Shown here piece by piece: positions 1 to 64,000 of a DNA stretch of 64,000 nt. Below the pieces are notes generated by a model. The model saw nothing but the letters and a program-made list of their open reading frames with translations. It searched no databases and was not told the origin of the DNA. The translations under genes and the position numbers were made by a program. The stretch is from Gemmatimonadaceae bacterium (lineage in GTDB: Bacteria > Gemmatimonadota > Gemmatimonadetes > Gemmatimonadales > Gemmatimonadaceae): the NCBI GenBank assembly GCA_016742275.1, contig JACVCD010000004.1, positions 1-64,000 on the forward strand, in the 5' to 3' direction. Numbering within the stretch: position 1 is the first letter of the stretch; each line of letters opens with the position of its first letter.

Positions 1-1303
1 CGAAGATCGCATTCGCGCCCCACTCCGGCTTGTCGCCAGCGCGGCACTTGGGCGCGCCACCACCGCCCCACTCGTCGCTGAACAGCATCTGCGTGCCATC
101 GTTGTTGAACGTGGCCGAGTGCCAGTAAGCGAAGTTCGAGTCAGCCACGGCATCGAGACGTACCGGGGCGACCGGATTGCTGATGTCGAGGAGAATGCCG
201 TGACCTTCACACGCGCCGCCGGCCAAACCCAGCGACGGATACACCGTGATGTCGTGGCACTGCGAGTTTTCGCTGATGGCTTCCGACTTGGCGGGCGGCT
301 TGTCCATGCCCTGAGCGGCCAGGAGCTTGTCGACGTTGGCCTTCACGATCGGACGTGCAGCGGCACTGTCGGCGGCGTTGTTCGTCGTTGCACCACGCGC
401 CTTCATGAGGCTGTCGAGCACCGGCTTCACGAACTGCGTGGGAACCTGAATCTCCTCGTTCATCGCCGGGATGAAGTGCATGAACGCACCCGTGGCCTTG
501 ATCTTCGCAATTTCAGCCTTGTCGGCATCCGAAGCACCGTGGCTGTGTGATGCGCCGAGACCAGCGAAGATGTTCGCACGACCAACCACGGCAGCCTTGC
601 TCGGATCAGCCAACGGCACCTTGATGATCTCGATGCGCAGGCGCGAGGAACCCGTGTCGTTCGATGCGACGTTGCGGCACTCGGGGAGTTCGCCAGCCGG
701 ACGGATGCCGCTCGAACCGGAGATGTAGATGTAGATGTTTTCCTTGTCCTTCGGATCTTCGAGCACCGTGTGCGTATGCGAACCACGGCACGTCTGCACG
801 TTGGCGACTAGCTTGGGTTCCTTGATGTTGCTGATGTCGAAGATGCGTACGCCGCGCATGCGGTCCTTGCTCACTGCGCCAGGGGTACCGCCCGGCTTGC
901 AGTCGATGCGGCCATTGAGTGCTTCGGCCGACATGAACATCAGATTCTTGTAGACCGACACGTCGTTCTGCGACGCGGGGCACTCATAGGCCACCACGAG
1001 CTGCGGGTTCGACGGATTTGAAATGTCCCACACCACTGGGCCGTTGTAGTTGCCCTGAATGACGTAGTTGCCGGTGAACGCGAGGTCCGAGTTGGTCTGA
1101 CCAAGGAAGCCCTTGGGCGACACGGCCTTGGCCAGCACCTTGAGGTTGGACTGATACTCGGCGGCGTCGAACAACCCCGCCTTCAGATTGTTGCGCGGAT
1201 CAGACGCCGGAGAGGCTGCCGGCGTGGCCTTGGGGCCACCGGCGCAGGCCGAGAGACCGGCAGCCACGGTGAGCATCACCGCGGCGCGGGAAACGAGGCG
1301 CAT
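1..1303 (-). CDS. LVIVD repeat-containing lipoprotein (C-terminus outside window)
   Basis: The reading frame is open from an ATG at 1303 to the left edge, so the C-terminus is missing. The N-terminus has a hydrophobic signal followed by a lipobox-like LSAC near residue 20, which suggests export and lipid anchoring. The body contains repeated segments such as VVWDISNPSNPQLV, VRIFDISNIKEPKLV and LLDISNPVAPVRL, the pattern of LVIVD/beta-propeller-like repeats. It also contains several His- and Cys-bearing segments (CRGSHTHTV, GLGASHSHG). Function is unknown; proteins of this type are secreted and are assumed to be extracellular propellers. It is divergent from the next gene across about 545 bp. 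Confidence 0.85.
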   Translation of the reverse strand, partial: MRLVSRAAVMLTVAAGLSACAGGPKATPAASPASDPRNNLKAGLFDAAEYQSNLKVLAKAVSPKGFLGQTNSDLAFTGNYVIQGNYNGPVVWDISNPSNPQLVVAYECPASQNDVSVYKNLMFMSAEALNGRIDCKPGGTPGAVSKDRMRGVRIFDISNIKEPKLVANVQTCRGSHTHTVLEDPKDKENIYIYISGSSGIRPAGELPECRNVASNDTGSSRLRIEIIKVPLADPSKAAVVGRANIFAGLGASHSHGASDADKAEIAKIKATGAFMHFIPAMNEEIQVPTQFVKPVLDSLMKARGATTNNAADSAAARPIVKANVDKLLAAQGMDKPPAKSEAISENSQCHDITVYPSLGLAGGACEGHGILLDISNPVAPVRLDAVADSNFAYWHSATFNNDGTQMLFSDEWGGGGAPKCRAGDKPEWGANAIF

Positions 1304-1848
1304 GTGCGTTGGGATAAAGGAGAGCAAGGAGGCCCCGCATTGGACGGGGGTCATGCGTGCAATCTACGCCACTACGCTGATCAGGGTTTCCGTTTGGTCC
1401 CCGTATTTCGCCGCTGGTCACACCAAATGGGCTCAACGCCCGTTCGCGACGTGAGTGTCGTCGTGCAGATGTCCCTGACGCTCATCAGCTGGCAGTACGT
1501 CAGCGCCATTGGATTGAACGCGCGGATCTGAGCGCGCCAGCGCCGAGCACTATTGTGACACCTCTGGTCCCGCCCAGAAGCGTTTCACATGTCGCCATTT
1601 CGTTTCACACCGCAGCGAACAAACGGCCCCCTTGGGTGACTAATCATAGGGGAAATCCCGCGGGGCTTCGCGGGATTTCCCGACGGCGTGGCTAATACCA
1701 TGTCGTCATTTATTGAGGCAGCAGCGTCAGACGAAGACGTCGAGCGAAGTCATCACACCATTTGGTTCACGCCAGCTGGCCTACGCCTTTCGGCGCATGA
1801 TGCGCTGCATTCACATATCGCAGGTTCCACGTTTTCCGAGGATTCCCC
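1304..1848. other. Divergent intergenic region with one strong hairpin
   Basis: About 545 bp separate the leftward lipoprotein gene from the rightward secreted-protein gene. Short open frames are present, but none has a convincing ribosome binding site or protein-like composition. The only clear structure is a perfect 13-bp inverted repeat at 1650-1681. Promoters for both flanking genes must lie here, but no consensus was clear enough to call. Confidence 0.5.
1650..1681. other. Perfect 13-bp hairpin
   Basis: Arms GGGAAATCCCGCG (1650-1662) and CGCGGGATTTCCC (1669-1681) are exact reverse complements around a 6-nt loop. No T-run follows on either strand. It lies about 170 bp upstream of the gene at 1849, with no gene ending nearby, so it is not an obvious terminator. 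It could be a 5'-UTR structure, an operator or part of an unrecognised small RNA. Confidence 0.6.
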
Positions 1849-2526
1849 ATGCGTCGATATACCACGATTCTTGCTGCGACTGCAGCTGTTGCTTTGGTAA
1901 GCAGCGCGACGATTGCCAGCGCGCAGACTCAGCCGCCAACGCGCCTGCCGGCTGCCAAGGTGGTTGGTGATTCGCTAAAGGCCATTACGGTGCAGAACGA
2001 TCGCCACACGGCCGTGACGTTGTTCGTCGAAGCGGATCGCGTTGAACGCGCGCTCGGTACTGTTGACGCCAACAGCACGTCCACGTTGGAACTGCCGACC
2101 TGGGCGTTGACCGGTCAGAAGAACCTCAAGCTGTTCGCCAAGGCAGAGGGCGAGGGCAATCTCGTTGCCCGCTACTCCCTGCCCGTAACGGATGCGCGTT
2201 TGGGTCTGCTCGTGCCGCCCGCCAAGGGCCTGCCGCGCAATGACAGCCTCGTGATCACGCTCCCGAAGGGTGTGGGCACCGCTGCCACGGTAACGGTCGA
2301 CAACGAGCGCACGCGCCCCGTGACGGTGTTTGCTGAACAGGGTCTCGTATTCGTGCGCCTGGGCGAAGTGGCGGCCAACGATCAGGCCACGCTGGCACTT
2401 CCTGCTGCGCTGACGCGCAACAAGGGCGAGATTCGCGTGTTTGCCCGCCCGCAGGGTGCGCAGCAAGTCAGCACCAAGGCCATGCGTCTCAAGGATGGCG
2501 ACAACATCGCCGTGATCATCATGTAA
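1849..2526 (+). CDS. Secreted protein with two tandem homologous domains
   Basis: A typical signal peptide occupies residues 1-26 and ends in ASAQ, so the protein is exported. The mature part has two related halves of about 80-90 residues. Each contains a run like AVTLFVEADRVERALGTVDAN or PVTVFAEQGLVFVRLGEVAAN, followed by a Leu-rich strand and an LFAKAEG or VFARPQG segment. This points to internal duplication of a beta-sandwich-like domain. No family was recognised and no catalytic residues are apparent. The gene stands alone and is followed by a hairpin terminator. Confidence 0.85.
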   Translation: MRRYTTILAATAAVALVSSATIASAQTQPPTRLPAAKVVGDSLKAITVQNDRHTAVTLFVEADRVERALGTVDANSTSTLELPTWALTGQKNLKLFAKAEGEGNLVARYSLPVTDARLGLLVPPAKGLPRNDSLVITLPKGVGTAATVTVDNERTRPVTVFAEQGLVFVRLGEVAANDQATLALPAALTRNKGEIRVFARPQGAQQVSTKAMRLKDGDNIAVIIM

Positions 2527-2588
2527 TCGATGAGATGACGCGGATCAGCGACGGCTGCGTCGCGTCATGCAGGGCACAGCGATGACAC

Positions 2589-2630
2589 CACGCTCCGGGG
2601 ACCAGATCCCCCGGGGCGTGATGTGTTTTA
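2589..2630. terminator. Hairpin terminator between convergent genes
   Basis: Arms 2589-2600 (CACGCTCCGGGG) and 2609-2620 (CCCCGGGGCGTG) pair over 12 bp with one T.G wobble and an 8-nt loop, followed by ATGTGTTTTA. It lies between the rightward gene ending at 2526 and the leftward gene ending at 2656, and could serve both. Confidence 0.65.
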
Positions 2631-2655
2631 CGCCATGCCAAAGTCAGTGGAGCAC

Positions 2656-3111
2656 TCAGTGACGGCGTACAAGCACTGCGCCCACCACGACAAGCAGAAT
2701 GCCGACAATGCGACCACCACTGACCGATTGTTGAGGCACACCAAACGCACCGCGATGATCGAGAACAATGGCCGTGATCAGCTGTCCGGCGACACTTAGA
2801 GTCAGCATGTTCGCCACGCCGATGCGTGGCGCGGCGTACGCGGCTACTGCCACAAATACGGCGCCGCAGAGTCCACCCACCCACGCCCACCACGGGAGTG
2901 CACGAACCAGTGCACCATCCGCTGCCGTGCGCTGCCACATGGCAACGACAATCAATGCCAGCGTACCCACCAGAAACGAGATCAGGGCTGCGTTCACCGA
3001 GGATCCAACGGCACGCATGAGCGTGGCATTGATCGGCCCCTGAATGGCGATGAGTGTGCCAGCGCCCAGAATGAGCGCCATGGCCAGCGTGGTCGCAGAG
3101 ATTGTCGGCAT
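2656..3111 (-). CDS. DMT-superfamily membrane protein (DUF606/YdcZ type)
   Basis: The ATG at 3111 gives 151 residues, the normal length for this small drug/metabolite-transporter-like family. About five hydrophobic helices are visible, beginning TTLAMALILGAGTLIAIQG and ending VGILLVVVGAVLVRRH. Characteristic elements include GPINATL after the first helix and LPWWAWVGGLCGA in the middle. An open frame extends further upstream, but that part is polar and overlaps the divergent gene, so 3111 is preferred. Substrate is unknown. The gap to the divergent gene at 3160 is only 48 bp. Confidence 0.85.
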   Translation of the reverse strand: MPTISATTLAMALILGAGTLIAIQGPINATLMRAVGSSVNAALISFLVGTLALIVVAMWQRTAADGALVRALPWWAWVGGLCGAVFVAVAAYAAPRIGVANMLTLSVAGQLITAIVLDHRGAFGVPQQSVSGGRIVGILLVVVGAVLVRRH

Positions 3112-3159
3112 GGTTGGAATGTAGACGCAAACTGGATGCGAAATCGGTAGCTTCGGAGT

Positions 3160-4278
3160 ATGCGTGTCCTCCTCGCAGCTCTCAGCGCAATCGCGATGCT
3201 TCCCATGTTTTCGGGATGCCGTTTGCTGCGCCCCGGTCCTGTGGAGCCGTTCCATCCGGAGCTGGCAGGACATGTACGTACGGCCAGCTTCTGCGCTGCG
3301 GTGTGCACCGACTCGGTGGACATCGTCGCTATGGGTGTTGGCGGCTTTCTTATCGTGCCGTGGCGCGACACCACACAGCTCGTGATGACACCGCCAGCGT
3401 ACAGCAATCCTGGAGCGCTGCGCGTCGCGCTGCTTGACTACATCGTCGGTGTGCGCAGCAATCGGTCACGAGTGCTGAATTCCGTCAGGCGACTGGCCCA
3501 CGCCGATTCGGCCCGGTTGTCACGAGTGCGTGCTGTGCTGGTTGGCCATGGGCACTACGACCATCTGATGGACCTGCCAACGCTCGCGCCATGGCTTCCA
3601 TCCGCACGAGTGTACGGTAGTACCACGGTGCAGCACTTGCTGCATCCGGTGCGCGCCACGCTGCCGACGGAATCCGTCGAAGATCGCATGTCGCGCTCCG
3701 CACAGCATCCTGGTGCACCTATTCGCATCAGCCCCAACGTGACCGCACGCGCGGTGGCATGGTCACACGCCCCGAATATCTGGGACTTCGGCGTACGCTA
3801 TACGATTGCCGATGCACATCAAACCACGGCGCGCGAGACATTGCCGGCAAGTGCACGTGGGTGGCAAATGGGAACCGTCCTCGCCTGGGTCCTGGATATC
3901 CACGATCATCAGGGCAATGTGGTGCTGCGGATTTTTCTGCATGATTCCGCCGCGCCACGTGAGGACATGTTACGCGCCGTAGCTGTGATGCAGGCCATGC
4001 CACGGGCTCGAACAACGGTGGCAATGGTCATCCCAGCCAACCATGACAATGCAGCGGGCTACCCGGACGTACTACTGGCCACGCTGCAACCGGATCATGT
4101 ACTGCTGGCGCACTGGGAAGACTTTTTTCGTAGACCATCGCAGCCCCTGCGCATCGTGCGGGCAATCGATGGTTCCGCATTCGCTGGCACACTGAGAAAA
4201 TTCGTGGGCACTCGCTGGAGCGCGCTGTCCCCTGGAGCCGTGCTCCGCGTTCGAACCGATTCCCCTACCTCTCCCTAG
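3160..4278 (+). CDS. Metallo-beta-lactamase-fold hydrolase, predicted lipoprotein
   Basis: The protein begins with a short signal and a lipobox (MFSGC, Cys at about residue 20), so it is probably membrane anchored outside the cytoplasm. The motif HGHYDHLMD at about residues 127-135 is the HxHxDH zinc-binding signature of the metallo-beta-lactamase fold. Downstream His/Asp segments (LHDSAAPRED, ANHDNAAG, LLAHWEDF) could supply the remaining ligands. The length, 372 aa, suits UlaG- or NAPE-PLD-like members, but the substrate cannot be assigned. The amidohydrolase gene starts 12 bp downstream, so the two are probably co-transcribed. Confidence 0.82.
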   Translation: MRVLLAALSAIAMLPMFSGCRLLRPGPVEPFHPELAGHVRTASFCAAVCTDSVDIVAMGVGGFLIVPWRDTTQLVMTPPAYSNPGALRVALLDYIVGVRSNRSRVLNSVRRLAHADSARLSRVRAVLVGHGHYDHLMDLPTLAPWLPSARVYGSTTVQHLLHPVRATLPTESVEDRMSRSAQHPGAPIRISPNVTARAVAWSHAPNIWDFGVRYTIADAHQTTARETLPASARGWQMGTVLAWVLDIHDHQGNVVLRIFLHDSAAPREDMLRAVAVMQAMPRARTTVAMVIPANHDNAAGYPDVLLATLQPDHVLLAHWEDFFRRPSQPLRIVRAIDGSAFAGTLRKFVGTRWSALSPGAVLRVRTDSPTSP

Positions 4279-4289
4279 GCTCGACTATC

Positions 4290-5576
4290 ATGCGGATTGC
4301 TCTTCGCCAAAGGTGTGCCGTGACTGCGGTCGCTGTGGCCGCTGCTGTCACGACCTTGGCCGCAGTCGGCTCGCAGGCACACGCGCAGTCAGCATCCGTT
4401 ACGCGCGCATTTACCGGCGTCACCCTGTTCGATGGCACCGCGCGAGCACCTATCAACAATGCCGTGCTGCTCGTCCGCGACGGGCGTGTCGTGGCTGCTG
4501 GTCCGGAAAGCTCCGTGCGTATCCCGAGCGACGCGAGACGTGAGTCGCTGCGTGGAAAGTTCGTGATGCCGGGTCTCATCAACGCACACGGCCACGCCAG
4601 CAGTACCGACAATCTCGCGACCTATGCCGCCTACGGTGTGACAACCGTGTATTCGCTGGGCGATGAAACACCTGAAGTGTTTGCCGCTCGTGCGGCGCAA
4701 CGCAGCATCGCACCGCGTCACGCGCGCGTTTTTGTAGCCGGTCCTGTGCTCAATCCGGGCTCACCGACTGAGGCAGTCACTCAGGTCACTTCGCTCGCCA
4801 GCCGTGGCGTGGACATTGCCAAGATTCGTGTTGACGACAATCTCGGCACCGCGCGAAAGATGACCCCTGAGGTATATCGTGCCGTCATCGAGGCCGCACA
4901 TCGCCAGGGGCTGCGTGTCGCGGTGCATCTGTACTACCGCGACGACGCGCTGTCCTTGCTCGACGCCAAGGCCGACTTCATCGCCCACAGTGTCAGGGAT
5001 CAGGAAGTAGACGACGCATTTGTGCAGCGAGTGCGCGATTCCAAGGTGTGCTACTCGCCGACGCTGATGCGCGAAGTCTCGACCTATGTGTATGAACAGA
5101 CCCCGGAGTTCTTCAAGGATCCGTTCTTCCTCGCACACGCCAACCGCGAATGGATGAACACCGTCTCGCAGCCGGCCCGGCAGGAAGCCACCCGCACCAG
5201 CACATCGGCACAGAAGTACAAGGCCCAGATGCCCGTAGCGATGCGCAATCTCAAGCGACTTGCGGCGGCTGGTGTGCCCATTGCCATGGGCACCGACACT
5301 GGTCCGCTTGGTCGGTTCCAGGGCTACTTCGAACTCATGGAGCTCGAACTCATGGTGGACGCAGGCTTGTCCACCACCGACGTGCTGCGGTCGGCAACGC
5401 AGGTAGCAGCGCAATGCATGCAAATCGACCGCGAGCTCGGCACACTCGAGCCGGGCAAGTGGGCCGATTTCCTTGTACTCGATGCATCACCACTCACCGA
5501 CATTCGCAACATCCGCAAACAGCACTCCGTGTGGATCGCCGGAGAGCGTGTCAATATTCCTCCGAGCAACCGCTAG
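4290..5576 (+). CDS. Secreted amidohydrolase-family protein
   Basis: A signal peptide covers roughly residues 1-33 (ending AHAQSAS). The body matches the imidazolonepropionase/prolidase-like amidohydrolase family. MPGLINAHGHAS at about residues 93-104 holds the HxH metal pair, further His occur in HLYY (about 212) and IAHSV (about 232), and MGTDTGP (about 333-339) carries the catalytic Asp. The C-terminal LEPGKWADFLVLD is typical of these enzymes. It presumably cleaves a small amide or cyclic amide in the periplasm; the substrate is unknown. The gene follows the metallo-hydrolase gene by 12 bp. Confidence 0.88.
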   Translation: MRIALRQRCAVTAVAVAAAVTTLAAVGSQAHAQSASVTRAFTGVTLFDGTARAPINNAVLLVRDGRVVAAGPESSVRIPSDARRESLRGKFVMPGLINAHGHASSTDNLATYAAYGVTTVYSLGDETPEVFAARAAQRSIAPRHARVFVAGPVLNPGSPTEAVTQVTSLASRGVDIAKIRVDDNLGTARKMTPEVYRAVIEAAHRQGLRVAVHLYYRDDALSLLDAKADFIAHSVRDQEVDDAFVQRVRDSKVCYSPTLMREVSTYVYEQTPEFFKDPFFLAHANREWMNTVSQPARQEATRTSTSAQKYKAQMPVAMRNLKRLAAAGVPIAMGTDTGPLGRFQGYFELMELELMVDAGLSTTDVLRSATQVAAQCMQIDRELGTLEPGKWADFLVLDASPLTDIRNIRKQHSVWIAGERVNIPPSNR

Positions 5577-5588
5577 TCAGACGGAATT

Positions 5589-6542
5589 TCAGGTGGCGAT
5601 CGTTGCCGCCAGCAGCGCTGAAGATTGTGGTGCGAGACGGTCGAGTGCGTAGGCGGTCATGAAGGCTCGGGCCAGCAACTCTCGCCGGAATCGTGGAGTG
5701 ATCAACGGATCGGCTTTCAGTCGATCCGTTCGTTCTTTCCCGACATAGAGCCACGGCAATGCCGACGCCGCACCTGACAGACGCTCCGGCATAGCGGCCG
5801 TGTCCAGCGCACCCAAATGGAATGCGTCCATCAACACGCGCTCCCACTCGTGCCGGAGTGGATCCACATGCCGCAGCGCACGGAGCTCACGAGCCAACGC
5901 GGAACCATCATCGGCCGCACACGCACGTCCGTACTGAATGGCTCGCCGAAGTTCGGATAGCAGATCCACTTCGGCATCATCGGCCTGCGCCTCGGATCTC
6001 ACGGACGTTGAATCACCCAGGACATACTGGGCCATGGACTGAATCAGCGCGACAGCGCGAGCGGAGTGCTCGGGCAACTCCTCGTCATGCCATCGTTTGG
6101 CACTCCAGTCCAGCCACTGTCTCCCGTCGAGCGCGGCGAGCGAATCGGCTACCGCATTCAGTGCCGTCACCAGCGATGGATCATGCAGGGTGTTGGCGGC
6201 GGCGCGTGGGCGCACGTCCTCCGACACGATCGTGAGCGCGACATACAGATCGCCATCGGCGTGACGCACCCACTGACGGTCGACATCAGCCACGATGACT
6301 TCGATCGGCAGGATGCTCCCGATCATGGTCTCCAGCAGCGTGTGCGTACCCAGCGGCCCCGCGCGCAGTGTCAGCGCATCGAGCGCAGCGTGCTCGTGCC
6401 GCGCCCATACATGGTCGGTGACCGATTCACCGCTCGCAGCGCGCGACTGGAAATCAGCGAAGTCCTGTGCCTCCTGCGTGCCGGGCACGGGAGCACCAAG
6501 GACCAGCGTCAGTGACGCGAGGGAGTACGGTGTCGTGGTCAT
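5589..6542 (-). CDS. Protein of unknown function, 317 aa
   Basis: No signal peptide or membrane segment is seen, so the product is probably cytoplasmic. It is rich in Ala, Leu, Asp and Arg and appears largely helical. No motif was recognised. The 3' end lies 12 bp from the convergent amidohydrolase gene, and the start is divergent from the MoxR operon with about 150 bp between, which probably holds both promoters. A lineage-specific protein is the best description. Confidence 0.75.
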   Translation of the reverse strand: MTTTPYSLASLTLVLGAPVPGTQEAQDFADFQSRAASGESVTDHVWARHEHAALDALTLRAGPLGTHTLLETMIGSILPIEVIVADVDRQWVRHADGDLYVALTIVSEDVRPRAAANTLHDPSLVTALNAVADSLAALDGRQWLDWSAKRWHDEELPEHSARAVALIQSMAQYVLGDSTSVRSEAQADDAEVDLLSELRRAIQYGRACAADDGSALARELRALRHVDPLRHEWERVLMDAFHLGALDTAAMPERLSGAASALPWLYVGKERTDRLKADPLITPRFRRELLARAFMTAYALDRLAPQSSALLAATIAT

Positions 6543-6695
6543 GTCTCATAAACTATCCCTCCATCGAGTGCCGGACGTGGTGGCGTCCTGATATGCCGTA
6601 CATGGCACCTCGCGAGCCGCTCTCAACGAGGATTCGCGCGCGAGCGTAGATTCCGCACGTCGCCCTATGCGACTCGTCAACGTCTTGCCGAATCC

Positions 6696-7682
6696 ATGAA
6701 CGTTCCGAACGCACAATTCGAGGCGGCCGTCGCGCTCGCCAACCGACTCGATAAGGAAATCGGGCAGGTGATCATTGGCCAGCAGCAGGTCCGGCGCGAG
6801 GTGCTGACCTGTCTGCTCGCTGGAGGGCACTGCCTCCTGCGCGGTGTACCCGGTCTGGCCAAGACCCTGCTGATCAAGACATTGGCAGATGCCGTGCACC
6901 TCAAGTTCAGCCGCATTCAATTCACGCCTGACCTCATGCCGTCCGACATCGTCGGTACGGAAGTGATTGAAGAAGATCCCACGACGGGTACCCGGCAGGT
7001 GCGCTTCATTCCCGGTCCGGTGTTCGCAAATGTGATCCTGGCCGATGAAATCAATCGCACGCCGCCCCGCACGCAGTCGGCGCTACTCGAAGCGATGCAG
7101 GAGTATCAGGTCACGATCGGCGGCGTACGGCATCCCCTGCACCGCCCGTTGTTTGTGCTGGCCACCGAGAATCCCATCGAACAGGAAGGCACGCATCCAT
7201 TGCCGGAAGCGCAGCTCGATCGCTTCATGTTCAATGTGGTGATCGACTATCCGGATATCGAAGAGGAGCGGCGCATTCTTTCCGATACCACGGCCGCAGT
7301 CGTCAATCAGGTGACGCCAGTGGCAACGGGCGAAGAACTCGAAGCCGCCCGTCACCTGGTGCGTGCCCTACCAGCCGCCAGCAATGTGGTCGACTATGCG
7401 CTCCGACTCGTGCGTGCCACACGGCCGGGTGATTCCAGTTGTCCGGCAGATGTGCGTGCATGGGTGCGATGGGGCGCTGGCCCGCGTGCGGGACAGGCGC
7501 TTCTCCTTGGTGCCAAGGCTACGGCGCTCATGGATGGTCGCACGGTTCCTTCACTCGACGACATCAGAACCGTTGCACTGCCGGTGCTGCGGCATCGCTT
7601 GCTTGTCAATTTCCGCGCCGAAGCTGAGGGCATTTCTCCCGATCGTGTGATCGGCATGTTGCTCGACGCCGTTCGCGCCTGA
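6696..7682 (+). CDS. MoxR-family AAA+ ATPase
   Basis: Walker A GVPGLAKT (residues 50-57) and Walker B VILADEIN (about 113-120), followed by RTPPRTQSALLEAMQE, are diagnostic of MoxR ATPases. The sensor segment LFVLATENPIEQEGTHPLPEAQLDRF is also complete. The length, 328 aa, is normal. MoxR proteins act as chaperone-like ATPases that mature or activate complexes, usually with von Willebrand A partners. Here the partners follow directly (DUF58, then BatA-like). This is the first gene of the 6.7-13.8 kb block. Confidence 0.95.
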   Translation: MNVPNAQFEAAVALANRLDKEIGQVIIGQQQVRREVLTCLLAGGHCLLRGVPGLAKTLLIKTLADAVHLKFSRIQFTPDLMPSDIVGTEVIEEDPTTGTRQVRFIPGPVFANVILADEINRTPPRTQSALLEAMQEYQVTIGGVRHPLHRPLFVLATENPIEQEGTHPLPEAQLDRFMFNVVIDYPDIEEERRILSDTTAAVVNQVTPVATGEELEAARHLVRALPAASNVVDYALRLVRATRPGDSSCPADVRAWVRWGAGPRAGQALLLGAKATALMDGRTVPSLDDIRTVALPVLRHRLLVNFRAEAEGISPDRVIGMLLDAVRA

Positions 7683-7696
7683 GTCACACGTTCGGC

Positions 7697-8641
7697 ATGG
7701 ATCGAAACGCGCCAGGAGCTCTGCCTCCTACTTTGGTCACCGCCATCGATGATCTCGAGCTGGCCGCTCGAGTGGTGGTGGAAGGACTGCGCGTCGGTGG
7801 GCATCGGAGTCCGTTTCAGGGAGCAGGCGCCGAGTTCCACCAGCATCGTCCGTATCGCATCGGCGACGATCTCAAGCACCTCGATTGGAAAGTGTTCGCG
7901 CGCAGCGATCGTCTGTATACCAGGCAGTTCCGCGAGTCCACCAATGTCGGGGTCATGCTGGTCATCGACACCAGTGCGTCGATGGACTTTCCGCCGCGTG
8001 CACCTGATTCAAAACTGCGTTATGCCATCGTACTGGCAGCAGCGCTCGCGTATCTCGCGATCGAGCAAGGCAATGCGGTGGGTTTCATGAGTCTGGCCGC
8101 TGGTGCCCGCGAAGGAGAACCGCGCTTGCACTATCTGCCGGCGCGCAGTGGACGCGTGCATCTGCGCGCGCTGCTTTCGCAGCTTGATGCACTGCAGGCT
8201 GGTGGTGTCTGGGATCCTCCGCTGGCCATCGGACGCGCGGCCGAGTTGCTGCAGCGGCGTGGACTGGTGATGGTGCTTTCGGATTTCTACGATCAGGAGA
8301 CGGCAACCCAGCGTGAGCTGCGGCATGTCGTGCAGCACGGGCACGACGTGGCGATGCTCCAGCTTGTGGCCGCTGCCGAGCGCGATCTTGCCTATCCACA
8401 GCAAATTGAACTGCAGGATCTCGAGAGCGGAGCCAAGGCTCTGATCGATCCCGCACAGATGCGCGAGACCTACACGGCAGCCCACGCCGAGTTTCTGGCT
8501 CACTGGCAGCAGTTTGCCTGGCAGGAGGGTGTGGACTACGCACGATTCGACTGTGATCAGCCGCCCGAACGCACGCTGCGCGACTACCTGGTGCGACGCA
8601 TGAATGGCGGACGCGGCGAGCACGCCGCGGTGCGTGCCTGA
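7697..8641 (+). CDS. DUF58 / von Willebrand A-like protein
   Basis: The central segment DLKHLDWKVFARSDRLY is the DUF58 signature. It is followed by a von Willebrand A-like core with VIDTSASMDF (about residues 89-98), a DxSxS metal-site motif, and later VMVLSDFYD. The length (314 aa) is normal. The gene lies 14 bp after the MoxR gene, the standard MoxR-DUF58 pairing, and its product is the likely direct partner of that ATPase. Its end is overlapped by the next gene. Confidence 0.93.
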   Translation: MDRNAPGALPPTLVTAIDDLELAARVVVEGLRVGGHRSPFQGAGAEFHQHRPYRIGDDLKHLDWKVFARSDRLYTRQFRESTNVGVMLVIDTSASMDFPPRAPDSKLRYAIVLAAALAYLAIEQGNAVGFMSLAAGAREGEPRLHYLPARSGRVHLRALLSQLDALQAGGVWDPPLAIGRAAELLQRRGLVMVLSDFYDQETATQRELRHVVQHGHDVAMLQLVAAAERDLAYPQQIELQDLESGAKALIDPAQMRETYTAAHAEFLAHWQQFAWQEGVDYARFDCDQPPERTLRDYLVRRMNGGRGEHAAVRA

Positions 8642-8642
8642 C

Positions 8643-9890
8643 GTGCTGTGGCTGAATCCCCTCGCATGGAGTGGGCTCGTACTGCTCGCCGTGCCGGTGC
8701 TCATTCACCTGTTGAGTCGGCAGCCACCGCGCAGCGATGTATTCCCATCGCTGCGTTTTCTCAAAGCGTCTCCACTAAGACCAACGCGCCGCGCACGTCT
8801 GTCGGACTGGTGGCTGCTGCTGATTCGTTGTGCGATAGTGATCGCCGCGGTTGCGGCACTGGCGCAGCCAATTTCAGCGATCCCCAAGAATTCCGACGCC
8901 GACTCGGCGCCCGACGTATCCAGCGTGACTATCCTGGATACTACTACGGTGTCCGCGCCAATCGATACGACAGGCGCACGTGTGCTGCGCCGCTCAGCCA
9001 CCGAGCTACGCCACGCGCTGCAAGAGGCTGTCGCCTCATTGCGCACGCAGGCCGCGCCGCGCGCGATCACGATACGGTCGGCATTCCCGGCATTTTCGTT
9101 GGACAGTGTCGATATTGCCGCACTACCGGCCGATGTGCGATTGACACTCGAATCGCATACTGCGCGTGTGCCGCAGGTGAGTCAGTCGACCAGTCGCGAC
9201 ACCATCAACTGGGTGACGGCCCTCGATTCGGCGAACGCGGAGCGCGTGGTTCGCACCGTCGCTGACGCAGGTGGCGATCTCGTGCGGGTTTCGCGGACAG
9301 CCTCTGCAGATACTGCCGTAAACCGGACCACCGTGGTGACAAGCACAAACGCCGCGGCTCGTGCTGTCTATCTGCAACAGACAACTGCCAACAATCAAGC
9401 CACTGCGGCGTGGGCACGATTGCAGGGGGTTGCTCAGAGTGAAGCACTTGCCACTCTGATGTCAGCGACATCGGACAGTGCGCACTTTGCCCCTGCCGCG
9501 CCTGTGACACCGTTGCAGTTCACGGCCAATGGGCAAACAGCCGTCAGCGGAATCGTCCGGGGATCACACGCCGTTGCGCTATCGCATGTAGCTGAACGAC
9601 CAAACATCGCAGTGGCTCTTCTGTTGGCCGCATCGTCACACGCCAGGCAAGAGGCTCGCGATCGAGTCGCACCGCAGGGTGCGGCTCTAGTTGACACCAC
9701 AACCCTGCGGCGCTGGAGCACATTGCCGTCCGGGCTTCCTATTGGAAACGGCAACGCGGTGGACCTGCATTCGCAGCCAACGCTTTCCCGCATTTTCTGG
9801 CTGATGGTGCTGGCGTTGCTGGCGCTTGAGCACTTCGTTCGTTCCAGACGTCCAGCGCGTAGTACGCTGCAGGCGACGGAGCCGTCGTGA
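8643..9890 (+). CDS. BatA-like membrane protein of the MoxR cluster
   Basis: A GTG at 8643 gives the N-terminus VLWLNPLAWSGLVLLAVPVLIHLL, which matches the usual start of BatA/aerotolerance-type N-terminal domains. A GTG at 8634 and an ATG at 8604 in the same frame are alternatives but overlap the DUF58 gene. The arrangement is helix, the SRQPPRSDVFPSLRFLK loop, a second helix (LLLIRCAIVIAAVAALAQP), a long Ser/Thr/Ala-rich extracytoplasmic part, and a final helix near the C-terminus followed by RSRRPARS. Von Willebrand A metal-site residues are not obvious. It ends in a 4-bp overlap with the next gene. Confidence 0.8.
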   Translation: MLWLNPLAWSGLVLLAVPVLIHLLSRQPPRSDVFPSLRFLKASPLRPTRRARLSDWWLLLIRCAIVIAAVAALAQPISAIPKNSDADSAPDVSSVTILDTTTVSAPIDTTGARVLRRSATELRHALQEAVASLRTQAAPRAITIRSAFPAFSLDSVDIAALPADVRLTLESHTARVPQVSQSTSRDTINWVTALDSANAERVVRTVADAGGDLVRVSRTASADTAVNRTTVVTSTNAAARAVYLQQTTANNQATAAWARLQGVAQSEALATLMSATSDSAHFAPAAPVTPLQFTANGQTAVSGIVRGSHAVALSHVAERPNIAVALLLAASSHARQEARDRVAPQGAALVDTTTLRRWSTLPSGLPIGNGNAVDLHSQPTLSRIFWLMVLALLALEHFVRSRRPARSTLQATEPS

Positions 9891-12016
9891 CAACGTCACC
9901 GGTCACTCGCGCCATAGAGTCTGTCGCCAGACAGCTGACGCGGCGTCATGCGCTGATCGGCGCGACCATTGGATTGGCTTTCGCGGCACTGCTTGAGCTT
10001 GTGCCTCTGGTGTACGTGCCGCTCGATGGCACCACACCGACCGCGCAGCGCCTTGCCACTCACGGAATTCGCGCCGTGCTGCTGGCGGGCATTGCAGGCG
10101 CACTGTTTGTCGGTCTGCGGCGTGCACGCCGGTCGCACACTGCGATCATCTCGCTGCTCGAACAGCTGCTGCCCCGCTCGCGCAATTTGCTCTTCACCGC
10201 CTGGGAGTTAGAGAGCTCGAACGCTTCTTCTTCCGGCGACAACCACGCCACCCATCAGCTGGTACGAGAGCGCGCAGCGCAGGTGGCATCCACAGTCAAC
10301 GCTGCAGCACTGTTGCCGCTCGCGCCATACTGGCAGCGACTCGCGTTGGCCAGTGCTGCGTGGCTCATCACCGCGTGGCTGGTAACGCGTATTCCGACCG
10401 GAGTGGTGGATCGTGCGGTGCGTCAGTCGATCGCAGGTGTAGCGGGCACGGTCGACATCTCGCGCATCGATGTGTCTGTCGTTGAACCAGCGTACGCCGG
10501 CCGTGCTTCACGCCGCCTTAGGAACCCGACAAGACTCGAAGCGTTGGAAGGCAGCACCATTGAAGTAACGGTTGCTTCAACGGGTACTTCGCTCACCGTG
10601 ACGACCGACAGTGGCGAGGTGATAGTTCGCCGACCGGCCAGTGGCGACTTCGTCTGGAAAGGCACCATTACGCGAGACGGATTCCTCGCCGTGACCGCTC
10701 GCGCGGAGGATACAACTCGCGCGCGCGTGTCGCGCACGTTGGGTATCTTGGCACAACACGACGCCGCACCCTCGGCGCGTGTCGTACAGCCTGGACGCGA
10801 TCTCATCGTCGACAGCGCGCGCCGCTCCCTATCCGTTACGGTCGAAGCCACAGACGATCTGGCACTTCGTTCCCTGTCGCTGCTCTACACGAAGGTGTCC
10901 GGTGCCGGAGAGCGCTTCACCTTCACGGAAGGTCAGGCACCGATACAGCTCGAACGTAGTGCCGCGACCCGGTGGAGTGCGCGCGCGGTGCTTCCACTGG
11001 ATTCGCTGCTCGGAGAACCAGGTGACCTCCTCGTGTATCGTGCACGGGTGACCGATGGTCGACCTGGCGCGGAGCCGGTCGAATCCGACGCGTATATCGC
11101 CGAGCGCCTGCCGGACGGTGGTGTAGCTGCGGCGGGGTTTGCTTTGGATCCGGATGAGGATCGGTATGCCGTCAGTCAACAGATGGTCATTCTCAAGACT
11201 GAGCGTCTGATCGCAGCGCGAAACTCTCTGTCGCCTACGAACCTATCCGAACAGTCGCGCGCATTGGGTAACGAACAGCGTCGCGTGCGAGCCGAATTCG
11301 TATTCATGACCGGCGGCGAGTTCGAGCAGGCACTGGTCGTGGACGAAGATGGTATGGCGGATCTCGATGAGTCGCACGAAGCAGAAAGCGAAGGCGACCT
11401 CGCCGACGGTCGCATGGTCAATCGCGGTCGCGCAGCGCTCATGACCGCCATTCGCGCCATGAGTCGCGCCGCCTTGGCGCTCAACGAGTCGGACCTTACC
11501 AATGCCTTGCGATACGAACGCACGGCATTGGCGAATCTGCAGGAGGCCTTCGCTCGCCAGCGATTCCTCATGCGCGCACTGTCACAGCGCGAACAACTCG
11601 ATCTGTCGCGCCGGCTCACCGGCTCGCTCGACAGTGTATCGCGTGCGACGCGTGCGATCCCTCAGGTAGAACCCGACACGCGGCGCCTTGGCGTACGATC
11701 CATCCTGCAGGACCTAAGCGCGCGCAAGACCGGATCGCCCGCTCTTGGCAGCCTTGCTATCCGTGTGCTGCAGCTCGAACCAGGCTCGGCGCGAACACAG
11801 CGCATTGCCGATTTGTTGCAACGTGCCAATGTCGATCGTGTCGGCACGCGTCAATACCAGATTGCCATGGACAGTGCGTCGCTCTTGCTGTCGGAGTGGT
11901 TCGCATCCCTGACCGCCGGTGGACAGGCGACGACTCGCTCTCCGGAGTTGCGAGCAATCGATGCCTCGCTGCAAAAGCCAGCGCAAGAGCCAGTGCAAAG
12001 GCCGGTGCAGCGATGA
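9887..12016 (+). CDS. Large membrane protein of the MoxR cluster (DUF4175-like)
   Basis: GTG at 9887 overlaps the previous stop (GTGA), indicating translational coupling. Three hydrophobic helices lie in the first 180 residues. These are followed by a long periplasmic region with Ig-like beta segments, then a helical C-terminal region rich in Arg, Glu and Gln (LSRRLTGSLDSVSRATRAI and similar). The layout resembles DUF4175-type proteins that accompany MoxR/DUF58/BatA genes, but this assignment rests on context more than on motifs. The C-terminal repeats QKPAQEP and VQRPVQR are low complexity. The length is 709 aa. Confidence 0.75.
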   Translation: MTTSPVTRAIESVARQLTRRHALIGATIGLAFAALLELVPLVYVPLDGTTPTAQRLATHGIRAVLLAGIAGALFVGLRRARRSHTAIISLLEQLLPRSRNLLFTAWELESSNASSSGDNHATHQLVRERAAQVASTVNAAALLPLAPYWQRLALASAAWLITAWLVTRIPTGVVDRAVRQSIAGVAGTVDISRIDVSVVEPAYAGRASRRLRNPTRLEALEGSTIEVTVASTGTSLTVTTDSGEVIVRRPASGDFVWKGTITRDGFLAVTARAEDTTRARVSRTLGILAQHDAAPSARVVQPGRDLIVDSARRSLSVTVEATDDLALRSLSLLYTKVSGAGERFTFTEGQAPIQLERSAATRWSARAVLPLDSLLGEPGDLLVYRARVTDGRPGAEPVESDAYIAERLPDGGVAAAGFALDPDEDRYAVSQQMVILKTERLIAARNSLSPTNLSEQSRALGNEQRRVRAEFVFMTGGEFEQALVVDEDGMADLDESHEAESEGDLADGRMVNRGRAALMTAIRAMSRAALALNESDLTNALRYERTALANLQEAFARQRFLMRALSQREQLDLSRRLTGSLDSVSRATRAIPQVEPDTRRLGVRSILQDLSARKTGSPALGSLAIRVLQLEPGSARTQRIADLLQRANVDRVGTRQYQIAMDSASLLLSEWFASLTAGGQATTRSPELRAIDASLQKPAQEPVQRPVQR

Positions 12017-13821
12017 AATACGCCGAGCGCGTACTGCGCGTCATCGCCCTGCTTATTGTGGTCGCCGCCATCATCGATCCGGTGTTTACCGTGCAGCGCG
12101 CGGTTCCGCCTATCGTCGCGCTACTGTCAGCAGATAGCGTGCGGCATGAAAAGCTCATCGCTCAGACAGAACGTGCACTCTCGCGTACGGCCACCGTCGT
12201 GCGCGGACCGTCGCCCAATGCGCAGGCGGTGGTGATGGTCGGATCGGCATGGCTCACCGCGCCGACAACAGATTCAACGGTTCCGCACTATGTCATATCA
12301 AGCGCAACCGTTAACGGCGTGCATGTAGAAGCCATCGATGCACCAACATCCTGGGTTCGCGATGCACGGATGAGCATCCGCGTTCGCCTCGCGCGCGACA
12401 GTGGTGCGTCTTCCTCTCCGGTGACCTTGTCGCTTCGCGACGAAGGACAGTTGCAGGTCCAGCAGCAGGCCACACTGGCGCCACACCATCGCACCGTGGT
12501 GTCACTGCCATTCACGCCGGTACATGTTGGAACACGCGCGCTCGAACTCGCCGTGGTCGACGGTTCGGATACGCTCCGATACATGCTCCCGGTCCAGATA
12601 TCGACGTCACCATGGCGAGTCCTGGTGTACGATGCGCGGCCTTCATGGCTTTCCACGTTCGTGCGCCGCGCACTCGAGCGCGACAGCCGATTTGTTGTCT
12701 CCAGTCGCATCGTCACCTCGAAGGACATCAGCGTAGCCACGCCGCAGTCTGCGCGTTCGATCGAAACACTGTTGACTCAGGCCACGCAGGACGCCGCATC
12801 ACTTCCGCACGTCATCGTGGTCGGAGCCCCGGAGCGACTCACGTCGCGTGATGTGTCGGCACTTCGGGTCCTGATGGAGGAATGGGGACGTGCAGTGGTA
12901 ATCCTGCCCGATCACCTGCCGCCACAGGCCAACATTGGTGCGCTGAACACAGTGCTCGGTGTGTCGGCATGGCGTTCATTGTCCTCGGCTCCCACCAGCG
13001 CGCCGCACGCCATCGTCCGTGCTCCCGGTGGCACCGGTGACTCTCTGCGTCTCGCGGCCAGCACCATCGCCACACCGGTCACGATGCCCGCTGACGCGAC
13101 GACACTGGCCGTTGCCTCCGGTGCGCCCGTGGTGTGGACCCGGCCGGTGGGTCGAGGTCTGCTCGTGACCAGCGGCGGGTTCGATGCCTGGCGTTTCCGC
13201 GATCCGGCGCAGTCCACCTTCGACGCCACCTGGCGCGAACTTCTCGCGTCGGCGGCGCAGGACGTTAATCCTGCATTTAGCTTCGCGCGCTTGGGCTCCG
13301 CCGTCGGCAAAGCGCAGACGCTCACAGAGGCGCTGGTTGTTGCGGCCAGGCCGACGGCGGCCCTTGCTCCGCCAGCGGTTACCCTCATCCGCGATGCGGG
13401 TGATTCGAGTAGCGCGTCCGGTCTGCCGGTTGCTGTGTTCCCGACCGCAACGCAGGGCACGTGGTTGACACAGGTCCGTGTCCCCAACGCCGGCACGTGG
13501 CGACTTCAGGCTACGCAGCAAGCTGCGCAGAGCGGGGACACTGCGGTCCTCCCCCTGATTGCCACAGCAGACACTCAGGCAGTCGTGGCCACCGTTCCCG
13601 ATTCTCCTGACGAACAATTGGCCACCTGGACTAACACTTCCGGTGGTCAACTCGTCCCACACGGCGCGATAGATTCGCTCCCTGCGATCCTCGAGACACG
13701 CCTCGGTTCCCCGCGCCGGCCGGCTCCGTGGCATCCCATGCGTTCTGTCTGGTGGATCTTGCCTTTAACCCTCGCGCTCGGCGGGGATTGGTGGCTACGT
13801 AGGCGGCGTGGCGCGCGCTGA
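12013..13821 (+). CDS. Membrane-anchored protein of the MoxR cluster
   Basis: The ATG at 12013 overlaps the previous stop (ATGA). An open frame reaches further upstream but lies inside the preceding gene. The product has an N-terminal helix (VLRVIALLIVVAAIIDPVF), a long extracytoplasmic region and a C-terminal helix (WWILPLTLALGGDWWL) followed by RRRRGAR. Segments such as WRVLVYDARPSWLSTFVRRAL and VIVVGAPERLTSRDV resemble the glutamine-amidotransferase-like domain found in proteins next to MoxR/BatA. Catalytic residues were not confirmed. It is the last gene before the TldE/TldD pair. Confidence 0.75.
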   Translation: MKYAERVLRVIALLIVVAAIIDPVFTVQRAVPPIVALLSADSVRHEKLIAQTERALSRTATVVRGPSPNAQAVVMVGSAWLTAPTTDSTVPHYVISSATVNGVHVEAIDAPTSWVRDARMSIRVRLARDSGASSSPVTLSLRDEGQLQVQQQATLAPHHRTVVSLPFTPVHVGTRALELAVVDGSDTLRYMLPVQISTSPWRVLVYDARPSWLSTFVRRALERDSRFVVSSRIVTSKDISVATPQSARSIETLLTQATQDAASLPHVIVVGAPERLTSRDVSALRVLMEEWGRAVVILPDHLPPQANIGALNTVLGVSAWRSLSSAPTSAPHAIVRAPGGTGDSLRLAASTIATPVTMPADATTLAVASGAPVVWTRPVGRGLLVTSGGFDAWRFRDPAQSTFDATWRELLASAAQDVNPAFSFARLGSAVGKAQTLTEALVVAARPTAALAPPAVTLIRDAGDSSSASGLPVAVFPTATQGTWLTQVRVPNAGTWRLQATQQAAQSGDTAVLPLIATADTQAVVATVPDSPDEQLATWTNTSGGQLVPHGAIDSLPAILETRLGSPRRPAPWHPMRSVWWILPLTLALGGDWWLRRRRGAR

Positions 13822-13893
13822 TTTTCTTGCGCCAGCAGCAGTTCCAGAAACAGTTGGTCCCAGCATTTCCCCTCCTCCCCGCGTTTTCAGCAC

Positions 13894-15321
13894 ATGTACA
13901 CACGCGAACAGGTCAAAGCCATCACCGACAAGGTGATCGACATGGCCAAGACTGACACCGTCGAAGTGCAGTTCTCCGGCGGCGAACGGTCTGGCACTCG
14001 TTGGGCGAACTCGTCCATCACCACCAACCTCGTGCAGTTCGACCTCAACGTGAATGTCACGGTGCGAGTCGGACAGAAAGTCGGCACGTCCAGCACACGC
14101 GACATCTCGGATGCTGGATTGCGTGCGATGGTGAACGAGGCGATTGAAGACGCCAAGGCCGCCAACGATTCGAACAACTTGCCGGAATTGCTTGGAGCGC
14201 AGGAGTACATCCCGGTTGACTCCGCGCTTCCCAACATGGTGGCCGTCGGTCCTGCAGAACGTGGCCGCATGGTGAAGGAAAGCATCGACATCGCCGCCGC
14301 GCGCGGTGTGGTTGGTGCGGGCTACATGCCCAAGAACGACATGGCCAACGCCACGGCCAACTCCAAGGGCTTGTTCGCCTACTATCGCTCGGCTGACCTG
14401 GGCTTTGTGCTCACGTGCCGGATGGCCGATGGCAGTGGATCCGGCTTTTCCGCAATCAGCGGTGTGAAAGACTTCAGCATGATCGACGTGAAGGCGCTCA
14501 CCGAGCGTGCAGCCGGCAAGGCCCTTCGCAGTCGCAATGCCAAAGCACTCGAGCCGGGTCGTTACACGGTCATTCTCGAGCCTCGCGCCAATGCGCGTTT
14601 CCTCTCACTCATCACGGGCATCTTTGCGCGTCCGGGTGGTGGCTTTGGTGGCCCGCCGGGCGGTGGTCCTCCGGGAGGGGGCGCACCAGGTGGAGGCGGC
14701 GGTGGTGGAGGAGGTGGCGGCGGCGGGGGTGGTGGAGGTGGCGGCATGTTCGGTGGCATCGGTGGCCCCGAGGCCTTCATGCGCGACAAGAAAATCGGCG
14801 ACAAGATTTTCAGCGAAGCCTTCAACCTCAAGAGCGACGTCGGCAACGGCATTCTGCGTCAGTCCACCATTGGTCCGGACAATCGTCCCGCCAAGCCGGT
14901 CACGTGGATTGAGAACGGTGTGCTCCGCACGCTCGGCAACAATGCCGGCGCGACCACCAATCAGAGTCTCGTGCAGGCCGGTACCGATTTGTCGGTCGAA
15001 GACATGATCAAGCAGACGCGTCGCGGTTTGCTCGTCACGTCCTTCTGGTACATTCGCGGTGTGCCTTCACAGGAACAGCCGCTGCTTAACACCGGCATGA
15101 CACGCGACGGTCTCTTCCTCATCGAGAATGGTGAGATCGTTGGACCGGTGCAGAATTTCCGCTGGAACATGTCTCCACTCGTTGGCTACAACAATCTCAC
15201 GCTCGTGGGTAAGCCGACACCGATGTTGCTTGGCGAATCCTTCGACAGTGGTACGGCGGCGCTCGTACCGCCGGTGCGCATCGAAGAGTTCTACATGACT
15301 TCCGTCTCTCCTGCAGTCTGA
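13894..15321 (+). CDS. TldD/PmbA-family protein (TldE-like subunit) with poly-Gly insert
   Basis: The sequence matches the PmbA/TldE side of the TldD/PmbA metalloprotease family, including YTREQVKAITDKVI at the N-terminus and a C-terminal barrel (GPVQNFRWNMSPL). No HExxxH is present, as expected for the TldE subunit. Members of this family form a heterodimer that degrades or matures peptides. Near residues 247-285 (DNA about 14634-14750) there is a long Gly/Pro tract that includes an unbroken run of Gly, absent from classical TldE. The partner with the active-site motif follows 26 bp downstream. Confidence 0.9.
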   Translation: MYTREQVKAITDKVIDMAKTDTVEVQFSGGERSGTRWANSSITTNLVQFDLNVNVTVRVGQKVGTSSTRDISDAGLRAMVNEAIEDAKAANDSNNLPELLGAQEYIPVDSALPNMVAVGPAERGRMVKESIDIAAARGVVGAGYMPKNDMANATANSKGLFAYYRSADLGFVLTCRMADGSGSGFSAISGVKDFSMIDVKALTERAAGKALRSRNAKALEPGRYTVILEPRANARFLSLITGIFARPGGGFGGPPGGGPPGGGAPGGGGGGGGGGGGGGGGGGGMFGGIGGPEAFMRDKKIGDKIFSEAFNLKSDVGNGILRQSTIGPDNRPAKPVTWIENGVLRTLGNNAGATTNQSLVQAGTDLSVEDMIKQTRRGLLVTSFWYIRGVPSQEQPLLNTGMTRDGLFLIENGEIVGPVQNFRWNMSPLVGYNNLTLVGKPTPMLLGESFDSGTAALVPPVRIEEFYMTSVSPAV

Positions 15322-15347
15322 CGCTCGCCCATCGATAGGAAACCACC

Positions 15348-17018
15348 ATGAGCTCTTCCCGTCGTACTTTCCTCAAGCAGTTCGGAGCGGGCGCTGCGCT
15401 GACGCTGTATTCGCGCGACCTTTTCGGCCAAACACTCGCCGATTCGCCACAGGGGCTTCCGCTCGAAACCAGATTCAAGGGCCTCGCCGACATCGTGTTG
15501 GCTGAAGGCAAGCGGGCCGGCTGCTCGTACACCGACGTACGCTTCACCATGAGCACTGCGCTCCCCGGTGCCACGCTCAACATTCGCCCCGACGGTTCAC
15601 CGGCTGGCGGCGGTGGTCCGGGCGGATTTGGTGGCGGTCGTGGAGGCGGCGGCGGACGCGGCGGTGCACGCGGTCGTTCGCAGACCATTCCCACCGATGC
15701 CGAGCGTCAGGCCGGCGGCTTCGGCGTGCGTGTCATTCACAGCGGTGTGTGGGGCTTTGCTTCAAGTCCCATTCTCACCGAAGACGAGCTACGTCGTGTG
15801 ACCCGTGTGGCGGTCGAAGTCGCGAAGGCCAGCGCGATCGCGAAGAAGGCCGATATGAAGCTCGCGCCGGTGCGCCCGTATCAGGAGCACTACATCACCC
15901 CCATGCTCAAGCATCCGACGTCGGTTTCACAGACTGACAAGCAGGCGTGGGCGCAGGCCATTGCCGACAAGGCCAAGGCCGTGAAGGGTGTGCAGTCGGT
16001 GAACGTGGCGTGCACGCACAATTACGAGTGGCGCTACTACGCGAGCAGCGAAGGCTCGTACATCGAGCAGGAGTTGTTCACCACATCGCCCACGATGTCG
16101 GTCACCGCGAAGGTTGGTGACGTGACACGCACGCGCAATTTCCCCGGTGTCGCCGGTACGGGTGGTTGGGAGTTCGCCGAGAACTGCAACTTCCTCGCAC
16201 AGGCGGAAAAGGTGGCCACGGATGCGGTGGAGATGTGCACGGCCAAGCCGCTCGGATCGAGCGGTCTCAAGGACGTGATCATGTCGCCTTCACACGCCAT
16301 GCTCACCATTCACGAGATCGTGGCCCACGCCACCGAACTCGATCGCATCGTGGGCTATGAAGCCAATTACGCCGGCACGAGCTTCGTGAAGCTCTCCGAC
16401 GTGGGCAAGCTCAAGTACGGTTCCAAGCTATTCAACGTCACCTGCGACAAGACCAGCACGGGCCTCGGCACCGTGGGCTTTGACGACGACGGCGTAAAGA
16501 CGCAGAAGTGGCCGCTCATTCGTGATGGTGTGCTCGTTGGTCTGCAGACCAATCGCGAAACCGCGCACTTCATGGGTGAGAAGGAAAGCCGTGGTTGCAC
16601 CTTCGGCAGCACGTGGCGCGACTATCCGTTCCTCCGTATGCCCAACGTGCATGTGGAGCCGGGACCGGCCAACTCGCCCTCGCTCGACCAGCTCATCGGC
16701 GATGTGAAGGATGGCGTGATGATCGATGGACGTGGCAGCTACTCCATCGACCAGCAGCGCTACAACGGCCAGTTCGGTGGTCACATCTTCTGGGAGATCA
16801 AGAACGGCAAGATCACCCGTCAGGTGACCGACGTGACGTACAACGCCATCACCACCGACTTCTGGGCCAATCTCGACGGCATCACCGGCCCCAAGGAGTG
16901 GGAAATGCACGGCACCGGTGGCGACGCCAAGGGCCAGCCCACGCAGACCAACAGCATCTCACACGGCTCGCCGTGGATGCTGATCCGCAACATCAACGTG
17001 GGTGCGGCGTTCGACTAA
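15348..17018 (+). CDS. TldD-like metalloprotease with Tat-type signal
   Basis: The N-terminus SSRRTFLKQFGAGAALTL is a twin-arginine (Tat) type signal, so this TldD-like enzyme is probably exported, unlike the cytoplasmic E. coli protein. The metal motif is HEIVAHATELD at about residues 322-332, corresponding to the family HExxxHxxExD. A Gly/Arg-rich insert (about residues 85-108) sits near the N-terminus, echoing the insert in the TldE-like partner. The C-terminal WEIKNGKITRQVTDV is typical of the family. It forms an operon with the preceding gene and ends at a strong hairpin. Confidence 0.9.
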   Translation: MSSSRRTFLKQFGAGAALTLYSRDLFGQTLADSPQGLPLETRFKGLADIVLAEGKRAGCSYTDVRFTMSTALPGATLNIRPDGSPAGGGGPGGFGGGRGGGGGRGGARGRSQTIPTDAERQAGGFGVRVIHSGVWGFASSPILTEDELRRVTRVAVEVAKASAIAKKADMKLAPVRPYQEHYITPMLKHPTSVSQTDKQAWAQAIADKAKAVKGVQSVNVACTHNYEWRYYASSEGSYIEQELFTTSPTMSVTAKVGDVTRTRNFPGVAGTGGWEFAENCNFLAQAEKVATDAVEMCTAKPLGSSGLKDVIMSPSHAMLTIHEIVAHATELDRIVGYEANYAGTSFVKLSDVGKLKYGSKLFNVTCDKTSTGLGTVGFDDDGVKTQKWPLIRDGVLVGLQTNRETAHFMGEKESRGCTFGSTWRDYPFLRMPNVHVEPGPANSPSLDQLIGDVKDGVMIDGRGSYSIDQQRYNGQFGGHIFWEIKNGKITRQVTDVTYNAITTDFWANLDGITGPKEWEMHGTGGDAKGQPTQTNSISHGSPWMLIRNINVGAAFD

Positions 17019-17039
17019 CTAACATATCGATGGTGCTCG

Positions 17040-17081
17040 CCCAACCAGTGCTTCAATAGAAATACTGAAGCACTGGTTGGG
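17040..17081. terminator. Strong hairpin after tldD
   Basis: Arms 17040-17055 and 17066-17081 are perfectly complementary over 16 bp (CCCAACCAGTGCTTCA and its complement) around a 10-nt loop. It lies 22 bp after the TldD-like gene and before the convergent small membrane gene. There is no long T-run on either side. It is the most stable hairpin in this part of the window and a likely boundary for both transcripts. Confidence 0.7.
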
Positions 17082-17112
17082 TGCAGATTGCCCGCTCTGG
17101 CTTCATGACCAA

Positions 17113-17388
17113 TCATGACTTTCGAGGATCGTGCGACGCTCGAAACTTCTTGAAAAGCCGCCAGTACTGAAATGCGCTGAAGCACATTCCGATTCCCAAG
17201 CCCACCAGGACCATCGTCTTGACGGGCGAGTCCGGAAGAAGCGTGTTCACAATGAATATCAATCCGAGTTCACCAAAGAACATGACACTAGCATACTCGT
17301 ATGCGTGGCCCTTTCGGCGAGCGATATCGCCCAAATATACGAGGCTTAGCACGAGCATCAGAAGTCCGATGGGCAGCGAATGGTTCAT
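17113..17388 (-). CDS. Small membrane protein, 91 aa
   Basis: Three hydrophobic segments are visible (LPIGLLMLVLSLVYL, VMFFGELGLIFIVNTLL and TMVLVGLGIGMCFSAFQY), followed by a basic tail (RLFKKFRASHDPRKS). No family was recognised. It lies at the start of a stretch that is less GC-rich than its surroundings. Confidence 0.6.
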   Translation of the reverse strand: MNHSLPIGLLMLVLSLVYLGDIARRKGHAYEYASVMFFGELGLIFIVNTLLPDSPVKTMVLVGLGIGMCFSAFQYWRLFKKFRASHDPRKS

Positions 17389-17495
17389 CGAAGTTTCTCT
17401 CCATTAGGCGTTTACGCGACAGTAGTGTCGGGTCCTGGTTGAATGGATCACACAGGCACCATCTTGCCAAGACAGTGCCTGCGTGAGAAGCCGGA

Positions 17496-18044
17496 CTATT
17501 CGACGTTGACGTTTGATTGACGACAGTTATACCAACTGTTCAGTGAACTGGCTGCGGCCCAGCCCGCAGTCAGCACCCCTCCTACAGTGAAAACAACGAG
17601 CTTGACTGGTGGAGGCGTTGTCAAAACCGACATGACCAGGGAATGTGCGGCATACTTGGCTCCAACCCAACCAAAGACAGCGAATCCTGCTTGAATCGCA
17701 TCATTGGTGCAATCAGCCATCGCGATGCTAGAACGTACCAACGCAGGTGAGAACACATCAAAGCCTGATGGTGCGCCACAGGGATCGGCAAGCGACACAC
17801 CAAATGCATGAGGCGACTGTACGTTCCATCCAACATTCGGTTGATCATACTCGACTCCATGTAACGAATGGTCATTGTCTATGGATTGCACCGAACTCTC
17901 CATTTCCATCTCTGGATCGCAAGGGGTGTCACAGCCTCCGCCATACTGGATCAGCTGCTCTTGGCCGTAGATCTCTATGTCAATCGCAGCGACCAAACTC
18001 TCAAGTGCATTCAAGTCCTCCTGAGTCGCACAGTCGTCCGGCAT
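17496..18044 (-). CDS. Downstream part of an apparently split Cys-rich protein
   Basis: From the only available ATG (18044) it gives 182 aa with several Cys (MPDDCATQEDLNALES, GGGCDTPCDPE) and two C-terminal hydrophobic segments. The same frame stays open for 32 more codons upstream, reading protein-like sequence (ETISYQTACEYEG just before the ATG), until a TAA at 18141-18143. That TAA is the stop of the preceding gene in the same frame. There is no start codon in those 32 codons. The simplest reading is one gene, 17496-18743, interrupted by a nonsense codon. Function is unknown. Confidence 0.6.
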   Translation of the reverse strand: MPDDCATQEDLNALESLVAAIDIEIYGQEQLIQYGGGCDTPCDPEMEMESSVQSIDNDHSLHGVEYDQPNVGWNVQSPHAFGVSLADPCGAPSGFDVFSPALVRSSIAMADCTNDAIQAGFAVFGWVGAKYAAHSLVMSVLTTPPPVKLVVFTVGGVLTAGWAAASSLNSWYNCRQSNVNVE

Positions 18045-18140
18045 TCCCTCATACTCGCAAGCGGTCTGATATGAAATAGTTTCAGGAACGAGAACGTCCG
18101 ATTCGTCTGCATTAGGCCCCGACGGGCGTTTCGCACCATA

Positions 18141-18743
18141 TTAGACTTCGCCTTGCAAGTCAGCATGATTGCTCTTAAACGGCGAGTCCAATCCTCCAAC
18201 GCGGTTGCTAAAGAAAGACTTAGCGCGCGACACACCACCGACCGAGTAGTGTCGATAGAAGCCGCGCATTCCATCTTTGTTTCCGGACGAATCGACCCAA
18301 CTGATTCGGAGTTTCGCCAACTCCGTTCGAAACGCCGCGTCGCTGGGAGCACCCAATGCTCGAAGCACTTGGCGGCGCAGTGCAACCACGCTCTCGCCTT
18401 TCTTAGATGAGGCGGCAACCGAGTCCAGCACCTGATTCCAGCGTTTAAGGGAATCCACTGTCGTCCTTCGGAGCATCGAGAAGCGCTCCACTCTCCCTCC
18501 ATTCCCGTTCGCCTCTTCTACGACAGACCTGGTTGCTTTCGACCTGCGCAAACCACTATCGGCTACAATTGAAGGGCTCGCTGAAACTGCCCCACTAATC
18601 AGCTGCGCGGGCCCTTCACTCGAATCGCCGCTACATCCGGTTGCCATGCCCAGAGCGAGGCCAAAGGTAGCAGCACGAAATCGCAACACCATACATTGCT
18701 GAGTTTGACGAGCCGACGACCAGAAGTCTTTTCCTTGATTCAT
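18141..18743 (-). CDS. Putative lipoprotein, upstream part of a split gene
   Basis: The ATG at 18743 is preceded by a GGAG about nine bases upstream; an ATG at 18692 is a second choice. A hydrophobic stretch and lipobox (LALGMATGC) at about residues 29-37 predict an exported lipoprotein. The rest is polar and basic. The gene ends at a TAA (18141-18143), and coding-like sequence continues in the same frame to 17496, so the 200-aa product may be truncated by a nonsense mutation. No family was recognised. Confidence 0.6.
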   Translation of the reverse strand: MNQGKDFWSSARQTQQCMVLRFRAATFGLALGMATGCSGDSSEGPAQLISGAVSASPSIVADSGLRRSKATRSVVEEANGNGGRVERFSMLRRTTVDSLKRWNQVLDSVAASSKKGESVVALRRQVLRALGAPSDAAFRTELAKLRISWVDSSGNKDGMRGFYRHYSVGGVSRAKSFFSNRVGGLDSPFKSNHADLQGEV

Positions 18744-18950
18744 CTTCGTAATCTCCGTGTCATGAAGAGTCTATCGCCGCAATTTGCGGCACCTCAGGTT
18801 CGCGATTCACGAACCTCACATTTTCTCCTATTGGCCATCAGCGTGCGCCCTAGAAGCAAGAATGCACTACTCGTCCCAAATTCGCAATATAGGAAATTAT
18901 TCGAAACGGTCCGCCGCGATGGGACTCGAGTCCTATAAGATTCGAAACCG

Positions 18951-19715
18951 TCAAGTCATCGCGTACACCACGATATTCACACCGAATCGCGTATTGTCGC
19001 GACGACGAAACCGCTTGTTCTTCCAGTCGTAGTCCCACTCGCAGCCGTAGTCCTTGTTGGAATACAGCACACCAAGTCGTCCGTGTTGCTCAACACCACG
19101 CAGATAGTCGTGCACCACATTGTCGCCCCACCCGTTGAGTTCATGCGAGGTGCGAGGCGGGCCGTCAGGGAACTGAAAGAAGCTCGAATAGACCGGATGA
19201 TTGCGCGCCAGTTTCGGCATGGCCTTTGGCCCGAACGCCTTCACCATCTCAGCTTCAAATGTCTTGGCGTAAAGCCCATTCACATCGTGATTGCAGTCAT
19301 CGCTGAAGAGCAAACCACCGTTCTCGACATAGCGAACTAGCCCCTTTCGTTCGGCTTCGCTGAAACGCACGAGCTTATGCCCCGTCATGAACACGAACGG
19401 AAACGCTGACAATTCCGCCGAGTCCGCGGTGATGACCACTTCCTGCTGATTCACCGGGATGTCGGTGTACTGCACCACCGCATCGAGGAGATTGGCGCAA
19501 ACCTTGGGATTGTAGTCCCAGTCTCCAGAGCTATACCGCAGTCGTGCGAAGGTGAACGCATACGGGAACGACGCGCGCCTGGAAACGGCGCCCATAAACG
19601 GCGCAGGCGCCGATGCGAGCACGCGAGGCGTGAACACACCGGCGCACAGGGCGGCAATGCCGCCGGTCGCGCTAGTCAGGAAATCTCGTCGGTTCAGCGT
19701 GAGCGGATCGCGCAT
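18951..19715 (-). CDS. DUF4159 protein with Tat-type signal
   Basis: LNRRDFLTSATGGIAALCAG at the N-terminus is a twin-arginine signal. The body carries the DUF4159 pattern: FARLRYSSGDWDYNP, then VITADSAELSAFPFVFMTGH, RYVENGGLLFSDDCN, HPVYSSFFQFPDGPP and a C-terminal RFGVNIVVYAMT. DUF4159 proteins are secreted and often encoded near MoxR/DUF58/BatA clusters. Here such a cluster lies 5 kb away on the other strand. Biochemical role is unknown. The start is 15 bp from the CsbD gene's stop, and the two could be co-transcribed. Confidence 0.9.
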   Translation of the reverse strand: MRDPLTLNRRDFLTSATGGIAALCAGVFTPRVLASAPAPFMGAVSRRASFPYAFTFARLRYSSGDWDYNPKVCANLLDAVVQYTDIPVNQQEVVITADSAELSAFPFVFMTGHKLVRFSEAERKGLVRYVENGGLLFSDDCNHDVNGLYAKTFEAEMVKAFGPKAMPKLARNHPVYSSFFQFPDGPPRTSHELNGWGDNVVHDYLRGVEQHGRLGVLYSNKDYGCEWDYDWKNKRFRRRDNTRFGVNIVVYAMT

Positions 19716-19730
19716 CCCCGAAAGATAGTG

Positions 19731-19973
19731 TTAGAGAGGCCGTGGCGGCGGCGTCTGACGGTCCGCCATACTGTCGTCCAGGCCGGAACGGAAACGGGTC
19801 AGCTCCTCCTCGACCTTTTCCTTTGCCTCGCCATAGCGTTGCTGGATCAGTCCCGAGACCTGCTCCCACTTCCCTTCCATTTGATCAAGCTCGTCGTCGG
19901 TCAGCTTGCCCCACTTCTCGCGCAGCTTGCCCTTGACCTGCAACCAGGTGCCCTTGGCCTTGTCGGTATTCAT
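19731..19973 (-). CDS. CsbD-family stress-response protein
   Basis: The 80-aa product begins with MNTDKAKGTWLQVKGKLREK and contains WGKLTDDELDQMEGKWEQV, the CsbD/YjbJ signature. Members are small, charged, stress-induced helical proteins of unknown mechanism. The gene is upstream of, and co-directional with, the DUF4159 gene. The length is slightly above the usual 60-70 residues because of the C-terminal extension. Confidence 0.93.
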   Translation of the reverse strand: MNTDKAKGTWLQVKGKLREKWGKLTDDELDQMEGKWEQVSGLIQQRYGEAKEKVEEELTRFRSGLDDSMADRQTPPPRPL

Positions 19974-20142
19974 GGCGACACTCCTGTGTGATGGGTTGAC
20001 CAGCTGAACGGAGTATCATGATTGGCCCGCATTCACGCAGTTGACCGTCCGGCCACATTCTTGCGCTGCCAGACGGGCCGACTGCGTCTATAACTTTTGG
20101 GCGATATCGCTCGGCGTTTCATTGTTTGATCTTTGGCGCGGT

Positions 20143-20628
20143 ATGTCCGTCACACGAATAGTCCGTCAGTTTCGCGTAGCCAGTTCCGCACGTGATGCGC
20201 ATTCCTTATGGCGCAATCACGCGCGTCTGGCGTCCGATTTTGGTCCAGCGTTTATCGCGGAACAGCACGGACTCCGCACGCGATGGACCTGCGGATCCCC
20301 GCAGGACGCCACGGGCTTGTCCTGGGAAACACACATCACGGCCGATGTGCCCGGTCGCCTCCTCGCGTGGGCGACTGTGCCTCAGGAACCGTTTCGTCAG
20401 ACCTGGGACTTGTGGTTTGCCGAACGAACAGACGGTCACGGGACCGATGTGCGACTTGTTCTGGAGTTGGTGCCACAAATCACCGATGGATCGCCCAATG
20501 ACTCTCGGGACTCTTCCCTTGACGGCAGTGTTGATGGACCTGAGGATCCGATATTCACGGCGGATCCGGAATACATCCTCGATCAGTTGATCCAGCGGTG
20601 GCAGGAACTTCTTGCTGCTTCCCGCTGA
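20143..20628 (+). CDS. SRPBCC/START-like fold protein
   Basis: The ATG at 20143 gives 161 residues. The open frame extends upstream, but that part is intergenic-like. Features of the SRPBCC (polyketide cyclase/dehydrase) fold include an N-terminal strand with SVTRIVRQFRVASSARDAHSLW, a central LLAWATVPQEPFRQTWDLWF pair of strands, and a long C-terminal helix (YILDQLIQRWQELLA). Ligand is unknown. It is followed 33 bp later by a hybrid histidine kinase gene, so a sensory or accessory role is possible. Confidence 0.75.
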   Translation: MSVTRIVRQFRVASSARDAHSLWRNHARLASDFGPAFIAEQHGLRTRWTCGSPQDATGLSWETHITADVPGRLLAWATVPQEPFRQTWDLWFAERTDGHGTDVRLVLELVPQITDGSPNDSRDSSLDGSVDGPEDPIFTADPEYILDQLIQRWQELLAASR

Positions 20629-20661
20629 CCACCCTGCTGACTACCCTCCTGTCTCGCGGTC

Positions 20662-23600
20662 ATGGCCCTCACGCCCCGCGGTCCTTCGCAAGGCTTCTCC
20701 AATCCGTTTGACCGGCTTACCACGCGCTCACTGACCTGGGGCGCGGTGGTGGCAGCGGCCGTACTTGCCGTCAATGTGCCACTCACCATCCGCAACACAC
20801 GGCAGATGGAGGAGAACGCCGGCTGGTTGGCTCACAGCCACGAAGTCGTCAATGCGCTTTCCAATGTGTTGGTGGAGGTTCGTGCGGCCGACGTCGGAGT
20901 ACTGACATCTGCTGTGACGCGGGACTCGCTTGATGCCGCGGCAGTGGAGCTGACCCGGCAAAGGGTAATCGCGCAACTCGACTCACTGCGCGTTCTCACC
21001 GCTGACAATCCGCCTCAGGCCCAGCGTCTCATCGCGATTCGTGATGCGGCAAATGCACGACTGAATCGTCTCGCTCTCTTTCAGTCCGCCGCCTTGGAGC
21101 GTGGTTCGGAAGCAGCACGACGTCTGATCGTGGCCCGCCGACAGACAACGCGAACCGACTCCCTCAGCCTGGCTGTCGGGGCCATGATCGCGGCCGAGCA
21201 GGACCTTTTGGAGCGACGCGCCAGGATTGCCGACGCCACCTACCAGCAGGCCGCACGCAGTGGTGTGTTTGCCGGCATGGCGGCGCTCGTGGCGTTCCTT
21301 GGGTTCGTGATCGTCTTGCGTCGCGAATTGGCTGCACGTCATCAGGCCGCTACGCTGCTCTCCGCTGAACGCGAACGACTCGAAACCACACTGCGCTCCA
21401 TCGGCGACGCCGTCATCACCACCGATCCGGCTGGCAATGTCACCGCAATGAATACGGTGGCTGAGCAGTTGACGGGACGTGACGCGATAACCTCCGTTGG
21501 ACAACCGCTGGACGCCGTTTTCAGGATTCCGTTCGATCCATCGGTGAGTATGGGTGAACATCCAGTGCGCGCGGTGCTCTCTGGGCGTCTGTCGCGTTCG
21601 GCATTGCACCAGGTCATGCTCCGCGCACCTGACGGCACGGAGCGCCCGATTGATCAGACAGCCGCGGCCATCGTCACGTCCTCCGGGCAGCGACTGGGCG
21701 GCGTGCTGGTATTCCGGGATGTTTCGGAGCAGAGAGCAGCACAGGAACGCATTCGGGCCAGCCAACAGCGTCTGCAACTGGCATTGCGATCCGCGCGCAT
21801 GGTGTCATTCGACGTGCCGCTCGATGGTGGACCGATCTCACTGTCGGAGAACGGTCCGGAAGTTCTGGGTTTCCCTGAAGGCACTGTGCTGTCTTCGCTG
21901 GATGCCGCGTTTGAATTGGTACACAGCGACGACCTGCCGGCTGTACGTGACACCGTCGCTCAGGCCAGTCTGACGGGAGAGTCCTTCGTACTCGTCTGCC
22001 GGGTTCAACGCGCGACCACGCATGACATTGCCTGGGTGGAAGTGCGCGGCGAAGTGCAGCAGACGCGCGATGGACGGCAGCTGCTTACGGGACTCATACT
22101 CGACATCTCCGATCGGCGCATTGCCGAGCAGTCGATTCGCGAAAGCGAGTCCCGGTTCCGCAGCATGGCCGACAGCGCGCCGGTCAAGATCTGGATGTCC
22201 GATCCGCACGGAGCATTCACGTACCTCAACGAGCGCTGGTACAAGTTTGCCGGCGGCAGCGCGGACGCTGCTGACGCGCTGGCGTCGCCGTTCGATCGCG
22301 CACATCCTGACGATCGACCGGAACTCGAGCGGGTGGTTCGCAAAGCGCACGAAGAGCATCGGGCCTATCAGCACGAACTGCGACTCAAGCGCCACGACGG
22401 CGTGTATCGCTGGGTCATCAACACTGCCACGCCGCGATTCGGTGCGGATGGACAATGGCTCGGGTTCATCGGCTCCATCATGGATATCGCCGATCGCAAA
22501 CTCCTCGAAGACGAATTGCGTTCCCTGGCACGCGACCTGTCGGATGCTGACCGTCGCAAGGACGAATTCCTCGCCACGCTGGCGCACGAACTCCGCAACC
22601 CTTTAGCTCCATTGCGCAATGGCGTAGAGATTCTGCGACTCGCCGCTCCGTCGCCCGAAATACTCGAACGCACACGTGGCATGATGGAGCGTCAGCTCGT
22701 GCAGCTGGTGCGTCTGGTGGATGACTTGCTCGATGTATCCCGCATCAGCAGCGGGAAGCTCGAGCTGCGTGTCGAACCTTTGACACTCGACACCATTGTT
22801 TCCACCGCGACCGAATCCACCGCAACGCATTTTGCCACGCGTGGACAACGACTGAATATCACCCTGCCAAAGACACCTGTGAATGTCCGTGCCGACGCGG
22901 CCCGCCTTTCACAGGTGCTCGCCAATCTGCTCGACAATGCGTCCAAGTACAGTCCCCGAGATACGACGGTTGAACTGTCCGTCGACACCACTCCCACACA
23001 TGCAGTTATTGCGGTTCGCGATCAGGGTCAGGGTATTCCGCGTCATCTGCTGAGTCGGGTATTCGAGCTGTTCACGCAGGTCGACCGTACGCTCGAGCGC
23101 ACCACCGGAGGCCTCGGCATCGGCCTCACGCTGGTCAAGCGTCTGGTCGAGATGCACGGCGGCACGATCGTGGCAGAAAGCGAAGGACAGGGCAAGGGCA
23201 GCACATTTACTGTCACGCTGCCGCTGGTATCCGCTGCGCCTCCTCAACCGCCCTCTGCTCCTCTTGCCAATCAGCCGGAAGCCACGAGTTCGGATTCAAG
23301 CGACGCTGACGGCTTGTCCATCGTGATTTGCGACGACAACATCGACGCTGCTACAACATTGGAGTCCATTCTCAAGGCCGGCGGACACCGGGTAACCACT
23401 GTGCATGATGGACATCATGCGATCGAACTGGCTCGGACCACACGCCCAGCTGCCATGATCATCGATCTGGGCATGCCTGTCCTCAACGGATTCGATACCG
23501 CCGCCCGTATCCGTGCGCTGAAGGAAGGCCGCGATATCGTGCTCATCGCACTGACCGGCTGGGGCAACGAAGACTACCGTCGACGGGCGCGTGAGGCAGG

Positions 23601-23703
23601 TTTCTCACACCATCTGGTGAAACCGGTAGACCTCGTCGTACTCAACGAACTGCTTGGGCGTATCATGCAGGAGCACCCACAACCGGTTCACACGACCATC
23701 TGA
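20662..23703 (+). CDS. Hybrid sensor histidine kinase/response regulator
   Basis: The order of parts in 1013 aa is: TM1 (about 28-47), an extracytoplasmic helical sensor of CHASE3 type (about 48-195), TM2 (about 199-218), three PAS-like domains (about 238-620), HisKA with phosphoacceptor motif [15 protein letters not shown] (about 635-650), HATPase with [11 protein letters not shown] (about 754), DQGQGIP and [10 protein letters not shown], and a receiver domain with ICDDN (about 887), phosphoacceptor MIIDLGMP (about 933) and LVKP (about 985). All key residues are present, so it should be an active membrane kinase. Its 3' end overlaps the convergent ChpT-like gene by 41 bp. Confidence 0.95.
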
Positions 23704-24349
23704 GCGCAACCCGCTCTTCTTCGTGTGGCTCCACTGCCTCCCACCAGCGCACCTGATAGCCGCATTCAGCGGCTAATCGTTCGGAGAAACGTCGCCACTT
23801 CTGCGTGCCCGCAAGCGGCGAACGCGATGGCACGATGGCCGTCATGCTCAACCTCGGCGCCAGTGTCAGTTCGATGGTAGGCGAAACCGCGGCGTCGTTT
23901 GGTATCACTACTCCATGCCACGCAGCCTGAATGAGTTGGGTGAGCACGGCCGCGTCCGGCAGGTCCCCAGTGGCGCGTACGCCATCATCTGACGCATGCA
24001 CCACAAACGTGCCTCGACGCGGCAATATCGCTCTGGCCAATCCCTGCAACTGCTCGATCCAAACATGGAGTGGTACGGGCGGAGCAACCCTGGCCGAGGG
24101 GACCGCAGCAGGAGTTGCCAGTCGCGAACTGGCCTCCACTCGTGCAAGTTCAAGCAGTTGCATTGCTCCGCGCAGTTGGCGCGCCAGCTCACGCATCGCC
24201 GTTTGCTGTCGTTCGTAGGCCGCAACATCAACAGGTGCTGGCAACTCGGCACGCATAGCCAATGCACCGGCAATGCTGCCGAGGTCATGTACGACCACGC
24301 CGGCAATCTCACGCTGCAACTGCGCAGTTTCCACACGATCCTTCGGCAT
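23663..24349 (-). CDS. ChpT/histidine-kinase-like protein with degenerate ATPase region
   Basis: The start at 24349 is chosen because GGAG lies six bases upstream; an ATG at 24355 is also in frame. Residues near 15-35 (IAGVVVHDLGSIAGALAMRAEL) look like a dimerisation/phosphoacceptor helix with His. The C-terminal half resembles a Bergerat fold but lacks recognisable N, G1 and G2 boxes. This is the layout of ChpT-type phosphotransferases or pseudo-kinases, about 230 aa. It is tightly divergent from the LuxR-type regulator gene, a plausible partner. Function as a phosphorelay protein is inferred. Confidence 0.65.
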   Translation of the reverse strand: MPKDRVETAQLQREIAGVVVHDLGSIAGALAMRAELPAPVDVAAYERQQTAMRELARQLRGAMQLLELARVEASSRLATPAAVPSARVAPPVPLHVWIEQLQGLARAILPRRGTFVVHASDDGVRATGDLPDAAVLTQLIQAAWHGVVIPNDAAVSPTIELTLAPRLSMTAIVPSRSPLAGTQKWRRFSERLAAECGYQVRWWEAVEPHEEERVALRWSCEPVVGAPA

Positions 24350-24369
24350 CACCATCTCCGGGGTAATTC

Positions 24370-25002
24370 TTGACGTCGCCTTCCAGCATCCGCATCCTGC
24401 TCGTAGACGATCATGCGATCCTGCGTGAGGGACTGGCAGCCCTGCTGTCCGGCGTCGAAGGACTTGAAGTCGTTGGACAGGCAGGTGATGGAGCAACCGC
24501 GATTGCCCTGTACCGCGATCTGCTCCCTGATGTCGTCATCTGTGATCTGCGAATGCACCCGATGGACGGCACCGAGGTCACGGCGACGATCCGGGCCGAG
24601 TTTCCCACGGCCCGGATCATTCTGCTGACCACGTATGATACCGACGAGGAAGTGTTCCGCGGACTTCGTGCTGGCGCCGCCAGTTATCTCCTGAAGGATG
24701 TGGCACCAGCACAGCTCATCGAGACCGTACAGGCTGTGTTCGCTGGTCGCAAGGCCATTGATCCGGCTATCGCGGCAAAGCTGGCGGAGCATGTATCCAA
24801 CGACGTGCTCACAGCGCGGCAGCTCGAGGTACTGCGCAGCCTGTCTGAAGGGCGGTCGAATATCGAAATCGCCAACACATTGTACATCAGTGAGGGCACG
24901 GTGAAGGCGCACATCAAGGCCATTCTACAGAAGCTGGGCGCGCGCGATCGCACGCAGGCCGTGACCATCGGTATCAAGCGCGGACTCATTCGCGCGCTGT
25001 AA
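24370..25002 (+). CDS. NarL/LuxR-family response regulator
   Basis: The receiver domain is complete (ILLVDDHAILREG at the N-terminus, phosphoacceptor VVICDLRMHPMDG about residues 56-68, and Lys in YLLKDVAP). The C-terminal LuxR helix-turn-helix is clear (LTARQLEVLRSLSEG, then YISEGTVKAHIKAILQKLG). The only start that keeps the first beta strand is a TTG at 24370; no ATG is available. It is divergent from the ChpT-like gene with a gap of about 20 bp, so its promoter must lie at least partly inside that gene. It is a DNA-binding transcription factor. Confidence 0.93.
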   Translation: MTSPSSIRILLVDDHAILREGLAALLSGVEGLEVVGQAGDGATAIALYRDLLPDVVICDLRMHPMDGTEVTATIRAEFPTARIILLTTYDTDEEVFRGLRAGAASYLLKDVAPAQLIETVQAVFAGRKAIDPAIAAKLAEHVSNDVLTARQLEVLRSLSEGRSNIEIANTLYISEGTVKAHIKAILQKLGARDRTQAVTIGIKRGLIRAL

Positions 25003-25199
25003 CCATATCTCAGTGATGATGGCGTGTTGGTCGTCACCAATTCGCCTCTCTCATTTGAGGTAGACCCCGCTCTCCCGATTCGGGGGACAAAAGATGGGCC
25101 ACATGTACAATGGAATGAACGGGTCGCCGGGCGAATACTCCTGAAGCATCAGCGAGCTGCAACGCGCGGTGCATCCACTTTGCTTCCAGGAGAATCATC

Positions 25200-25943
25200 A
25201 TGTCGCCAGCTTCGCGTACACTTGCCCTTCTTACGGCCGCATTTCTCTCCACAGCCTGCGGCGAGACCAAGAGCGATCAGGCCGTCGAAACGCAGACTGA
25301 TGACGGCACGCTCGTCAGCGCGATGACACCGGAAACTGCGAACGCGCAGGGTTCTGCGATGGTTCGCGTGGTCAACGCGGTGCCGATGTCACGGGATCTC
25401 ATGATCCGCGCCGACGAAAATCATGTGCTTCCCTCTGTCAAGTTTGGGAAGGTGAGTGACTATCAGTCCATCGATCAGACATGGGCATCGTTCCAGGTCG
25501 GCGATACGCTGGCCGGTACGTACACGCCCCTCACCACCAATCGCGAAATGCTTACCAATGGTGAGCGCTACAGCCTGATCGTTCTCAAGAACGAAAAGGG
25601 TGACAATTTCGAAACGCTGGTCGTGCGTGATCAGTACGTGCAGGATCCAACCAAGGCCGCCATTCGTGTCGTCCATGCGGCACCTGGCGTGAAGGAAGTT
25701 ATCGTGCAGCCGCGTGGCGGTGAGCGCATCGTCGAAGGCCTCGACTACGGTGAGGACGATGCCTACACCATGGTCGCCCCGTGGGAAGGCGTGCTCGAAA
25801 TCCGAGCCGATGAACGCAACACGCCGGTGCTCGTGACGCCGAAGGTATCGTTTGAAGCGGGCAAGGCCTATACGCTCGTGGTGTCGCGAGATGCCAAGGG
25901 CAAGGCCAGCCTGTTCTGGTTCGCGGACTCCCCGCAGAACTGA
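25200..25943 (+). CDS. DUF4397-domain lipoprotein
   Basis: The N-terminus has a signal and lipobox (LSTACGE, Cys about residue 20). From about residue 58 onward VRVVNAVPMSRDLMIRADE and VKFGKVSDYQSI match DUF4397 repeats, and IRVVHAAPGVKEVIVQP begins a second copy. The family is surface or periplasmic, with unknown function. The gene has a good AGGAGAATC before its ATG. Its 3' end is 7 bp from the convergent receiver-protein gene. Confidence 0.88.
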   Translation: MSPASRTLALLTAAFLSTACGETKSDQAVETQTDDGTLVSAMTPETANAQGSAMVRVVNAVPMSRDLMIRADENHVLPSVKFGKVSDYQSIDQTWASFQVGDTLAGTYTPLTTNREMLTNGERYSLIVLKNEKGDNFETLVVRDQYVQDPTKAAIRVVHAAPGVKEVIVQPRGGERIVEGLDYGEDDAYTMVAPWEGVLEIRADERNTPVLVTPKVSFEAGKAYTLVVSRDAKGKASLFWFADSPQN

Positions 25944-25950
25944 GCAGTGA

Positions 25951-26646
25951 CTACGGTGCCGGTTTTGGCCGGCCCGTAGCCAGCGCCACCAATCGATCGG
26001 GCAAGTTGTGCATGTCGGCGCCCTTGGCGATGAAGCCAAGGGCGCCGCTTGCATGTGCCTCCTCCGACAACGCGGCATCCACTCGGCCAGACATCAATGC
26101 GATACGCCGTGATGGATTCAACGCCATCAGTTCCTTGCACAGCGCAATTCCATCGCCGTCGGCGAGATGGACATCGAGCAGAATGAGATCGAATGATTCG
26201 CTCGCGAGCATGGTGCGCGCCTCGGCTGCCGCCGCCGCATGGTGGACGATGGAAAACCGACCTTGAGCCAATACAAGCTCAGAAAGCGCGTCAGCCATGG
26301 TGGCGTTGTCATCGACGATGAGGAGTCGCAACGCACTCGGATTCTCTGCTACGGGACGGTTCGGCGTTTCTGACTCGGCAATGGCCGACGGACGTTGGTT
26401 GGCCGTGTCTCCCAGCAGTTCCTCCATGGCCCGCACGACGGCTCCGATATCACGCATCGTGCCATTCATGGACTCGAGGACCGATCCCAGAGATGGCGAG
26501 GCGCCGTTGGCCGTATCAGCGCCGACCAGGCGACGCGCCACATCCAGACGCAGTTGCATCGGCATGAGATGATTGCGCAGGTCGTGCAGGCAGGCGCGCC
26601 ACGCCGCGTCACGCGATTCGTTCAGATCCGCCACGTCCTCGCCCAT
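25951..26646 (-). CDS. Receiver-domain protein with N-terminal phosphoacceptor-like helix
   Basis: The ATG at 26646 has AGGA about six bases upstream and is preferred over 26685. The N-terminal 80 residues contain LHDLRNHLMPMQLRLDVARRL, which resembles the phosphoacceptor helix of a histidine kinase, but no ATPase domain follows. The C-terminal part is a receiver: LRLLIVDDNATMADAL, phosphoacceptor LILLDVHLADGDG, and FIAKGAD with the conserved Lys. A protein with a His-containing helix joined directly to a receiver could relay phosphate. It is divergent from the next receiver gene. Confidence 0.82.
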   Translation of the reverse strand: MGEDVADLNESRDAAWRACLHDLRNHLMPMQLRLDVARRLVGADTANGASPSLGSVLESMNGTMRDIGAVVRAMEELLGDTANQRPSAIAESETPNRPVAENPSALRLLIVDDNATMADALSELVLAQGRFSIVHHAAAAAEARTMLASESFDLILLDVHLADGDGIALCKELMALNPSRRIALMSGRVDAALSEEAHASGALGFIAKGADMHNLPDRLVALATGRPKPAP

Positions 26647-26808
26647 GTGTTCCTGTGATGATGCGCACATATTTCGTCGCACCAATGCTGCTCGTCACGG
26701 TAAAAAATGCTGAAACGCTCCGTGATGTGCCAGCGCGTTGTGCGCAACCGCACTGACTGCTCGCGACTCTCCGCGAACGTCGATGCGTGATCTTTGCCCC
26801 GAGGTGTT

Positions 26809-27222
26809 ATGCAACCCGCGACCGTGCATGCCATTGTTGTTGACGACAATCAGGACGTGCGCGACAGCATGGTGATGGTCCTGGAATTGATGGGCTGTAC
26901 TGCACGCGCCCTGGAGACGGCTGAAGAAGCACTGGTGCTCCTGACGAACCCGGAGTCGCGCCCATCCGTTGGCGTCGCCTTCATCGATGTTTCATTGCCC
27001 GGCATGTCTGGGTTTGAATTGGCTACGGCGCTTCGTGCATCGGCTCGTGAACGCCGTTCCGGTCCCATCTCTACCCTACTCGTCGCCATGACCGGTTGGG
27101 GAACCGAAGCGGATCGCGAGCGCGCGCTCGATGCCGGCTTCGATACACATGTGGTGAAGCCGCTCGATATGAACGCACTGCAGGCGTTGCTCGATGCGGC
27201 TCGTTCGCGGCCCGCACGATAG
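26809..27222 (+). CDS. Single-domain response regulator
   Basis: The ATG at 26809 is preceded by GAGG at a good distance. The 137-aa product is a stand-alone receiver: AIVVDDNQDVRDSM with the acidic pair, phosphoacceptor VAFIDVSLPGMSGFEL, and HVVKPLD with the conserved Lys. There is no output domain, so it is likely to act by protein contact or as a phosphorelay intermediate. It is similar in style to the receiver of the hybrid kinase at 20.7 kb (both contain LTGW/MTGWG-like segments), which suggests local duplication. Confidence 0.92.
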   Translation: MQPATVHAIVVDDNQDVRDSMVMVLELMGCTARALETAEEALVLLTNPESRPSVGVAFIDVSLPGMSGFELATALRASARERRSGPISTLLVAMTGWGTEADRERALDAGFDTHVVKPLDMNALQALLDAARSRPAR

Positions 27223-27275
27223 ACGGCACTGTAGACAACGCATACGGCTTGGCGCTGAAGCTTCCACATATGCAA

Positions 27276-27317
27276 ACACGAGGGGCCGCATTCGATGAAT
27301 GCGGCCCCTCGTGTATT
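27276..27317. terminator. Bidirectional hairpin terminator
   Basis: Arms 27276-27293 and 27297-27314 form a perfect 18-bp stem (ACACGAGGGGCCGCATTC and its complement) around a 3-nt loop. It lies between the rightward receiver gene ending at 27222 and the leftward microprotein gene ending at 27355, so it can end both transcripts. Confidence 0.8.
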
Positions 27318-27354
27318 CCCCCGGCAGAGTCATTCGGTTCATTGACCCTGCCCG

Positions 27355-27507
27355 TCAGGCAACGGGCTTGCGGCCCTGGATGATGCGCACGAGTACCATC
27401 ACGATCGCCACGACCAGCAGAATGTGTACGAAACCGCCGATGGTATAAGACGACACCATCCCGAGCGCCCACAGCACGAGTAGCACGATGGCAAGCGTTG
27501 TCAGCAT
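27355..27507 (-). CDS. Lmo0937-family membrane microprotein, 50 aa
   Basis: An ideal AGGAGGTT (27511-27518) precedes the ATG at 27507, although the frame stays open far upstream. The product has two hydrophobic helices (LAIVLLVLWALGMVSSY and FVHILLVVAIVMVLVRIIQG) and ends GRKPVA. This matches the small lmo0937-type membrane family, which is often stress-associated. It ends at a strong bidirectional terminator. Confidence 0.88.
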   Translation of the reverse strand: MLTTLAIVLLVLWALGMVSSYTIGGFVHILLVVAIVMVLVRIIQGRKPVA

Positions 27508-27826
27508 GGGAACCTCCTGAATGATTGAGCGATACGAGTTCGGGATACACAAATGCAGGACAGACGTCCAAATGCACTGCGATCCTCGACTGCAGAGTAC
27601 CGCCGCCCCACAACAGCCGACCAGTAACCGCCAGCGGAGTCTTTGTCTCCCCCTTTTGGATAGGGGTGACCTCCCCCCGGGAGGAGGGGCAAAGATCGCT
27701 CCTCTGACGAAGCGCGCGGACGACCAGAAATCCCTACACTGATCGCAGCAGTCACGGGGCGGCAAACAGGCAACACGCTCCGCTCCCAAATGCAGTACGA
27801 ACGACAACTCCCCCTCGGAGGCGAAG
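27508..27826. other. Divergent intergenic region
   Basis: About 320 bp between the leftward microprotein gene and the rightward outer-membrane-like gene. It contains a C-run and G-run pair around 27671-27688 (ACCTCCCCCCGGGAGGAGG) that could form a short hairpin. No gene or clear promoter consensus was found. Confidence 0.4.
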
Positions 27827-28660
27827 ATGCTGAAGACTTTCCCGACCCTGTTCAATTCCATGCGCAAGGGACTCGTGGCCACCTCCACCGGCCTCGCCCT
27901 GACCCTCATCGGTGGTACGCCGCTCGCCCTCTGGGGCCAGGGTGCCACCCCGGTCGGTCTTTCGAATAACACGCCGGTATCCGCGACCTCCATCGCGCGG
28001 ACCGACAGCACGACGCCCGCGCCGCAGCCGGCGCGTCGCACCGCCCTCTTTGGCAACAGTGGCTTCTATCTGTCGCTTGGCGGCGGCAGCTCACTCCCCT
28101 CGCTCGAACTCAATGATCGTGGTTACGAGCCGGGTTTCAACTTGCACATGCCGATCGGTTACCAGCGCCCCAATCAGTTGCTGGGTGTGCGACTCGATCT
28201 CGGTTACAGCCGTCTCGGCAGCAACCAGTCGGTCGTCGCCTACAATGGCCAGGGCCAGGTGCTCGGACTGCCGGCTAATCGCCCGCAGATCTACTCCGCC
28301 ACGCTCAACATGACCGCCCGCGGTCAGATCGGTGCGGTTGGTGTGTACGGCGTGGGTGGCGGCGGTATCTATCGCTTCCATTCCTTCGGTCAGCGTACGC
28401 CGATCGGTGAGGAACTGGTGGACGAAAGCGAGATGCAGCCGGTTGAGAACAGCAATGGCAATCGCCTGCGTCGCAACGCCTTTGGTGCCCAGGTTGGCGC
28501 CGGCATGGAGTTCGGTATCGGAGCGGCTGCAGTGTTCGTTGAATCCCGCCTCGTGAACGTGTTCGGCAATACGCAGGATTTCCTCAGCAGCCAGGAGCGT
28601 CTGCGCGACCGTAACGCCATCCGCTGGGTCCCGATTTCGGTCGGTATCACGCTGCGCTAA
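27827..28660 (+). CDS. Predicted outer-membrane beta-barrel-like protein
   Basis: CGGAGG lies just upstream of the ATG. A signal peptide (about residues 1-38, hydrophobic core LVATSTGLALTLIGGTPLAL) is followed by a Ser/Thr/Pro linker. The remainder has alternating strands typical of small outer-membrane barrels (GFYLSLGGGSSLPS, LGVRLDLGYSRLGS, ATLNMTARGQIGAVGVYGVGGGG) and ends WVPISVGITLR, with a strand-like terminus. No specific family is assigned. It is followed about 130 bp later by a hairpin terminator. Confidence 0.8.
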   Translation: MLKTFPTLFNSMRKGLVATSTGLALTLIGGTPLALWGQGATPVGLSNNTPVSATSIARTDSTTPAPQPARRTALFGNSGFYLSLGGGSSLPSLELNDRGYEPGFNLHMPIGYQRPNQLLGVRLDLGYSRLGSNQSVVAYNGQGQVLGLPANRPQIYSATLNMTARGQIGAVGVYGVGGGGIYRFHSFGQRTPIGEELVDESEMQPVENSNGNRLRRNAFGAQVGAGMEFGIGAAAVFVESRLVNVFGNTQDFLSSQERLRDRNAIRWVPISVGITLR

Positions 28661-28792
28661 AGACACGCAGCCCACGTAGTGCCTCGACTCGGGGCTACCC
28701 CTAGTACCAGCAGCGCGTAAATCAGGCGCTCGCAGCAGTCATAGATCATTGAAGTCATAGATGTGGCTTGTCTCCATGGTCAGGCCACGCAC

Positions 28793-28834
28793 ACGCCCCG
28801 GCGCGTTTCGACGCTGCCGGGGCGTTGTGTTTTC
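28793..28834 (+). terminator. Rho-independent terminator
   Basis: Arms ACGCCCCGGC (28793-28802) and GCCGGGGCGT (28816-28825) form a perfect 10-bp GC-rich stem, followed by TGTGTTTTCC. It is placed after the beta-barrel-like gene. Confidence 0.75.
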
Positions 28835-28915
28835 CATCCCCGCGCTCTCCGATTGACGTGCGAGCCTACCATCCGGGAGATACTTTAGCGGATCGACGGC
28901 TCAGCGGAGATTTCC

Positions 28916-29926
28916 ATGTTCGCCAAAGCAACGCGTCAGACACAGAGGCTACTGCGGACCACGAACCGATCTGCGCGGTGGTTCACACATTGCCTTCTCG
29001 CTGTTGCCGTTGGGAGTTTCGCGGCATGTGATCGTTTCACACCAGCGCGACTTGTGGTAGGCCGCAGTGACACCGTGGTCGTAAACAGCGTACGTCCCAC
29101 ACAACTCGCGGCGCACATGATCAGCAAGTCCGGAGACACGCTCTCCGGATACTCACTCGCCTGGCGCCGTGTCGGAGGTGATGAACGGGACCTTTCGTCA
29201 GACGGTGTAGTTGATTGCGCGCTTCGAGCGACCCTCGAAGCAGAAGTCTCCGCTGGTTCAATGTCCCGCCGTTTCACCGTGCTCTGCCGCCCCATCCAGC
29301 AGCTGTTCTTTTCTCCCGGCACTGCCCTCCCACTCAAGGGGCCACCCGTTCCCTACGTGTTGAGCGCATTGGGTACTGATGGACAGCCCGTATTGCAGAT
29401 CGCCGGCACTGTATCCACGGAGGATACCAGTGTGGTCGATATGCGCGACGGCACGCTGATCGCAAAGGACGTTGGTGTGGCACGGGTGCGGGTGACTGCC
29501 GGCGACTGCAACGGTATTGCCCCGGTCATTGTGGAGGAGCCCGTGTCGACTGCCGACTCACTTGCCCGCCATCGCCCTTACGAAGAGGAATTGGCGGTAG
29601 TCCCGGGTGAATTCCGCACCTGGAATCCGCCTCCGGGACTGGTCTACATCACATTGCAAGGCGACAGCTCGTCGGTTGATGCCTTGCAACTGGCAGCAGC
29701 ACACGCCAACTGTGCCAAACTTCGTCACGTGCAGCGTGGCATCTCCTGCATGGTGAACGATTCATCGCTCGTGCTCGTACGCCATATGGGCCGCCGTGCC
29801 GCGCAGAACGTCAGACTGCGCATGGAAGCCATGCGTCATCCGGACAGCGCTGCGCCATTCTACGGCACTCCCTATCGGCGTGGACGTCACTATTGCAGTC
29901 TCATGCTCGCCTCGAACGCCCCCTGA
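28916..29926 (+). CDS. Predicted lipoprotein with Ig-like segment
   Basis: A signal peptide with a lipobox (GSFAACD, Cys about residue 38) predicts membrane anchoring. The middle part (VDMRDGTLIAKDVGVARVRVTAGDC) resembles a bacterial Ig-like (Big2-type) domain, and a further domain follows with Cys pairs (HANCAKLRHVQRGISC). No enzymatic motif is apparent. The M14 peptidase gene starts 8 bp downstream, so the two are probably one transcription unit. Confidence 0.75.
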   Translation: MFAKATRQTQRLLRTTNRSARWFTHCLLAVAVGSFAACDRFTPARLVVGRSDTVVVNSVRPTQLAAHMISKSGDTLSGYSLAWRRVGGDERDLSSDGVVDCALRATLEAEVSAGSMSRRFTVLCRPIQQLFFSPGTALPLKGPPVPYVLSALGTDGQPVLQIAGTVSTEDTSVVDMRDGTLIAKDVGVARVRVTAGDCNGIAPVIVEEPVSTADSLARHRPYEEELAVVPGEFRTWNPPPGLVYITLQGDSSSVDALQLAAAHANCAKLRHVQRGISCMVNDSSLVLVRHMGRRAAQNVRLRMEAMRHPDSAAPFYGTPYRRGRHYCSLMLASNAP

Positions 29927-29933
29927 CCAGACC

Positions 29934-32654
29934 ATGCCCCCTGCCCTGAGTCGTCCGATCGTCGCTGCATTGCGCACTGTCCTTTGTGCCATCGCGCTTC
30001 TTCCCTCTGGCGCGCTGTCTGCGCAAACCATCACCACCCCCCGTGAAGCCGTCGGAGCCAATTTTGGCGACGACTACTTCCTGGCCAACTATCAGCAGAT
30101 CAGCAACTACTGGCGCACGCTGGAGCGTCAGTCGCCGCGCATCAAGCTGCATGTGATGGGCAAGACCACGGAAGGACGTGATCAACTCATGGCCATCGTC
30201 ACGTCGCCCGAAAACCATCGCAATCTCGAGCGCTATCGGCAGATCGCCGAGCGATTGGCCAGGGCGGAAGGACTGACGGACGATCAGGCGCGTGCGTTGG
30301 CCAAGGAAGGCAAGGCGGTCGTGTGGATCGACGGTGGATTGCACGCCACAGAAACACTCGGCGCACAGCAGCTGGCAGAGACCGTGTATCAGATGGTGAG
30401 CCGCACCGATGAAGAAACGCTGCGTTTCCTCGACGATGTCATCATTCTGTTCGTGCATGCCAATCCGGACGGCAATGATCTCGTCGCCGATTGGTACATG
30501 CGGAGCAGTGATCCCAAGGCTCGCACGCTGACCGGACTGCCGCGTCTCTACCAGAAGTACATCGGGCACGACAACAATCGCGAGTTCTTCACATCCACGC
30601 AGAAGGAGACGGAGAACATCAATCGCGCACTGTATCACCAGTGGTTCCCGCAACTGCTCTACAATCATCACCAGAGCGGTCCGGCCGGCACCGTGGTGTA
30701 TTCCCCACCGTTCCGCGATCCCTACAACTACAATCTCGATCCGGCCATGCTGCTTGGCATTCAGGCACTTGGCACGGCCATGCACACGCGGCTCGCCATT
30801 GAAGGCAAGCCCGGCGCCACCATGCGTAATGGTGCGTCGTACGATGGCTGGTGGAATGGTGGCATTCGCAACACGGCCACATTTCACAACACTATTGCTG
30901 TACTCACGGAAATGATTGGTTCGCCAACACCCATGCGTATTCCGCTGATCGCCGATCGGCAGATTCCGCGCGGTGACATGGCGATGCCCGTCGCACCGCA
31001 GGAGTGGCATCTGCGCCAGTCGGTCGACTACTCCGTGTCACTCAATCGCGCCGTACTCGATCACGCGTCGCGGCTTCGCGAGAACTTGCTGTTCAACATC
31101 TACCGCATGGGCAAGAACTCCATCGAGCGGGGCGGCCGCGATACATGGACGCCCAATCCACGGCGCGATGCGGAAGTGGCCAAGCGTGTGAAGGGTGCCG
31201 ACTCCATGATCTATGCCGCACAGCATGCGCCGGAGTATCGTGACCCGCGCGGTTATATCATTCCGAGCGATCAAACAGACTTTCTCACGGCCATCAAATT
31301 CATCAACGGTCTTCGCGAAACCGGTATCACGGTGCAGCGCGCCACGCAGGCGTTTACGGTGAATGGCAAGCGCTACGCCGCAGGCTCGTTCATCGTACCA
31401 ACGGCGCAGGCGTTCCGGCCGCATGTGATCGACATGTTCGAACCGCAAATGCATCCGGACGTATTCCCGTTTCCTGGCTCACCACCAACGCCGCCCTACG
31501 ACAACGCCGGTTGGACGTGGGCGTTTCAGATGGGTATCGCATTCGACCGTGTACTGGAGCCGTTTACTGGTCCATTCGAATCCGTAACGGCGTGGAATGT
31601 TGCACCGCCTGCTGGCACGCTTGCTTCGAGCAGCGGCGCCAAAGGCTTTTGGCTCGATCCGCGCGTCAATGATGCGCACCGGGTGGTAAACCGATTGTTG
31701 GCCGCGAAGGTGCCGGTGTCGCGCGCTGCAGGCGCCGTGAGCATCGGCACCAACAGCACGTTGCCTGCGGGCGCCTTCTGGATTCCTGCATCATCGTCCG
31801 CATCAGCGGTCCTGCGCACGGCGTCAACGGAGCTCGGCGTGAGTGCGCACGGTGCTTCGCGTGCTCCGTCCGATGCCAGTCCCGTTCGCGCAGCGCGTAT
31901 CGGCCTCTGGGATACGTATGGTGGCTCCATGCCGTCTGGCTGGACCCGCTGGATTCTCGAGCAGTTCGAGTTCCCTTTCACGCGAGTCTTCGCGCCAGAC
32001 ATTGATGCGGGCAATCTGCGCGCGCGCTACGACGCATTGGTGTTTGTCGAGGGCGCCATTCCCGGTACGCAGGGTGCAGGACGTGGCGCCAACAGCGGCG
32101 GCGTGCTCGATGAACCGCCCAATCTGCCGGCAGAATTCAAGGGACAGTTTGGTCGCATGAGTCCGGAACGCAGCCTGCCCGCACTCAAGGCCTTCGTGGA
32201 AGCCGGTGGCACGATCGTGGCCATTGGCAATTCGGCGGTGAATCTCGCGGCCTATCTCGAGCTACCGATCGGCAATCATCTCGCCAAGGATGGTACGCCG
32301 TATCCGCGCACGCAGTTCTATGTGCCTGGCAGTGTGTTGCGCGTGAAAGTGGATACCGCATCGTCAGCTGCCTTTGGCATGGCCAGTGCGACAGACGTGT
32401 TCTTTGACGCAAGCCCCGTGTTTCGACTTGGCCCCGATGCCGCCGCGCGTGGCGTGAAAGCCATTGCCCGCTTCGAAGGACAGACTCCATTGCGCAGTGG
32501 CTGGGCCTGGGGACAGGAACTGCTGGACGGCGGTGTGGCTGCGGTTGAAGCGCGTGTCGGCAAGGGGCGTGTATTGCTGTACGGTCCGCAGATTACCCAG
32601 CGCGCGCAGCCGCACGGGACATTCAAGTTCCTGTTCAACACGCTGTATCAATAG
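29934..32654 (+). CDS. Secreted M14-family zinc carboxypeptidase-like protein
   Basis: The ATG at 29934 precedes a signal peptide (IVAALRTVLCAIALLPSGALSAQ), so an earlier in-frame start inside the previous gene is rejected. The catalytic domain shows WIDGGLHATETLG (zinc ligands His and Glu of HxxE, about residues 135-142), VHANPDGNDL, LYNHHQSGPAGT (third-ligand region) and LTEMIGSPTP. The 906-aa length, with a long C-terminal region ending in a type-1 glutamine-amidotransferase-like segment (VEAGGTIVAIGNSAVN), is common in this bacterial subgroup. It is predicted to trim peptides outside the cytoplasm. Confidence 0.92.
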   Translation: MPPALSRPIVAALRTVLCAIALLPSGALSAQTITTPREAVGANFGDDYFLANYQQISNYWRTLERQSPRIKLHVMGKTTEGRDQLMAIVTSPENHRNLERYRQIAERLARAEGLTDDQARALAKEGKAVVWIDGGLHATETLGAQQLAETVYQMVSRTDEETLRFLDDVIILFVHANPDGNDLVADWYMRSSDPKARTLTGLPRLYQKYIGHDNNREFFTSTQKETENINRALYHQWFPQLLYNHHQSGPAGTVVYSPPFRDPYNYNLDPAMLLGIQALGTAMHTRLAIEGKPGATMRNGASYDGWWNGGIRNTATFHNTIAVLTEMIGSPTPMRIPLIADRQIPRGDMAMPVAPQEWHLRQSVDYSVSLNRAVLDHASRLRENLLFNIYRMGKNSIERGGRDTWTPNPRRDAEVAKRVKGADSMIYAAQHAPEYRDPRGYIIPSDQTDFLTAIKFINGLRETGITVQRATQAFTVNGKRYAAGSFIVPTAQAFRPHVIDMFEPQMHPDVFPFPGSPPTPPYDNAGWTWAFQMGIAFDRVLEPFTGPFESVTAWNVAPPAGTLASSSGAKGFWLDPRVNDAHRVVNRLLAAKVPVSRAAGAVSIGTNSTLPAGAFWIPASSSASAVLRTASTELGVSAHGASRAPSDASPVRAARIGLWDTYGGSMPSGWTRWILEQFEFPFTRVFAPDIDAGNLRARYDALVFVEGAIPGTQGAGRGANSGGVLDEPPNLPAEFKGQFGRMSPERSLPALKAFVEAGGTIVAIGNSAVNLAAYLELPIGNHLAKDGTPYPRTQFYVPGSVLRVKVDTASSAAFGMASATDVFFDASPVFRLGPDAAARGVKAIARFEGQTPLRSGWAWGQELLDGGVAAVEARVGKGRVLLYGPQITQRAQPHGTFKFLFNTLYQ

Positions 32655-32700
32655 CACGGTCGAGCATAGAATCCCGCCCGCCAGTTGACTAGCATGCGGA

Positions 32701-34293
32701 GTGTCCGAGTTCACCCTGCACTCCGCGCCGCCGAGCCGTTCTCCGAAGGATGTCCTCCAGGATGTCTTCGGCTACAGCGAATTCCGCCCGGGCCAGCAGG
32801 AAGTCATTGACGCCGTGCTGGCCGGGCGCGATTGCATCGCACTCATGCCCACCGGAGCGGGCAAGTCGCTCACATATCAGATTCCGGCGCGTTTGCTTGA
32901 TGGCACGGTCCTCGTCATCTCGCCGCTCATTTCGCTCATGAAGGATCAGGTGGATGCGGTTGCCGCCCTTGGATTCAAGGTCGCTGCCATCAACTCCACC
33001 CTCGATATCGACGAACGCCGCGCACGCCTCGACGCATTTCGCGCAGGCCAGTACGAACTGGTGTTCCTCGCGCCCGAGGCACTCGACGGCTACCTCGGCG
33101 ACTTCGTGCAGGGCTGTCCCATCTCGCTGCTCGTGGTCGACGAAGCGCACTGCATCAGTCAGTGGGGACACGATTTTCGCCCGTCGTATCGCCGATTGCA
33201 GGGGCTCAAGCAACAACTCGATGTCCCGGTGCTGGCGCTCACGGCCACCGCCACCCGTGAAGTCGCACGCGACATTCTTCGGCAGCTTGGTATGAAGAAG
33301 CCCGCGGGCTTCAAGGGCACATTCTTTCGTCCGAATTTGCGCATCGGCGTGCGCAAGAAAGGACAGGGTGGCAACACACGCCGTGAAATTCTTACGCTGG
33401 TGCGTTCACATGCTGGCGAGAGTGGCATCGTGTATTGCCAGAGTCGTAAGGGTGTTGAACAGACCACGGAATTTCTGGTGAGTCAGGGCGTGAAGGCCCT
33501 GCCCTACCACGCTGGGCTCGCGCCCGATGAACGCGCTCGCAATCAGGAAGCTTTTCAGCGGGATGATGTCGATGTCGTTGTTGCTACCGTGGCCTTCGGC
33601 ATGGGCATCGACAAGTCCAATGTGCGCTTTGTCATTCATCGCGACATGCCAAAGGACATTGAGTCCTGGTATCAGGAAATCGGTCGAGCCGGGCGCGATG
33701 GACTGCCGAGCGATTGCATTCTTTTCTATTCGTGGGCGGATGTGATTGCCCACGAACGTTTCCTCGATCGCATTGAAGACGAAACGCTGCGCACGCGCAC
33801 CCATGCATCCACGGTCGCGTTGTTTAGGCTGATCGAGCGCCCGGAGTGTCGACACCAGGCCATCGTACGCCACTTCGATGAAGCCATCGCGCCATGCGAT
33901 GCCTCATGTGATCATTGCACTGGTGTCACGGTCGAAGCGCAGGTTGCCGAGGCGGCAGAACTGGAGCGCGTGGCGCGTGGTGGATGGCAGCGGTCGGCAT
34001 CAGCACCCCGGACTAGTGGCAGCAGCAGCGGCGCCAGTGCTGGTCTCGACGCGCACACGCTTGACGGCAACGATCGCGAGCTATTCGACGCCTTGCGAAC
34101 GCTACGCCGCGAACTAGCCGACGAAGCCCGCGTGCCGGCCTACATCGTATTCGGCGACCGTGTGTTGCTGGAAATGGTCGCGCGTCGCCCGCACACGCAC
34201 CGGGAACTGCTGCAGGTTCCCGGTGTCGGCCAGGCCAAGTTGGAGCGCTACGGTGACTACTTCCTCGAAATCATCGGCAATCACGAGCCGTAG
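32701..34293 (+). CDS. recQ: RecQ-family DNA helicase lacking a recognisable winged helix
   Basis: Starts at GTG 32701. Walker [16 protein letters not shown] (about 50-64), DEAH box [19 protein letters not shown] (about 146-164) and the [10 protein letters not shown] motif near residue 325 are canonical RecQ features. Four Cys around residues 382-406 ([15 protein letters not shown]) form the RecQ zinc site. A low-complexity Ser/Ala linker then leads directly to an HRDC domain (about 455-530, including [23 protein letters not shown]). The winged-helix part of RQC seen in E. coli RecQ is not evident, consistent with 530 versus about 610 aa. It acts in DNA recombination and repair. Confidence 0.92.
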
Positions 34294-34315
34294 CAGCAAG
34301 TAACGCCTACAGCTT

Positions 34316-35971
34316 CTACCAATCGGTTGGTGCGTAGTCCTTGAGAAACTGCCCCCACACATGATTGCCGGTAGCCACACCGGCAATGATTGGATCCACG
34401 ATACGCGCAGCGCCGTCCACGATATCGAGCGGCGGATGAAAGCGATGATTCTCCACCTTTCGCGCCGCGATCTCGGCCACATCCTCGTCCGTCACCCACC
34501 CGGTATCCACACTGTTCATGTGAATGCCGTCCTGCTGATAGTCGGCGGCTGACGTCCGCGTCATCATGTTGAGCGCGGCCTTGGCCATGTTGGTGTGTGG
34601 ATGACGTGTGGTCTTGTTGTTGCGATAGAACTGCCCTTCCATCGCCGACACGTTCACGATGTGCTTGTCGCGATTCTCGGTGCGCAGCATGAGTGGCTTG
34701 AGACGCGCATTGATCAGGAAGGGTGCAATGGCATTCACCAACTGCACTTCCAGTAGCTCCACACTCGGCACTTCATCCATCAGCAGGCGCCACGAGTTGC
34801 GTGAGCGCAGATCGATCTGTTGCATGTCCTGATCGAGCTTGCCCTGCGGGAACAGATGCTGACCGACGTCCAGATCTTCCGGTAGCAGGGCCACCTGGGA
34901 AAGCGCAGCCGCATGGGTGAGACCGACACGGTCAAGCGCCTGTTCTTCAATGCGCTCAACAGGAGCCAATGCCGCCACCGGTGAGCTGAGTTGTCCGTCA
35001 TCGCGCATGCCTTCGTAACGCCCGAGCAGACGCTGCGCGACCGGTGAAAGCGTGCTCGCCGCCGCGCGCTCGCCATCCATCATGTGCGCATAGAATGCGG
35101 GCGGGCGTCGCACGGTCTGACATGCGTTGTTCACGATGAAATCGAGACGCGACTCGGACTGCATCAGTTGCCGGCAAAAGGCTTCCACGCTCGGTGTGTG
35201 ACGCAGATCAAGACCAAAGATCTCGAGGCGATCCTTCCACAGGTCGAAGTCCGGCTCCATGGCATAGCGCATGGCCGAATCGCGCGGGAAGCGCGTAGTG
35301 ACCAGCAGTCGGGCGCCACATCGTAGCAACTTGAGCCCCGCCTGATAGCCGATCTTTACACGCCCACCGGTGAGCAACGCTGTGCGCCCGCTCAAATCCA
35401 CCAGCTCCGTACGCTTCCGGAAGTTGAAGTCGGCGCACGCTTCACACATCTGGTCATAGAAATGATGGATGTGCGTGAACTTCTGCTTGCAGATGTAGCA
35501 ATGCTGGGGAACCACGGCCCGCGGAGCATCAGTATTCGGAGTTTCCGCATCCGGAGCGGTCGTTTCCACCTCATCGGCGACTACCGATGACGTACCCGAC
35601 GCCGCGTCCCCCAGGAGGTATACGTTTGGCGTGGTGAAAATCGGCTTGCGGCGCAGCGTACGAATGCCGGTCTCATGCAGCACTTCATCATCACGCTGCG
35701 CCGCCTCCAACTTCCGCTGCCGCGACGTGGCCTTCACCATCTTGCGGCGAGCCCGCACATCCGGCTGGAACACCGTAGCCACCGATTCCACGAAACGATG
35801 ACGCTCCTCTCCGGGCACCTGCATCAGCAGGGTACGATCGGCAATGACGCGCTCAAGGACCCGCGTCGCCGCGCGGAGCTCTTCTGCGAAGACGGGATCG
35901 ACCTCGGACGGCAAGCGCGTGGGCGCCTCCGAGGGGGGCACGGCGGAATCGGGCGTAGGAACGGAAGACAT
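34316..35971 (-). CDS. SDR-family oxidoreductase with N-terminal zinc-binding-like motif
   Basis: The C-terminal two-thirds is a Rossmann/SDR domain: GRTALLTGGRVKIGYQAGL (cofactor Gly-rich motif), FIVNNACQTVRR, and an active-site region with HTNMAKAALNMMTRTSA. The usual YxxxK Tyr is not obvious (a His-rich HPHTNMAK is present), so catalysis is uncertain. Before it, at about residues 157-180, CYICKQKF and MCEAC flank His residues, which looks like a small zinc finger. The first 150 residues are charged and unrecognised. The length, 551 aa, is twice a typical SDR. It is convergent with the RecQ gene. Confidence 0.82.
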   Translation of the reverse strand: MSSVPTPDSAVPPSEAPTRLPSEVDPVFAEELRAATRVLERVIADRTLLMQVPGEERHRFVESVATVFQPDVRARRKMVKATSRQRKLEAAQRDDEVLHETGIRTLRRKPIFTTPNVYLLGDAASGTSSVVADEVETTAPDAETPNTDAPRAVVPQHCYICKQKFTHIHHFYDQMCEACADFNFRKRTELVDLSGRTALLTGGRVKIGYQAGLKLLRCGARLLVTTRFPRDSAMRYAMEPDFDLWKDRLEIFGLDLRHTPSVEAFCRQLMQSESRLDFIVNNACQTVRRPPAFYAHMMDGERAAASTLSPVAQRLLGRYEGMRDDGQLSSPVAALAPVERIEEQALDRVGLTHAAALSQVALLPEDLDVGQHLFPQGKLDQDMQQIDLRSRNSWRLLMDEVPSVELLEVQLVNAIAPFLINARLKPLMLRTENRDKHIVNVSAMEGQFYRNNKTTRHPHTNMAKAALNMMTRTSAADYQQDGIHMNSVDTGWVTDEDVAEIAARKVENHRFHPPLDIVDGAARIVDPIIAGVATGNHVWGQFLKDYAPTDW

Positions 35972-36035
35972 GCCCCAAAACTAATCGGCCCCCGCCTCCG
36001 AGCGGGACCGATCACTCGGCCACATTCAGCAGGAG

Positions 36036-36329
36036 CTATTCCTTTCGGAGCGCTTTCACCAGCTCTGATTTTGTCATCCGGCTGCGCCCTTCCACGTTGC
36101 GGTCCCGTGCGATGTTCATCAGTTCGTCCTTGGTCCGATCATCGAGGGCTCGCCGCGGATTGCCAGTGCCCTGGGTGCGTGAATTTGCGGTCTGCCCCTT
36201 GAGCCGCCGCTGCTTGTTCACCACGCGGGCAGCAATCTCCGACGCCTTCTTCTCGCTACGCCCTTCATCACGATAGGACTCCTTCACATGCTCGTAGGCA
36301 CGTTCCTGCTTCTGGGTCCAGCCCGGCAT
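36036..36329 (-). CDS. Rho-N-domain small protein (plasmid-stabilisation-like)
   Basis: The ATG at 36329 gives 97 residues; the extra upstream codons are unlike the family. The N-terminal half (MPGWTQKQERAYEHVKESYR, then KASEIAARVVNKQRR) matches small proteins annotated as plasmid stabilisation or ChaB-like. The C-terminal half (RTKDELMNIARDRNVEG, MTKSELVKALRKE) is a Rho N-terminal-type helical fold with nucleic-acid-binding potential. Such genes are often general-stress genes. It is the last gene before the stress region. Confidence 0.85.
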   Translation of the reverse strand: MPGWTQKQERAYEHVKESYRDEGRSEKKASEIAARVVNKQRRLKGQTANSRTQGTGNPRRALDDRTKDELMNIARDRNVEGRSRMTKSELVKALRKE

Positions 36330-36367
36330 CGGAACTCCATCGCTGAGGGAAGAAGATCTCATGCATA

Positions 36368-36400
36368 GCTCGCACACACACCGTCAGTACGTGTGCGAGC
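36368..36400 (-). terminator. Hairpin between two leftward genes
   Basis: Arms GCTCGCACAC (36368-36377) and GTGTGCGAGC (36391-36400) pair perfectly over 10 bp with a 13-nt loop. It lies 16 bp past the end of the secreted-protein gene (36416) and upstream of the Rho-N gene. There is no T-run, so termination is plausible but not certain. Confidence 0.5.
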
Positions 36401-36415
36401 CATGGGATATGCGAA

Positions 36416-36904
36416 CTACTGCCGCGGCCAGTAGTACAACGTGGCGCTGCCGGGTTTGGTCATCGTATCCAGGGCCAGCACCTGCGACATCGGGATGCCA
36501 TGTGACTCCAGCAACCCGCGCGCTACTTCATGACGCTGCAGAGCATCTCGCAGAGCGGTCACAGTGGCTTCGTGGCGCTGCAGCGTGGTGGTCAGTTTCG
36601 CGTCGTTTCCACCCACCACCAGTGGCCGCACATCGAGCACGATGAGATTGGCCGCCGACGTGGGAATGTTGGCAGGGACCTGCGCCTGCTCGATGGTAGT
36701 GATAAGACGCCGGAACTCTGCCTGATGCGACGTATCGGGTTGTGCAAGAGTTCCTGCAGCGCTGTCTCGAACAATTTTGCGAACGGAATCCGGCTGCGTT
36801 TGCGCCTTGCCCGTATCAGCGACCAGCATGGCCAGAACGAGCTGAAGCGGCAACACGAGTAATACACGCACGATGCGCGCGCGCAGAGCATGATGACGTG
36901 ACAT
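36416..36904 (-). CDS. Secreted protein of unknown function
   Basis: GGAGG lies eight bases upstream of the ATG at 36904, so earlier in-frame starts are rejected. A signal peptide (residues about 1-34, core VRVLLVLPLQLVLAMLVADTG, ending KAQTQ) predicts export. The mature part is helical (FRRLITTIEQAQVPANIP, LQRHEATVTALRDALQRHE) and ends LYYWPRQ. No family was recognised. Confidence 0.75.
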   Translation of the reverse strand: MSRHHALRARIVRVLLVLPLQLVLAMLVADTGKAQTQPDSVRKIVRDSAAGTLAQPDTSHQAEFRRLITTIEQAQVPANIPTSAANLIVLDVRPLVVGGNDAKLTTTLQRHEATVTALRDALQRHEVARGLLESHGIPMSQVLALDTMTKPGSATLYYWPRQ

Positions 36905-37059
36905 GATGACCTCCAAAGCATGTCGATGAATGAAGCAGCCGAGTGCGGCCCCATTCCATTCATGGGCAGGAAGCGGACCACAAGCGCACGGCCTCATCAG
37001 CCATCATGCGACCCATATCACGCAATCATGTCACGATCGGCTCCGTGCGAGCTCGTCAC

Positions 37060-37074
37060 TGGCACGTGGTTTGC
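37060..37074 (+). promoter_or_regulatory. Sigma-54 promoter upstream of DUF421 gene
   Basis: TGGCACGTGGTTTGC is an exact match to the -24/-12 consensus (TGGCAC, five bases, TTGC). The predicted start of transcription is near 37086, giving a 5' leader of about 23 bases to the ATG at 37109. Confidence 0.75.
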
Positions 37075-37108
37075 CCTTCTTCGTGCCCATCCATTGTGAG
37101 AAACGACG

Positions 37109-37642
37109 ATGCAGCTATTCGATGTTGATTGGCACGCGGTATTCGTACCGACGTTTGCGCTTGCCGAGTTGTTCGTACGCGGGTCGATCATGTATTTGGG
37201 CCTGCTCATGCTCATGCGCATCATGCGACGGCAGAAGGGGGCGCTCAATACAGCGGATTTGCTTGTTCTGTTGATTGTGGCCGATGCCGCGCAGAATGGT
37301 ATGACATCCCGGTACGACTCGGTGACGGAAGGACTCTTCCTCATCGGGACCATCATCGCGTGGGACTATGTGCTCGACCGAACCGCATTTCATTGGCCCG
37401 CATTCCGCAGGCTGCTGCACGAGCCGCCGTTGCTTCTCATCAAGGATGGGCAGCTGCAGCGACGCAATATGCGACGGGAAATTCTGACAACGGACGATGT
37501 GATGCAGCAACTGCGTGAGCACGGCATTGATGATGTGCGCGATGTGCAGGCCTGCCATCTGGAGCCTGATGGGCAATTCAGTGTCGTGCGCTTCAATGGC
37601 CAAGAGGTGGATGTAGCACCAGACAAGCGTCCTTTTCTGTAG
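37109..37642 (+). CDS. DUF421 membrane protein (YetF-like)
   Basis: Three transmembrane segments fall in the first 80 residues (LFVRGSIMYLGLLMLMRIM, LLVLLIVADAAQ, GLFLIGTIIAWDYVL). They are followed by the soluble DUF421 domain (PPLLLIKDGQLQRRNMRRE, LREHGIDDVRDVQACHLEPDG). The length of 177 aa is normal for the short form. The family is associated with envelope and spore or stress functions, with unknown biochemistry. It is preceded by a consensus sigma-54 promoter and followed by the isochorismatase-like gene 15 bp later. Confidence 0.93.
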   Translation: MQLFDVDWHAVFVPTFALAELFVRGSIMYLGLLMLMRIMRRQKGALNTADLLVLLIVADAAQNGMTSRYDSVTEGLFLIGTIIAWDYVLDRTAFHWPAFRRLLHEPPLLLIKDGQLQRRNMRREILTTDDVMQQLREHGIDDVRDVQACHLEPDGQFSVVRFNGQEVDVAPDKRPFL

Positions 37643-37657
37643 GGGCAAGACGTATCA

Positions 37658-38194
37658 ATGCCAACAAACAGGAGGTCCTCAACGAGACAATGGCGACGCG
37701 CATTATTGATCGTCGATGTCATACCGAAATTTCTGACACCGGTCACTCATCGCGTGATTCCCCACATCGCGTCTCTCATCGCCAAGGGACGTTATGGGGT
37801 CTACGTACTTGCGGAATACAGTGATCGGGGACCCGCAGGACGTGCCGTACCGCCGACGAGATGGCAGCGGACCTACGGGGATTTGCATCACAGCGAATTT
37901 ACGGTAACGCAGATTGCCGACGCGCTGCGCAACCGTCCTGTAGTCCGCGTGGTCAAGTCTACCCGCTCTCTCTTTGGCACCGACGAACGGCTTACACGCC
38001 TTCTCAGACGCCGCGGGATTCGTGAAATCCATATTGTCGGTATTGAAACTCACGACTGTGTGATGGCTACTGCATTGGACGCATTCGATCGTGATTTTAT
38101 TACCTGTGTGCTGTCGAAAGGCTGCGCATCCAAATCCCCGCGGCTGCACCGCGCCGCCTGCACCATTCTTCGGAAGGTCTTGCTGCTTCGATAG
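37658..38194 (+). CDS. Isochorismatase-like cysteine hydrolase
   Basis: The catalytic triad is visible: Asp20 in LLIVDVIPKF, Lys near residue 100 (VVKSTRSLFG) and Cys near residue 134 in VGIETHDCVMATALDAF. This is the cysteine hydrolase (isochorismatase/nicotinamidase-like) fold of about 180 aa. The substrate is unknown. It follows the DUF421 gene by 15 bp and is probably transcribed with it. Confidence 0.9.
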   Translation: MPTNRRSSTRQWRRALLIVDVIPKFLTPVTHRVIPHIASLIAKGRYGVYVLAEYSDRGPAGRAVPPTRWQRTYGDLHHSEFTVTQIADALRNRPVVRVVKSTRSLFGTDERLTRLLRRRGIREIHIVGIETHDCVMATALDAFDRDFITCVLSKGCASKSPRLHRAACTILRKVLLLR

Positions 38195-38202
38195 TGCAAT
38201 CA

Positions 38203-38217
38203 TGGCACGCCCCGTGC
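38203..38217 (+). promoter_or_regulatory. Candidate sigma-54 promoter upstream of SDR gene
   Basis: TGGCACGCCCCGTGC matches -24 exactly; the -12 element reads GTGC instead of TTGC, with correct GG-to-GC spacing. The leader to the ATG at 38253 would be about 24 bases. It is weaker than the matches at 37060, 40277 and 46320. Confidence 0.45.
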
Positions 38218-38252
38218 GCTGGGATTCCACAACCCATACGCGGAGCTCATCG

Positions 38253-39119
38253 ATGATCAACGAACCCGTCCCACCGTTTCCTCCTCAGCATCAGAAGCGT
38301 CCCGGCATCGAAGCGCGCATGTCGCCGCAGCCCAACTTCGAGGGCGCGGAATATCGACCGGCAGACAAGCTCAAAGGCAAGGTCGCGCTCATCAGCGGCG
38401 GCGATTCCGGAATCGGACGATCCACGGCGGTACTGTTCGCTCGCGAAGGCGCCAAGGTTGTCATTCTGCACCTCGCCGAAGAACAAGTGGATGCCGACAC
38501 GACGTTGCAGCATATCCATGAGATCGGTCAGGAGGCCCTGGCGCTCGTGTGCGATGTTCGGGATCCCGATGCCTGTCGCACGGCAGTTGAAGAAGTGGTG
38601 CGCACATTGGGTAGCCTCGACATCCTGGTAAACAATGCGGCCTGGCAACAGCGTCAGTCTTCTCTGGCCGATCTCACCGACAAGCAGCTCGAGCGTACAT
38701 TCGCCACGAATGTTTTGGGAATGTTCTACCTGAGTCGGGCCGCGCTCGAACACATTCCCAAGGGCGGCTGCATCATCAACACCGGGTCCATCACCGGACT
38801 CGAAGGCAGCGAAGATCTGCTCGACTACTCGGCCACCAAGGGCGCCATTCATGCGTTCACGAAATCACTCGCACGCAATCTCGTCGACAAGGGAATTCGC
38901 GTAAACTGCGTATCGCCTGGTCCGGTATGGACTCCGCTCAATGTGGCCGATAAGCCGGCCAAGGAAGCGGGGCGCCACGGGATGGATACACCCTATGGTC
39001 GCCCCGCCCAGCCCGAGGAAATCGCCCCGGCATTTGTATTTTTCGCCTCCAATGCTGATTCCAGCTATATCACCGGCGAAGTGCTCACTCTATTAGGGGG
39101 CAATGTCACCGCTGCGTAG
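38253..39119 (+). CDS. SDR-family oxidoreductase (YghA-like)
   Basis: The ATG at 38253 gives 288 aa with the N-terminal extension typical of this subgroup (PPFPPQHQKRPGIEARM). The cofactor motif GGDSGIGRST (about 51-60), NNAAWQQ, and active site with YSATKGAIHAFTKSL carry the Ser-Tyr-Lys features. The C-terminal YITGEVLTLLGG is characteristic. It is an NADP(H)-type dehydrogenase of unknown substrate, often part of general-stress regulons. Only 1 bp separates its stop from the convergent BON gene. Confidence 0.92.
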   Translation: MINEPVPPFPPQHQKRPGIEARMSPQPNFEGAEYRPADKLKGKVALISGGDSGIGRSTAVLFAREGAKVVILHLAEEQVDADTTLQHIHEIGQEALALVCDVRDPDACRTAVEEVVRTLGSLDILVNNAAWQQRQSSLADLTDKQLERTFATNVLGMFYLSRAALEHIPKGGCIINTGSITGLEGSEDLLDYSATKGAIHAFTKSLARNLVDKGIRVNCVSPGPVWTPLNVADKPAKEAGRHGMDTPYGRPAQPEEIAPAFVFFASNADSSYITGEVLTLLGGNVTAA

Positions 39120-39120
39120 T

Positions 39121-40215
39121 TCAGGACGTCATCGGTGTCGACTTCCGCCCCTGCTGCTTGGAATCCGCCGACTCGTTGTTCGAGCGACGATCGGAATCAC
39201 GAGCACCGTCGGCACGCTGCACGCGAATCTGATTCTGCACTTCACGCACGCCGGAGATTTCGTCCGCGATATCTTCGGCGAGGCGTTTCATCTGCCGATC
39301 ACTGGTCGTGCCGGTCAGAGTAACTTCGCCGTCCTTCACCTTCACTTCGATTTCACTGGCGTCCAGACTCCAGTGGCGCTCGAGCTGCTCACTGAGCTCC
39401 TCCTGAATGCGCTCATCCGAACGCTTCCAGCCCTTCGGACCACGGCCACTGTAGTTCTGCGATTCGGATGACGACGAGCCACTCGAGTAGCCATTCGAAT
39501 AGCCGTTGCCTTCACGCTGCCGGCTGCGAAGACTGCCGAATCCGTCTTCCATGAATTCCGATCCGTAATTTCCTGAATCGCGACGGGATTGCTGATTGTA
39601 GAAATCCTGCGAACGCGAGCGGTTCTCACGGCTGCGCATATAGGCTCCTCCGCCGTAGTTGTCGCCCTGCGTGTCGCCGTAGTACTGATTGTCCTGCATG
39701 CCACGCCACGGCCCGTTGGTCGGGGCTACGGTGCGTCCACCATACGACGGGTATCCTGGTGAATTCGACTGGCGATGCATGGGCGAGCCGAAGTTGTCAG
39801 CGTAGTTCTGACCATAGTTCTGGCTGTAATTCTGACCATACTGCGAATCGTATCCGCCAAACCCACCACCATCCGCCTGACCGTACGCATCATTGCGCTG
39901 GTCATATCGCTGCGAATAGTTGGTGGGATTGCGATCGTACGGCTCCCAATCAGAGCGACCGCGCTGACGATCACGGTTCTCGAAGCGCCCACGATCACGC
40001 TGATATCCATCACCCTGGTACTGATCTTCCGACGATCGATTGCGTTGGCCGTAGGATGAATTTCCATCATCCTGCTGCCATGAACGCTCCCGGCCGATAT
40101 ACACATCATCGTTCTCGCCCTGACGATCGTCTGCGTACTGCGCATGACGGCGCTGCGGTTCAAAACCGCGTGTGGATTCCCGATCCGCCGTGCGCGTGTG
40201 TGATTCGCGTGCCAT
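39121..40215 (-). CDS. BON-domain protein with long Tyr/Gln/Gly/Arg-rich region
   Basis: The ATG at 40215 is preferred to 40251, because GGGAG precedes it at a usable distance and it lies downstream of the sigma-54 promoter start. About 270 residues are low complexity, rich in Arg, Tyr, Gln, Asn, Gly and Asp (YGQNYSQNYGQNYADNFG). A BON domain follows (about 273-336: RIQEELSEQLERHWSLDAS, VTLTGTTSDRQMKRLAEDIA). BON domains bind membranes or lipids in envelope stress proteins. No signal peptide is present, and the disordered N-terminus could promote phase separation; that is inference. Confidence 0.9.
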   Translation of the reverse strand: MARESHTRTADRESTRGFEPQRRHAQYADDRQGENDDVYIGRERSWQQDDGNSSYGQRNRSSEDQYQGDGYQRDRGRFENRDRQRGRSDWEPYDRNPTNYSQRYDQRNDAYGQADGGGFGGYDSQYGQNYSQNYGQNYADNFGSPMHRQSNSPGYPSYGGRTVAPTNGPWRGMQDNQYYGDTQGDNYGGGAYMRSRENRSRSQDFYNQQSRRDSGNYGSEFMEDGFGSLRSRQREGNGYSNGYSSGSSSSESQNYSGRGPKGWKRSDERIQEELSEQLERHWSLDASEIEVKVKDGEVTLTGTTSDRQMKRLAEDIADEISGVREVQNQIRVQRADGARDSDRRSNNESADSKQQGRKSTPMTS

Positions 40216-40276
40216 ATGTCCGCTCCCGAAATGAGATGTGGCTGCTGCCATGATGAGCAGCGCGCAAACCTATTTC

Positions 40277-40291
40277 GCAATCACCGTGCCG
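40277..40291 (-). promoter_or_regulatory. Sigma-54 promoter upstream of BON gene
   Basis: Read on the minus strand, CGGCACGGTGATTGC has GGCAC at -24 and TTGC at -12 with correct spacing. Transcription would start near 40265, leaving about 50 bases to the ATG at 40215. Confidence 0.75.
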
Positions 40292-40451
40292 CGCGGTCGA
40301 ATGTCATGTAACTCACTTCACATTGCCATCACAGTGTATGCCCATCACCACATTGCAGAGTTCGCGTGTGACACATCACCGGTACTTCTCAACCTCCGTC
40401 TACACCGCGCAGTCCTTTGGCTGCAAAGAAGTGCATACGGAGGTTGCACCG

Positions 40452-40478
40452 GCAGTCCGAACCGTAAGTTCGGACTGC
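40452..40478. terminator. Hairpin after the sigma-54 activator gene
   Basis: Arms GCAGTCCGAAC (40452-40462) and GTTCGGACTGC (40468-40478) are perfectly complementary over 11 bp with a 5-nt loop, just past the stop of the activator gene at 40485. No T-run is evident. Confidence 0.6.
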
Positions 40479-40484
40479 ATGAGA

Positions 40485-42020
40485 CTATTCCTGCACTTGT
40501 TCGCCCAATCCGCCAGCGCGGATATTCCGTCGTGTCATCAGCTTTTGCAGACTCTGCCGATGCACACCGATAGTCTTGGCAGTTTGAGCCACGTTGCCAC
40601 CGTGTAGCCGCAACGCTTCTGTCAGATATGCGCGATCAAAATCGCTCAGGATAAGTTCGCGTGCTTCCATGAATGGAAGGTCTCCTGAATAGGTCGTGGA
40701 GCTTGGAACAGGACCCGGAAGCACGACGTCCAACGAACCCTCGGCAGGATGCTCCAACGTTTCCAAAAGATAGACAGGAAGATCCTCCAGAACGATCTCG
40801 TCGTTCTCACTGAGTACGAGCGCTCCCTCCATGCAGTTGCGAAGCTCGCGAATGTTTCCGGGCCACGAATACCAAAGCAAGGCTTCGGTGACTTCGCGAC
40901 TCAAAGCCTTGGGAGGTAAGCCGTGACGTTCAGCGAAGTGTCGGAGGAATCGCGTTGCGAGGAGTAGAACATCGGCGGAACGCTCTCTCAGCGCCGGGAG
41001 TGAGAGTCCGATGACCTTGAGCCGGTACAGCAGGTCCTCACGAAAACCGCCATGCGCCACCATGTGCTCAAGATTCCGATGCGTTGCCGCGATCACGCGT
41101 ACATCGACCGCCGTTGGGCGAGTTCCTCCAACACGCATTACTTCTCGGCTCTCGAGTGCACGCAACACCTTGGCCTGCGCTGACGGATCCAGGTCGCCGA
41201 TTTCATCGAGGAATAGAGTTCCTCCATTGGCGGCTTCGAAGAGTCCCATCTTGTCTCGAACGGCACCAGTAAATGCACCGCGCGTACTGCCGAACAGCTC
41301 CGACTCGATCAACTCGGAAGGGATGGCAGAACAATTGAGCGCGACAAACGGACGATTGCGGCGCCTGCTCTCTTCGTGCAATGCACGCGCAACCAACTCT
41401 TTGCCAGTTCCACTCTCACCGGTAACAAGCACCGTTGCATCGGTTGGTGCAACACGACGGACCCGGCGAAAGACTTCGCGCATATTCGGGGTAGCGGCAA
41501 ACATGCCGTGGAACTCATGCGCCGGCGAAAGACGAGTAGACAGCTCCCATCGTGTTTCTGCAGCCCGAAGCAACCGATCGAGATCGTCGCCGAGAATCGG
41601 CAATGTCAGAAGCGCATCCCCAGTCACGTACTGATCATCATCCTGCGGTATGTCTGCATCCACGTCGTCAAGAAGTGCCACCGGCAGTTGCGGCTGCGCC
41701 CTGCGCACCGAATGCAACATGGACATTCCGAAGGGATCGAGCATACGCCGATCGCATATCAACAGGTCGACAGCGGCAGGCCCAATAAGTGTATCGAGGC
41801 GTGAGAGCTGCTCGGCATGCACGACTTCGCGCTTCAGTACTTCAAATCCTGCTTTCAGTAGATCGTGCACAGCGGAACACGCGGTGACGACCAAGACACG
41901 AGCGACCGAACGAGGCTCACTCGACGCAGCAGCATCCGCACGAATTGAAAGGTCGTTTGTACCGCCAAAGAATACTCCGTCGGGTGCGATGGTCGCGCCG
42001 CCTGCATGTACCTGTAGCAT
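40485..42020 (-). CDS. NtrC-type sigma-54-dependent activator with degenerate receiver
   Basis: The ATG at 42020 has AAGGAG eight bases upstream; a GTG at 42047 is an alternative. The N-terminal receiver-like domain (about 35-155) keeps an Asp (LLICDRR, D90) but lacks the usual acidic pair (VVTAC instead) and the conserved Lys, so it may not be phosphorylated normally. The AAA+ domain has Walker A GESGTGKE (201-208), the sigma-54 contact loop GAFTGA (248-253) and Walker B GGTLFLDEIG (266-275). A Fis-type helix-turn-helix ends the protein (NVAQTAKTIGVHRQSLQKLM). It should activate sigma-54 promoters. Confidence 0.95.
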   Translation of the reverse strand: MLQVHAGGATIAPDGVFFGGTNDLSIRADAAASSEPRSVARVLVVTACSAVHDLLKAGFEVLKREVVHAEQLSRLDTLIGPAAVDLLICDRRMLDPFGMSMLHSVRRAQPQLPVALLDDVDADIPQDDDQYVTGDALLTLPILGDDLDRLLRAAETRWELSTRLSPAHEFHGMFAATPNMREVFRRVRRVAPTDATVLVTGESGTGKELVARALHEESRRRNRPFVALNCSAIPSELIESELFGSTRGAFTGAVRDKMGLFEAANGGTLFLDEIGDLDPSAQAKVLRALESREVMRVGGTRPTAVDVRVIAATHRNLEHMVAHGGFREDLLYRLKVIGLSLPALRERSADVLLLATRFLRHFAERHGLPPKALSREVTEALLWYSWPGNIRELRNCMEGALVLSENDEIVLEDLPVYLLETLEHPAEGSLDVVLPGPVPSSTTYSGDLPFMEARELILSDFDRAYLTEALRLHGGNVAQTAKTIGVHRQSLQKLMTRRNIRAGGLGEQVQE

Positions 42021-42059
42021 GCACGTATCTCCTTCAGTTGTCGCCACTGCATCGCGGCG

Positions 42060-42142
42060 ACTCCCGGCTGCTTGTAGGTGATTGCATTTCCTTTTCGAAG
42101 ATTAATTGTATCACACTTTTATGATTTTTTCCGTGATGCATA
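42060..42142 (-). promoter_or_regulatory. AT-rich upstream region of the activator gene
   Basis: This segment is much more AT-rich than its surroundings. On the minus strand it contains TGTGATACAATTAATC, where TGATACAAT resembles an extended -10 element. No convincing -35 was seen. It is the likely promoter region for the sigma-54 activator gene. Confidence 0.35.
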
Positions 42143-44398
42143 TCATGAAGCCTGGTCATCGGAATTAGTTGTTGCACGCATCAAATCAGTTTTTACAACA
42201 ACTATCGAACGCGCTACGGCATTCAACAGCGATGCCGAAGTAAATGGCTTCTCGAGGAATCGATAACGCGCAATATCCGATTCATCGATGACTTCCGTAT
42301 CGGAGTAGCCGGACATCAGAAGAATGGGCATGTTCGGCCAACCGAGTCCTACCCGTTTGGCGAACTCCACGCCATTCATGCCAGGCATCATGACATCGGT
42401 CAGCACGAGCTGGATGTCATGCTCGCCATCGGCCAACTGGAGCAGCGCATCATCGGCAGTCTTGGCCACTACAACTTTGTAACCCTGGCGCGTGAGAAGT
42501 CGATGCGTCACGTCGCGCGTTCCTGGGTCATCCTCAACGAGCAATACGGTGGCATTTCCGCGTGGCAACTCACTGCGCGAGCGACCACGCTCGAGTGGTG
42601 TGACCTCTCCATCTACCGCCGGCAGATAGAGCTTGAATGTTGTTCCCTTGCCGGGTTCGCTATACACCCACACACGGCCACCAAGCTGTGTGATGATGCC
42701 ATGCACCGACGCGAGGCCGAGTCCGGTTCCCTTGCCTATGGGCTTGGTCGTGAAAAACGGCTCGAATATCCGGGTCGCAGTTTCCCGGTCCATTCCGATA
42801 CCGGAATCCTTCACCACAAGACATACATGGTGCTGCGCTACATCCTCGACATCTGGTTCCACATTGTCGAGTTCGGCCATCATCGTGCGAATCGTCAGCT
42901 TGCCACCGTTCGGCATCGCATCAGATGCATTAACCGCCAGGTTGAGCAGGACTTGTTCGATCTGTACCGGATCCGCCATCACCGCGCTGATGGATGAATC
43001 CAATTCGAGAGCAATCGACACGCGTGACGGAAGCAAACGTTCGAGCATGGTCGACGCCCCGCGCACACTTTCATTGATATCCAGTCGAACGGGCTGAAGT
43101 ATCTGGCGACGACTGAACGCCAGCAATTGACGCGTGAGACCGGCCGCACGATTGGCAGCTTTGAGGATCTGATCAAGATCCCGCGCATTATCACTTCCTG
43201 GCTCAAGATCACTTTGGATGATCTCCCCAAAGTTGGTGATTACCGTCAGCACATTGTTAAAATCGTGTGCGATACCACCCGCCAGTCGACCGACGGCTTC
43301 GAGCTTCTGCGACTGCTGCAACTGCGCTTCGAGCTGCTGCTGGACCTGTGCGCGTTCCGACATCAACCGGAAGGCGTCCTCCAGACGTTCGATTTCGTCG
43401 CGACTGTCAGGCTCGGCAGCCGATCTCACACCGATTGGTGAATGGCTGAGTGCCATCTGATCCACATTGGCCGTCAGCCGCATTACGCGACCACTGATGC
43501 GTCGACTGAATAGCCAGGCAAGCGTGGCGCCAAGGATCGCCACGAGAAGCATTACCGGGGTCATGCGCCACAGGAACGAGTTGACCGGCTCCAGAACCTG
43601 CTCTTCGGACAGCTGCAGCCAGATGACCCATGGAGTACCACGAATGGGGCTCGCAACACCGATGCCGGAACCGCGCGGGGACTCATCAAAGCTGAAGACC
43701 GAATCCGTCGCCACAATTGTGGGAGGTCCGTCCACGACGTTTTCGAGATCGCTCCAGACGCCCGCGTCCGGTTGACCGAACAGCATCGTGCTGGTCCCGA
43801 TCAACTTCCGTACAGCCTCCGCGCCACGCCCGCGAATGGCACGGGTCTGCACCAGGTATCCAACAAGACTCTCGCCTTCCGGTCGCGCATGCACCGGAAT
43901 GACGTATTCGACTTGTGCCTGCTGATTGATTGCGAGCACCGGACTGAACGTGGCTTGCATTGGAGACAGCTCGCCTCGCCGATGTGCGCCTTCAACCCAA
44001 CTGGGCGCCAACGGTGCGTTGTGCAAACTGAGCGTGTGACGAACCACACCGGAGGTATCGACCAGTCGTATACGCAGCAGTGACGAGTCGGTGTTCCGCG
44101 TGATTGCGGTGCGCAGTGTTTGTGCCACACGTGCCGAGTCTTCGCTGCCCGTCAGCGCATGCCGTACGTCGTCCAGCGCGGCCAGTCGCATGAGCTCGCT
44201 GCGCGCGGCAGGCACACCATCGCGGATGAGTCCTGCCAGCAATGCGGCGCTGGAGGCCAGACGCGCTCCGCTCGTTTCTCGAAGCAGACTGCCGAACGCC
44301 CGATGTGCCGACCACATGAAGACGGCGCCAATCAGGAGTACGATTCCGGTCATCAGTGCCGGGAACTTCATGTCGAGCGAAAGCCAGCGACGTCGCAT
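42143..44398 (-). CDS. Hybrid sensor histidine kinase with C-terminal receiver
   Basis: GAGGAG precedes the ATG at 44398, so 44413 is less likely. The 751-aa order is: TM1 (about 12-32), a periplasmic sensor of about 240 residues, TM2 (about 280-300), HAMP, HisKA with GRLAGGIAHDFNNVLTV (His near 377), HATPase with LLNLAVNASDAMPNGG, VVKDSGIGMD and GKGTGLGLASVHG, then a receiver (LLVEDDPGTRD, phosphoacceptor LVLTDVMMPGMNG, EKPFT). All catalytic elements are present. It lies next to, and is co-directional with, the sigma-54 activator gene, though the activator is downstream with about 120 bp between. It is a candidate sensor for that regulator. Confidence 0.94.
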   Translation of the reverse strand: MRRRWLSLDMKFPALMTGIVLLIGAVFMWSAHRAFGSLLRETSGARLASSAALLAGLIRDGVPAARSELMRLAALDDVRHALTGSEDSARVAQTLRTAITRNTDSSLLRIRLVDTSGVVRHTLSLHNAPLAPSWVEGAHRRGELSPMQATFSPVLAINQQAQVEYVIPVHARPEGESLVGYLVQTRAIRGRGAEAVRKLIGTSTMLFGQPDAGVWSDLENVVDGPPTIVATDSVFSFDESPRGSGIGVASPIRGTPWVIWLQLSEEQVLEPVNSFLWRMTPVMLLVAILGATLAWLFSRRISGRVMRLTANVDQMALSHSPIGVRSAAEPDSRDEIERLEDAFRLMSERAQVQQQLEAQLQQSQKLEAVGRLAGGIAHDFNNVLTVITNFGEIIQSDLEPGSDNARDLDQILKAANRAAGLTRQLLAFSRRQILQPVRLDINESVRGASTMLERLLPSRVSIALELDSSISAVMADPVQIEQVLLNLAVNASDAMPNGGKLTIRTMMAELDNVEPDVEDVAQHHVCLVVKDSGIGMDRETATRIFEPFFTTKPIGKGTGLGLASVHGIITQLGGRVWVYSEPGKGTTFKLYLPAVDGEVTPLERGRSRSELPRGNATVLLVEDDPGTRDVTHRLLTRQGYKVVVAKTADDALLQLADGEHDIQLVLTDVMMPGMNGVEFAKRVGLGWPNMPILLMSGYSDTEVIDESDIARYRFLEKPFTSASLLNAVARSIVVVKTDLMRATTNSDDQAS

Positions 44399-44678
44399 AC
44401 TCTCCTCAAACATGCGTAAGACAACGCATCACAGAGGCAAATTCTCGCATGGACGCGAGCAACTCACGTGTCAGCACACTTCAATCGTATCGCCTCAAAA
44501 GGCGACGATCACATGCACTAATACTGTAGTTCCTACGCGTGGAAGCAAGTCTTTGCTGTGTGACAAATGTTGAAATCTTCCATTCACATTTCATGGATGG
44601 TGTGCGATTTCGACTTGATGCACCCGCGATTTGCGGTAGCTTCGGCCTGCCCTTCACCACCTTCCTCCCGAGCCCACC

Positions 44679-45569
44679 ATGGAACAGAAGACGGCGCACG
44701 ACTTTGATCAGGACCTTCTCATTCTGTTCGATGCCTACGTCCATGGCGGGATCGACCGCCGGACATTTCTTGATCGCGCCAGCAAGTACGCCGTAGGTGG
44801 TGTGACCGCGGTCATGTTGCTTGAGCAATTGAGCCCCAAGTTTCTCGAGGCGCAGACGGTCGCCCACGAGGATGCGAGAATTGTCCAGGAGTATGTCGAA
44901 TACCCATCGCCGAACGGGTATGGGACAATGCGTGGCTATCTCGCCAAGCCGGCGGGAAGCTCCACACGTGCGCCCGGCGTGCTGGTCATTCACGAGAATC
45001 GCGGACTCAACCCGCACATCGAGGACATTGCTCGTCGATTGGCGGTGGACGGATTCGTGGCCTTCGCGCCTGATGCCTTGTTCCCGCTCGGCGGGTATCC
45101 CGGTGACGAAGAAAAGGCGCGCGAGGTGTTTCCCAAGCTCGATCAAGCCAAGACACGCGAAGACTTCGTAGCTGCAGCGGGCTTTCTCAGGGCACGTCCT
45201 GAGTGCACGGGAAAGATTGGCGCCGTCGGATTCTGCTACGGTGGCGGTATGGTGAATTTTCTCGCGACGCGTATCGGCAAGGATCTCTCGGCTGGCGTGG
45301 CGTACTATGGGTCATCACCCAACACTGCGGACGTCGCCAAGATCTCGTCGCCTCTCATGATTCAGTCGGCCGAGAACGATCCGCGCATCAATGCCAGCTG
45401 GCCCGAATTCGAAACGGCGCTCAAGGCCGCCGGCGTGAAATACGAGCGGCATTTGTATCCCGGTACGCAGCACGGTTTCAACAACAACACAACACCGCGA
45501 TTTGATGCTGCTGCTGCCAAGTTGTCGTGGGATCGGACGGTGGCGTTCTTCCGGCAGAACGTGAGATAG
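44679..45569 (+). CDS. Dienelactone hydrolase-family protein
   Basis: An alpha/beta-hydrolase with the family's catalytic Cys in GFCYGGGMV (about residues 184-192), Asp in QSAENDPRINA (about 235) and His in GTQHGFNN (about 265). The N-terminal 60 residues carry IDRRTFLDRASKYAVGGVTA, which looks like a twin-arginine export signal preceded by an unusually long leader, a pattern common in this subfamily. It acts on ester or lactone substrates, identity unknown. A large nested palindrome follows the gene. Confidence 0.92.
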   Translation: MEQKTAHDFDQDLLILFDAYVHGGIDRRTFLDRASKYAVGGVTAVMLLEQLSPKFLEAQTVAHEDARIVQEYVEYPSPNGYGTMRGYLAKPAGSSTRAPGVLVIHENRGLNPHIEDIARRLAVDGFVAFAPDALFPLGGYPGDEEKAREVFPKLDQAKTREDFVAAAGFLRARPECTGKIGAVGFCYGGGMVNFLATRIGKDLSAGVAYYGSSPNTADVAKISSPLMIQSAENDPRINASWPEFETALKAAGVKYERHLYPGTQHGFNNNTTPRFDAAAAKLSWDRTVAFFRQNVR

Positions 45570-45591
45570 TGCGGATTCCGTCGGTTGGTTT

Positions 45592-45688
45592 GAACGGCGC
45601 ACGCAGAGACACAGAGTGAAAAAAGAGCTGCAGAGAGAATGATCTCTGCGGCTCTTTGCTTTTCTTTGCGCCTCTGTGTGCGCTGTTC
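45592..45688. terminator. Nested two-stem palindrome between convergent genes
   Basis: The outer arms 45592-45608 and 45672-45688 pair over 17 bp with two G.T wobbles. The inner arms 45622-45636 and 45643-45657 pair over 15 bp with one wobble around a 6-nt loop. It lies between the dienelactone hydrolase gene and the convergent DinB-like gene, so it may act as a bidirectional terminator. Its CTCTGTGTGCGC-type sequence and size also resemble dispersed palindromic repeats. Confidence 0.6.
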
Positions 45689-45718
45689 AAAGGCACCTGC
45701 AGAATCACATCTCTAGAA

Positions 45719-46222
45719 TCACGCCTTCGGCTGCGCGTCCATACCACGCCACAGATTGGATGTGGTCAATTCCGAACGACCACACAGCTTGAGATAGCAG
45801 AACAGCTGCGTGCGATAGGCCGCATAGTTGGCCAGCACCAGGCTCACAAAATGCGCACCACGCGTAGCCGGCGGTCCGAACAACTGAATCACGCCACGCA
45901 GCTCGTCGTCCGTCATGGCACCAACATGCTCAGCGAACCACGCCGGATGCGTGGCAAGCTTCGCATCGAGACCCGCAAGATCTGCGGCGTCGACTTCCGC
46001 CTGCGCTGCGCCCCATGCCGCACCGTCGAACGCGCCAGCCTTGATGGCCTGGGTCAGTACCGGACCCTGCAGTACGAGATAGCGAATGAGCTCAATAGTG
46101 CTGCGCTGCTTCTCCGTGGGACGGAAGTCCACCGAGGCAGGGTCAATCTTCGTGATCAGGTGGCGCAGCACATTGACTTCGTGCGTGAGGAGGCCGACCA
46201 GTTCGTCCTTGCTGAGAACCAT
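45719..46222 (-). CDS. DinB-like four-helix protein
   Basis: The ATG at 46222 gives 167 aa; the open frame upstream is not protein-like. Helical segments MVLSKDELVGLLTHEVNVLRH, TIELIRYLVLQGPVL and HFVSLVLANYAAYRTQLFCYLK fit the DinB/YfiT-like four-helix bundle. Conserved metal-binding His are partly present (HEVN, HFVS). Such proteins are often metal-dependent thiol-transferases, but no activity can be assigned here. It is divergent from the 46.4 kb operon. Confidence 0.78.
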   Translation of the reverse strand: MVLSKDELVGLLTHEVNVLRHLITKIDPASVDFRPTEKQRSTIELIRYLVLQGPVLTQAIKAGAFDGAAWGAAQAEVDAADLAGLDAKLATHPAWFAEHVGAMTDDELRGVIQLFGPPATRGAHFVSLVLANYAAYRTQLFCYLKLCGRSELTTSNLWRGMDAQPKA

Positions 46223-46319
46223 GAGTGCGGAAGATGGAGGGTGGTGCAACAAAACCTTGCTGCAAATTCGCCGTCCACGGCTCAGTACGCCAGCGTTCGC
46301 CTCAAATGAAACAGAAATG

Positions 46320-46334
46320 CGGCACAACCCTTGC
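46320..46334 (+). promoter_or_regulatory. Sigma-54 promoter of the DUF892/UGM operon
   Basis: CGGCACAACCCTTGC has GGCAC at -24 and TTGC at -12 with canonical spacing. Transcription would start near 46346, about 41 bases before the GTG at 46387. Confidence 0.75.
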
Positions 46335-46386
46335 GCACGAGTGACCACAAGAAGATTGGCGGCAGAATTCGACAGCGAGGACCACT

Positions 46387-46836
46387 GTGTTTGACTTTTC
46401 CAACGCATTCCTGATTCCGCGCACGAAACAAGAGCGGGAAGGATCAACGGCTCATGACACCGAGTCTCTCGAAACCGCCATTCTCCGCGCCATCACAACA
46501 CTTCAATGTCCCGATCTATTTCGTCTTTCGTTCTTGAGCAGTCGCCCATCGACTTCGGCAGGTGTTGTGATGCTGAGCATCGATCCGGGTCCCTGTCGAT
46601 CCGCAGTGACTGCCACGATGCGGATCCGCTCGTATTCAAGTCATGCGCGTGTCGCGATTCAATACGTAGTGCGCCATAGTCGCATCCATGGAGAAAGCCC
46701 CGTTCATTCAGTGAACGTCTGCAGCCTTGATCTCCCGACAGACGGGGAAGTACCCAATGCCTGGAGAGCGCGGGTCGAAGCGTTCACTGTCAAAGCCCTT
46801 GAACTCTCCTATCTGCATGAACACTTGGAACACTGA
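46387..46836 (+). CDS. Hypothetical protein, first gene of the DUF892 operon
   Basis: A GTG start at 46387 gives 149 aa. No motif was recognised, but the sequence has mixed strands and helices (TAILRAITTLQCPDLFRL, VQSVNVCS-like strands) and ends ELSYLHEHLEH. It begins just after a sigma-54 promoter and its end overlaps the DUF892 gene by 20 bp, both of which support translation. A non-coding leader cannot be excluded. Confidence 0.5.
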   Translation: MFDFSNAFLIPRTKQEREGSTAHDTESLETAILRAITTLQCPDLFRLSFLSSRPSTSAGVVMLSIDPGPCRSAVTATMRIRSYSSHARVAIQYVVRHSRIHGESPVHSVNVCSLDLPTDGEVPNAWRARVEAFTVKALELSYLHEHLEH

Positions 46837-47395
46837 CACCGCCGGCCCATCTGTCGAGGCATTCATGCGTCAGGACGCCCTTTATGCGTTGTACATCGAT
46901 CGGCTTCGTGATCTGCACAGCGCGGAACGACAGCAGCTTGAAGTGCTGGCAACGATCGCCGAGTCCGCGCCAGGAACTGAGTTTGGACGAACATTGCTCG
47001 GTCATCTGCAGGAGACAGCGGCGCAGGTCATACGCATCGAGCAACTATGCTGCGACCTTCGCACTTCCCCATTAGGAAGAGTGGCGCGCGGTATGGAGGG
47101 TCTGCTCCGCGATATCACGGAAATCATGGAACGCGATACGGAGAATGATGCCCGCGAGGCTGCGCTGATCGCCTGTGTCCAGGCGGCCGAACATCTCGAG
47201 ATCGCGGGGTACGGGACCGCACGCGCATATGCAGCGACCCTGGGGTTGGGTGACCATGAAGTTCTTTTGCAGCAGTCGTTCAACGAGGAATCCCGAACCG
47301 ACTATATCCTGTATGGGATTGCCCTGAATACCGTCCGTATCGATCCCGACACACTGGATCAAACCGTACGAGAAACGCAGAGTCATCGTGTTTGA
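46817..47395 (+). CDS. DUF892 ferritin-like protein (YciE/YciF type)
   Basis: The ATG at 46817 gives 192 aa. The DUF892 four-helix bundle is recognisable: YALYIDRLRDLHSAERQQLEVL, LLGHLQETAAQVIRIEQL and CVQAAEHLEIAGYGTARAYA, with Glu/His positions for a di-metal site. Family members are stress-induced rubrerythrin-like proteins of unknown reaction. The stop overlaps the next gene's GTG start by 8 bp. The usual first helix starts LQDLLIDELRD as in the paralogue at 52 kb, so this copy is divergent. Confidence 0.88.
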   Translation: MNTWNTDTAGPSVEAFMRQDALYALYIDRLRDLHSAERQQLEVLATIAESAPGTEFGRTLLGHLQETAAQVIRIEQLCCDLRTSPLGRVARGMEGLLRDITEIMERDTENDAREAALIACVQAAEHLEIAGYGTARAYAATLGLGDHEVLLQQSFNEESRTDYILYGIALNTVRIDPDTLDQTVRETQSHRV

Positions 47396-49733
47396 CGTCC
47401 TTGGTCGATCGGAATCGGCAACCGACCACTGTGCACCACCACTGTCGAAGTCCTGCACCATAGTCTGCTTCTCGCACCTGCGATGGGACTTCGTGCATCA
47501 GCGTCCGCAACATCTCATGAGACGCTTCGCAACGCACAATCGGGTAGTCTACTGGGAAGAACCGGTATTCTGCAGCGAATTGCCCGCGCCAATACTCGAG
47601 CAACGGGTATGCCCAGCGACAGATGTCGTCATCGTAACGCCGAGGCTTCCACAGGATATGCAGGATAGTTCATTCCAGCATGCGCTTCGCCCACTGTTGG
47701 ATGGCTTGCTCGCTAACTATCCCGGGCCCCTTGTACGCTGGTACTACACGCCGCTCATGTTGCCCTTCTCTCGGCATGTCATTGCGGCAGCGACGGTATA
47801 TGACTGCATGGACGAGCTGGCCAATTTCCGATTTGCCTCGCCTGCGCTCGGTCCTCTGGAAAGCCAGTTGTTGGCGATTGCAGATATGGTCTTTACCGGT
47901 GGATTCAGTCTGTTCGATTCCAAGAAAGATCGCCATCCGCACGTGCACCTCATGCCGTCGAGTGTCGACCGTGAGCATTTTGCCCAGGCTCGGAGCCTGC
48001 TGGCTATACCGGACGACATGCGAACGATCCCCGAGCCGCGCATAGGCTTCTTTGGAGTGATCGATGAGCGTATGGATCTTTCGCTGCTGGAACATCTGGC
48101 CGATGTGCATCCGGACTGGTCACTCATTCTGATTGGTCCGTTGGCAAAGATCGAAGAATCCGATCTGCCGAGGCGGGCGAACATTCATTACCTCGGCCCC
48201 AAACGCTATGAGCAGCTGCCTTCCTATTTGAAAGGATGGGAGGTAGCCATCATGCCGTTCGCGGTGAATGACTCAACCCGATTCATCTCACCGACAAAGA
48301 CCCCCGAGTACCTCGCCGGCGGCAGACCCATCGTATCCACACGCATCGCCGACGTTGTCCATCAATACGGCGAACGGGAAGGGGTATTCATTGCAGACAA
48401 CGCGAACACTTTTGTGGCGGCCTGCGAACAGGCATTGGCATTCCCTCGGGAAAGCAGAGATTGGCTCGCACAGATCGACGCCTTTCTTCTGACCCAGAGT
48501 TGGGACATCACCTACCGCCGCATGGCGGACCTGGTGGAAAAACAAATCGACGCTCGTCGTTGGGCTCGGCCACTCACCCCGTGGAGTGACTCGTACGACT
48601 TCCTCGTAGTTGGCGCAGGGTTCGCCGGCTCCGTGCTGGCTGAACGCATGGCGAGTCAATGCAACGCCAGGGTGCTGCTGATCGACCGGCGAGATCATAT
48701 TGGTGGGAATGCGTTCGATCGGCAGGATGCGGCGGGAATTCTCATTCACCAGTATGGCCCGCACATCTTTCATACGAACAGTGATGCCATTGTCGAGTAC
48801 TTGTCTGGCTTCACCTCGTGGCGTTCCTACGAACATCGGGTACTGGCTTCGGTACGTGATCAACTGGTGCCGGTTCCGATCAATCGCAATACGCTCAATC
48901 AACTGTACGGCCTGTCACTGGCAACCGATGCAGAAACGGCAGCGTGGTTTGCGCAACGCGCTCGGCCCGCCAGCGGTGGGCGTAACGCGGAAGAGGTCGT
49001 GGTAGCAGCGGTTGGACGGGAATTGTACGAGTTGTTCTTTCAGGGATATACCCGCAAGCAATGGGGCATCAAGCCTTCGCAACTCGATGGTTCCGTCACG
49101 GCGCGCATCCCCGCCCGAACCAATGGCGACAACCGCTATTTCCAGGACCGGCATCAACTGATGCCAGCCAACGGTTATACCGCCCTGTTCACCGCGATGC
49201 TGGATCATCCGAATATCGATGTTGCGCTGGGAGTCGAGTGGAATGAAGTCAGACAACTGGTTTCTGCGGATCATGTGATCTTCACAGGGCCGATCGATGA
49301 ATATTTCGGGCATCGGTTTGGCCACCTGCCGTATCGAAGTCTGCGATTCGATCATCAAACGTTCGATCGCGAGACATTTCAGGCCGTCGGCGTGATCAAC
49401 TATCCGCATTCCTCAGTGCCCTACACGCGCATTACGGAATACAAGCATCTCACTGGACAGAAGGCTTCACGAACCAGTATCAGCTACGAGTATCCATCGA
49501 GCAAGGGAGACCCGTACTACCCCATGCCCACAGCTCCCGCACAGGCCATGTATCAGCAGTACCGGGCTCTGTCGGAAGCCACGGCGGGTGTGACAATCGT
49601 CGGAAGATTGGCAACCTATCGGTACTACAACATGGACCAGGTAGTGGGACAAGCCCTCGCCACCTTCCATCGCCTCACCCAGGAACGCGTGGAACGACTG
49701 AAACACAAGACAGATCGCCCCATCGCTATCTGA
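47388..49733 (+). CDS. Glycosyltransferase/UDP-galactopyranose mutase fusion
   Basis: Two enzymes are joined in one 781-aa chain. Residues about 20-395 are a GT-B type glycosyltransferase (IVCFSHLRWDFVHQRPQHL, RIGFFGVIDERMDLSLL, FISPTKTPEYLAGGRPIV). From residue 401 a complete UDP-galactopyranose mutase begins, with the FAD motif FLVVGAGFAGSVLAERM, IDRRDHIGGNAFD, HQYGPHIFHTN, GYTRKQWG and a C-terminal YRYYNMDQVV. The mutase makes UDP-galactofuranose. The attached transferase may use that sugar or a related donor, which is inference. The GTG start overlaps the DUF892 stop. Confidence 0.94.
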   Translation: MFDVLGRSESATDHCAPPLSKSCTIVCFSHLRWDFVHQRPQHLMRRFATHNRVVYWEEPVFCSELPAPILEQRVCPATDVVIVTPRLPQDMQDSSFQHALRPLLDGLLANYPGPLVRWYYTPLMLPFSRHVIAAATVYDCMDELANFRFASPALGPLESQLLAIADMVFTGGFSLFDSKKDRHPHVHLMPSSVDREHFAQARSLLAIPDDMRTIPEPRIGFFGVIDERMDLSLLEHLADVHPDWSLILIGPLAKIEESDLPRRANIHYLGPKRYEQLPSYLKGWEVAIMPFAVNDSTRFISPTKTPEYLAGGRPIVSTRIADVVHQYGEREGVFIADNANTFVAACEQALAFPRESRDWLAQIDAFLLTQSWDITYRRMADLVEKQIDARRWARPLTPWSDSYDFLVVGAGFAGSVLAERMASQCNARVLLIDRRDHIGGNAFDRQDAAGILIHQYGPHIFHTNSDAIVEYLSGFTSWRSYEHRVLASVRDQLVPVPINRNTLNQLYGLSLATDAETAAWFAQRARPASGGRNAEEVVVAAVGRELYELFFQGYTRKQWGIKPSQLDGSVTARIPARTNGDNRYFQDRHQLMPANGYTALFTAMLDHPNIDVALGVEWNEVRQLVSADHVIFTGPIDEYFGHRFGHLPYRSLRFDHQTFDRETFQAVGVINYPHSSVPYTRITEYKHLTGQKASRTSISYEYPSSKGDPYYPMPTAPAQAMYQQYRALSEATAGVTIVGRLATYRYYNMDQVVGQALATFHRLTQERVERLKHKTDRPIAI

Positions 49734-49736
49734 CCC

Positions 49737-50900
49737 ATGCCTGCCACACCGGAAGAGGGATCGGATTTTTTCATTGCAGGTTTTGAATCCGCCTCGCAAC
49801 GGCGTGCAGACGGCGCACGGCTGGACCTCGTGCAAGCCACCGCGCACGACCGGTGGGCAGCCACGGACTATCGACAATGCGGAAGCCTGGGCCTCCGCAC
49901 GGTGCGTGACGGGCTGCGATGGCACCGCATTGAGTCACGACCAGGACTGTACGACTGGTCGAGCTGGACTCCCATGCTTGAAGCAGCGGAAGAAATCGGC
50001 GTGCGTGTGATATGGACGCTGCATCATTACGGCGCACCAGATCATCTGTGCCTCGGCAATCAACAGTACGTCGACCGATTCTCCCACTTCGCCGCCGCCG
50101 TGGTGAAACGACATCGGGAAATCACCGGCAGACCGGCGCTGATTTGCCCGATGAATGAAATTTCGTTCCATGCCTGGGCAGTAGGCGTGAACTACTTCGC
50201 AAACGACAATGCTCTCGATTCGCAGTCCGCCAAACGCTGCCTGGTTCAAGCGGCGTTGGCAGCCGTACGCTCCATGCGTAGTGCGGATACCGCCTGCCGC
50301 ATGATCTGGTCGGAACCGCTGATCCACGTTGCTCCCCACAGTGCACTGCAGGAGAGACCGGCCGAACAGTATCGTCTCGCGCAGTTCGAAGCCTACGAGA
50401 TGCTCATGGGTAGCTTGGAACCCGAACTCGGCGGTACTGGCGATATCGTGGAGAGCATTGGGCTCAACTACTATCCGCACAATCAATGGTACTTTGAAGG
50501 ATCTACCATTGCTCTTGGTCATCATGCATATCGACCACTGGCGGACATGCTGGCAGAAGTGCACGAGCGGTTTGCACGCCCTGTATGGATCGCCGAAACG
50601 GGTGCGGAAGGCTCGGCACGAGCCGCGTGGCTTCACTACGTGTGCGATGAGGTCCGTGCCGCAGAACAACGTGGTGTGCCCATCACGGGTGTCTGCCTCT
50701 TTCCCGTGACTTGCTATCCCGGCTGGGACGACGCCCGCTCCGTGGAAACGGGGCTGCTCACGGCGGCAAATGCGGCAGGAGAACGCACCATATACGCACC
50801 GTTGCTGCAGGAATTGCAGAGACAGCGCACGTTGCGCGCCATCCCTGCCCAATTTCCTACCATCAATCTTTCTCTTCGACGCCAGACCCAGGCTCTGTAA
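49737..50900 (+). CDS. GH1-like glycoside hydrolase, short form
   Basis: The protein resembles glycoside hydrolase family 1 / clan A barrels: LRTVRDGLRWHRIE, VRVIWTLHHYGAPDHL, acid-base Glu141 in CPMNEISF, and nucleophile Glu287 in WIAETGAEG. With 387 aa it is shorter than a standard beta-glucosidase, as in the sugar-operon subgroup. No signal peptide is seen. It starts 3 bp after the mutase fusion gene, so it belongs to the same operon and may act on the same glycan. Its end overlaps the convergent SDR gene by 38 bp. Confidence 0.9.
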   Translation: MPATPEEGSDFFIAGFESASQRRADGARLDLVQATAHDRWAATDYRQCGSLGLRTVRDGLRWHRIESRPGLYDWSSWTPMLEAAEEIGVRVIWTLHHYGAPDHLCLGNQQYVDRFSHFAAAVVKRHREITGRPALICPMNEISFHAWAVGVNYFANDNALDSQSAKRCLVQAALAAVRSMRSADTACRMIWSEPLIHVAPHSALQERPAEQYRLAQFEAYEMLMGSLEPELGGTGDIVESIGLNYYPHNQWYFEGSTIALGHHAYRPLADMLAEVHERFARPVWIAETGAEGSARAAWLHYVCDEVRAAEQRGVPITGVCLFPVTCYPGWDDARSVETGLLTAANAAGERTIYAPLLQELQRQRTLRAIPAQFPTINLSLRRQTQAL

Positions 50901-51720
50901 GCTTCGCGTGCTGAGCCGCTTTCATGGGCTCCGGCGTGATCTCGGAAATCAACGCCTGCATGCGATTCTTGATCGAACCCGCGACCACATGATCACGGCC
51001 GGCCATCAGTGCGTCGAACCCATCATTCGCTACATCAGCCGGCGGATCCTTGTCTGAACGTCCAGCCTTGGTATCCAACATGCCTGCACGAGCAAAGAAG
51101 TTGGTATCAGTGGCTCCGGGCTGCAGTGCGGTCACGGTGACACCCGTATCGCGCAGTTCATAGCGCAACGCTTCCGAAAAGGAATGCACAAAGGCCTTGG
51201 ACGCCGCATACACGGCGTAGTAGGGGCCAGGAGTCAGTGCGGCGATGGAGGAGGTGAACAACACTCTGCCCTCTCCCTGCGCCACCATATCCGGCAATAC
51301 CAATTTGGACAGCCGAACCAATGAACTGATGTTGAGCGCAATCAGGTTCATTTCGGCTTCGATACTGTTCTCGAGGAACGGGCCTCCCACACCGACCCCG
51401 GCATTCAGCGCCAGCGCGTGCACCGGACGTCCAAGTGCGCGCAACTGCTGGTAAAGAATGTCCGCTCCGTCGACCGCCGCCAGATCAACCTGCACAGGGA
51501 GAATCTCCTGTACACCGTTGGTTTGCAATGCACTGGGGACCTCATGAATGGCATCGTTCTCTGCCACAACAACTACATCGAAATCGTGACTGAGGAAGGT
51601 GCGCGCCAATTCCAGGCCGATACCGCTCGATGCACCCGTCACGACCGCGAGTCGTGACGGGGTTGCACGGCCCGAGCGCCGCTCCGAAATGGTAATGGTG
51701 CTGCGCTGCTTGTCCATCAT
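50863..51720 (-). CDS. SDR-family oxidoreductase
   Basis: The ATG at 51720 is preceded by GGAG at a good spacing; the long open frame above it lies antisense-like in the neighbouring intergenic region. A classical SDR of 285 aa with VVTGASSGIGLEL (about 25-37), LALNAGVGVGG and catalytic YAVYAASKAFVHSF. The C-terminal tail ends GSGVEEKD. Substrate is unknown. It is downstream of the DUF892 gene on the same strand (31 bp apart), so it probably shares that gene's sigma-54 promoter. Confidence 0.92.
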   Translation of the reverse strand: MMDKQRSTITISERRSGRATPSRLAVVTGASSGIGLELARTFLSHDFDVVVVAENDAIHEVPSALQTNGVQEILPVQVDLAAVDGADILYQQLRALGRPVHALALNAGVGVGGPFLENSIEAEMNLIALNISSLVRLSKLVLPDMVAQGEGRVLFTSSIAALTPGPYYAVYAASKAFVHSFSEALRYELRDTGVTVTALQPGATDTNFFARAGMLDTKAGRSDKDPPADVANDGFDALMAGRDHVVAGSIKNRMQALISEITPEPMKAAQHAKLTEPGSGVEEKD

Positions 51721-51751
51721 GTACTCCGGAGATGATGAGGCAATCGGTCCA

Positions 51752-52390
51752 TCATGAACGACGAGTCTTGCGAGGCGCTGCACCACTTCGTCCGCCACGT
51801 GAGCTGCCGCTGGCTGACTTCGGCGCTTCTGAATCCTCATCGGACGCCTCGTCTTCCTCGTCTCCTTCCTCTTCGTCTCCTCCCTCCTCCTCTGCCTCGC
51901 CCTCTTCGTCTCCCATGGCCACGAGTGACCGGGCAAGTTCTGCCAGCGCATCTTCCGCCGCCATTTCCTCTTCAAGAATGGTCTGGAACTGACCGGCAAT
52001 GTCTTCGTTTCCGATGGCCGTCGCGAGATCCACGAGAATCATGTACGCCGCCATTTCGTAGTGCTCAGCGCGTCGCGCACCAGCGATCAGTACGAGGTCC
52101 CGAACATCCTCGTCCGCTTCCGCGGTATGCTCATTGCCTTCCGTGATGATACCGGCAATTCCGGCACAGTGCTTTCCACGCGGCTTCACTTCGAGGGTCT
52201 CAAAGACGGACTCTAGAATCTCGACGTGTCCATTCGTTTCTTCGAGATGCGAAGTGAGAGCTTCCTTCAGTTCCTCACTTTGCGCCGTACGGCTCATGCT
52301 GCGCAGTGCCTTTGCCAGCTGCTTCTCGGCATCGTAGGCGTCGCGAAGCTCGTCGATCAACAGGTCTTGCAGTGCGTCGGTGGTAGGCAT
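51752..52390 (-). CDS. DUF892 ferritin-like protein with acidic/basic tail
   Basis: The ATG at 52390 gives 212 aa. The DUF892 bundle is canonical: LQDLLIDELRDAYDAEKQLAK, LTSHLEETNGHVEILESVF and RRAEHYEMAAYMILVDLA, with Glu/His metal-site positions. A C-terminal tail of about 45 residues is highly acidic (GDEEEGDEEDEASDED) and then basic (GSSRGGRSGAAPRKTRRS), which is not usual. It is a stress-associated protein of unknown reaction, preceded by a sigma-54-like promoter. Confidence 0.93.
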   Translation of the reverse strand: MPTTDALQDLLIDELRDAYDAEKQLAKALRSMSRTAQSEELKEALTSHLEETNGHVEILESVFETLEVKPRGKHCAGIAGIITEGNEHTAEADEDVRDLVLIAGARRAEHYEMAAYMILVDLATAIGNEDIAGQFQTILEEEMAAEDALAELARSLVAMGDEEGEAEEEGGDEEEGDEEDEASDEDSEAPKSASGSSRGGRSGAAPRKTRRS

Positions 52391-52453
52391 GTCGACACCT
52401 TGTATGCATAGGATGGAGTTCGAGCGACAGTCATCGCTCCATCCCAACGTGAA

Positions 52454-52468
52454 GCAAGTGTCATGCCG
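52454..52468 (-). promoter_or_regulatory. Sigma-54-like promoter upstream of the second DUF892 gene
   Basis: On the minus strand CGGCATGACACTTGC has GGCA at -24 and TTGC at -12 with canonical spacing; the last -24 base is T instead of C. Transcription would start near 52442, about 52 bases before the ATG, and the site lies 12 bases after the LigD stop codon. Confidence 0.65.
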
Positions 52469-52479
52469 AGCGCATATCG

Positions 52480-54360
52480 TCACTCATGCGTTTCGTTCAG
52501 TTGATCACGCATGGCTTTGGTGATCTGCTGCTTGGTGGTCGCATAGTGCGCCCACGGATCGTCGTCGATGCTGGCGAGTCGTTCGGGAACGGAGCGGATG
52601 GTGAAGACTTTGGGATTCTTTAGCGTGGCCAGTTCATCCCAACTGATGGGTACGGAAACCGGCATCCCTTTTCGGGCACGAGCTGAATACGCGATGGCTG
52701 TGCTGGCCCCTCGTCCATTGCGCAGATAGTCCACGAAGATGCGGCGGACTCGGTTCTTTGGTCCTGATTTCGCTACGAAGATGGATGGCAGAGTCATTGC
52801 AGCATGGATGGCGACACTGCGAGAGAACGCCTTCACATCATCCCAACCAGCGCGTCTGGTGAGCGGCACGACCACATGCAGCCCGGCCCCGCCGGTGGTT
52901 TTCACAAAGGAAATGAGCCCCAGCGTTTCCAGCAGTTCCCGCACCAGCGTGGCGGCCTGACGTACGCGAGAAAAAGGAAGTGCAGGATCGGGATCCAGAT
53001 CGAAGATCATCCGATCCGGCTTTTCGATATTGGACTCGACCGCATTCCAAGAATGCAGTTCCACCGTACCCATTTGCACCGTGCCAACCAGTGCCTGCAC
53101 CGAATCAATCGCTAGTAGTGGCGCGTGGCCGGGATCAAGCGACTTGGGAAGAAGCCGCACACCGGGAATAGAGCGAGGCGCTGCATGCTTCTGAAAAAAT
53201 GTTTCGCCCTCCACTCCGTCAGGAGCGCGCATCAAGGCAACTGGACGATGCGCAACGTGCGGCAGCAGCCAGGTAGCAACGGCGGCATAGTAGTAGGCAA
53301 GCTCCCCCTTGGTCGCACCGGAGTGCGTATCGATCACTCGGTCGGCGTTGGAAATACGCACCCCTTCTATCATTGCACCGTCCTTTTCCGTAGTGGAACG
53401 GGTGGATGCGGAACTTTGCGGTGGTGCAGCCTCGCGGCGCACGATGTCTCTCGAATTTCGATCCGCTCTCAGTCCGATGAACACCGGCTTGCGCAGTCGT
53501 CCGGCTGCAGTGAAGCCGGCGTGCTCCACATCCACGACGATTGTGGGTTTGACCCACTGTACCTGACTCGCGTCCGGTGGTTTTGCTGACAGGGGCATAC
53601 GATCAGCTGTGAGCTCTCGCAGCTTACGAGCCAATTGATCGAGTACCACCGTGGAGAAGCCGGTACCCACCTTGCCGATGTAGCGATACTCGCTTCCATC
53701 ACGCACGGCCAGCAGCAATGCGCCAAGTCCCGTGCGCGAACCTTTGGGTGCCGTGAAACCCACGATCACCCCTTCCTGTCGCTGGGCAAACGTGAGTTTG
53801 ATCCAGTCTCGCGATCGGACAGAGACATACGCGGAACCGGCGCGTTTTCCGATCAATCCTTCGTACCCTGCCTTCTCCGCCGCTTTCAGGAGTTGCTGAG
53901 CATCTCCATCCACCCACGAGCTGAGCAGCAGCAATGGTGAACCGTTCTTCGAAAGAAGGCGGGTCAATCTTTCGCGGCGTTCCTCGATAGACAGTTCGCG
54001 GAGATCACGCCCTGCATGAAAGAGCAAGTCAAATGCTACATACCGAATGTCGTGACTACGCCCCAAAGCCAGTGCTTCCTGCAACGCACCGAATTGCGAC
54101 ACTTCGTGCTTATCGAATACGACAATCTCTCCATCGAGCACCGTGCCTTTAGTGCGCAGCCGGCGCAGTGCCTGTATGATCTCCGGCAGTTTGTCGGAAT
54201 AGTCCTTGCCATTTCGCGAGTACATTCGAGATGACGCGCCATCGAGCTGCGCCAGAATGCGATACCCATCCAGCTTGATTTCGTAGTGGAACTCGCCAGC
54301 GGGCGGGCGTTCCATCCACGTCGTCAACATCGGCGCGATGACCGGTGGGATCGTAGCCAT
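52480..54360 (-). CDS. ligD: DNA ligase D, ligase and polymerase domains only
   Basis: The N-terminal half is an ATP-dependent DNA ligase: motif I with Lys29 in EIKLDGYR, LDGEIVVFD and a C-terminal OB fold (WVKPTIVVDVEHAGFTAAG). From about residue 330 a LigD polymerase (archaeo-eukaryotic primase-like) domain follows, with RPVALMRAPDGVEGE and the metal-binding FDLDPDP. No phosphoesterase domain is present, so the order is ligase-polymerase in 626 aa. It works with Ku in non-homologous end joining. It starts 4 bp after the Ku gene on the same strand. Confidence 0.95.
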   Translation of the reverse strand: MATIPPVIAPMLTTWMERPPAGEFHYEIKLDGYRILAQLDGASSRMYSRNGKDYSDKLPEIIQALRRLRTKGTVLDGEIVVFDKHEVSQFGALQEALALGRSHDIRYVAFDLLFHAGRDLRELSIEERRERLTRLLSKNGSPLLLLSSWVDGDAQQLLKAAEKAGYEGLIGKRAGSAYVSVRSRDWIKLTFAQRQEGVIVGFTAPKGSRTGLGALLLAVRDGSEYRYIGKVGTGFSTVVLDQLARKLRELTADRMPLSAKPPDASQVQWVKPTIVVDVEHAGFTAAGRLRKPVFIGLRADRNSRDIVRREAAPPQSSASTRSTTEKDGAMIEGVRISNADRVIDTHSGATKGELAYYYAAVATWLLPHVAHRPVALMRAPDGVEGETFFQKHAAPRSIPGVRLLPKSLDPGHAPLLAIDSVQALVGTVQMGTVELHSWNAVESNIEKPDRMIFDLDPDPALPFSRVRQAATLVRELLETLGLISFVKTTGGAGLHVVVPLTRRAGWDDVKAFSRSVAIHAAMTLPSIFVAKSGPKNRVRRIFVDYLRNGRGASTAIAYSARARKGMPVSVPISWDELATLKNPKVFTIRSVPERLASIDDDPWAHYATTKQQITKAMRDQLNETHE

Positions 54361-54364
54361 GCAT

Positions 54365-55300
54365 TCAGCTCTTTCTGGCGGCCTTTCTTGCGGTCTTCTT
54401 CGTCGCTTTCCTGGCCGACTTTTTCAGGACCTTCTTTGCCGTCTTGCTGGCCGTCTTGCGTGCTGCAGGTGTGGCCTTCTTCGCCGCCTTCTTTGGCGCC
54501 GGCAGTGCACGCAGACTGCCCTTGAGCAGCGCCGTGAGTTCTTCGGTGGATGTGGGAGCTGGCAATCGCTGCGGCGCACTGCCTGTGACCTGTTCGATCA
54601 CGTGTGTCTTGCCCGCCTTCACCTTGCGTTCGATGAGCGCTTCCACGTCTTCACGAAAGCGATCGTGATATAGCGTTGGGTCCCATGCGGTCGACATCTC
54701 CTCGATCAGTCGCTCAGCCATCTGTAATTCGCGTGTGGTGAGGCCCGCCTTCTTCGCGCCACCGGAAGACTGCAGCGCCTCATTGTCCACCACTTCCTCG
54801 GCCCAGCGCAGTGTCTCGAGCACCAGCGCATCTCCCTGCGGCACCAGGGCCGCGAGATGCTCCTTGGTGTGCAGCACCACGCGGGCAATGGCCACAGTCT
54901 TGGTGCGCACCAGCGCCTCACGCAGTAGCGCATAGACCTTCTCACCACGACGATCCGGCGCGAGATAGTACGGCGTATCGAAGTAGAGAAAGGGCACGTC
55001 CTGTTCACCAACGAAGCCGACGATTTCGACGGTCTGTGTCGATGCCACATTGGCGCTCTTGATCTCCTCGTCGGCGAGCATCACATAGTGCCCCTTCTCA
55101 TACTGAAAGGCTCGCACGATGTGTTCGCCGGTTACTTCCTTACCCGTCGTCTTGTTGATCTTGCGATAGCCGATGGGATCGGCCGTGCGCTTGTCCACCA
55201 GGTCGAAGTCCATACCGCGCCGCACGGTGGCAGCGTGTAGCACGACCGGGATATGCACGAGCCCGAAGCTGATGGCGCCCTTCCAGATAGTTCTTGGCAT
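54365..55300 (-). CDS. ku: Ku protein for non-homologous end joining
   Basis: The ATG at 55300 gives 311 aa starting MPRTIWKGAISFGLVHIPV, the standard Ku N-terminus; an ATG at 55378 lies in the neighbouring gene. The core has the Ku beta-barrel segments (FDLVDKRTADPIGYRKINK, GHYVMLADEEIKSANV, VPFLYFDTPYYLAP). The C-terminus is a long Lys/Ala/Thr-rich tail (KKAAKKATPAARKTASK), typical of extended bacterial Ku DNA-binding tails. It binds DNA ends and recruits LigD, encoded next. Confidence 0.96.
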   Translation of the reverse strand: MPRTIWKGAISFGLVHIPVVLHAATVRRGMDFDLVDKRTADPIGYRKINKTTGKEVTGEHIVRAFQYEKGHYVMLADEEIKSANVASTQTVEIVGFVGEQDVPFLYFDTPYYLAPDRRGEKVYALLREALVRTKTVAIARVVLHTKEHLAALVPQGDALVLETLRWAEEVVDNEALQSSGGAKKAGLTTRELQMAERLIEEMSTAWDPTLYHDRFREDVEALIERKVKAGKTHVIEQVTGSAPQRLPAPTSTEELTALLKGSLRALPAPKKAAKKATPAARKTASKTAKKVLKKSARKATKKTARKAARKS

Positions 55301-55331
55301 ACTGCCAAGAGTGGCAAGTTGTGTGCCGAGT

Positions 55332-56027
55332 TCAGGTGCTGGAGTGATTCTCGTCAGTTTCGGAGTTGGACGGATCATCCGTCGACAGACCCACTCCGAG
55401 CCCTACACCCAACCCACCGCCGAGTCCGCCGCCCATGGCGCCTCCGCCCTTTCCACCTGAATTTCCGCCGCCACCGTCCTTACCACCGCCATCGCGGCCC
55501 TTGCCACTCGAAGCACTGCCAGTACGAGCCGGACCTTGCCGCAGTGCAGCCGCCGCAGACGGCGCCGGTTCGAGATCGAGCACACTGCGAATGAAATCGC
55601 GCAGCGACACCACCAATGCGGCGGTTTCCACATGACGCCCTGCCACGAGTTCATTCACGACATGTGTGGCCAGACGCACTTGCTCTTCGGTGCCAAGCAG
55701 TAGCACATCGGCCAGTGCGCCTTCCACCGCATCGCGCATGCGACGCGCACGATCACTGCGTTCATCGTCGGCCAACCCCGCCAGTCGCAGATCACGCAGA
55801 TGCGTCGGATCCACCAGTAGATTGCCGGTGAATGATCCACCCAGTGTTTTGTATGCGGCAATCAGGATTTTCAGACGTTCATTGACTTGCCGATTCTCAC
55901 GTTCGCGCCGTTGCTGAATGGTCTGCATCGCCACCAGGCGAATGCCCACGCCGATGAGCGTGACCAGTGCCAGACCGACAAATGTGGTGAGTAACGCGGA
56001 CCATGAACTAAAGTCGAGATTGCGCAC
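55332..56027 (-). CDS. Membrane-anchored helical protein with poly-Gly C-terminus
   Basis: One N-terminal helix (ALLTTFVGLALVTLIGVGIRL) is followed by a charged helical domain (MQTIQQRRERENRQVNERLK, RRMRDAVEGALADVLLL). Residues about 175-215 are Gly-rich with repeats such as GGGLGGGLGVGLGVGL. No family was recognised. It is upstream of, and co-directional with, Ku (32 bp apart), so it may share that transcript. Confidence 0.72.
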   Translation of the reverse strand: MRNLDFSSWSALLTTFVGLALVTLIGVGIRLVAMQTIQQRRERENRQVNERLKILIAAYKTLGGSFTGNLLVDPTHLRDLRLAGLADDERSDRARRMRDAVEGALADVLLLGTEEQVRLATHVVNELVAGRHVETAALVVSLRDFIRSVLDLEPAPSAAAALRQGPARTGSASSGKGRDGGGKDGGGGNSGGKGGGAMGGGLGGGLGVGLGVGLSTDDPSNSETDENHSST

Positions 56028-56080
56028 AAACTCCTCACGAGATGTCGGTGAACATCAGACACAACGTAGCATCGACAATG

Positions 56081-56731
56081 TCAATTCGTTGCGGAACCCC
56101 TCCACACGGGAATGCGCACACCGATCTGCACGGTGGTCATGGGTGCCCAGTCTGTAGTCGTCGTGGTCGGGCCACCATTGGCTCTGGTACGGTCCATGGT
56201 AAGGCGAGTCCAGTGCAGGTTGCCGCTGAGCACAATTGTGCGAAAGAATACCGCTGACACCTGTCCACCGACCTGTGGCCTGAACCCGCGTTCGCCACTG
56301 CCATCGCTTCGGAGATTCTCAGTGTAGCCATTTGTTCCCACTATGAAGCCACCTCGTAACACGCCTTCGATGTACGCCATGCGCCAGCCGGCTCGCCCGC
56401 CGACGCCCGCGCTCAGTCGTGTTGAATTTTCGAGACGAAGGCCACCAATTGCGGTATCTGGATAGGCTGGTATGCAGCCCACATCCCCGCCTCCCGACCC
56501 ACTGTGATGATCAATAGAGAGCTGCGGAAACAGCTGTCGCCTCCCCTGCAGATCCGCGCTGAACGCTAGACTCGAGTGTCCGCAGTTGGACTGATAGGCG
56601 TCGTCAGGTCCGGCTATCCCCGTCCTCAGCGTCAACGACACCCCACGATCCTGCGCTCCAAGCGGGACGGCCACGGCGAGAAGAGCGCCAAGGAGCAGCA
56701 GTCGCCCGCCAATCCAGCAGATATCAAACAT
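56081..56731 (-). CDS. Secreted outer-membrane-like protein
   Basis: A signal peptide (GGRLLLLGALLAVAVPLGAQ) is followed by strand-rich sequence (VSLTLRTGIAGPDDAYQ, LSAGVGGRAGWRMAYIEGVL, VVLSGNLHWTRL) and a C-terminal VQIGVRIPVW. This resembles a small outer-membrane beta-barrel. Function is unknown. It is divergent from the 690-aa secreted-protein gene across about 50 bp. Confidence 0.72.
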   Translation of the reverse strand: MFDICWIGGRLLLLGALLAVAVPLGAQDRGVSLTLRTGIAGPDDAYQSNCGHSSLAFSADLQGRRQLFPQLSIDHHSGSGGGDVGCIPAYPDTAIGGLRLENSTRLSAGVGGRAGWRMAYIEGVLRGGFIVGTNGYTENLRSDGSGERGFRPQVGGQVSAVFFRTIVLSGNLHWTRLTMDRTRANGGPTTTTTDWAPMTTVQIGVRIPVWRGSATN

Positions 56732-56784
56732 TGTGGTAAGTTCGTGGAAGTGTCGATCGGTGGGCTACGAATCAGCGAACCGGA

Positions 56785-58857
56785 ATGAACAATCATACCG
56801 TCAAACACAGAATGGCGAATTCCCTGATTCTCCGATGTGTCCAATTGCTGGTGTGCTTCGTCACCTGCTTCGCTCCCCTGGCGGAGATCGAAGCGCAGCG
56901 ACCACTCGGCAAAGCACCGCCCGACAGCGGCAATCCTCGCGCCATCGCGTCCTTTGCCGTTCGCCGCTACCTCACACAGGCGCGGACCATGTGGTTGGGC
57001 AGCGAGCAGGTTCGTGTGGGCGGTCAGGGCGACAAACTACTCGGCAAGAAGTACGGCGCGTACGTACACTGTCACGCTCGCGAGACGGACTCCAGGTACA
57101 CGGCTCCCATTCGACCGGAGTATCGGGGCATCTTCGCCAACAGTGCCTATGCCCTGTGCCCAAGTTGGCTATTGGAGGTGGTGCCCCCCTCCGTTCATCG
57201 CGCAACACGACAGGGTCTCTACTTCGACGCCACCTCTGCAGCAAAGCTCACTCTTGCCCGAGACTCACTGCGCACCATCCTCAGCACCTCGCTGAACCGG
57301 GCTCCAGGTGACGGCTGGATATTTGGTCAACATATACGCTTCCTCGTCTACGACAGTCTGTACACGCAAGCATTGAGAGCGCTCGAAGAGTGCGGCACGG
57401 AGCCATGGCTGTGCGCTGCGCTTACCGCATACGTGCATCATGCGCGCGGCAGCGACAAGGACGCCGAGGCGCACTTTGCACGCGCCATGTCAGCCGTGCC
57501 CCCTGACGAGCGTTGCGGTCTGACCGACATTGCGTCCATCCTGCCTCCCGAGCAACGAGACGAATACGAACGTCAAACCTGCGACGTTCGTGACGCACTC
57601 GCGCAACGCTATTTCTGGTTGGCTGATCCCGCGTGGACAACTCGCGTCAACGAGCGCCGTGTGACACACATGGCCCGACGCATGGCGGCGGTGCTGCACT
57701 CCTCGACCGAGTGCGACGAGCGCTATGACCTGTTTCCAACGCGCGGTGGTCCAGTGGTGCTCGAGATGCTGCTGCGCTACGGATGGCCCAGTCTCAGTAC
57801 CTGGATCGGGGAGACAACCGACAGCGGGCACGATGGCTATCTTCAGGCGCGCGGCACCACTCCTTCCCCACCCTATTCGACCGCCGAGTACGACGGAGCT
57901 CGGGTCGCATTCGGTGCGCCAAGCCTGCTGTTTCTCGACGAGACACGCGCGCCACCGAGTGCATGGCAGCCCGTGGCACCAGCCGGTGCCGTCGGCAGAC
58001 ATTCGCGCAGATCCTCAGACGAGGTGTGGTGGCCGTTTGAACACATCACCATGCCAGGCACCCGAGTCGTGGCGTTCACCGATTGGCAGATCGCCACATT
58101 TCGGCGTCAGACAGAGATTCAGATTGCCACAGCTGTCGACATGACAGCAACACGCGCCATCGTCGACTCACTACGAGTTCGTGGTGATACACTTTCGCTG
58201 CTCATGAGTCCTGAGCAGGACTCTGTCGTGCGCATTGCCACGCTGGTGGGTGCCGGTGGAAACTCCGCCGTGATGACGAGCCGCATGGCTCCGGTGTCCG
58301 GTGTGATTTCGCTTGAACTTCACGGCGGCAGCACTGATCGCATTCTTGGCCGAATGCGTTCGGGCTATCGCGCTCCTAACACGCTGGCGGCGTTGGGTGG
58401 AGACTCCATAGCCATGTCGGATCCCGTGCTATTTCGGGCCGATGCTCCGTTGCCAAGCGACGTGAATGCGATGTTGCCGCACATGCTGCCTACGGTGAAT
58501 GTGCCTCGCCGCAGCATTGGTCTTTTCTGGGAAGTCTATGGAGTACCCGTTGGCGACAGCGTGCAGTTTACCATTGCCATCACACCAAGGCAGCGTCCGG
58601 GATTCTTGAGGCGCGCGGTTGCTGCGCTGCGACTCATGGCCGCACCGGTCAACGGTGTGGCGATCGGGTGGAATGATCCCTCATCGGCTCCCACGGCAGC
58701 AGTCGACGCTTTGGGCGCACGCACCACGCCAATACTGCCGCGAGCCCTTCGTGTCGATCTCTCGCAGCTCTCACCTGGAGAGTACGTCATCGAGATATCG
58801 GCGACCGATGCAAAACAGCGGACCGCCTTGGCGTCTCGGGCGATACGGGTACAGTAA
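56785..58857 (+). CDS. Large secreted protein of unknown function, GWxTD-like region
   Basis: The N-terminus has a hydrophobic signal (LILRCVQLLVCFVTCFAPLA ending EIEAQ). An N-terminal helical region looks like tandem tetratrico-type helices (LYTQALRALEECGTEPWLCAAL, DAEAHFARAM). The segment RYFWLADPAWTTRVNERRVTHMARRM followed by LLRYGWP resembles the GWxTD domain of secreted Gemmatimonadota and Acidobacteriota proteins. The C-terminal half is beta-rich. No enzymatic motif was seen. The assignment is by resemblance only. Confidence 0.7.
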   Translation: MNNHTVKHRMANSLILRCVQLLVCFVTCFAPLAEIEAQRPLGKAPPDSGNPRAIASFAVRRYLTQARTMWLGSEQVRVGGQGDKLLGKKYGAYVHCHARETDSRYTAPIRPEYRGIFANSAYALCPSWLLEVVPPSVHRATRQGLYFDATSAAKLTLARDSLRTILSTSLNRAPGDGWIFGQHIRFLVYDSLYTQALRALEECGTEPWLCAALTAYVHHARGSDKDAEAHFARAMSAVPPDERCGLTDIASILPPEQRDEYERQTCDVRDALAQRYFWLADPAWTTRVNERRVTHMARRMAAVLHSSTECDERYDLFPTRGGPVVLEMLLRYGWPSLSTWIGETTDSGHDGYLQARGTTPSPPYSTAEYDGARVAFGAPSLLFLDETRAPPSAWQPVAPAGAVGRHSRRSSDEVWWPFEHITMPGTRVVAFTDWQIATFRRQTEIQIATAVDMTATRAIVDSLRVRGDTLSLLMSPEQDSVVRIATLVGAGGNSAVMTSRMAPVSGVISLELHGGSTDRILGRMRSGYRAPNTLAALGGDSIAMSDPVLFRADAPLPSDVNAMLPHMLPTVNVPRRSIGLFWEVYGVPVGDSVQFTIAITPRQRPGFLRRAVAALRLMAAPVNGVAIGWNDPSSAPTAAVDALGARTTPILPRALRVDLSQLSPGEYVIEISATDAKQRTALASRAIRVQ

Positions 58858-58879
58858 GTGTCGGCGCCCGAGTGCTGTT

Positions 58880-61108
58880 TTACGGTTTCGGCTGGTATCG
58901 CGGATCGCCGGTCTGCCATAGCAGGAACGACATGATCTTTCCCGTCCACTCGGGCGAGTAAAGCAGCTCCGCATGACCGCCACCCGTACGCACCCACACA
59001 ACGGGACGCGTACCGGTATTGGCCGCCTGCAGTCGCGCCACGTATTTGCCGACCAGCATTTCGCTGCCGAAGTTGTAGTCCTCCGACGCGCTGTGCAGAA
59101 TGACCGCCGGCAGTTTGATGCGCTCAGGCACCTGATGATAGGGTGACGCCTTCACCAGCGCACGCACACCCGCTTCCGTCTCAAGGTCACCCAACTCGGC
59201 GATATTGCGCGCCGCCGTTGGGTCGAGACTCGAGCCACGGATCTCGTCAGGCTGTCCCACTTCATAGAGCACCGCACCAAGCAATTCGGGACGTTGTACC
59301 ATCACCAGCCCCGGAATGTTGGCTCCGAACGACGTGCCAGTGATCACCACGCGACCGGCTGACGTGTAGCGCTTCGCAATCAGTGCTTCGATCGCGCCGA
59401 TCATGTCATCGATGCTGCGCTGCTTGTTCTCGCGAGTGGCCGCGCGATGCCACGCGTCACCCAATTCCCCACCACCGCGCACATGTGCGTAGGCGTACAC
59501 ACCGCCTGCCGCCGTCCACGCCAGCACCTTGGGATCGAACTGCGGATCGGCCGACGAACCGAACCCGCCATACGCTTCAATCAGGAGTGGCGCCGAGCCG
59601 TTTGGTGTCTTGCCCTTCATCGCCGTGCGATCGTACACAAGCGATACCGGCACGAGAGTGCCATCGCGCGAGGGCGCTTCGAGACGATCTGCAACGATCG
59701 ATGACGCGGTTGCCTTGTTCGATCCGTCCTCGATGCCAAGCGGGTGCGCTTGGCTATTCGACACACGCAGCCAGCGTGGTGTTGTTGCCCAGGTCTGTAC
59801 ACTGACCACGGCGCCCGAGAGCGTCGGTGCACGACGCAGGAGTTGCACTGTTCCTGTAATCGGGAGTGTTACGCCCTTTGGCTCCGTTGTGCCCGGAACC
59901 AGATGCCGCAGAGCAATGGCGCCCGCATCGCGCTCGGTGAAATAGAGCCCGTCGGACTGGACGGAGTAGTTGGTGATCACACCGCGCCGCTCTGGCACGA
60001 CCGTCTGCCACCTTCCGTTGCCATCGGTGAGCACACGCCGCATGATGGCCCCGCGGTCCGCATTTCGGCGGGAAATGGCATACACCGTATCACCGCGTAG
60101 CTGCGGAACACTGATCAAGTCAGCGACGGTCGCGATTGATGTCCAGGTCGGCGCGGTTGTCGACTTGATCTTTGCATCAAACGGTGCCGCGAAATAGTCC
60201 GTGCCGTTCTGCTTCGAGCGAAAGATCGATCCCACCAACCAGCGTGAATCCACACCGGTGAGCACGCGTGTTGGCAGATCCACCTTGTCCAGCGTGACGG
60301 AGGGATGGACCTCAAAACCAAACAACGGTACATCGGCTGTTTGCGGTGTGCCGAGTCGATGCAGGAATTGCCTGCCACGCGCCAGCTGATCGGCCGGTGA
60401 GCCATTGGCGCTGCCCGGCCATCGGCGAGGATAGATGAAACCACTGCCGTCCGGCAGCCACGTCACCTCGTATCGTGTGCCGCTGGTCGACGTGAGCAGG
60501 TCCGGAATGACATCGCGCAGCAGCGTACCCGATTGTGCGTCGACCACGCTGATCGCGGCCTTGGTATCGCCTCGCTCCGTGGTGCCAATGGCCACATAGC
60601 GACCATCCCACGACGGAGTGAACGCGCGAATGGACGCGCCATTCCGCAAACGCGCCAATGTCGTGTCAGCTATCAGCGTGCGCTCCGTTTGCGCTCCGCT
60701 ATTGAGTGCGAGCAACGAAGGGTCGTCTCTCAGCCATCGTGTCAGCACGAGACGCGATGAAGACTCGCGCACCAGATCGAGCGTCGGCAGATTGCTCAGG
60801 ATGCCCTTCATGCGCGCGGCTAACGAATCCGTGCCGACCAGGTGCGCGGTGATGCTGTCGGTGTAGGCTGACTGCGCGGCGAGCCATGTGCGTACGTCGG
60901 CGCGGGTTGTGTCCTCCAGCCAGCGGAGGGGGTCGAAAATCGACACGCTACTCACAGTGTCAACTCGCGATTCGAACCTCGTCATGCCAGGAGTTATGGC
61001 CAACGCTTCTGCTACGACAAGCACAGGCCCGTCAGTGAGCTTTGCGTTGCAACCCAAGGCGAGCAGCACGCAGATTAGATGCGTTGTCGCACGGACGGCA
61101 ATACTCAC
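58880..61108 (-). CDS. S9-family (prolyl oligopeptidase-type) serine peptidase, predicted lipoprotein
   Basis: The catalytic domain has the nucleophile in VVITGTSFGANIPGL (G-x-S-x-G) and the His in RTGGGHAELLYSPEW, with PLLIEAYGGFGSSADPQFD before them; the Asp lies in the ILHSASEDYNFGS region. The N-terminal half is a beta-propeller. A GTG at 61108 yields SIAVRATTHLICVLLALGC, a signal ending in a lipobox Cys; ATGs at 61189 and 61195 are alternatives. It is expected to cleave oligopeptides outside the cytoplasm. The convergent gene ends 23 bp away. Confidence 0.88.
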   Translation of the reverse strand: MSIAVRATTHLICVLLALGCNAKLTDGPVLVVAEALAITPGMTRFESRVDTVSSVSIFDPLRWLEDTTRADVRTWLAAQSAYTDSITAHLVGTDSLAARMKGILSNLPTLDLVRESSSRLVLTRWLRDDPSLLALNSGAQTERTLIADTTLARLRNGASIRAFTPSWDGRYVAIGTTERGDTKAAISVVDAQSGTLLRDVIPDLLTSTSGTRYEVTWLPDGSGFIYPRRWPGSANGSPADQLARGRQFLHRLGTPQTADVPLFGFEVHPSVTLDKVDLPTRVLTGVDSRWLVGSIFRSKQNGTDYFAAPFDAKIKSTTAPTWTSIATVADLISVPQLRGDTVYAISRRNADRGAIMRRVLTDGNGRWQTVVPERRGVITNYSVQSDGLYFTERDAGAIALRHLVPGTTEPKGVTLPITGTVQLLRRAPTLSGAVVSVQTWATTPRWLRVSNSQAHPLGIEDGSNKATASSIVADRLEAPSRDGTLVPVSLVYDRTAMKGKTPNGSAPLLIEAYGGFGSSADPQFDPKVLAWTAAGGVYAYAHVRGGGELGDAWHRAATRENKQRSIDDMIGAIEALIAKRYTSAGRVVITGTSFGANIPGLVMVQRPELLGAVLYEVGQPDEIRGSSLDPTAARNIAELGDLETEAGVRALVKASPYHQVPERIKLPAVILHSASEDYNFGSEMLVGKYVARLQAANTGTRPVVWVRTGGGHAELLYSPEWTGKIMSFLLWQTGDPRYQPKP

Positions 61109-61418
61109 GGTGGAGCGGCAGCTGTAAGTGAAACGAACGCAAATCGCTGGCTTCTTAATAGTCGCCAAATTGCCGACACTATTCGTCATACGCATGAGGA
61201 CAAGCAGAGCGCCGTCGGAAATCCGCAGCTACTTTGAACTGCAGAGAACGTAGGCTTAGGCGAGATGATCATGTCCAATAGACTTGCGTTACCGGCGATT
61301 GCTTCCACGGTGAAATTCGAGCCATTCTACAAATTCGGCTGGTACCTCTTTATGGCAGAGGGCGATTTAGAACGTGGGGTTTCTCGCTTCTGCAGAACGA
61401 CAGCTGATAAGATGCAAT
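61109..61418. other. Compositional boundary region
   Basis: About 310 bp separate the peptidase gene from the downstream module. From about 61240 rightward the base composition becomes visibly less GC-rich, as do the three genes beyond it. No tRNA, integrase or direct repeat marking an insertion was found. Confidence 0.4.
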
Positions 61419-62093
61419 TCAGGAAGGTGGGCTAAATTTTCTAGTCCCGACGTGTACTTCGCATTCGACAAGTATTTTTGCAGCTGAAGCGATCAAACCT
61501 CTCGCTCCCTCGATCAATGAAGCCGGTGTGCGCCCAGGCACTGTAAGCTCTGGCATGCGTTCTGCTATTTGATCTTCGACAGACCGCAGCAGCTCTTCTA
61601 TTTTGGCTATCTTTTCAACTTGCGCACTCGCGCACTCCAGGCGAAAGACAATTGTTGTCCGAAGTGCCCTGGCAGCCTGCGCCAGTCGATCCGCAGACTC
61701 GCCAGCCAACTGCTGAGCAGAAGAGAGCTCCAGTGCTCCGGACTCACTCAACCCACGGTGCAATGACTCGGCCTGTTCCTTGATCTTCTCTGCGAACTCG
61801 ATCAATTCACGTATCGAAGGCTGAACTGCAACGTCATGAAAAAGAGACTGTGTCGGGAGCCACTGAGCATGCTTCAAGTTCTCGCGATTCAAACTTGCAG
61901 CTTGCTTGATCGCCTTCCAAGCAAAGATGGCTGAGATAAGCCCTGCTAGCGCGGACACACCTCCGCCAACATCGAGGACACGATCCCATGGAGACTTCGG
62001 TGACTCAACTACTATAGATACGACAGTATCTCGGACTGGCTTAGCAACTCGAATCGTATCGTGCTTTTGCAGTGACCGTGATTGAGTGCTCAA
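61419..62093 (-). CDS. Membrane protein with coiled helices, third gene of the ATPase/DUF4325 module
   Basis: One transmembrane segment (about 43-63, VSALAGLISAIFAWKAIK) sits after a polar N-terminus. A long helical cytoplasmic or periplasmic part follows (IRELIEFAEKIKEQAESL, VEKIAKIEELLRSVEDQIAE). No family was recognised. Its start overlaps the DUF4325 stop by 4 bp, so it is translated with it. It could anchor or receive the output of that module. Confidence 0.7.
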   Translation of the reverse strand: MSTQSRSLQKHDTIRVAKPVRDTVVSIVVESPKSPWDRVLDVGGGVSALAGLISAIFAWKAIKQAASLNRENLKHAQWLPTQSLFHDVAVQPSIRELIEFAEKIKEQAESLHRGLSESGALELSSAQQLAGESADRLAQAARALRTTIVFRLECASAQVEKIAKIEELLRSVEDQIAERMPELTVPGRTPASLIEGARGLIASAAKILVECEVHVGTRKFSPPS

Positions 62094-62419
62094 GCTCGCT
62101 CCGGCAATGGGCTACCATCCTTTAGTGCCTCAACGATGCTCTCATCAACGATGCGAGCGATATCCTTGCCTGTAAACTCATACTTTGCTCGGAAGCCAGC
62201 CTCACCCAACCGGCGAATGCATAGATCAAACATTCCGAGAAAAAATGAGCTTGTCAGCACAAAAACGTCTTCCGGTACGTAGATGGAGATTCGCTCGAAT
62301 TCCTTCTCGAGAGACTCTAAACGAACATTGTCTCTGACGATTTCACCGCGGCCTCGACCCGAGAAAACGCGGACGCCTTTATCCCTGTGCTCGTCTAGGT
62401 TGACTACTTTTGACGGCAT
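62090..62419 (-). CDS. STAS-like DUF4325 protein (intact copy)
   Basis: A 109-aa protein starting MPSKVVNLDEHRDKG, with VLTSSFFLGMFDLCIRRLGE and YEFTGKDIARIVDES. The LTSSFFLGMF segment matches the STAS-like DUF4325 signature. STAS-like domains bind kinase-type ATPases (as anti-anti-sigma factors bind anti-sigma kinases), so it probably interacts with the adjacent histidine-kinase-like ATPase. Its start lies inside the 3' end of the ATPase copy, overlapping by 41 bp. Confidence 0.8.
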   Translation of the reverse strand: MPSKVVNLDEHRDKGVRVFSGRGRGEIVRDNVRLESLEKEFERISIYVPEDVFVLTSSFFLGMFDLCIRRLGEAGFRAKYEFTGKDIARIVDESIVEALKDGSPLPERA

Positions 62420-62824
62420 ACTCTGAAGCCTGCTGCAGGTTGGTGGGATCGAGGTAAAAGCGAAGCGAGATGAGTGTGCCAGGAAATGAAGTGGCCAATG
62501 TCCTCACCTTGGCAGGATCCGGCGGCAACTCAAGCGAGTTCGGTATGTTGAAGGCAATTGTTCTTTGCCCAGCTTTCTGCTGCCCCTTTGCTGAGAGCTC
62601 ATATTCTCCATCAAAAATGAGCTGGCTTCGGCCTGAGACTAATGTCATGACAGGTGAAAGACCTGCGGCTGTACTTCCTAGGCGACGAAACGCCTCCATC
62701 ATTCTTACTGTACCTTGCCCTCTGTTTCCTACTCTATTGGGCAGCTTGTTCTTTCTACTGACCCGCTGCTGGATCGCAAGAAGAGTCCAAAACGTTTCTT
62801 CGGCTAGCTTCCTAAAAGTACCGA
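62379..62824 (-). pseudogene. Extra 3' fragment of the ATPase gene
   Basis: This is the duplicated C-terminal part of the ATPase (FRKLAEETFWTLLAIQQRV onward to SSQPRRAQG). It lacks the N-box region and a native start; the first internal ATG is at 62702. It is identical in amino acids to the C-terminus of the gene at 62928 and is produced by the tandem duplication. Confidence 0.85.
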
Positions 62825-62968
62825 TACGTAGATGGAGATTCGCTCGAATTCCTTCTCGAGAGACTCTAAACGAACATTGTCTCTGACGATTTCACCGCGG
62901 CCTCGACCCGAGAAAACGCGGACGCCTTTATCCCTGTGCTCGTCTAGGTTGACTACTTTTGACGGCAT
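62804..62968 (-). pseudogene. Truncated DUF4325 copy
   Basis: The duplicated ATG at 62968 begins the same MPSKVVNLDEHRDKG protein, but at residue 48 the duplication joint shifts it into other sequence (SVLLGS) and it stops at 62804-62806. The product would be 54 aa and lacks the LTSSFFLGMF core. Confidence 0.85.
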
Positions 62969-64000
62969 ACTCTGAAGCCTGCTGCAGGTTGGTGGGATCG
63001 AGGTAAAAGCGAAGCGAGATGAGTGTGCCAGGAAATGAAGTGGCCAATGTCCTCACCTTGGCAGGATCCGGCGGCAACTCAAGCGAGTTCGGTATGTTGA
63101 AGGCAATTGTTCTTTGCCCAGCTTTCTGCTGCCCCTTTGCTGAGAGCTCATATTCTCCATCAAAAATGAGCTGGCTTCGGCCTGAGACTAATGTCATGAC
63201 AGGTGAAAGACCTGCGGCTGTACTTCCTAGGCGACGAAACGCCTCCATCATTCTTACTGTACCTTGCCCTCTGTTTCCTACTCTATTGGGCAGCTTGTTC
63301 TTTCTACTGACCCGCTGCTGGATCGCAAGAAGAGTCCAAAACGTTTCTTCGGCTAGCTTCCTAAAAGTACCGATTTTGCGGTGGTGAGTAAGCAGCCTGT
63401 CGATGTCTTTCCTGAGCATTGACTCCGAGGGCAACGACCTCATGCTTTCTGCAATTGTATCTCCAAAGGAGAAAATTGCGAGATGCACATCACCAACATT
63501 TCCGCCTTTGGGCTGCCTTAAATAGGCGGCGATCCACCAGTCGCTCCCTCCAGAATGATCCTCGCAGTTGTTGAGCAGTTCACCCACAAGTTCAGCAAAC
63601 GCCGCTTGTCCCTCAGGCTTCAGCTCGAAATCATATAGACCTAAGCACTTATCGAGATATTCGACCAGTCTCGTGGCTTCAATATCTGCCGGGCTACTCC
63701 GTTTTGCTCGCTCGCCCGTCGCGGCTCCGTTAACCAATGGATGGTAAATAAAATCTGCGGTACCAATGGGCGCTGGGAGACCAATCTCCTTGGGTAGTCC
63801 CGTAGCCATAGCAATCTCTGCTATCGACAGATCTGTCGGAAGCGTACCCGCATATACGACTCTCCCAAGTGACCTAGTCTTTCTTACGACCGCATTTAGT
63901 ACCGCAGCCGCACAGAGGTCAATGTTTGCGCAACTCTCCTGCGCAACTCCTACCCTACCGACTCCGCGAGCTCGCATGTCAGCCAGTGTGGCAATTGCGA
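62928..64000 (-). CDS. Histidine-kinase-like ATPase (N-terminus outside window)
   Basis: The frame remains open to the right edge, where AIATLADM precedes the ATG at 63977, so the true start is probably beyond the window. A GHKL/HATPase core is visible: the N box FAELVGELLNNCEDHSGG, then GNRGQGTVRMMEAFRRLGS in the G2/lid region and LVSGRSQLIFDGEY. No DHp, PAS or receiver domain is seen, so this is a stand-alone ATPase rather than a sensor kinase. It is paired with a DUF4325 STAS-like protein. Its 3' end lies inside the tandem duplication. Confidence 0.8.
   Translation of the reverse strand, partial: AIATLADMRARGVGRVGVAQESCANIDLCAAAVLNAVVRKTRSLGRVVYAGTLPTDLSIAEIAMATGLPKEIGLPAPIGTADFIYHPLVNGAATGERAKRSSPADIEATRLVEYLDKCLGLYDFELKPEGQAAFAELVGELLNNCEDHSGGSDWWIAAYLRQPKGGNVGDVHLAIFSFGDTIAESMRSLPSESMLRKDIDRLLTHHRKIGTFRKLAEETFWTLLAIQQRVSRKNKLPNRVGNRGQGTVRMMEAFRRLGSTAAGLSPVMTLVSGRSQLIFDGEYELSAKGQQKAGQRTIAFNIPNSLELPPDPAKVRTLATSFPGTLISLRFYLDPTNLQQASEYAVKSSQPRRAQG

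Follow-up and report, generated by a model that had tools for sequence, protein, structure and literature searches.

A putative two-segment accessory sigma-54 regulon of stress and envelope genes in a member of the Gemmatimonadaceae

Control of exterior biosynthesis by sigma-54 and its activators (bEBPs) has been described by Francke et al. 2011 (PMC3162934), and the locus analysed here resembles those systems in its -24/-12 promoters, in activator genes associated with their targets and in targets that act on the envelope and on glycans. Unlike those systems, our set adds Ku-LigD and DUF892 proteins; the term 'DNA repair' has no occurrence in the main text of PMC3162934. In target content the locus is like the alphaproteobacterial EcfG general stress response, whose targets comprise ku-ligD and envelope genes in Sphingopyxis and Ku together with DNA-binding ferritin-like proteins in Sphingomonas (PMC7083833, PMC6599016). 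EcfG, however, belongs to the ECF sigma factors within the sigma-70 family, whereas sigma-54 with an ATP-driven activator is implied here. A bEBP and sigma-54 atop an adaptive programme are also found in the Borrelia RpoN-RpoS cascade with its bEBP Rrp2, in which sigma-54 reportedly acts through RpoS (PMC4014564), whereas the stress genes of our locus themselves appear to bear sigma-54 sites. This contrast is qualified by a sigma-54 site that is likewise present at an ECF gene of the genus (genus and phylum are used throughout as the ranks assigned in the genome collection searched). Among the titles and abstract openings listed in searches of open-access papers, none was seen that describes a regulon of this kind or sigma-54 control of DUF892.

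We analysed a stretch of 64,000 nucleotides, referred to in its whole length as the window, and favour with moderate confidence an accessory stress regulon in two segments, with its own bEBP as the probable driver, superimposed on a wider link between sigma-54 and DUF892. Sigma-54-type promoters before stress and envelope genes are supported by an rpoN gene in the genome (PF04552 6e-64, RpoN box ARRTVAKYRD), by an activator with a GAFTGA loop and by recurrence of the sites in some relatives before BON, DUF892 and activator-linked glycosyltransferase genes. The promoters look real; the identity of their activator is still a matter of inference.

Genes and -24/-12 sites of the two segments

Sites were scored in a weight-matrix scan with weights that we set from the sigma-54 consensus; a first threshold of 16.3 gave mostly noise and was then raised. 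All five -24/-12 sites claimed by the first-pass annotation are present, its four strong ones being exact matches to GGCAYN5TTGC (37061, plus strand; 40277-40290, minus; 46321, plus; 52454-52467, minus), and a sixth, also exact, which it had missed, lies before Ku (55314-55327, minus). These six have promoter-type spacing, with GG at -24, GC at -12, ten bases between them and a gene start nearby; the one at 38203 (TGGCACgccccGTGCG) has GTGC at -12, not TTGC. Two other exact matches fall within coding sequence, at 43653 in the hybrid kinase gene and at 47600 in the glycosyltransferase gene.

By blastn and gene order, the related genomes G001 and G022 lack segment A (35972..42142) at this place, the interval from the neighbouring SDR gene to the kinase gene. 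The site TGGCACGTGGTTTGCC (37060..37075, plus) precedes the gene for a DUF421 (YetF C-terminal domain) protein (37109..37642, plus; PF04239 2e-18), which is followed by one for an isochorismatase-family protein (37658..38194, plus; PF00857 7e-22). The weaker site TGGCACGCCCCGTGCG (38203..38218, plus), whose 14-base core recurs unchanged, in G012, G021 and G028, in the site upstream of an ECF sigma gene, precedes the short-chain dehydrogenase SDR1 (38253..39119, plus; PF13561 3e-57). On the minus strand, CGGCACGGTGATTGCG (40276..40291) precedes the gene for a BON-domain protein (39121..40215; PF04972 2e-18), the start of which, corrected by comparison, is probably at 40215, 60 bases past the site. 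The segment also holds the bEBP itself (40485..42047, minus).

Segment B (46223..56080) has a left border defined against G001 and G022 and an approximate right border defined against G001 only, where its place is taken by a 311-aa gene and by one homologous to the gene at 4290-5576 of the window. The gene before it (45719-46222), perhaps 'DinB-like', has no Pfam match and is treated here as a conserved gene with no assigned family. No tRNA was found in the window, and no 11-mers common to the segment borders. At the left edge lies CGGCACAACCCTTGCG (46320..46335, plus), which had been assigned to DUF892; the site exists, but it stands 52 bases before a possible 149-aa ORF (46387..46836, plus; no Pfam match in the profile search, weak coding signal), and DUF892 protein a (46865..47395, plus; PF05974 8e-32, start read from the sequence) begins about 530 bases downstream. 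There follow a glycosyltransferase fused to a UDP-galactopyranose mutase (47388..49733, plus; PF03275 1e-75, PF13692), the N-terminal half of which is homologous to glycosyltransferases beside some related bEBPs, and a protein previously labelled GH1-like (49737..50900, plus), a label for which no Pfam match was obtained at 1e-3. The remaining genes are on the minus strand: the short-chain dehydrogenase SDR2 (50863..51999; PF00106 4e-45, start uncertain), DUF892 protein b (51752..52390; PF05974 5e-45), LigD with ligase and primase-polymerase (52480..54360; PF21686 5e-88, PF01068) and Ku (54365..55300, start corrected to 55300; PF02735 9e-45). The site CGGCATGACACTTGCT (52453..52468, minus) lies between LigD and DUF892b, 62 bases before the DUF892b ATG, and CGGCACACAACTTGCC (55313..55328, minus) lies before Ku-LigD, 12 bases before the ATG. 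A transcript from the latter would be nearly leaderless; this, like the 530 bases that separate the 46320 site from DUF892a, counts against the favoured reading.

Together the segments may form an accessory island of DUF421, SDR, BON, two DUF892, the GT-GLF fusion and Ku-LigD, in which several transcription units would start from sigma-54 promoters. Judged by domain content against the EcfG targets, this set fits a general stress regulon of DNA protection and repair, envelope and oxidative stress functions; the transcription units as drawn, and a stress response as their output, are predictions.

The activator and the recurrence of sites in relatives

RNA polymerase with sigma-54 would be held closed at the -24/-12 elements, and the bEBP of segment A, from a clade found in the genus, most likely opens these promoters. 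It is an NtrC-type activator as first annotated, with a degenerate receiver, an AAA+ domain with the GAFTGA loop (PF00158 8e-70) and a C-terminal Fis-type helix-turn-helix (PF02954 2e-7). A Pfam profile search gave no Response_reg match for the window bEBP, and where the domain is present in the aligned copies of its clade, the acidic pair and the lysine are replaced, with the aspartate kept. By these residues the bEBP receiver is without a canonical phosphorylation pocket, which suggests control by abundance or by a non-canonical signal and not by the neighbouring kinase.

That the window bEBP alone controls the regulon we only infer. The sigma-54 promoters could be real and some or all of them activated by another bEBP, with the local one controlling BON only or little else, which we consider rather unlikely. 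Ten strong bEBP (PF00158) matches are present in the genome besides that of the window (11 in all), among them a receiver-less paralogue on contig C17 with a recognition helix near-identical to that of the window bEBP. Furthermore, a shared enhancer (UAS) for the window promoters was not found in an EM motif search of 15 upstream regions, the scores at widths 12, 15 and 18 being 161.5, 176.8 and 188.6 against maxima of 160.8, 170.3 and 182.1 in three shuffles each; with scores about equal to or slightly above those of the shuffles, the derived motif was too weak to claim. A GTGAYG-type sequence recurs in relatives and is not at most window promoters, and a match shared by two promoters was dropped as circular. 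Against activation from elsewhere, the promoter-type sites cluster in two segments, one of which holds the window bEBP, and G020 has BON and bEBP together with a similar promoter, the distance from site to ATG being 63 bases there and 60 in the window, for proteins that are 42% identical. BON lies immediately beside the bEBP in the window, one gene separates the two in G020, and the bEBPs of both pair in the tree (0.93), of which only this pairing was used because the intended outgroup fell inside the tree.

Conservation in relatives, which bears on the regulon proposed by the first-pass annotation, was found for part of the sites. Of 20 loci around related bEBPs, 6 have a site scoring at least 21.5 before a BON or glycosyltransferase-like gene that is no more than two genes away from the bEBP, and 14 have no such site. 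DUF892 genes of the genus, outside the source genome, have a site scoring at least 20.9 in four of five cases (0/0/0 in the controls), the one in G025 having none; in the phylum sample 9 of 30 DUF892 loci reach at least 20.4 (1/0/1 in three controls) and 21 score below it. A bEBP motif was found near none of the nine DUF892 loci with sites in other genera (four of the nine stretches being shorter than 13 kb), which favours an activator other than a linked one. Conservation did not extend to Ku in G018 and G007 or to the BON homologues in G002, G034, G039 and G049, which lack a site, nor to DUF421, which was dropped from the conserved targets with a site at none of the 23 usable loci among the 29 tested. 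In G029 a BrkB-Ku-LigD run also has a site.

Positional evidence against chance and the place of the kinase

Chance is a very unlikely source of the sites, even though the segments are slightly richer in A+T, with 57-59% G+C compared to 60-63% in most of the window, GGCACGN5TGC is under-represented (87 versus 171 in the control) and the exact motif is not enriched genome-wide (106 matches in 4.57 Mb versus 98 in the control), so that the signal is local and positional. The window holds 7 exact matches, compared to 2.17 in shuffles (2 of 100 shuffles reach 7) and to 1.48 expected from the genome density (Poisson P 0.0009). Position is far stronger evidence than this number: among 15 gene starts of the two segments, set by hand and a few of them approximate, five have the exact motif on the right strand within 150 bp upstream, a figure that is post hoc because the region was picked for its sites. 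At the same 15 starts, 2738 permuted motifs of equal composition gave no match in 2684 cases, one in 53 and two in a single case, gap lengths of 3, 4, 6 and 7 gave none, and the opposite strand gave one, which is the DUF421 site viewed from the divergent gene; the other window ORFs of at least 120 aa have the motif upstream in 0 of 38 cases. Of the 106 genome matches, 97 were examined; for 25 of these a start lies no more than 150 bp away, and five of the 25 are in this 18 kb (0.08 expected, post hoc). Diverged homologues, moreover, keep similar position and spacing.

Least likely of all is a regulon driven by a single two-component module made up of the hybrid histidine kinase (42143..44413, minus; profile search) and the bEBP, as the first-pass annotation implied. 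The two genes are adjacent on the same strand, and the kinase has a weak site (TGACACgtgagTTGCT) 45 bases upstream. However, the kinase sits between the DLH and SDR genes in G001 and G022 with the same other neighbours and no bEBP (blastn and gene order), no comparable site was found before its homologues in G001, G022 and G020 at the threshold used, the bEBP clade has the altered receiver described above, and many relatives of the bEBP have another kinase and a stand-alone receiver next to them. Sites at the kinase genes of G007 and G018 were dropped, as they lie 3 bases from an uncertain start, overlap coding frames and come from two close relatives only. Because G001 and G022 lack the activator segment at this place and have the kinase next to the SDR gene, we judge the kinase to be a backbone gene between the segments, probably unrelated to the regulon; no DUF892 or Ku match, and no BON match of the window type, was found in these two genomes.

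For the phylum as a whole we propose, tentatively, that sigma-54, and not a stress factor of the sigma-70 family, may directly run a general-stress programme of DUF892 ferritin-like proteins, BON, Ku-LigD end joining and surface glycans, and that whole pieces of the regulon may move between genomes in company with a matching activator and insert around backbone genes unrelated to it. Since a sigma-54 promoter depends on ATP-driven activation to fire, a cell that placed survival of stress and the joining of DNA ends under sigma-54 would have them under tight, all-or-none control. Such control would differ from competition among sigma-70-type factors, and the association of DUF892 with sigma-54 sites in the phylum can be tested directly.

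Promoter-type sites and the segments that hold them

The genome (4.57 Mb, 33 contigs), of which the window forms part of contig C12, was compared with 29 congeners. On re-scanning, the -24/-12 positions of the first-pass annotation were all correct. The window holds seven exact GGCAYN5TTGC matches, two within genes and five before genes, and the latter all fall in 37.0-55.4 kb and include one before Ku that had escaped the annotation. The site at 38203 has GTGC as its -12 element, and the hybrid kinase gene is preceded by a weak TGACAC...TTGC site. All exact sites of promoter type, and the one at 38203, are located inside two segments of stress genes, A (35.97-42.14 kb) and B (46.22 to about 56.1 kb), leaving outside only the weak site of the kinase gene that lies between them.

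In the congeners G001 and G022, this kinase gene adjoins the SDR gene (window start 35971) on one side and DLH and a conserved gene of no known family on the other; segment A has no counterpart at that place and segment B is likewise missing beside the conserved gene. Only G001 shows the right border of segment B; there, the segment's place is taken by a 311-aa gene together with a homologue of the window gene at 4290-5576. A search elsewhere in both genomes gave no DUF892, Ku or BON match of such type. G+C content in 4-kb bins is 57-59% across 36-56 kb compared to 60-63% in most others, with two bins elsewhere at 56% and 54%. Neither a tRNA nor a common 11-mer was found at the segment borders. 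For the stretch at 28.7-34.3 kb, which encodes RecQ and a protein of 952 aa, the G001 contig gives no match at nucleotide level between flanks that do match, and this part of the genome may be a hot spot for insertions.

By number, the excess in the window is modest, with seven matches compared to 2.17 in shuffles (2 of 100 reaching seven) and 1.48 expected from genome density (P 0.0009), and by position the evidence against chance is strong, with the exact motif before 5 of the 15 gene starts of the two segments together (6 of 15 with any base ahead of TGC). Permuted motifs (n = 2738) preceded at most two of the same 15 starts, four other gap lengths none, and the exact motif was found upstream of 0 of the 38 other window ORFs. 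Because the region was chosen for its sites and gene starts were set by hand, these figures are post hoc. Genome-wide, the exact motif is not enriched (106 matches versus 98 in the control), so most genome matches are probably due to chance. The analysis covered 97 of the 106 (three listed and six unlisted places being left out). Of these, 25 are followed by a start within 150 bp, and many such starts are alternative ones inside genes; outside the window they include a gene judged pilin-like by its sequence (L133) and one next to a paralogue of the window's NtrC-type activator (bEBP) (L078).

Recurrence of the sites in relatives

The BON gene of G020, separated from its bEBP gene by one gene, carries CGGCACGCGGATTGCC 63 bases upstream of its start, versus 60 in the window, although the two proteins are 42% identical. 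In G018, BON directly adjoins a bEBP fragment and has GGCACGCGATTTGA, with an imperfect -12; no site faces the BON homologues of G002, G034, G039 and G049. Among 20 loci retrieved for related bEBPs, a site scoring at least 21.5 lies before BON in one (L079) and before a bEBP-adjacent glycosyltransferase-like gene in five (L078, L085, L086, L087, L092); the other 14 have none before either. The five glycosyltransferase-like proteins are mutually related (BLAST), and three (G005, G015, G017) also have a match to the N-terminal half of the glycosyltransferase-UDP-galactopyranose mutase fusion in the window; the two beside receiver-less bEBPs (own contig C17, G001) are only distantly related and lack a Pfam match. 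In two species, an identical site, CGGCACGTCACTTGCT, stands at L078:8676 and L092:11111, each time before a glycosyltransferase-like gene that neighbours a receiver-less bEBP; the two genes are homologous (65%).

For DUF892, 4 of 5 genes in the genus outside this genome have a correctly oriented site of at least 20.9 (controls: 0). The phylum sample of 30 gives nine with one of at least 20.4 versus 1, 0 and 1 in three controls, the nine not being independent since four come from one genus and two from another; eight lie 59-81 bases upstream of the domain. At a cut-off of at least 19.9, the count is 10 versus 3, 0 and 1. A site also precedes a BrkB-Ku-LigD run in G029, and none was found for Ku of G018 and G007. 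For DUF421, 0 of 23 loci have a site. Another genus (G122, L386) has LigD, Ku and two ORFs matching the glycosyltransferase-mutase fusion (52-54% identical) around a DUF892 match, all within 19 kb; neither DUF892 nor Ku is preceded there by an above-threshold sigma-54 site.

Further candidate targets and known systems

In 12 of 12 aligned genomes, the region before an ECF sigma factor gene (own C17 L171, L172-L176, L083, L186-L190) contains CGGCA(C/T)G....NTGC at sigma-54 spacing, with two GTTCC words ahead of it. Where it was measured, identity of the gene itself is 89-96% among most congeners and 69% in G011; a sigma-54-to-ECF cascade possibly exists. Two proteins of G020 and G029 (L333, L347) with, by eye, a common stretch MSRILEEP..DPI have an exact GGCACGN4TTGC close upstream and are a candidate extra target.

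Sigma-54 control of exterior biosynthesis is known (PMC3162934), and in two alphaproteobacteria the targets of EcfG include Ku-LigD, Ku and ferritin-like genes (PMC7083833, PMC6599016). The open-access papers searched contained no prior report of DUF892 with sigma-54 or of RpoN with a BON domain, and for RpoN with LigD and end joining only work unrelated by title and abstract; for Gemmatimonas and sigma-54, only Francke et al. concerns sigma-54, with no prior report of such a link.

The activator and a proposed mechanism

A single rpoN match, carrying an RpoN box, was found in the genome, along with 16 PF00158 matches, 11 of them strong. The segment A bEBP (40485..42047, minus strand) contains GAFTGA, the Walker motif GESGTGKE and a Fis-type HTH. 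In aligned copies having a receiver, the aspartate is kept and the acidic pair and lysine are replaced. Of the 29 congeners, 14 have relatives that are 53-58% identical over most of the length, and the recognition helix hardly varies among copies that extend that far, L095 being the exception. A second copy on C17, without receiver, holds by gene order the position where most relatives keep their bEBP, and the tree joins the window bEBP with that of G020 (0.93).

Most likely, sigma-54 would keep closed complexes at the segment promoters, which the segment A bEBP would then open. The promoter part is well supported; co-location and pairing with BON suggest this bEBP as the activator. No enhancer common to the promoters was found. 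In the stretches examined around DUF892 in other genera, a GAFTGA-type ORF was seen in 0 of 9 loci with sites (four of these stretches being shorter than 13 kb) and 0 of 11 without, and the sigma-54-DUF892 link thus appears wider than this activator clade.

Follow-up and report, generated by a model that had tools for sequence, protein, structure and literature searches.

The stretch of DNA analysed here (the window, 64,000 bases) corresponds to bases 1-64000 of a contig of 264,494 bp, in a draft assembly of 4.57 Mb and 33 contigs rated 99.6% complete. Directly 3' of a ribonucleotide reductase gene it carries a conserved three-gene module, which comprises an ATPase with predicted STAS and SpoIIAB-like GHKL domains, a STAS-like DUF4325 protein and a small protein for which a single membrane segment is predicted. 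A tandem duplication of 549 bp lies across the region where the first two genes overlap, and all the genes of the duplicated region lie on the minus strand. The features are the following:

61419..62093, minus strand, third gene of the module, 224 aa from a TTG start, overlapping the DUF4325 gene by 4 bases
62090..62419, minus strand, intact DUF4325 / STAS-like protein, 109 aa
62276..62824, minus strand, tandem unit A, the second unit in minus-strand order, with the 3' part of the ATPase gene and DUF4325 codons 1-48, running on without a break into the remainder of the intact DUF4325 gene
62379..62702, minus strand, surplus 3' ATPase fragment, an ORF of 107 aa with its ATG at 62702 and its stop at 62379
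62804..62968, minus strand, broken DUF4325 copy, residues 1-48 followed by SVLLGS out of frame, 54 aa
62815..62835, no strand, joint of the units, with a 1-bp overlap (T at 62825) and no longer microhomology
62825..63373, minus strand, tandem unit B, the first unit in minus-strand order, with the end of the intact ATPase gene and the broken DUF4325 copy
62928..64340 (contig coordinates, past the window end at 64000), minus strand, intact ATPase with STAS and SpoIIAB-like GHKL domains, 470 aa counted from the first listed start, of which the window holds a part of 356 aa

The two adjacent identical units announced by the original prediction are borne out: 550 bases recur exactly 549 positions further on (62276-62825 against 62825-63374), and the copies are 100% identical. 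The maximal match is 550 rather than 549 because one base, the T at 62825, is common to both units at the joint. The copies have the same orientation and their outer flanks are unique, as in a tandem segmental duplication. A 20-mer taken from the unit has 0 expected occurrences in shuffled sequence; the unit is present at exactly two places in the 4.57-Mb assembly, the 62276 and 62825 copies, and the pair is alone in the 64-kb window, where no further exact repeat of at least 24 bases was found. With a slash at the joint, the sequence reads ...AAAAGTACCGA/TACGTAGATGG..., and the parents read CTTCCGG/TACGTAGATGG and AAAAGTACCGAT/TTTGCGG. A homology-mediated duplication would share several bp or more at its breakpoints; because the overlap is only 1 bp, the event does not appear to have been driven by homology. 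A transposon or a site-specific origin was rejected on the basis of the absence of inverted repeats of at least 30 bases, of a tRNA and of any Rfam match, and the joint sequence was absent from the viral contigs searched.

The ORFs and their translations also confirm that one DUF4325 copy is broken at residue 48 and that an extra 3' ATPase fragment exists, while intact versions of both genes are kept as the 470-aa and 109-aa ORFs. The broken copy starts at 62968, crosses the joint after residue 48 and ends with its stop at 62804, thereby losing the invariant Ser58 and the helix that follows it. The 107-aa fragment is devoid of the N-box (N258, H262) and of the glycine boxes (G293, G358, G360). 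Since the ATPase fragment begins past these boxes and the DUF4325 fragment ends before Ser58, neither of them should be active alone. The intact DUF4325 gene shares 41 bases with the ATPase reading frame, a frame which is now that of the fragment and was formerly that of the full gene. The unit length of 183 codons, to which the original prediction drew attention, proved to be without meaning because the ATPase stop lies inside the unit and no reading frame traverses it: 549 is a multiple of 3, yet where the DUF4325 frame passes the joint it is not in register with the ATPase frame.

The names given to the two proteins stand to different degrees. That of the ATPase is upheld mainly by fold comparison, Pfam HATPase_c being matched by one of the nine members of the family with an E of 0.083. 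That of the DUF4325 protein is supported through its homologues, 4 of 11 of which match PF14213 (best E 5.9e-5), but not by the protein of the window itself, which gives no match; its size and STAS-like character agree with this Pfam family, annotated as STAS-like and of unknown function. AlphaFold models of both proteins were built from six sequences, without the plasmid homologues. In the ATPase model (mean pLDDT 68, pTM 0.67), residues 196-445 adopt a predicted Bergerat (GHKL) fold that aligns with SpoIIAB (1tid_A) with a Z of 10.9 and an rmsd of 2.6 over 131 of 136 residues, followed among GHKL proteins by RsbW (Z 8.2) and TRAP1 (Z 7.7), and residues 90-189 resemble the STAS proteins RsfB, RsbV and RsbS in the model, with Z values of 8-9. 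With Foldseek alone, no match of this model had an E below 0.001, and the comparison of profiles with solved structures by sequence gave no convincing match. The N-box and glycine-box residues N258, H262, G293, G358 and G360 are invariant in all nine ATPase sequences; the Asp usual in the G1 box is frequently replaced by N or S. In the DUF4325 model (pLDDT 87), the STAS matches reach a Z of 4-4.5 and are tied with unrelated ones, the best being RsbS (Z 4.5, rmsd 3.8, 83 residues aligned); the invariant Ser58 is predicted at the start of a helix. The serine phosphorylated in SpoIIAA is likewise situated at the start of a helix.

The module belongs to a family of scattered distribution. The ATPase has a match in 8 of 395 Gemmatimonadota genomes, one of the eight being weak and partial. 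The gene order is the same in Gemmatimonadota and on plasmids from Spirosoma, Pantoea, Providencia, Salinivibrio and Vibrio. A pattern scan of viral contigs detected no ATPase relative, nor did a search of a phage collection at an E of 1e-3. The mobilizable Providencia vermicola plasmid NZ_CP145939.1, of 6,778 bp, has all three genes of the module as its main cargo, which makes this plasmid a convenient natural clone of the module for function tests. The third protein, helical outside its single membrane segment as read from its sequence, aligns poorly with its counterparts (14-23% identity), so that the homology of the third genes would rest mostly on their position, their size and the membrane segment. 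In one Gemmatimonadota genome (L029:4270-5820, G062), the ATPase-DUF4325 pair is followed by an unrelated protein of 516 aa instead of the membrane protein, from which it appears that the third component may be exchangeable.

In the genome studied, the GC content of the module is about 51%, with values of about 50-55%, whereas the adjoining ribonucleotide reductase gene has 61-65%, and the nucleotide similarity to four genomes of the same genus ends at the stop codon of the reductase. Searches of 24 other same-genus genomes, and of further ones, did not find the module; because of its low GC and of this absence, we consider it a recent arrival. The 3' side of the same reductase carries other genes in other genomes (loci compared: L021, L022, L023, L052 and L064): a dGTPase-like gene with a JAB-E1 gene farther along in G001; an ImmA/IrrE-type and a DUF4411 gene in G020; an AbiE pair and a short Argonaute together with its partner REase-PNTD in G021; type I restriction-modification genes in G017 and a PIN-domain gene in G022. 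No defence or toxin-antitoxin-type gene was recognised by eye at this place in G007, G012, G068, G100 and G344. Within the genus, the site thus resembles a hotspot of defence and toxin-antitoxin genes. The reductase beside the module (contig C12, 64350-66929; L003:3351-5930) has no insert, and in the same-genus genomes G004, G012, G015, G017 and G023 an insert of about 0.8-1.1 kb interrupts this gene in frame near residues 282-288, so that the open frames are longer, the insert of G012 ending in ...VVHN before a Cys; such in-frame inserts, patchy in the genus, are as expected of an intein.

The duplication was absent from all ten related loci. Nine of these have no direct repeat of at least 30 bp, and the tenth has just one, of 32 bp, which lies outside the module. 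Relatives belonging to three phyla have the single-copy order, the ATPase gene overlapping or abutting the DUF4325 gene and the third gene coming next; the overlap of the first two is 4 to 89 bases in most loci, with a 3-base gap in one, an arrangement that fits translational coupling. No long repeat occurs in the module at any of these ten loci; the single-copy state is therefore ancestral and the duplication, as far as seen, private to the present genome; its interpretation as a conserved trait was rejected, no related locus carrying it.

The best explanation in our opinion, and one we hold with only modest confidence, is a tandem duplication of recent date, illegitimate in origin and devoid of selected function, in a horizontally acquired module: in a single event, 549 bp of the acquired module would have been duplicated by homology-independent recombination, with an outcome that we infer to be neutral or nearly so, without evolved function. 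That the duplication is real in the cell seems to us rather probable. Like the spontaneous tandem duplications of bacteria (PMC11111574; PMC3411829), it is head-to-tail, has a unique joint and leaves the parental sequence intact on both outer sides; it differs from them in its small size (549 bp), in the absence of a visible selected benefit and in being known from an assembly sequence. Natural duplications whose joint shows no sequence identity have been documented in bacteria (PMC11111574). In a survey of Salmonella rearrangements, however, all verified duplications had at least 11 bp of junction microhomology and low-homology joints were taken as probable library chimeras (PMC3411829), and this survey, together with the 1-bp joint, counts against a real duplication.

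The alternative of an assembly artefact, already envisaged in the original prediction beside a very recent event, retains its place since the units are letter-for-letter identical, and we give it a sizeable chance, if less than an even one. Two ends of contigs or read chains overlapping by 549 bp would have been joined unmerged, or a chimeric read incorporated, and the cell would possess one copy. The complete identity of the copies, the draft state of the assembly in its 33 contigs, the disruption of an otherwise conserved ATPase-DUF4325 adjacency and the blunt 1-bp joint, which is just as expected if the overlap of two contig ends had been left untrimmed, are all in its favour. Against it, there is no N anywhere in the 64-kb window, no contig end near the joint and no second such case in the window; moreover, short-read assemblers collapse such repeats more often than they expand them. 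The suspicion that the site lies near an edge did not hold, the edge of the window not being that of the contig: the joint is inside the contig, about 200 kb of which continue past the window end, and the contig-end explanation was rejected. A real duplication and a contig-join artefact would read identically in the sequence.

A reversible switch, in which the recA-dependent gain or loss of a unit would tune the module, for example by a lower translation of DUF4325 and of the third gene in the two-copy state, is very improbable. It draws on the overlap of the genes in relatives, which fits a coupling broken here by the duplication, and on the weak ribosome-binding site of the intact DUF4325 start. 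Homologous recombination between direct repeats of 549 bp can indeed reverse a duplication, but it would merely restore the ancestral state, which makes a switch unlikely. The functional outcome suggested by the original prediction is not supported: the one-copy and two-copy states both encode an intact ATPase and an intact DUF4325 protein, their adjacency alone changing, and the ORF content provides neither different products nor an on/off choice. Furthermore, no relative carries the repeat, so that the architecture is neither conserved nor recurrent; no inverted repeat of at least 30 bases surrounds the unit and no longer direct repeat lies at its ends; and the architecture, a tandem duplication of 549 bp joined at random, is not that of phase variation. 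Still more remote is the idea that the duplication begins a gene divergence or is a step in the inactivation of a costly acquired module, which the foreign and recent character of the module at its present site would suit, but all three genes are still intact with their conserved motifs present.

If we return to a recent duplication without selected function, its only plausible effect would be the separation of the ATPase and DUF4325 genes, which overlapped by 41 bp in the ancestral state. Both the intact DUF4325 gene and its downstream neighbour, the third gene, now come after the 3' ATPase fragment, and their translation may be reduced, because the DUF4325 start sits behind a fragment of uncertain translation and has a weak match to the ribosomal anti-Shine-Dalgarno sequence.

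As to the module itself, our reasoned guess is that it most likely works by partner switching. The protein combining the STAS and SpoIIAB-like ATPase domains would phosphorylate or bind the STAS-like DUF4325 protein, whose state would then control the membrane-anchored third protein. As in the SpoIIAB-SpoIIAA, RsbW-RsbV and RsbT-RsbS pairs, SpoIIAB-type and STAS folds are predicted here together with a small STAS-like neighbour possessing an invariant serine. In contrast to these pairs, the STAS and kinase-like domains are fused in one protein of 470 aa, the G1-box Asp that contacts adenine is often replaced by N or S, the partner is a DUF4325 protein with a weak match to STAS folds, and a membrane-anchored protein takes the place of an adjoining sigma factor gene.

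The location of the module at a defence-rich site, together with its folds, gives a weak, contextual hint of a protective role, possibly anti-phage, or of a role in plasmid maintenance. PADLOC gave no match for the ATPase (the 356-aa part in the window), the DUF4325 protein or the third protein at an E of up to 1, and the publications on DUF4325 or the 'STAS-like domain' contained none on the present module as judged by title and abstract. A GHKL ATPase is known in a defence system, Shedu with a GHKL domain (VcSduA) (PMC12137116), whose GHKL-type domain in a defence-rich setting recalls the present one; unlike it, our module has no nuclease domain that we could find and no match to a PADLOC model. 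We tentatively propose, as a possibility that falls short of being probable, that the module is an undescribed mobile three-gene system, present on plasmids and in chromosomal defence sites of at least three phyla, that would act as a membrane-linked partner switch, possibly in phage defence.

In conclusion, the duplication alone matters little, being an ordinary and possibly artefactual structural variant. It nevertheless flags a conserved mobile module without a PADLOC match or, according to our searches, a described function. If the module is indeed a mobile partner-switch system, the duplication would amount to a natural mutant in which the first two genes are uncoupled. Through its pairing of partner-switching regulator parts with a membrane protein, at a site where other species of the genus have defence or toxin-antitoxin genes, the module is a reasonable candidate for a defence screen.
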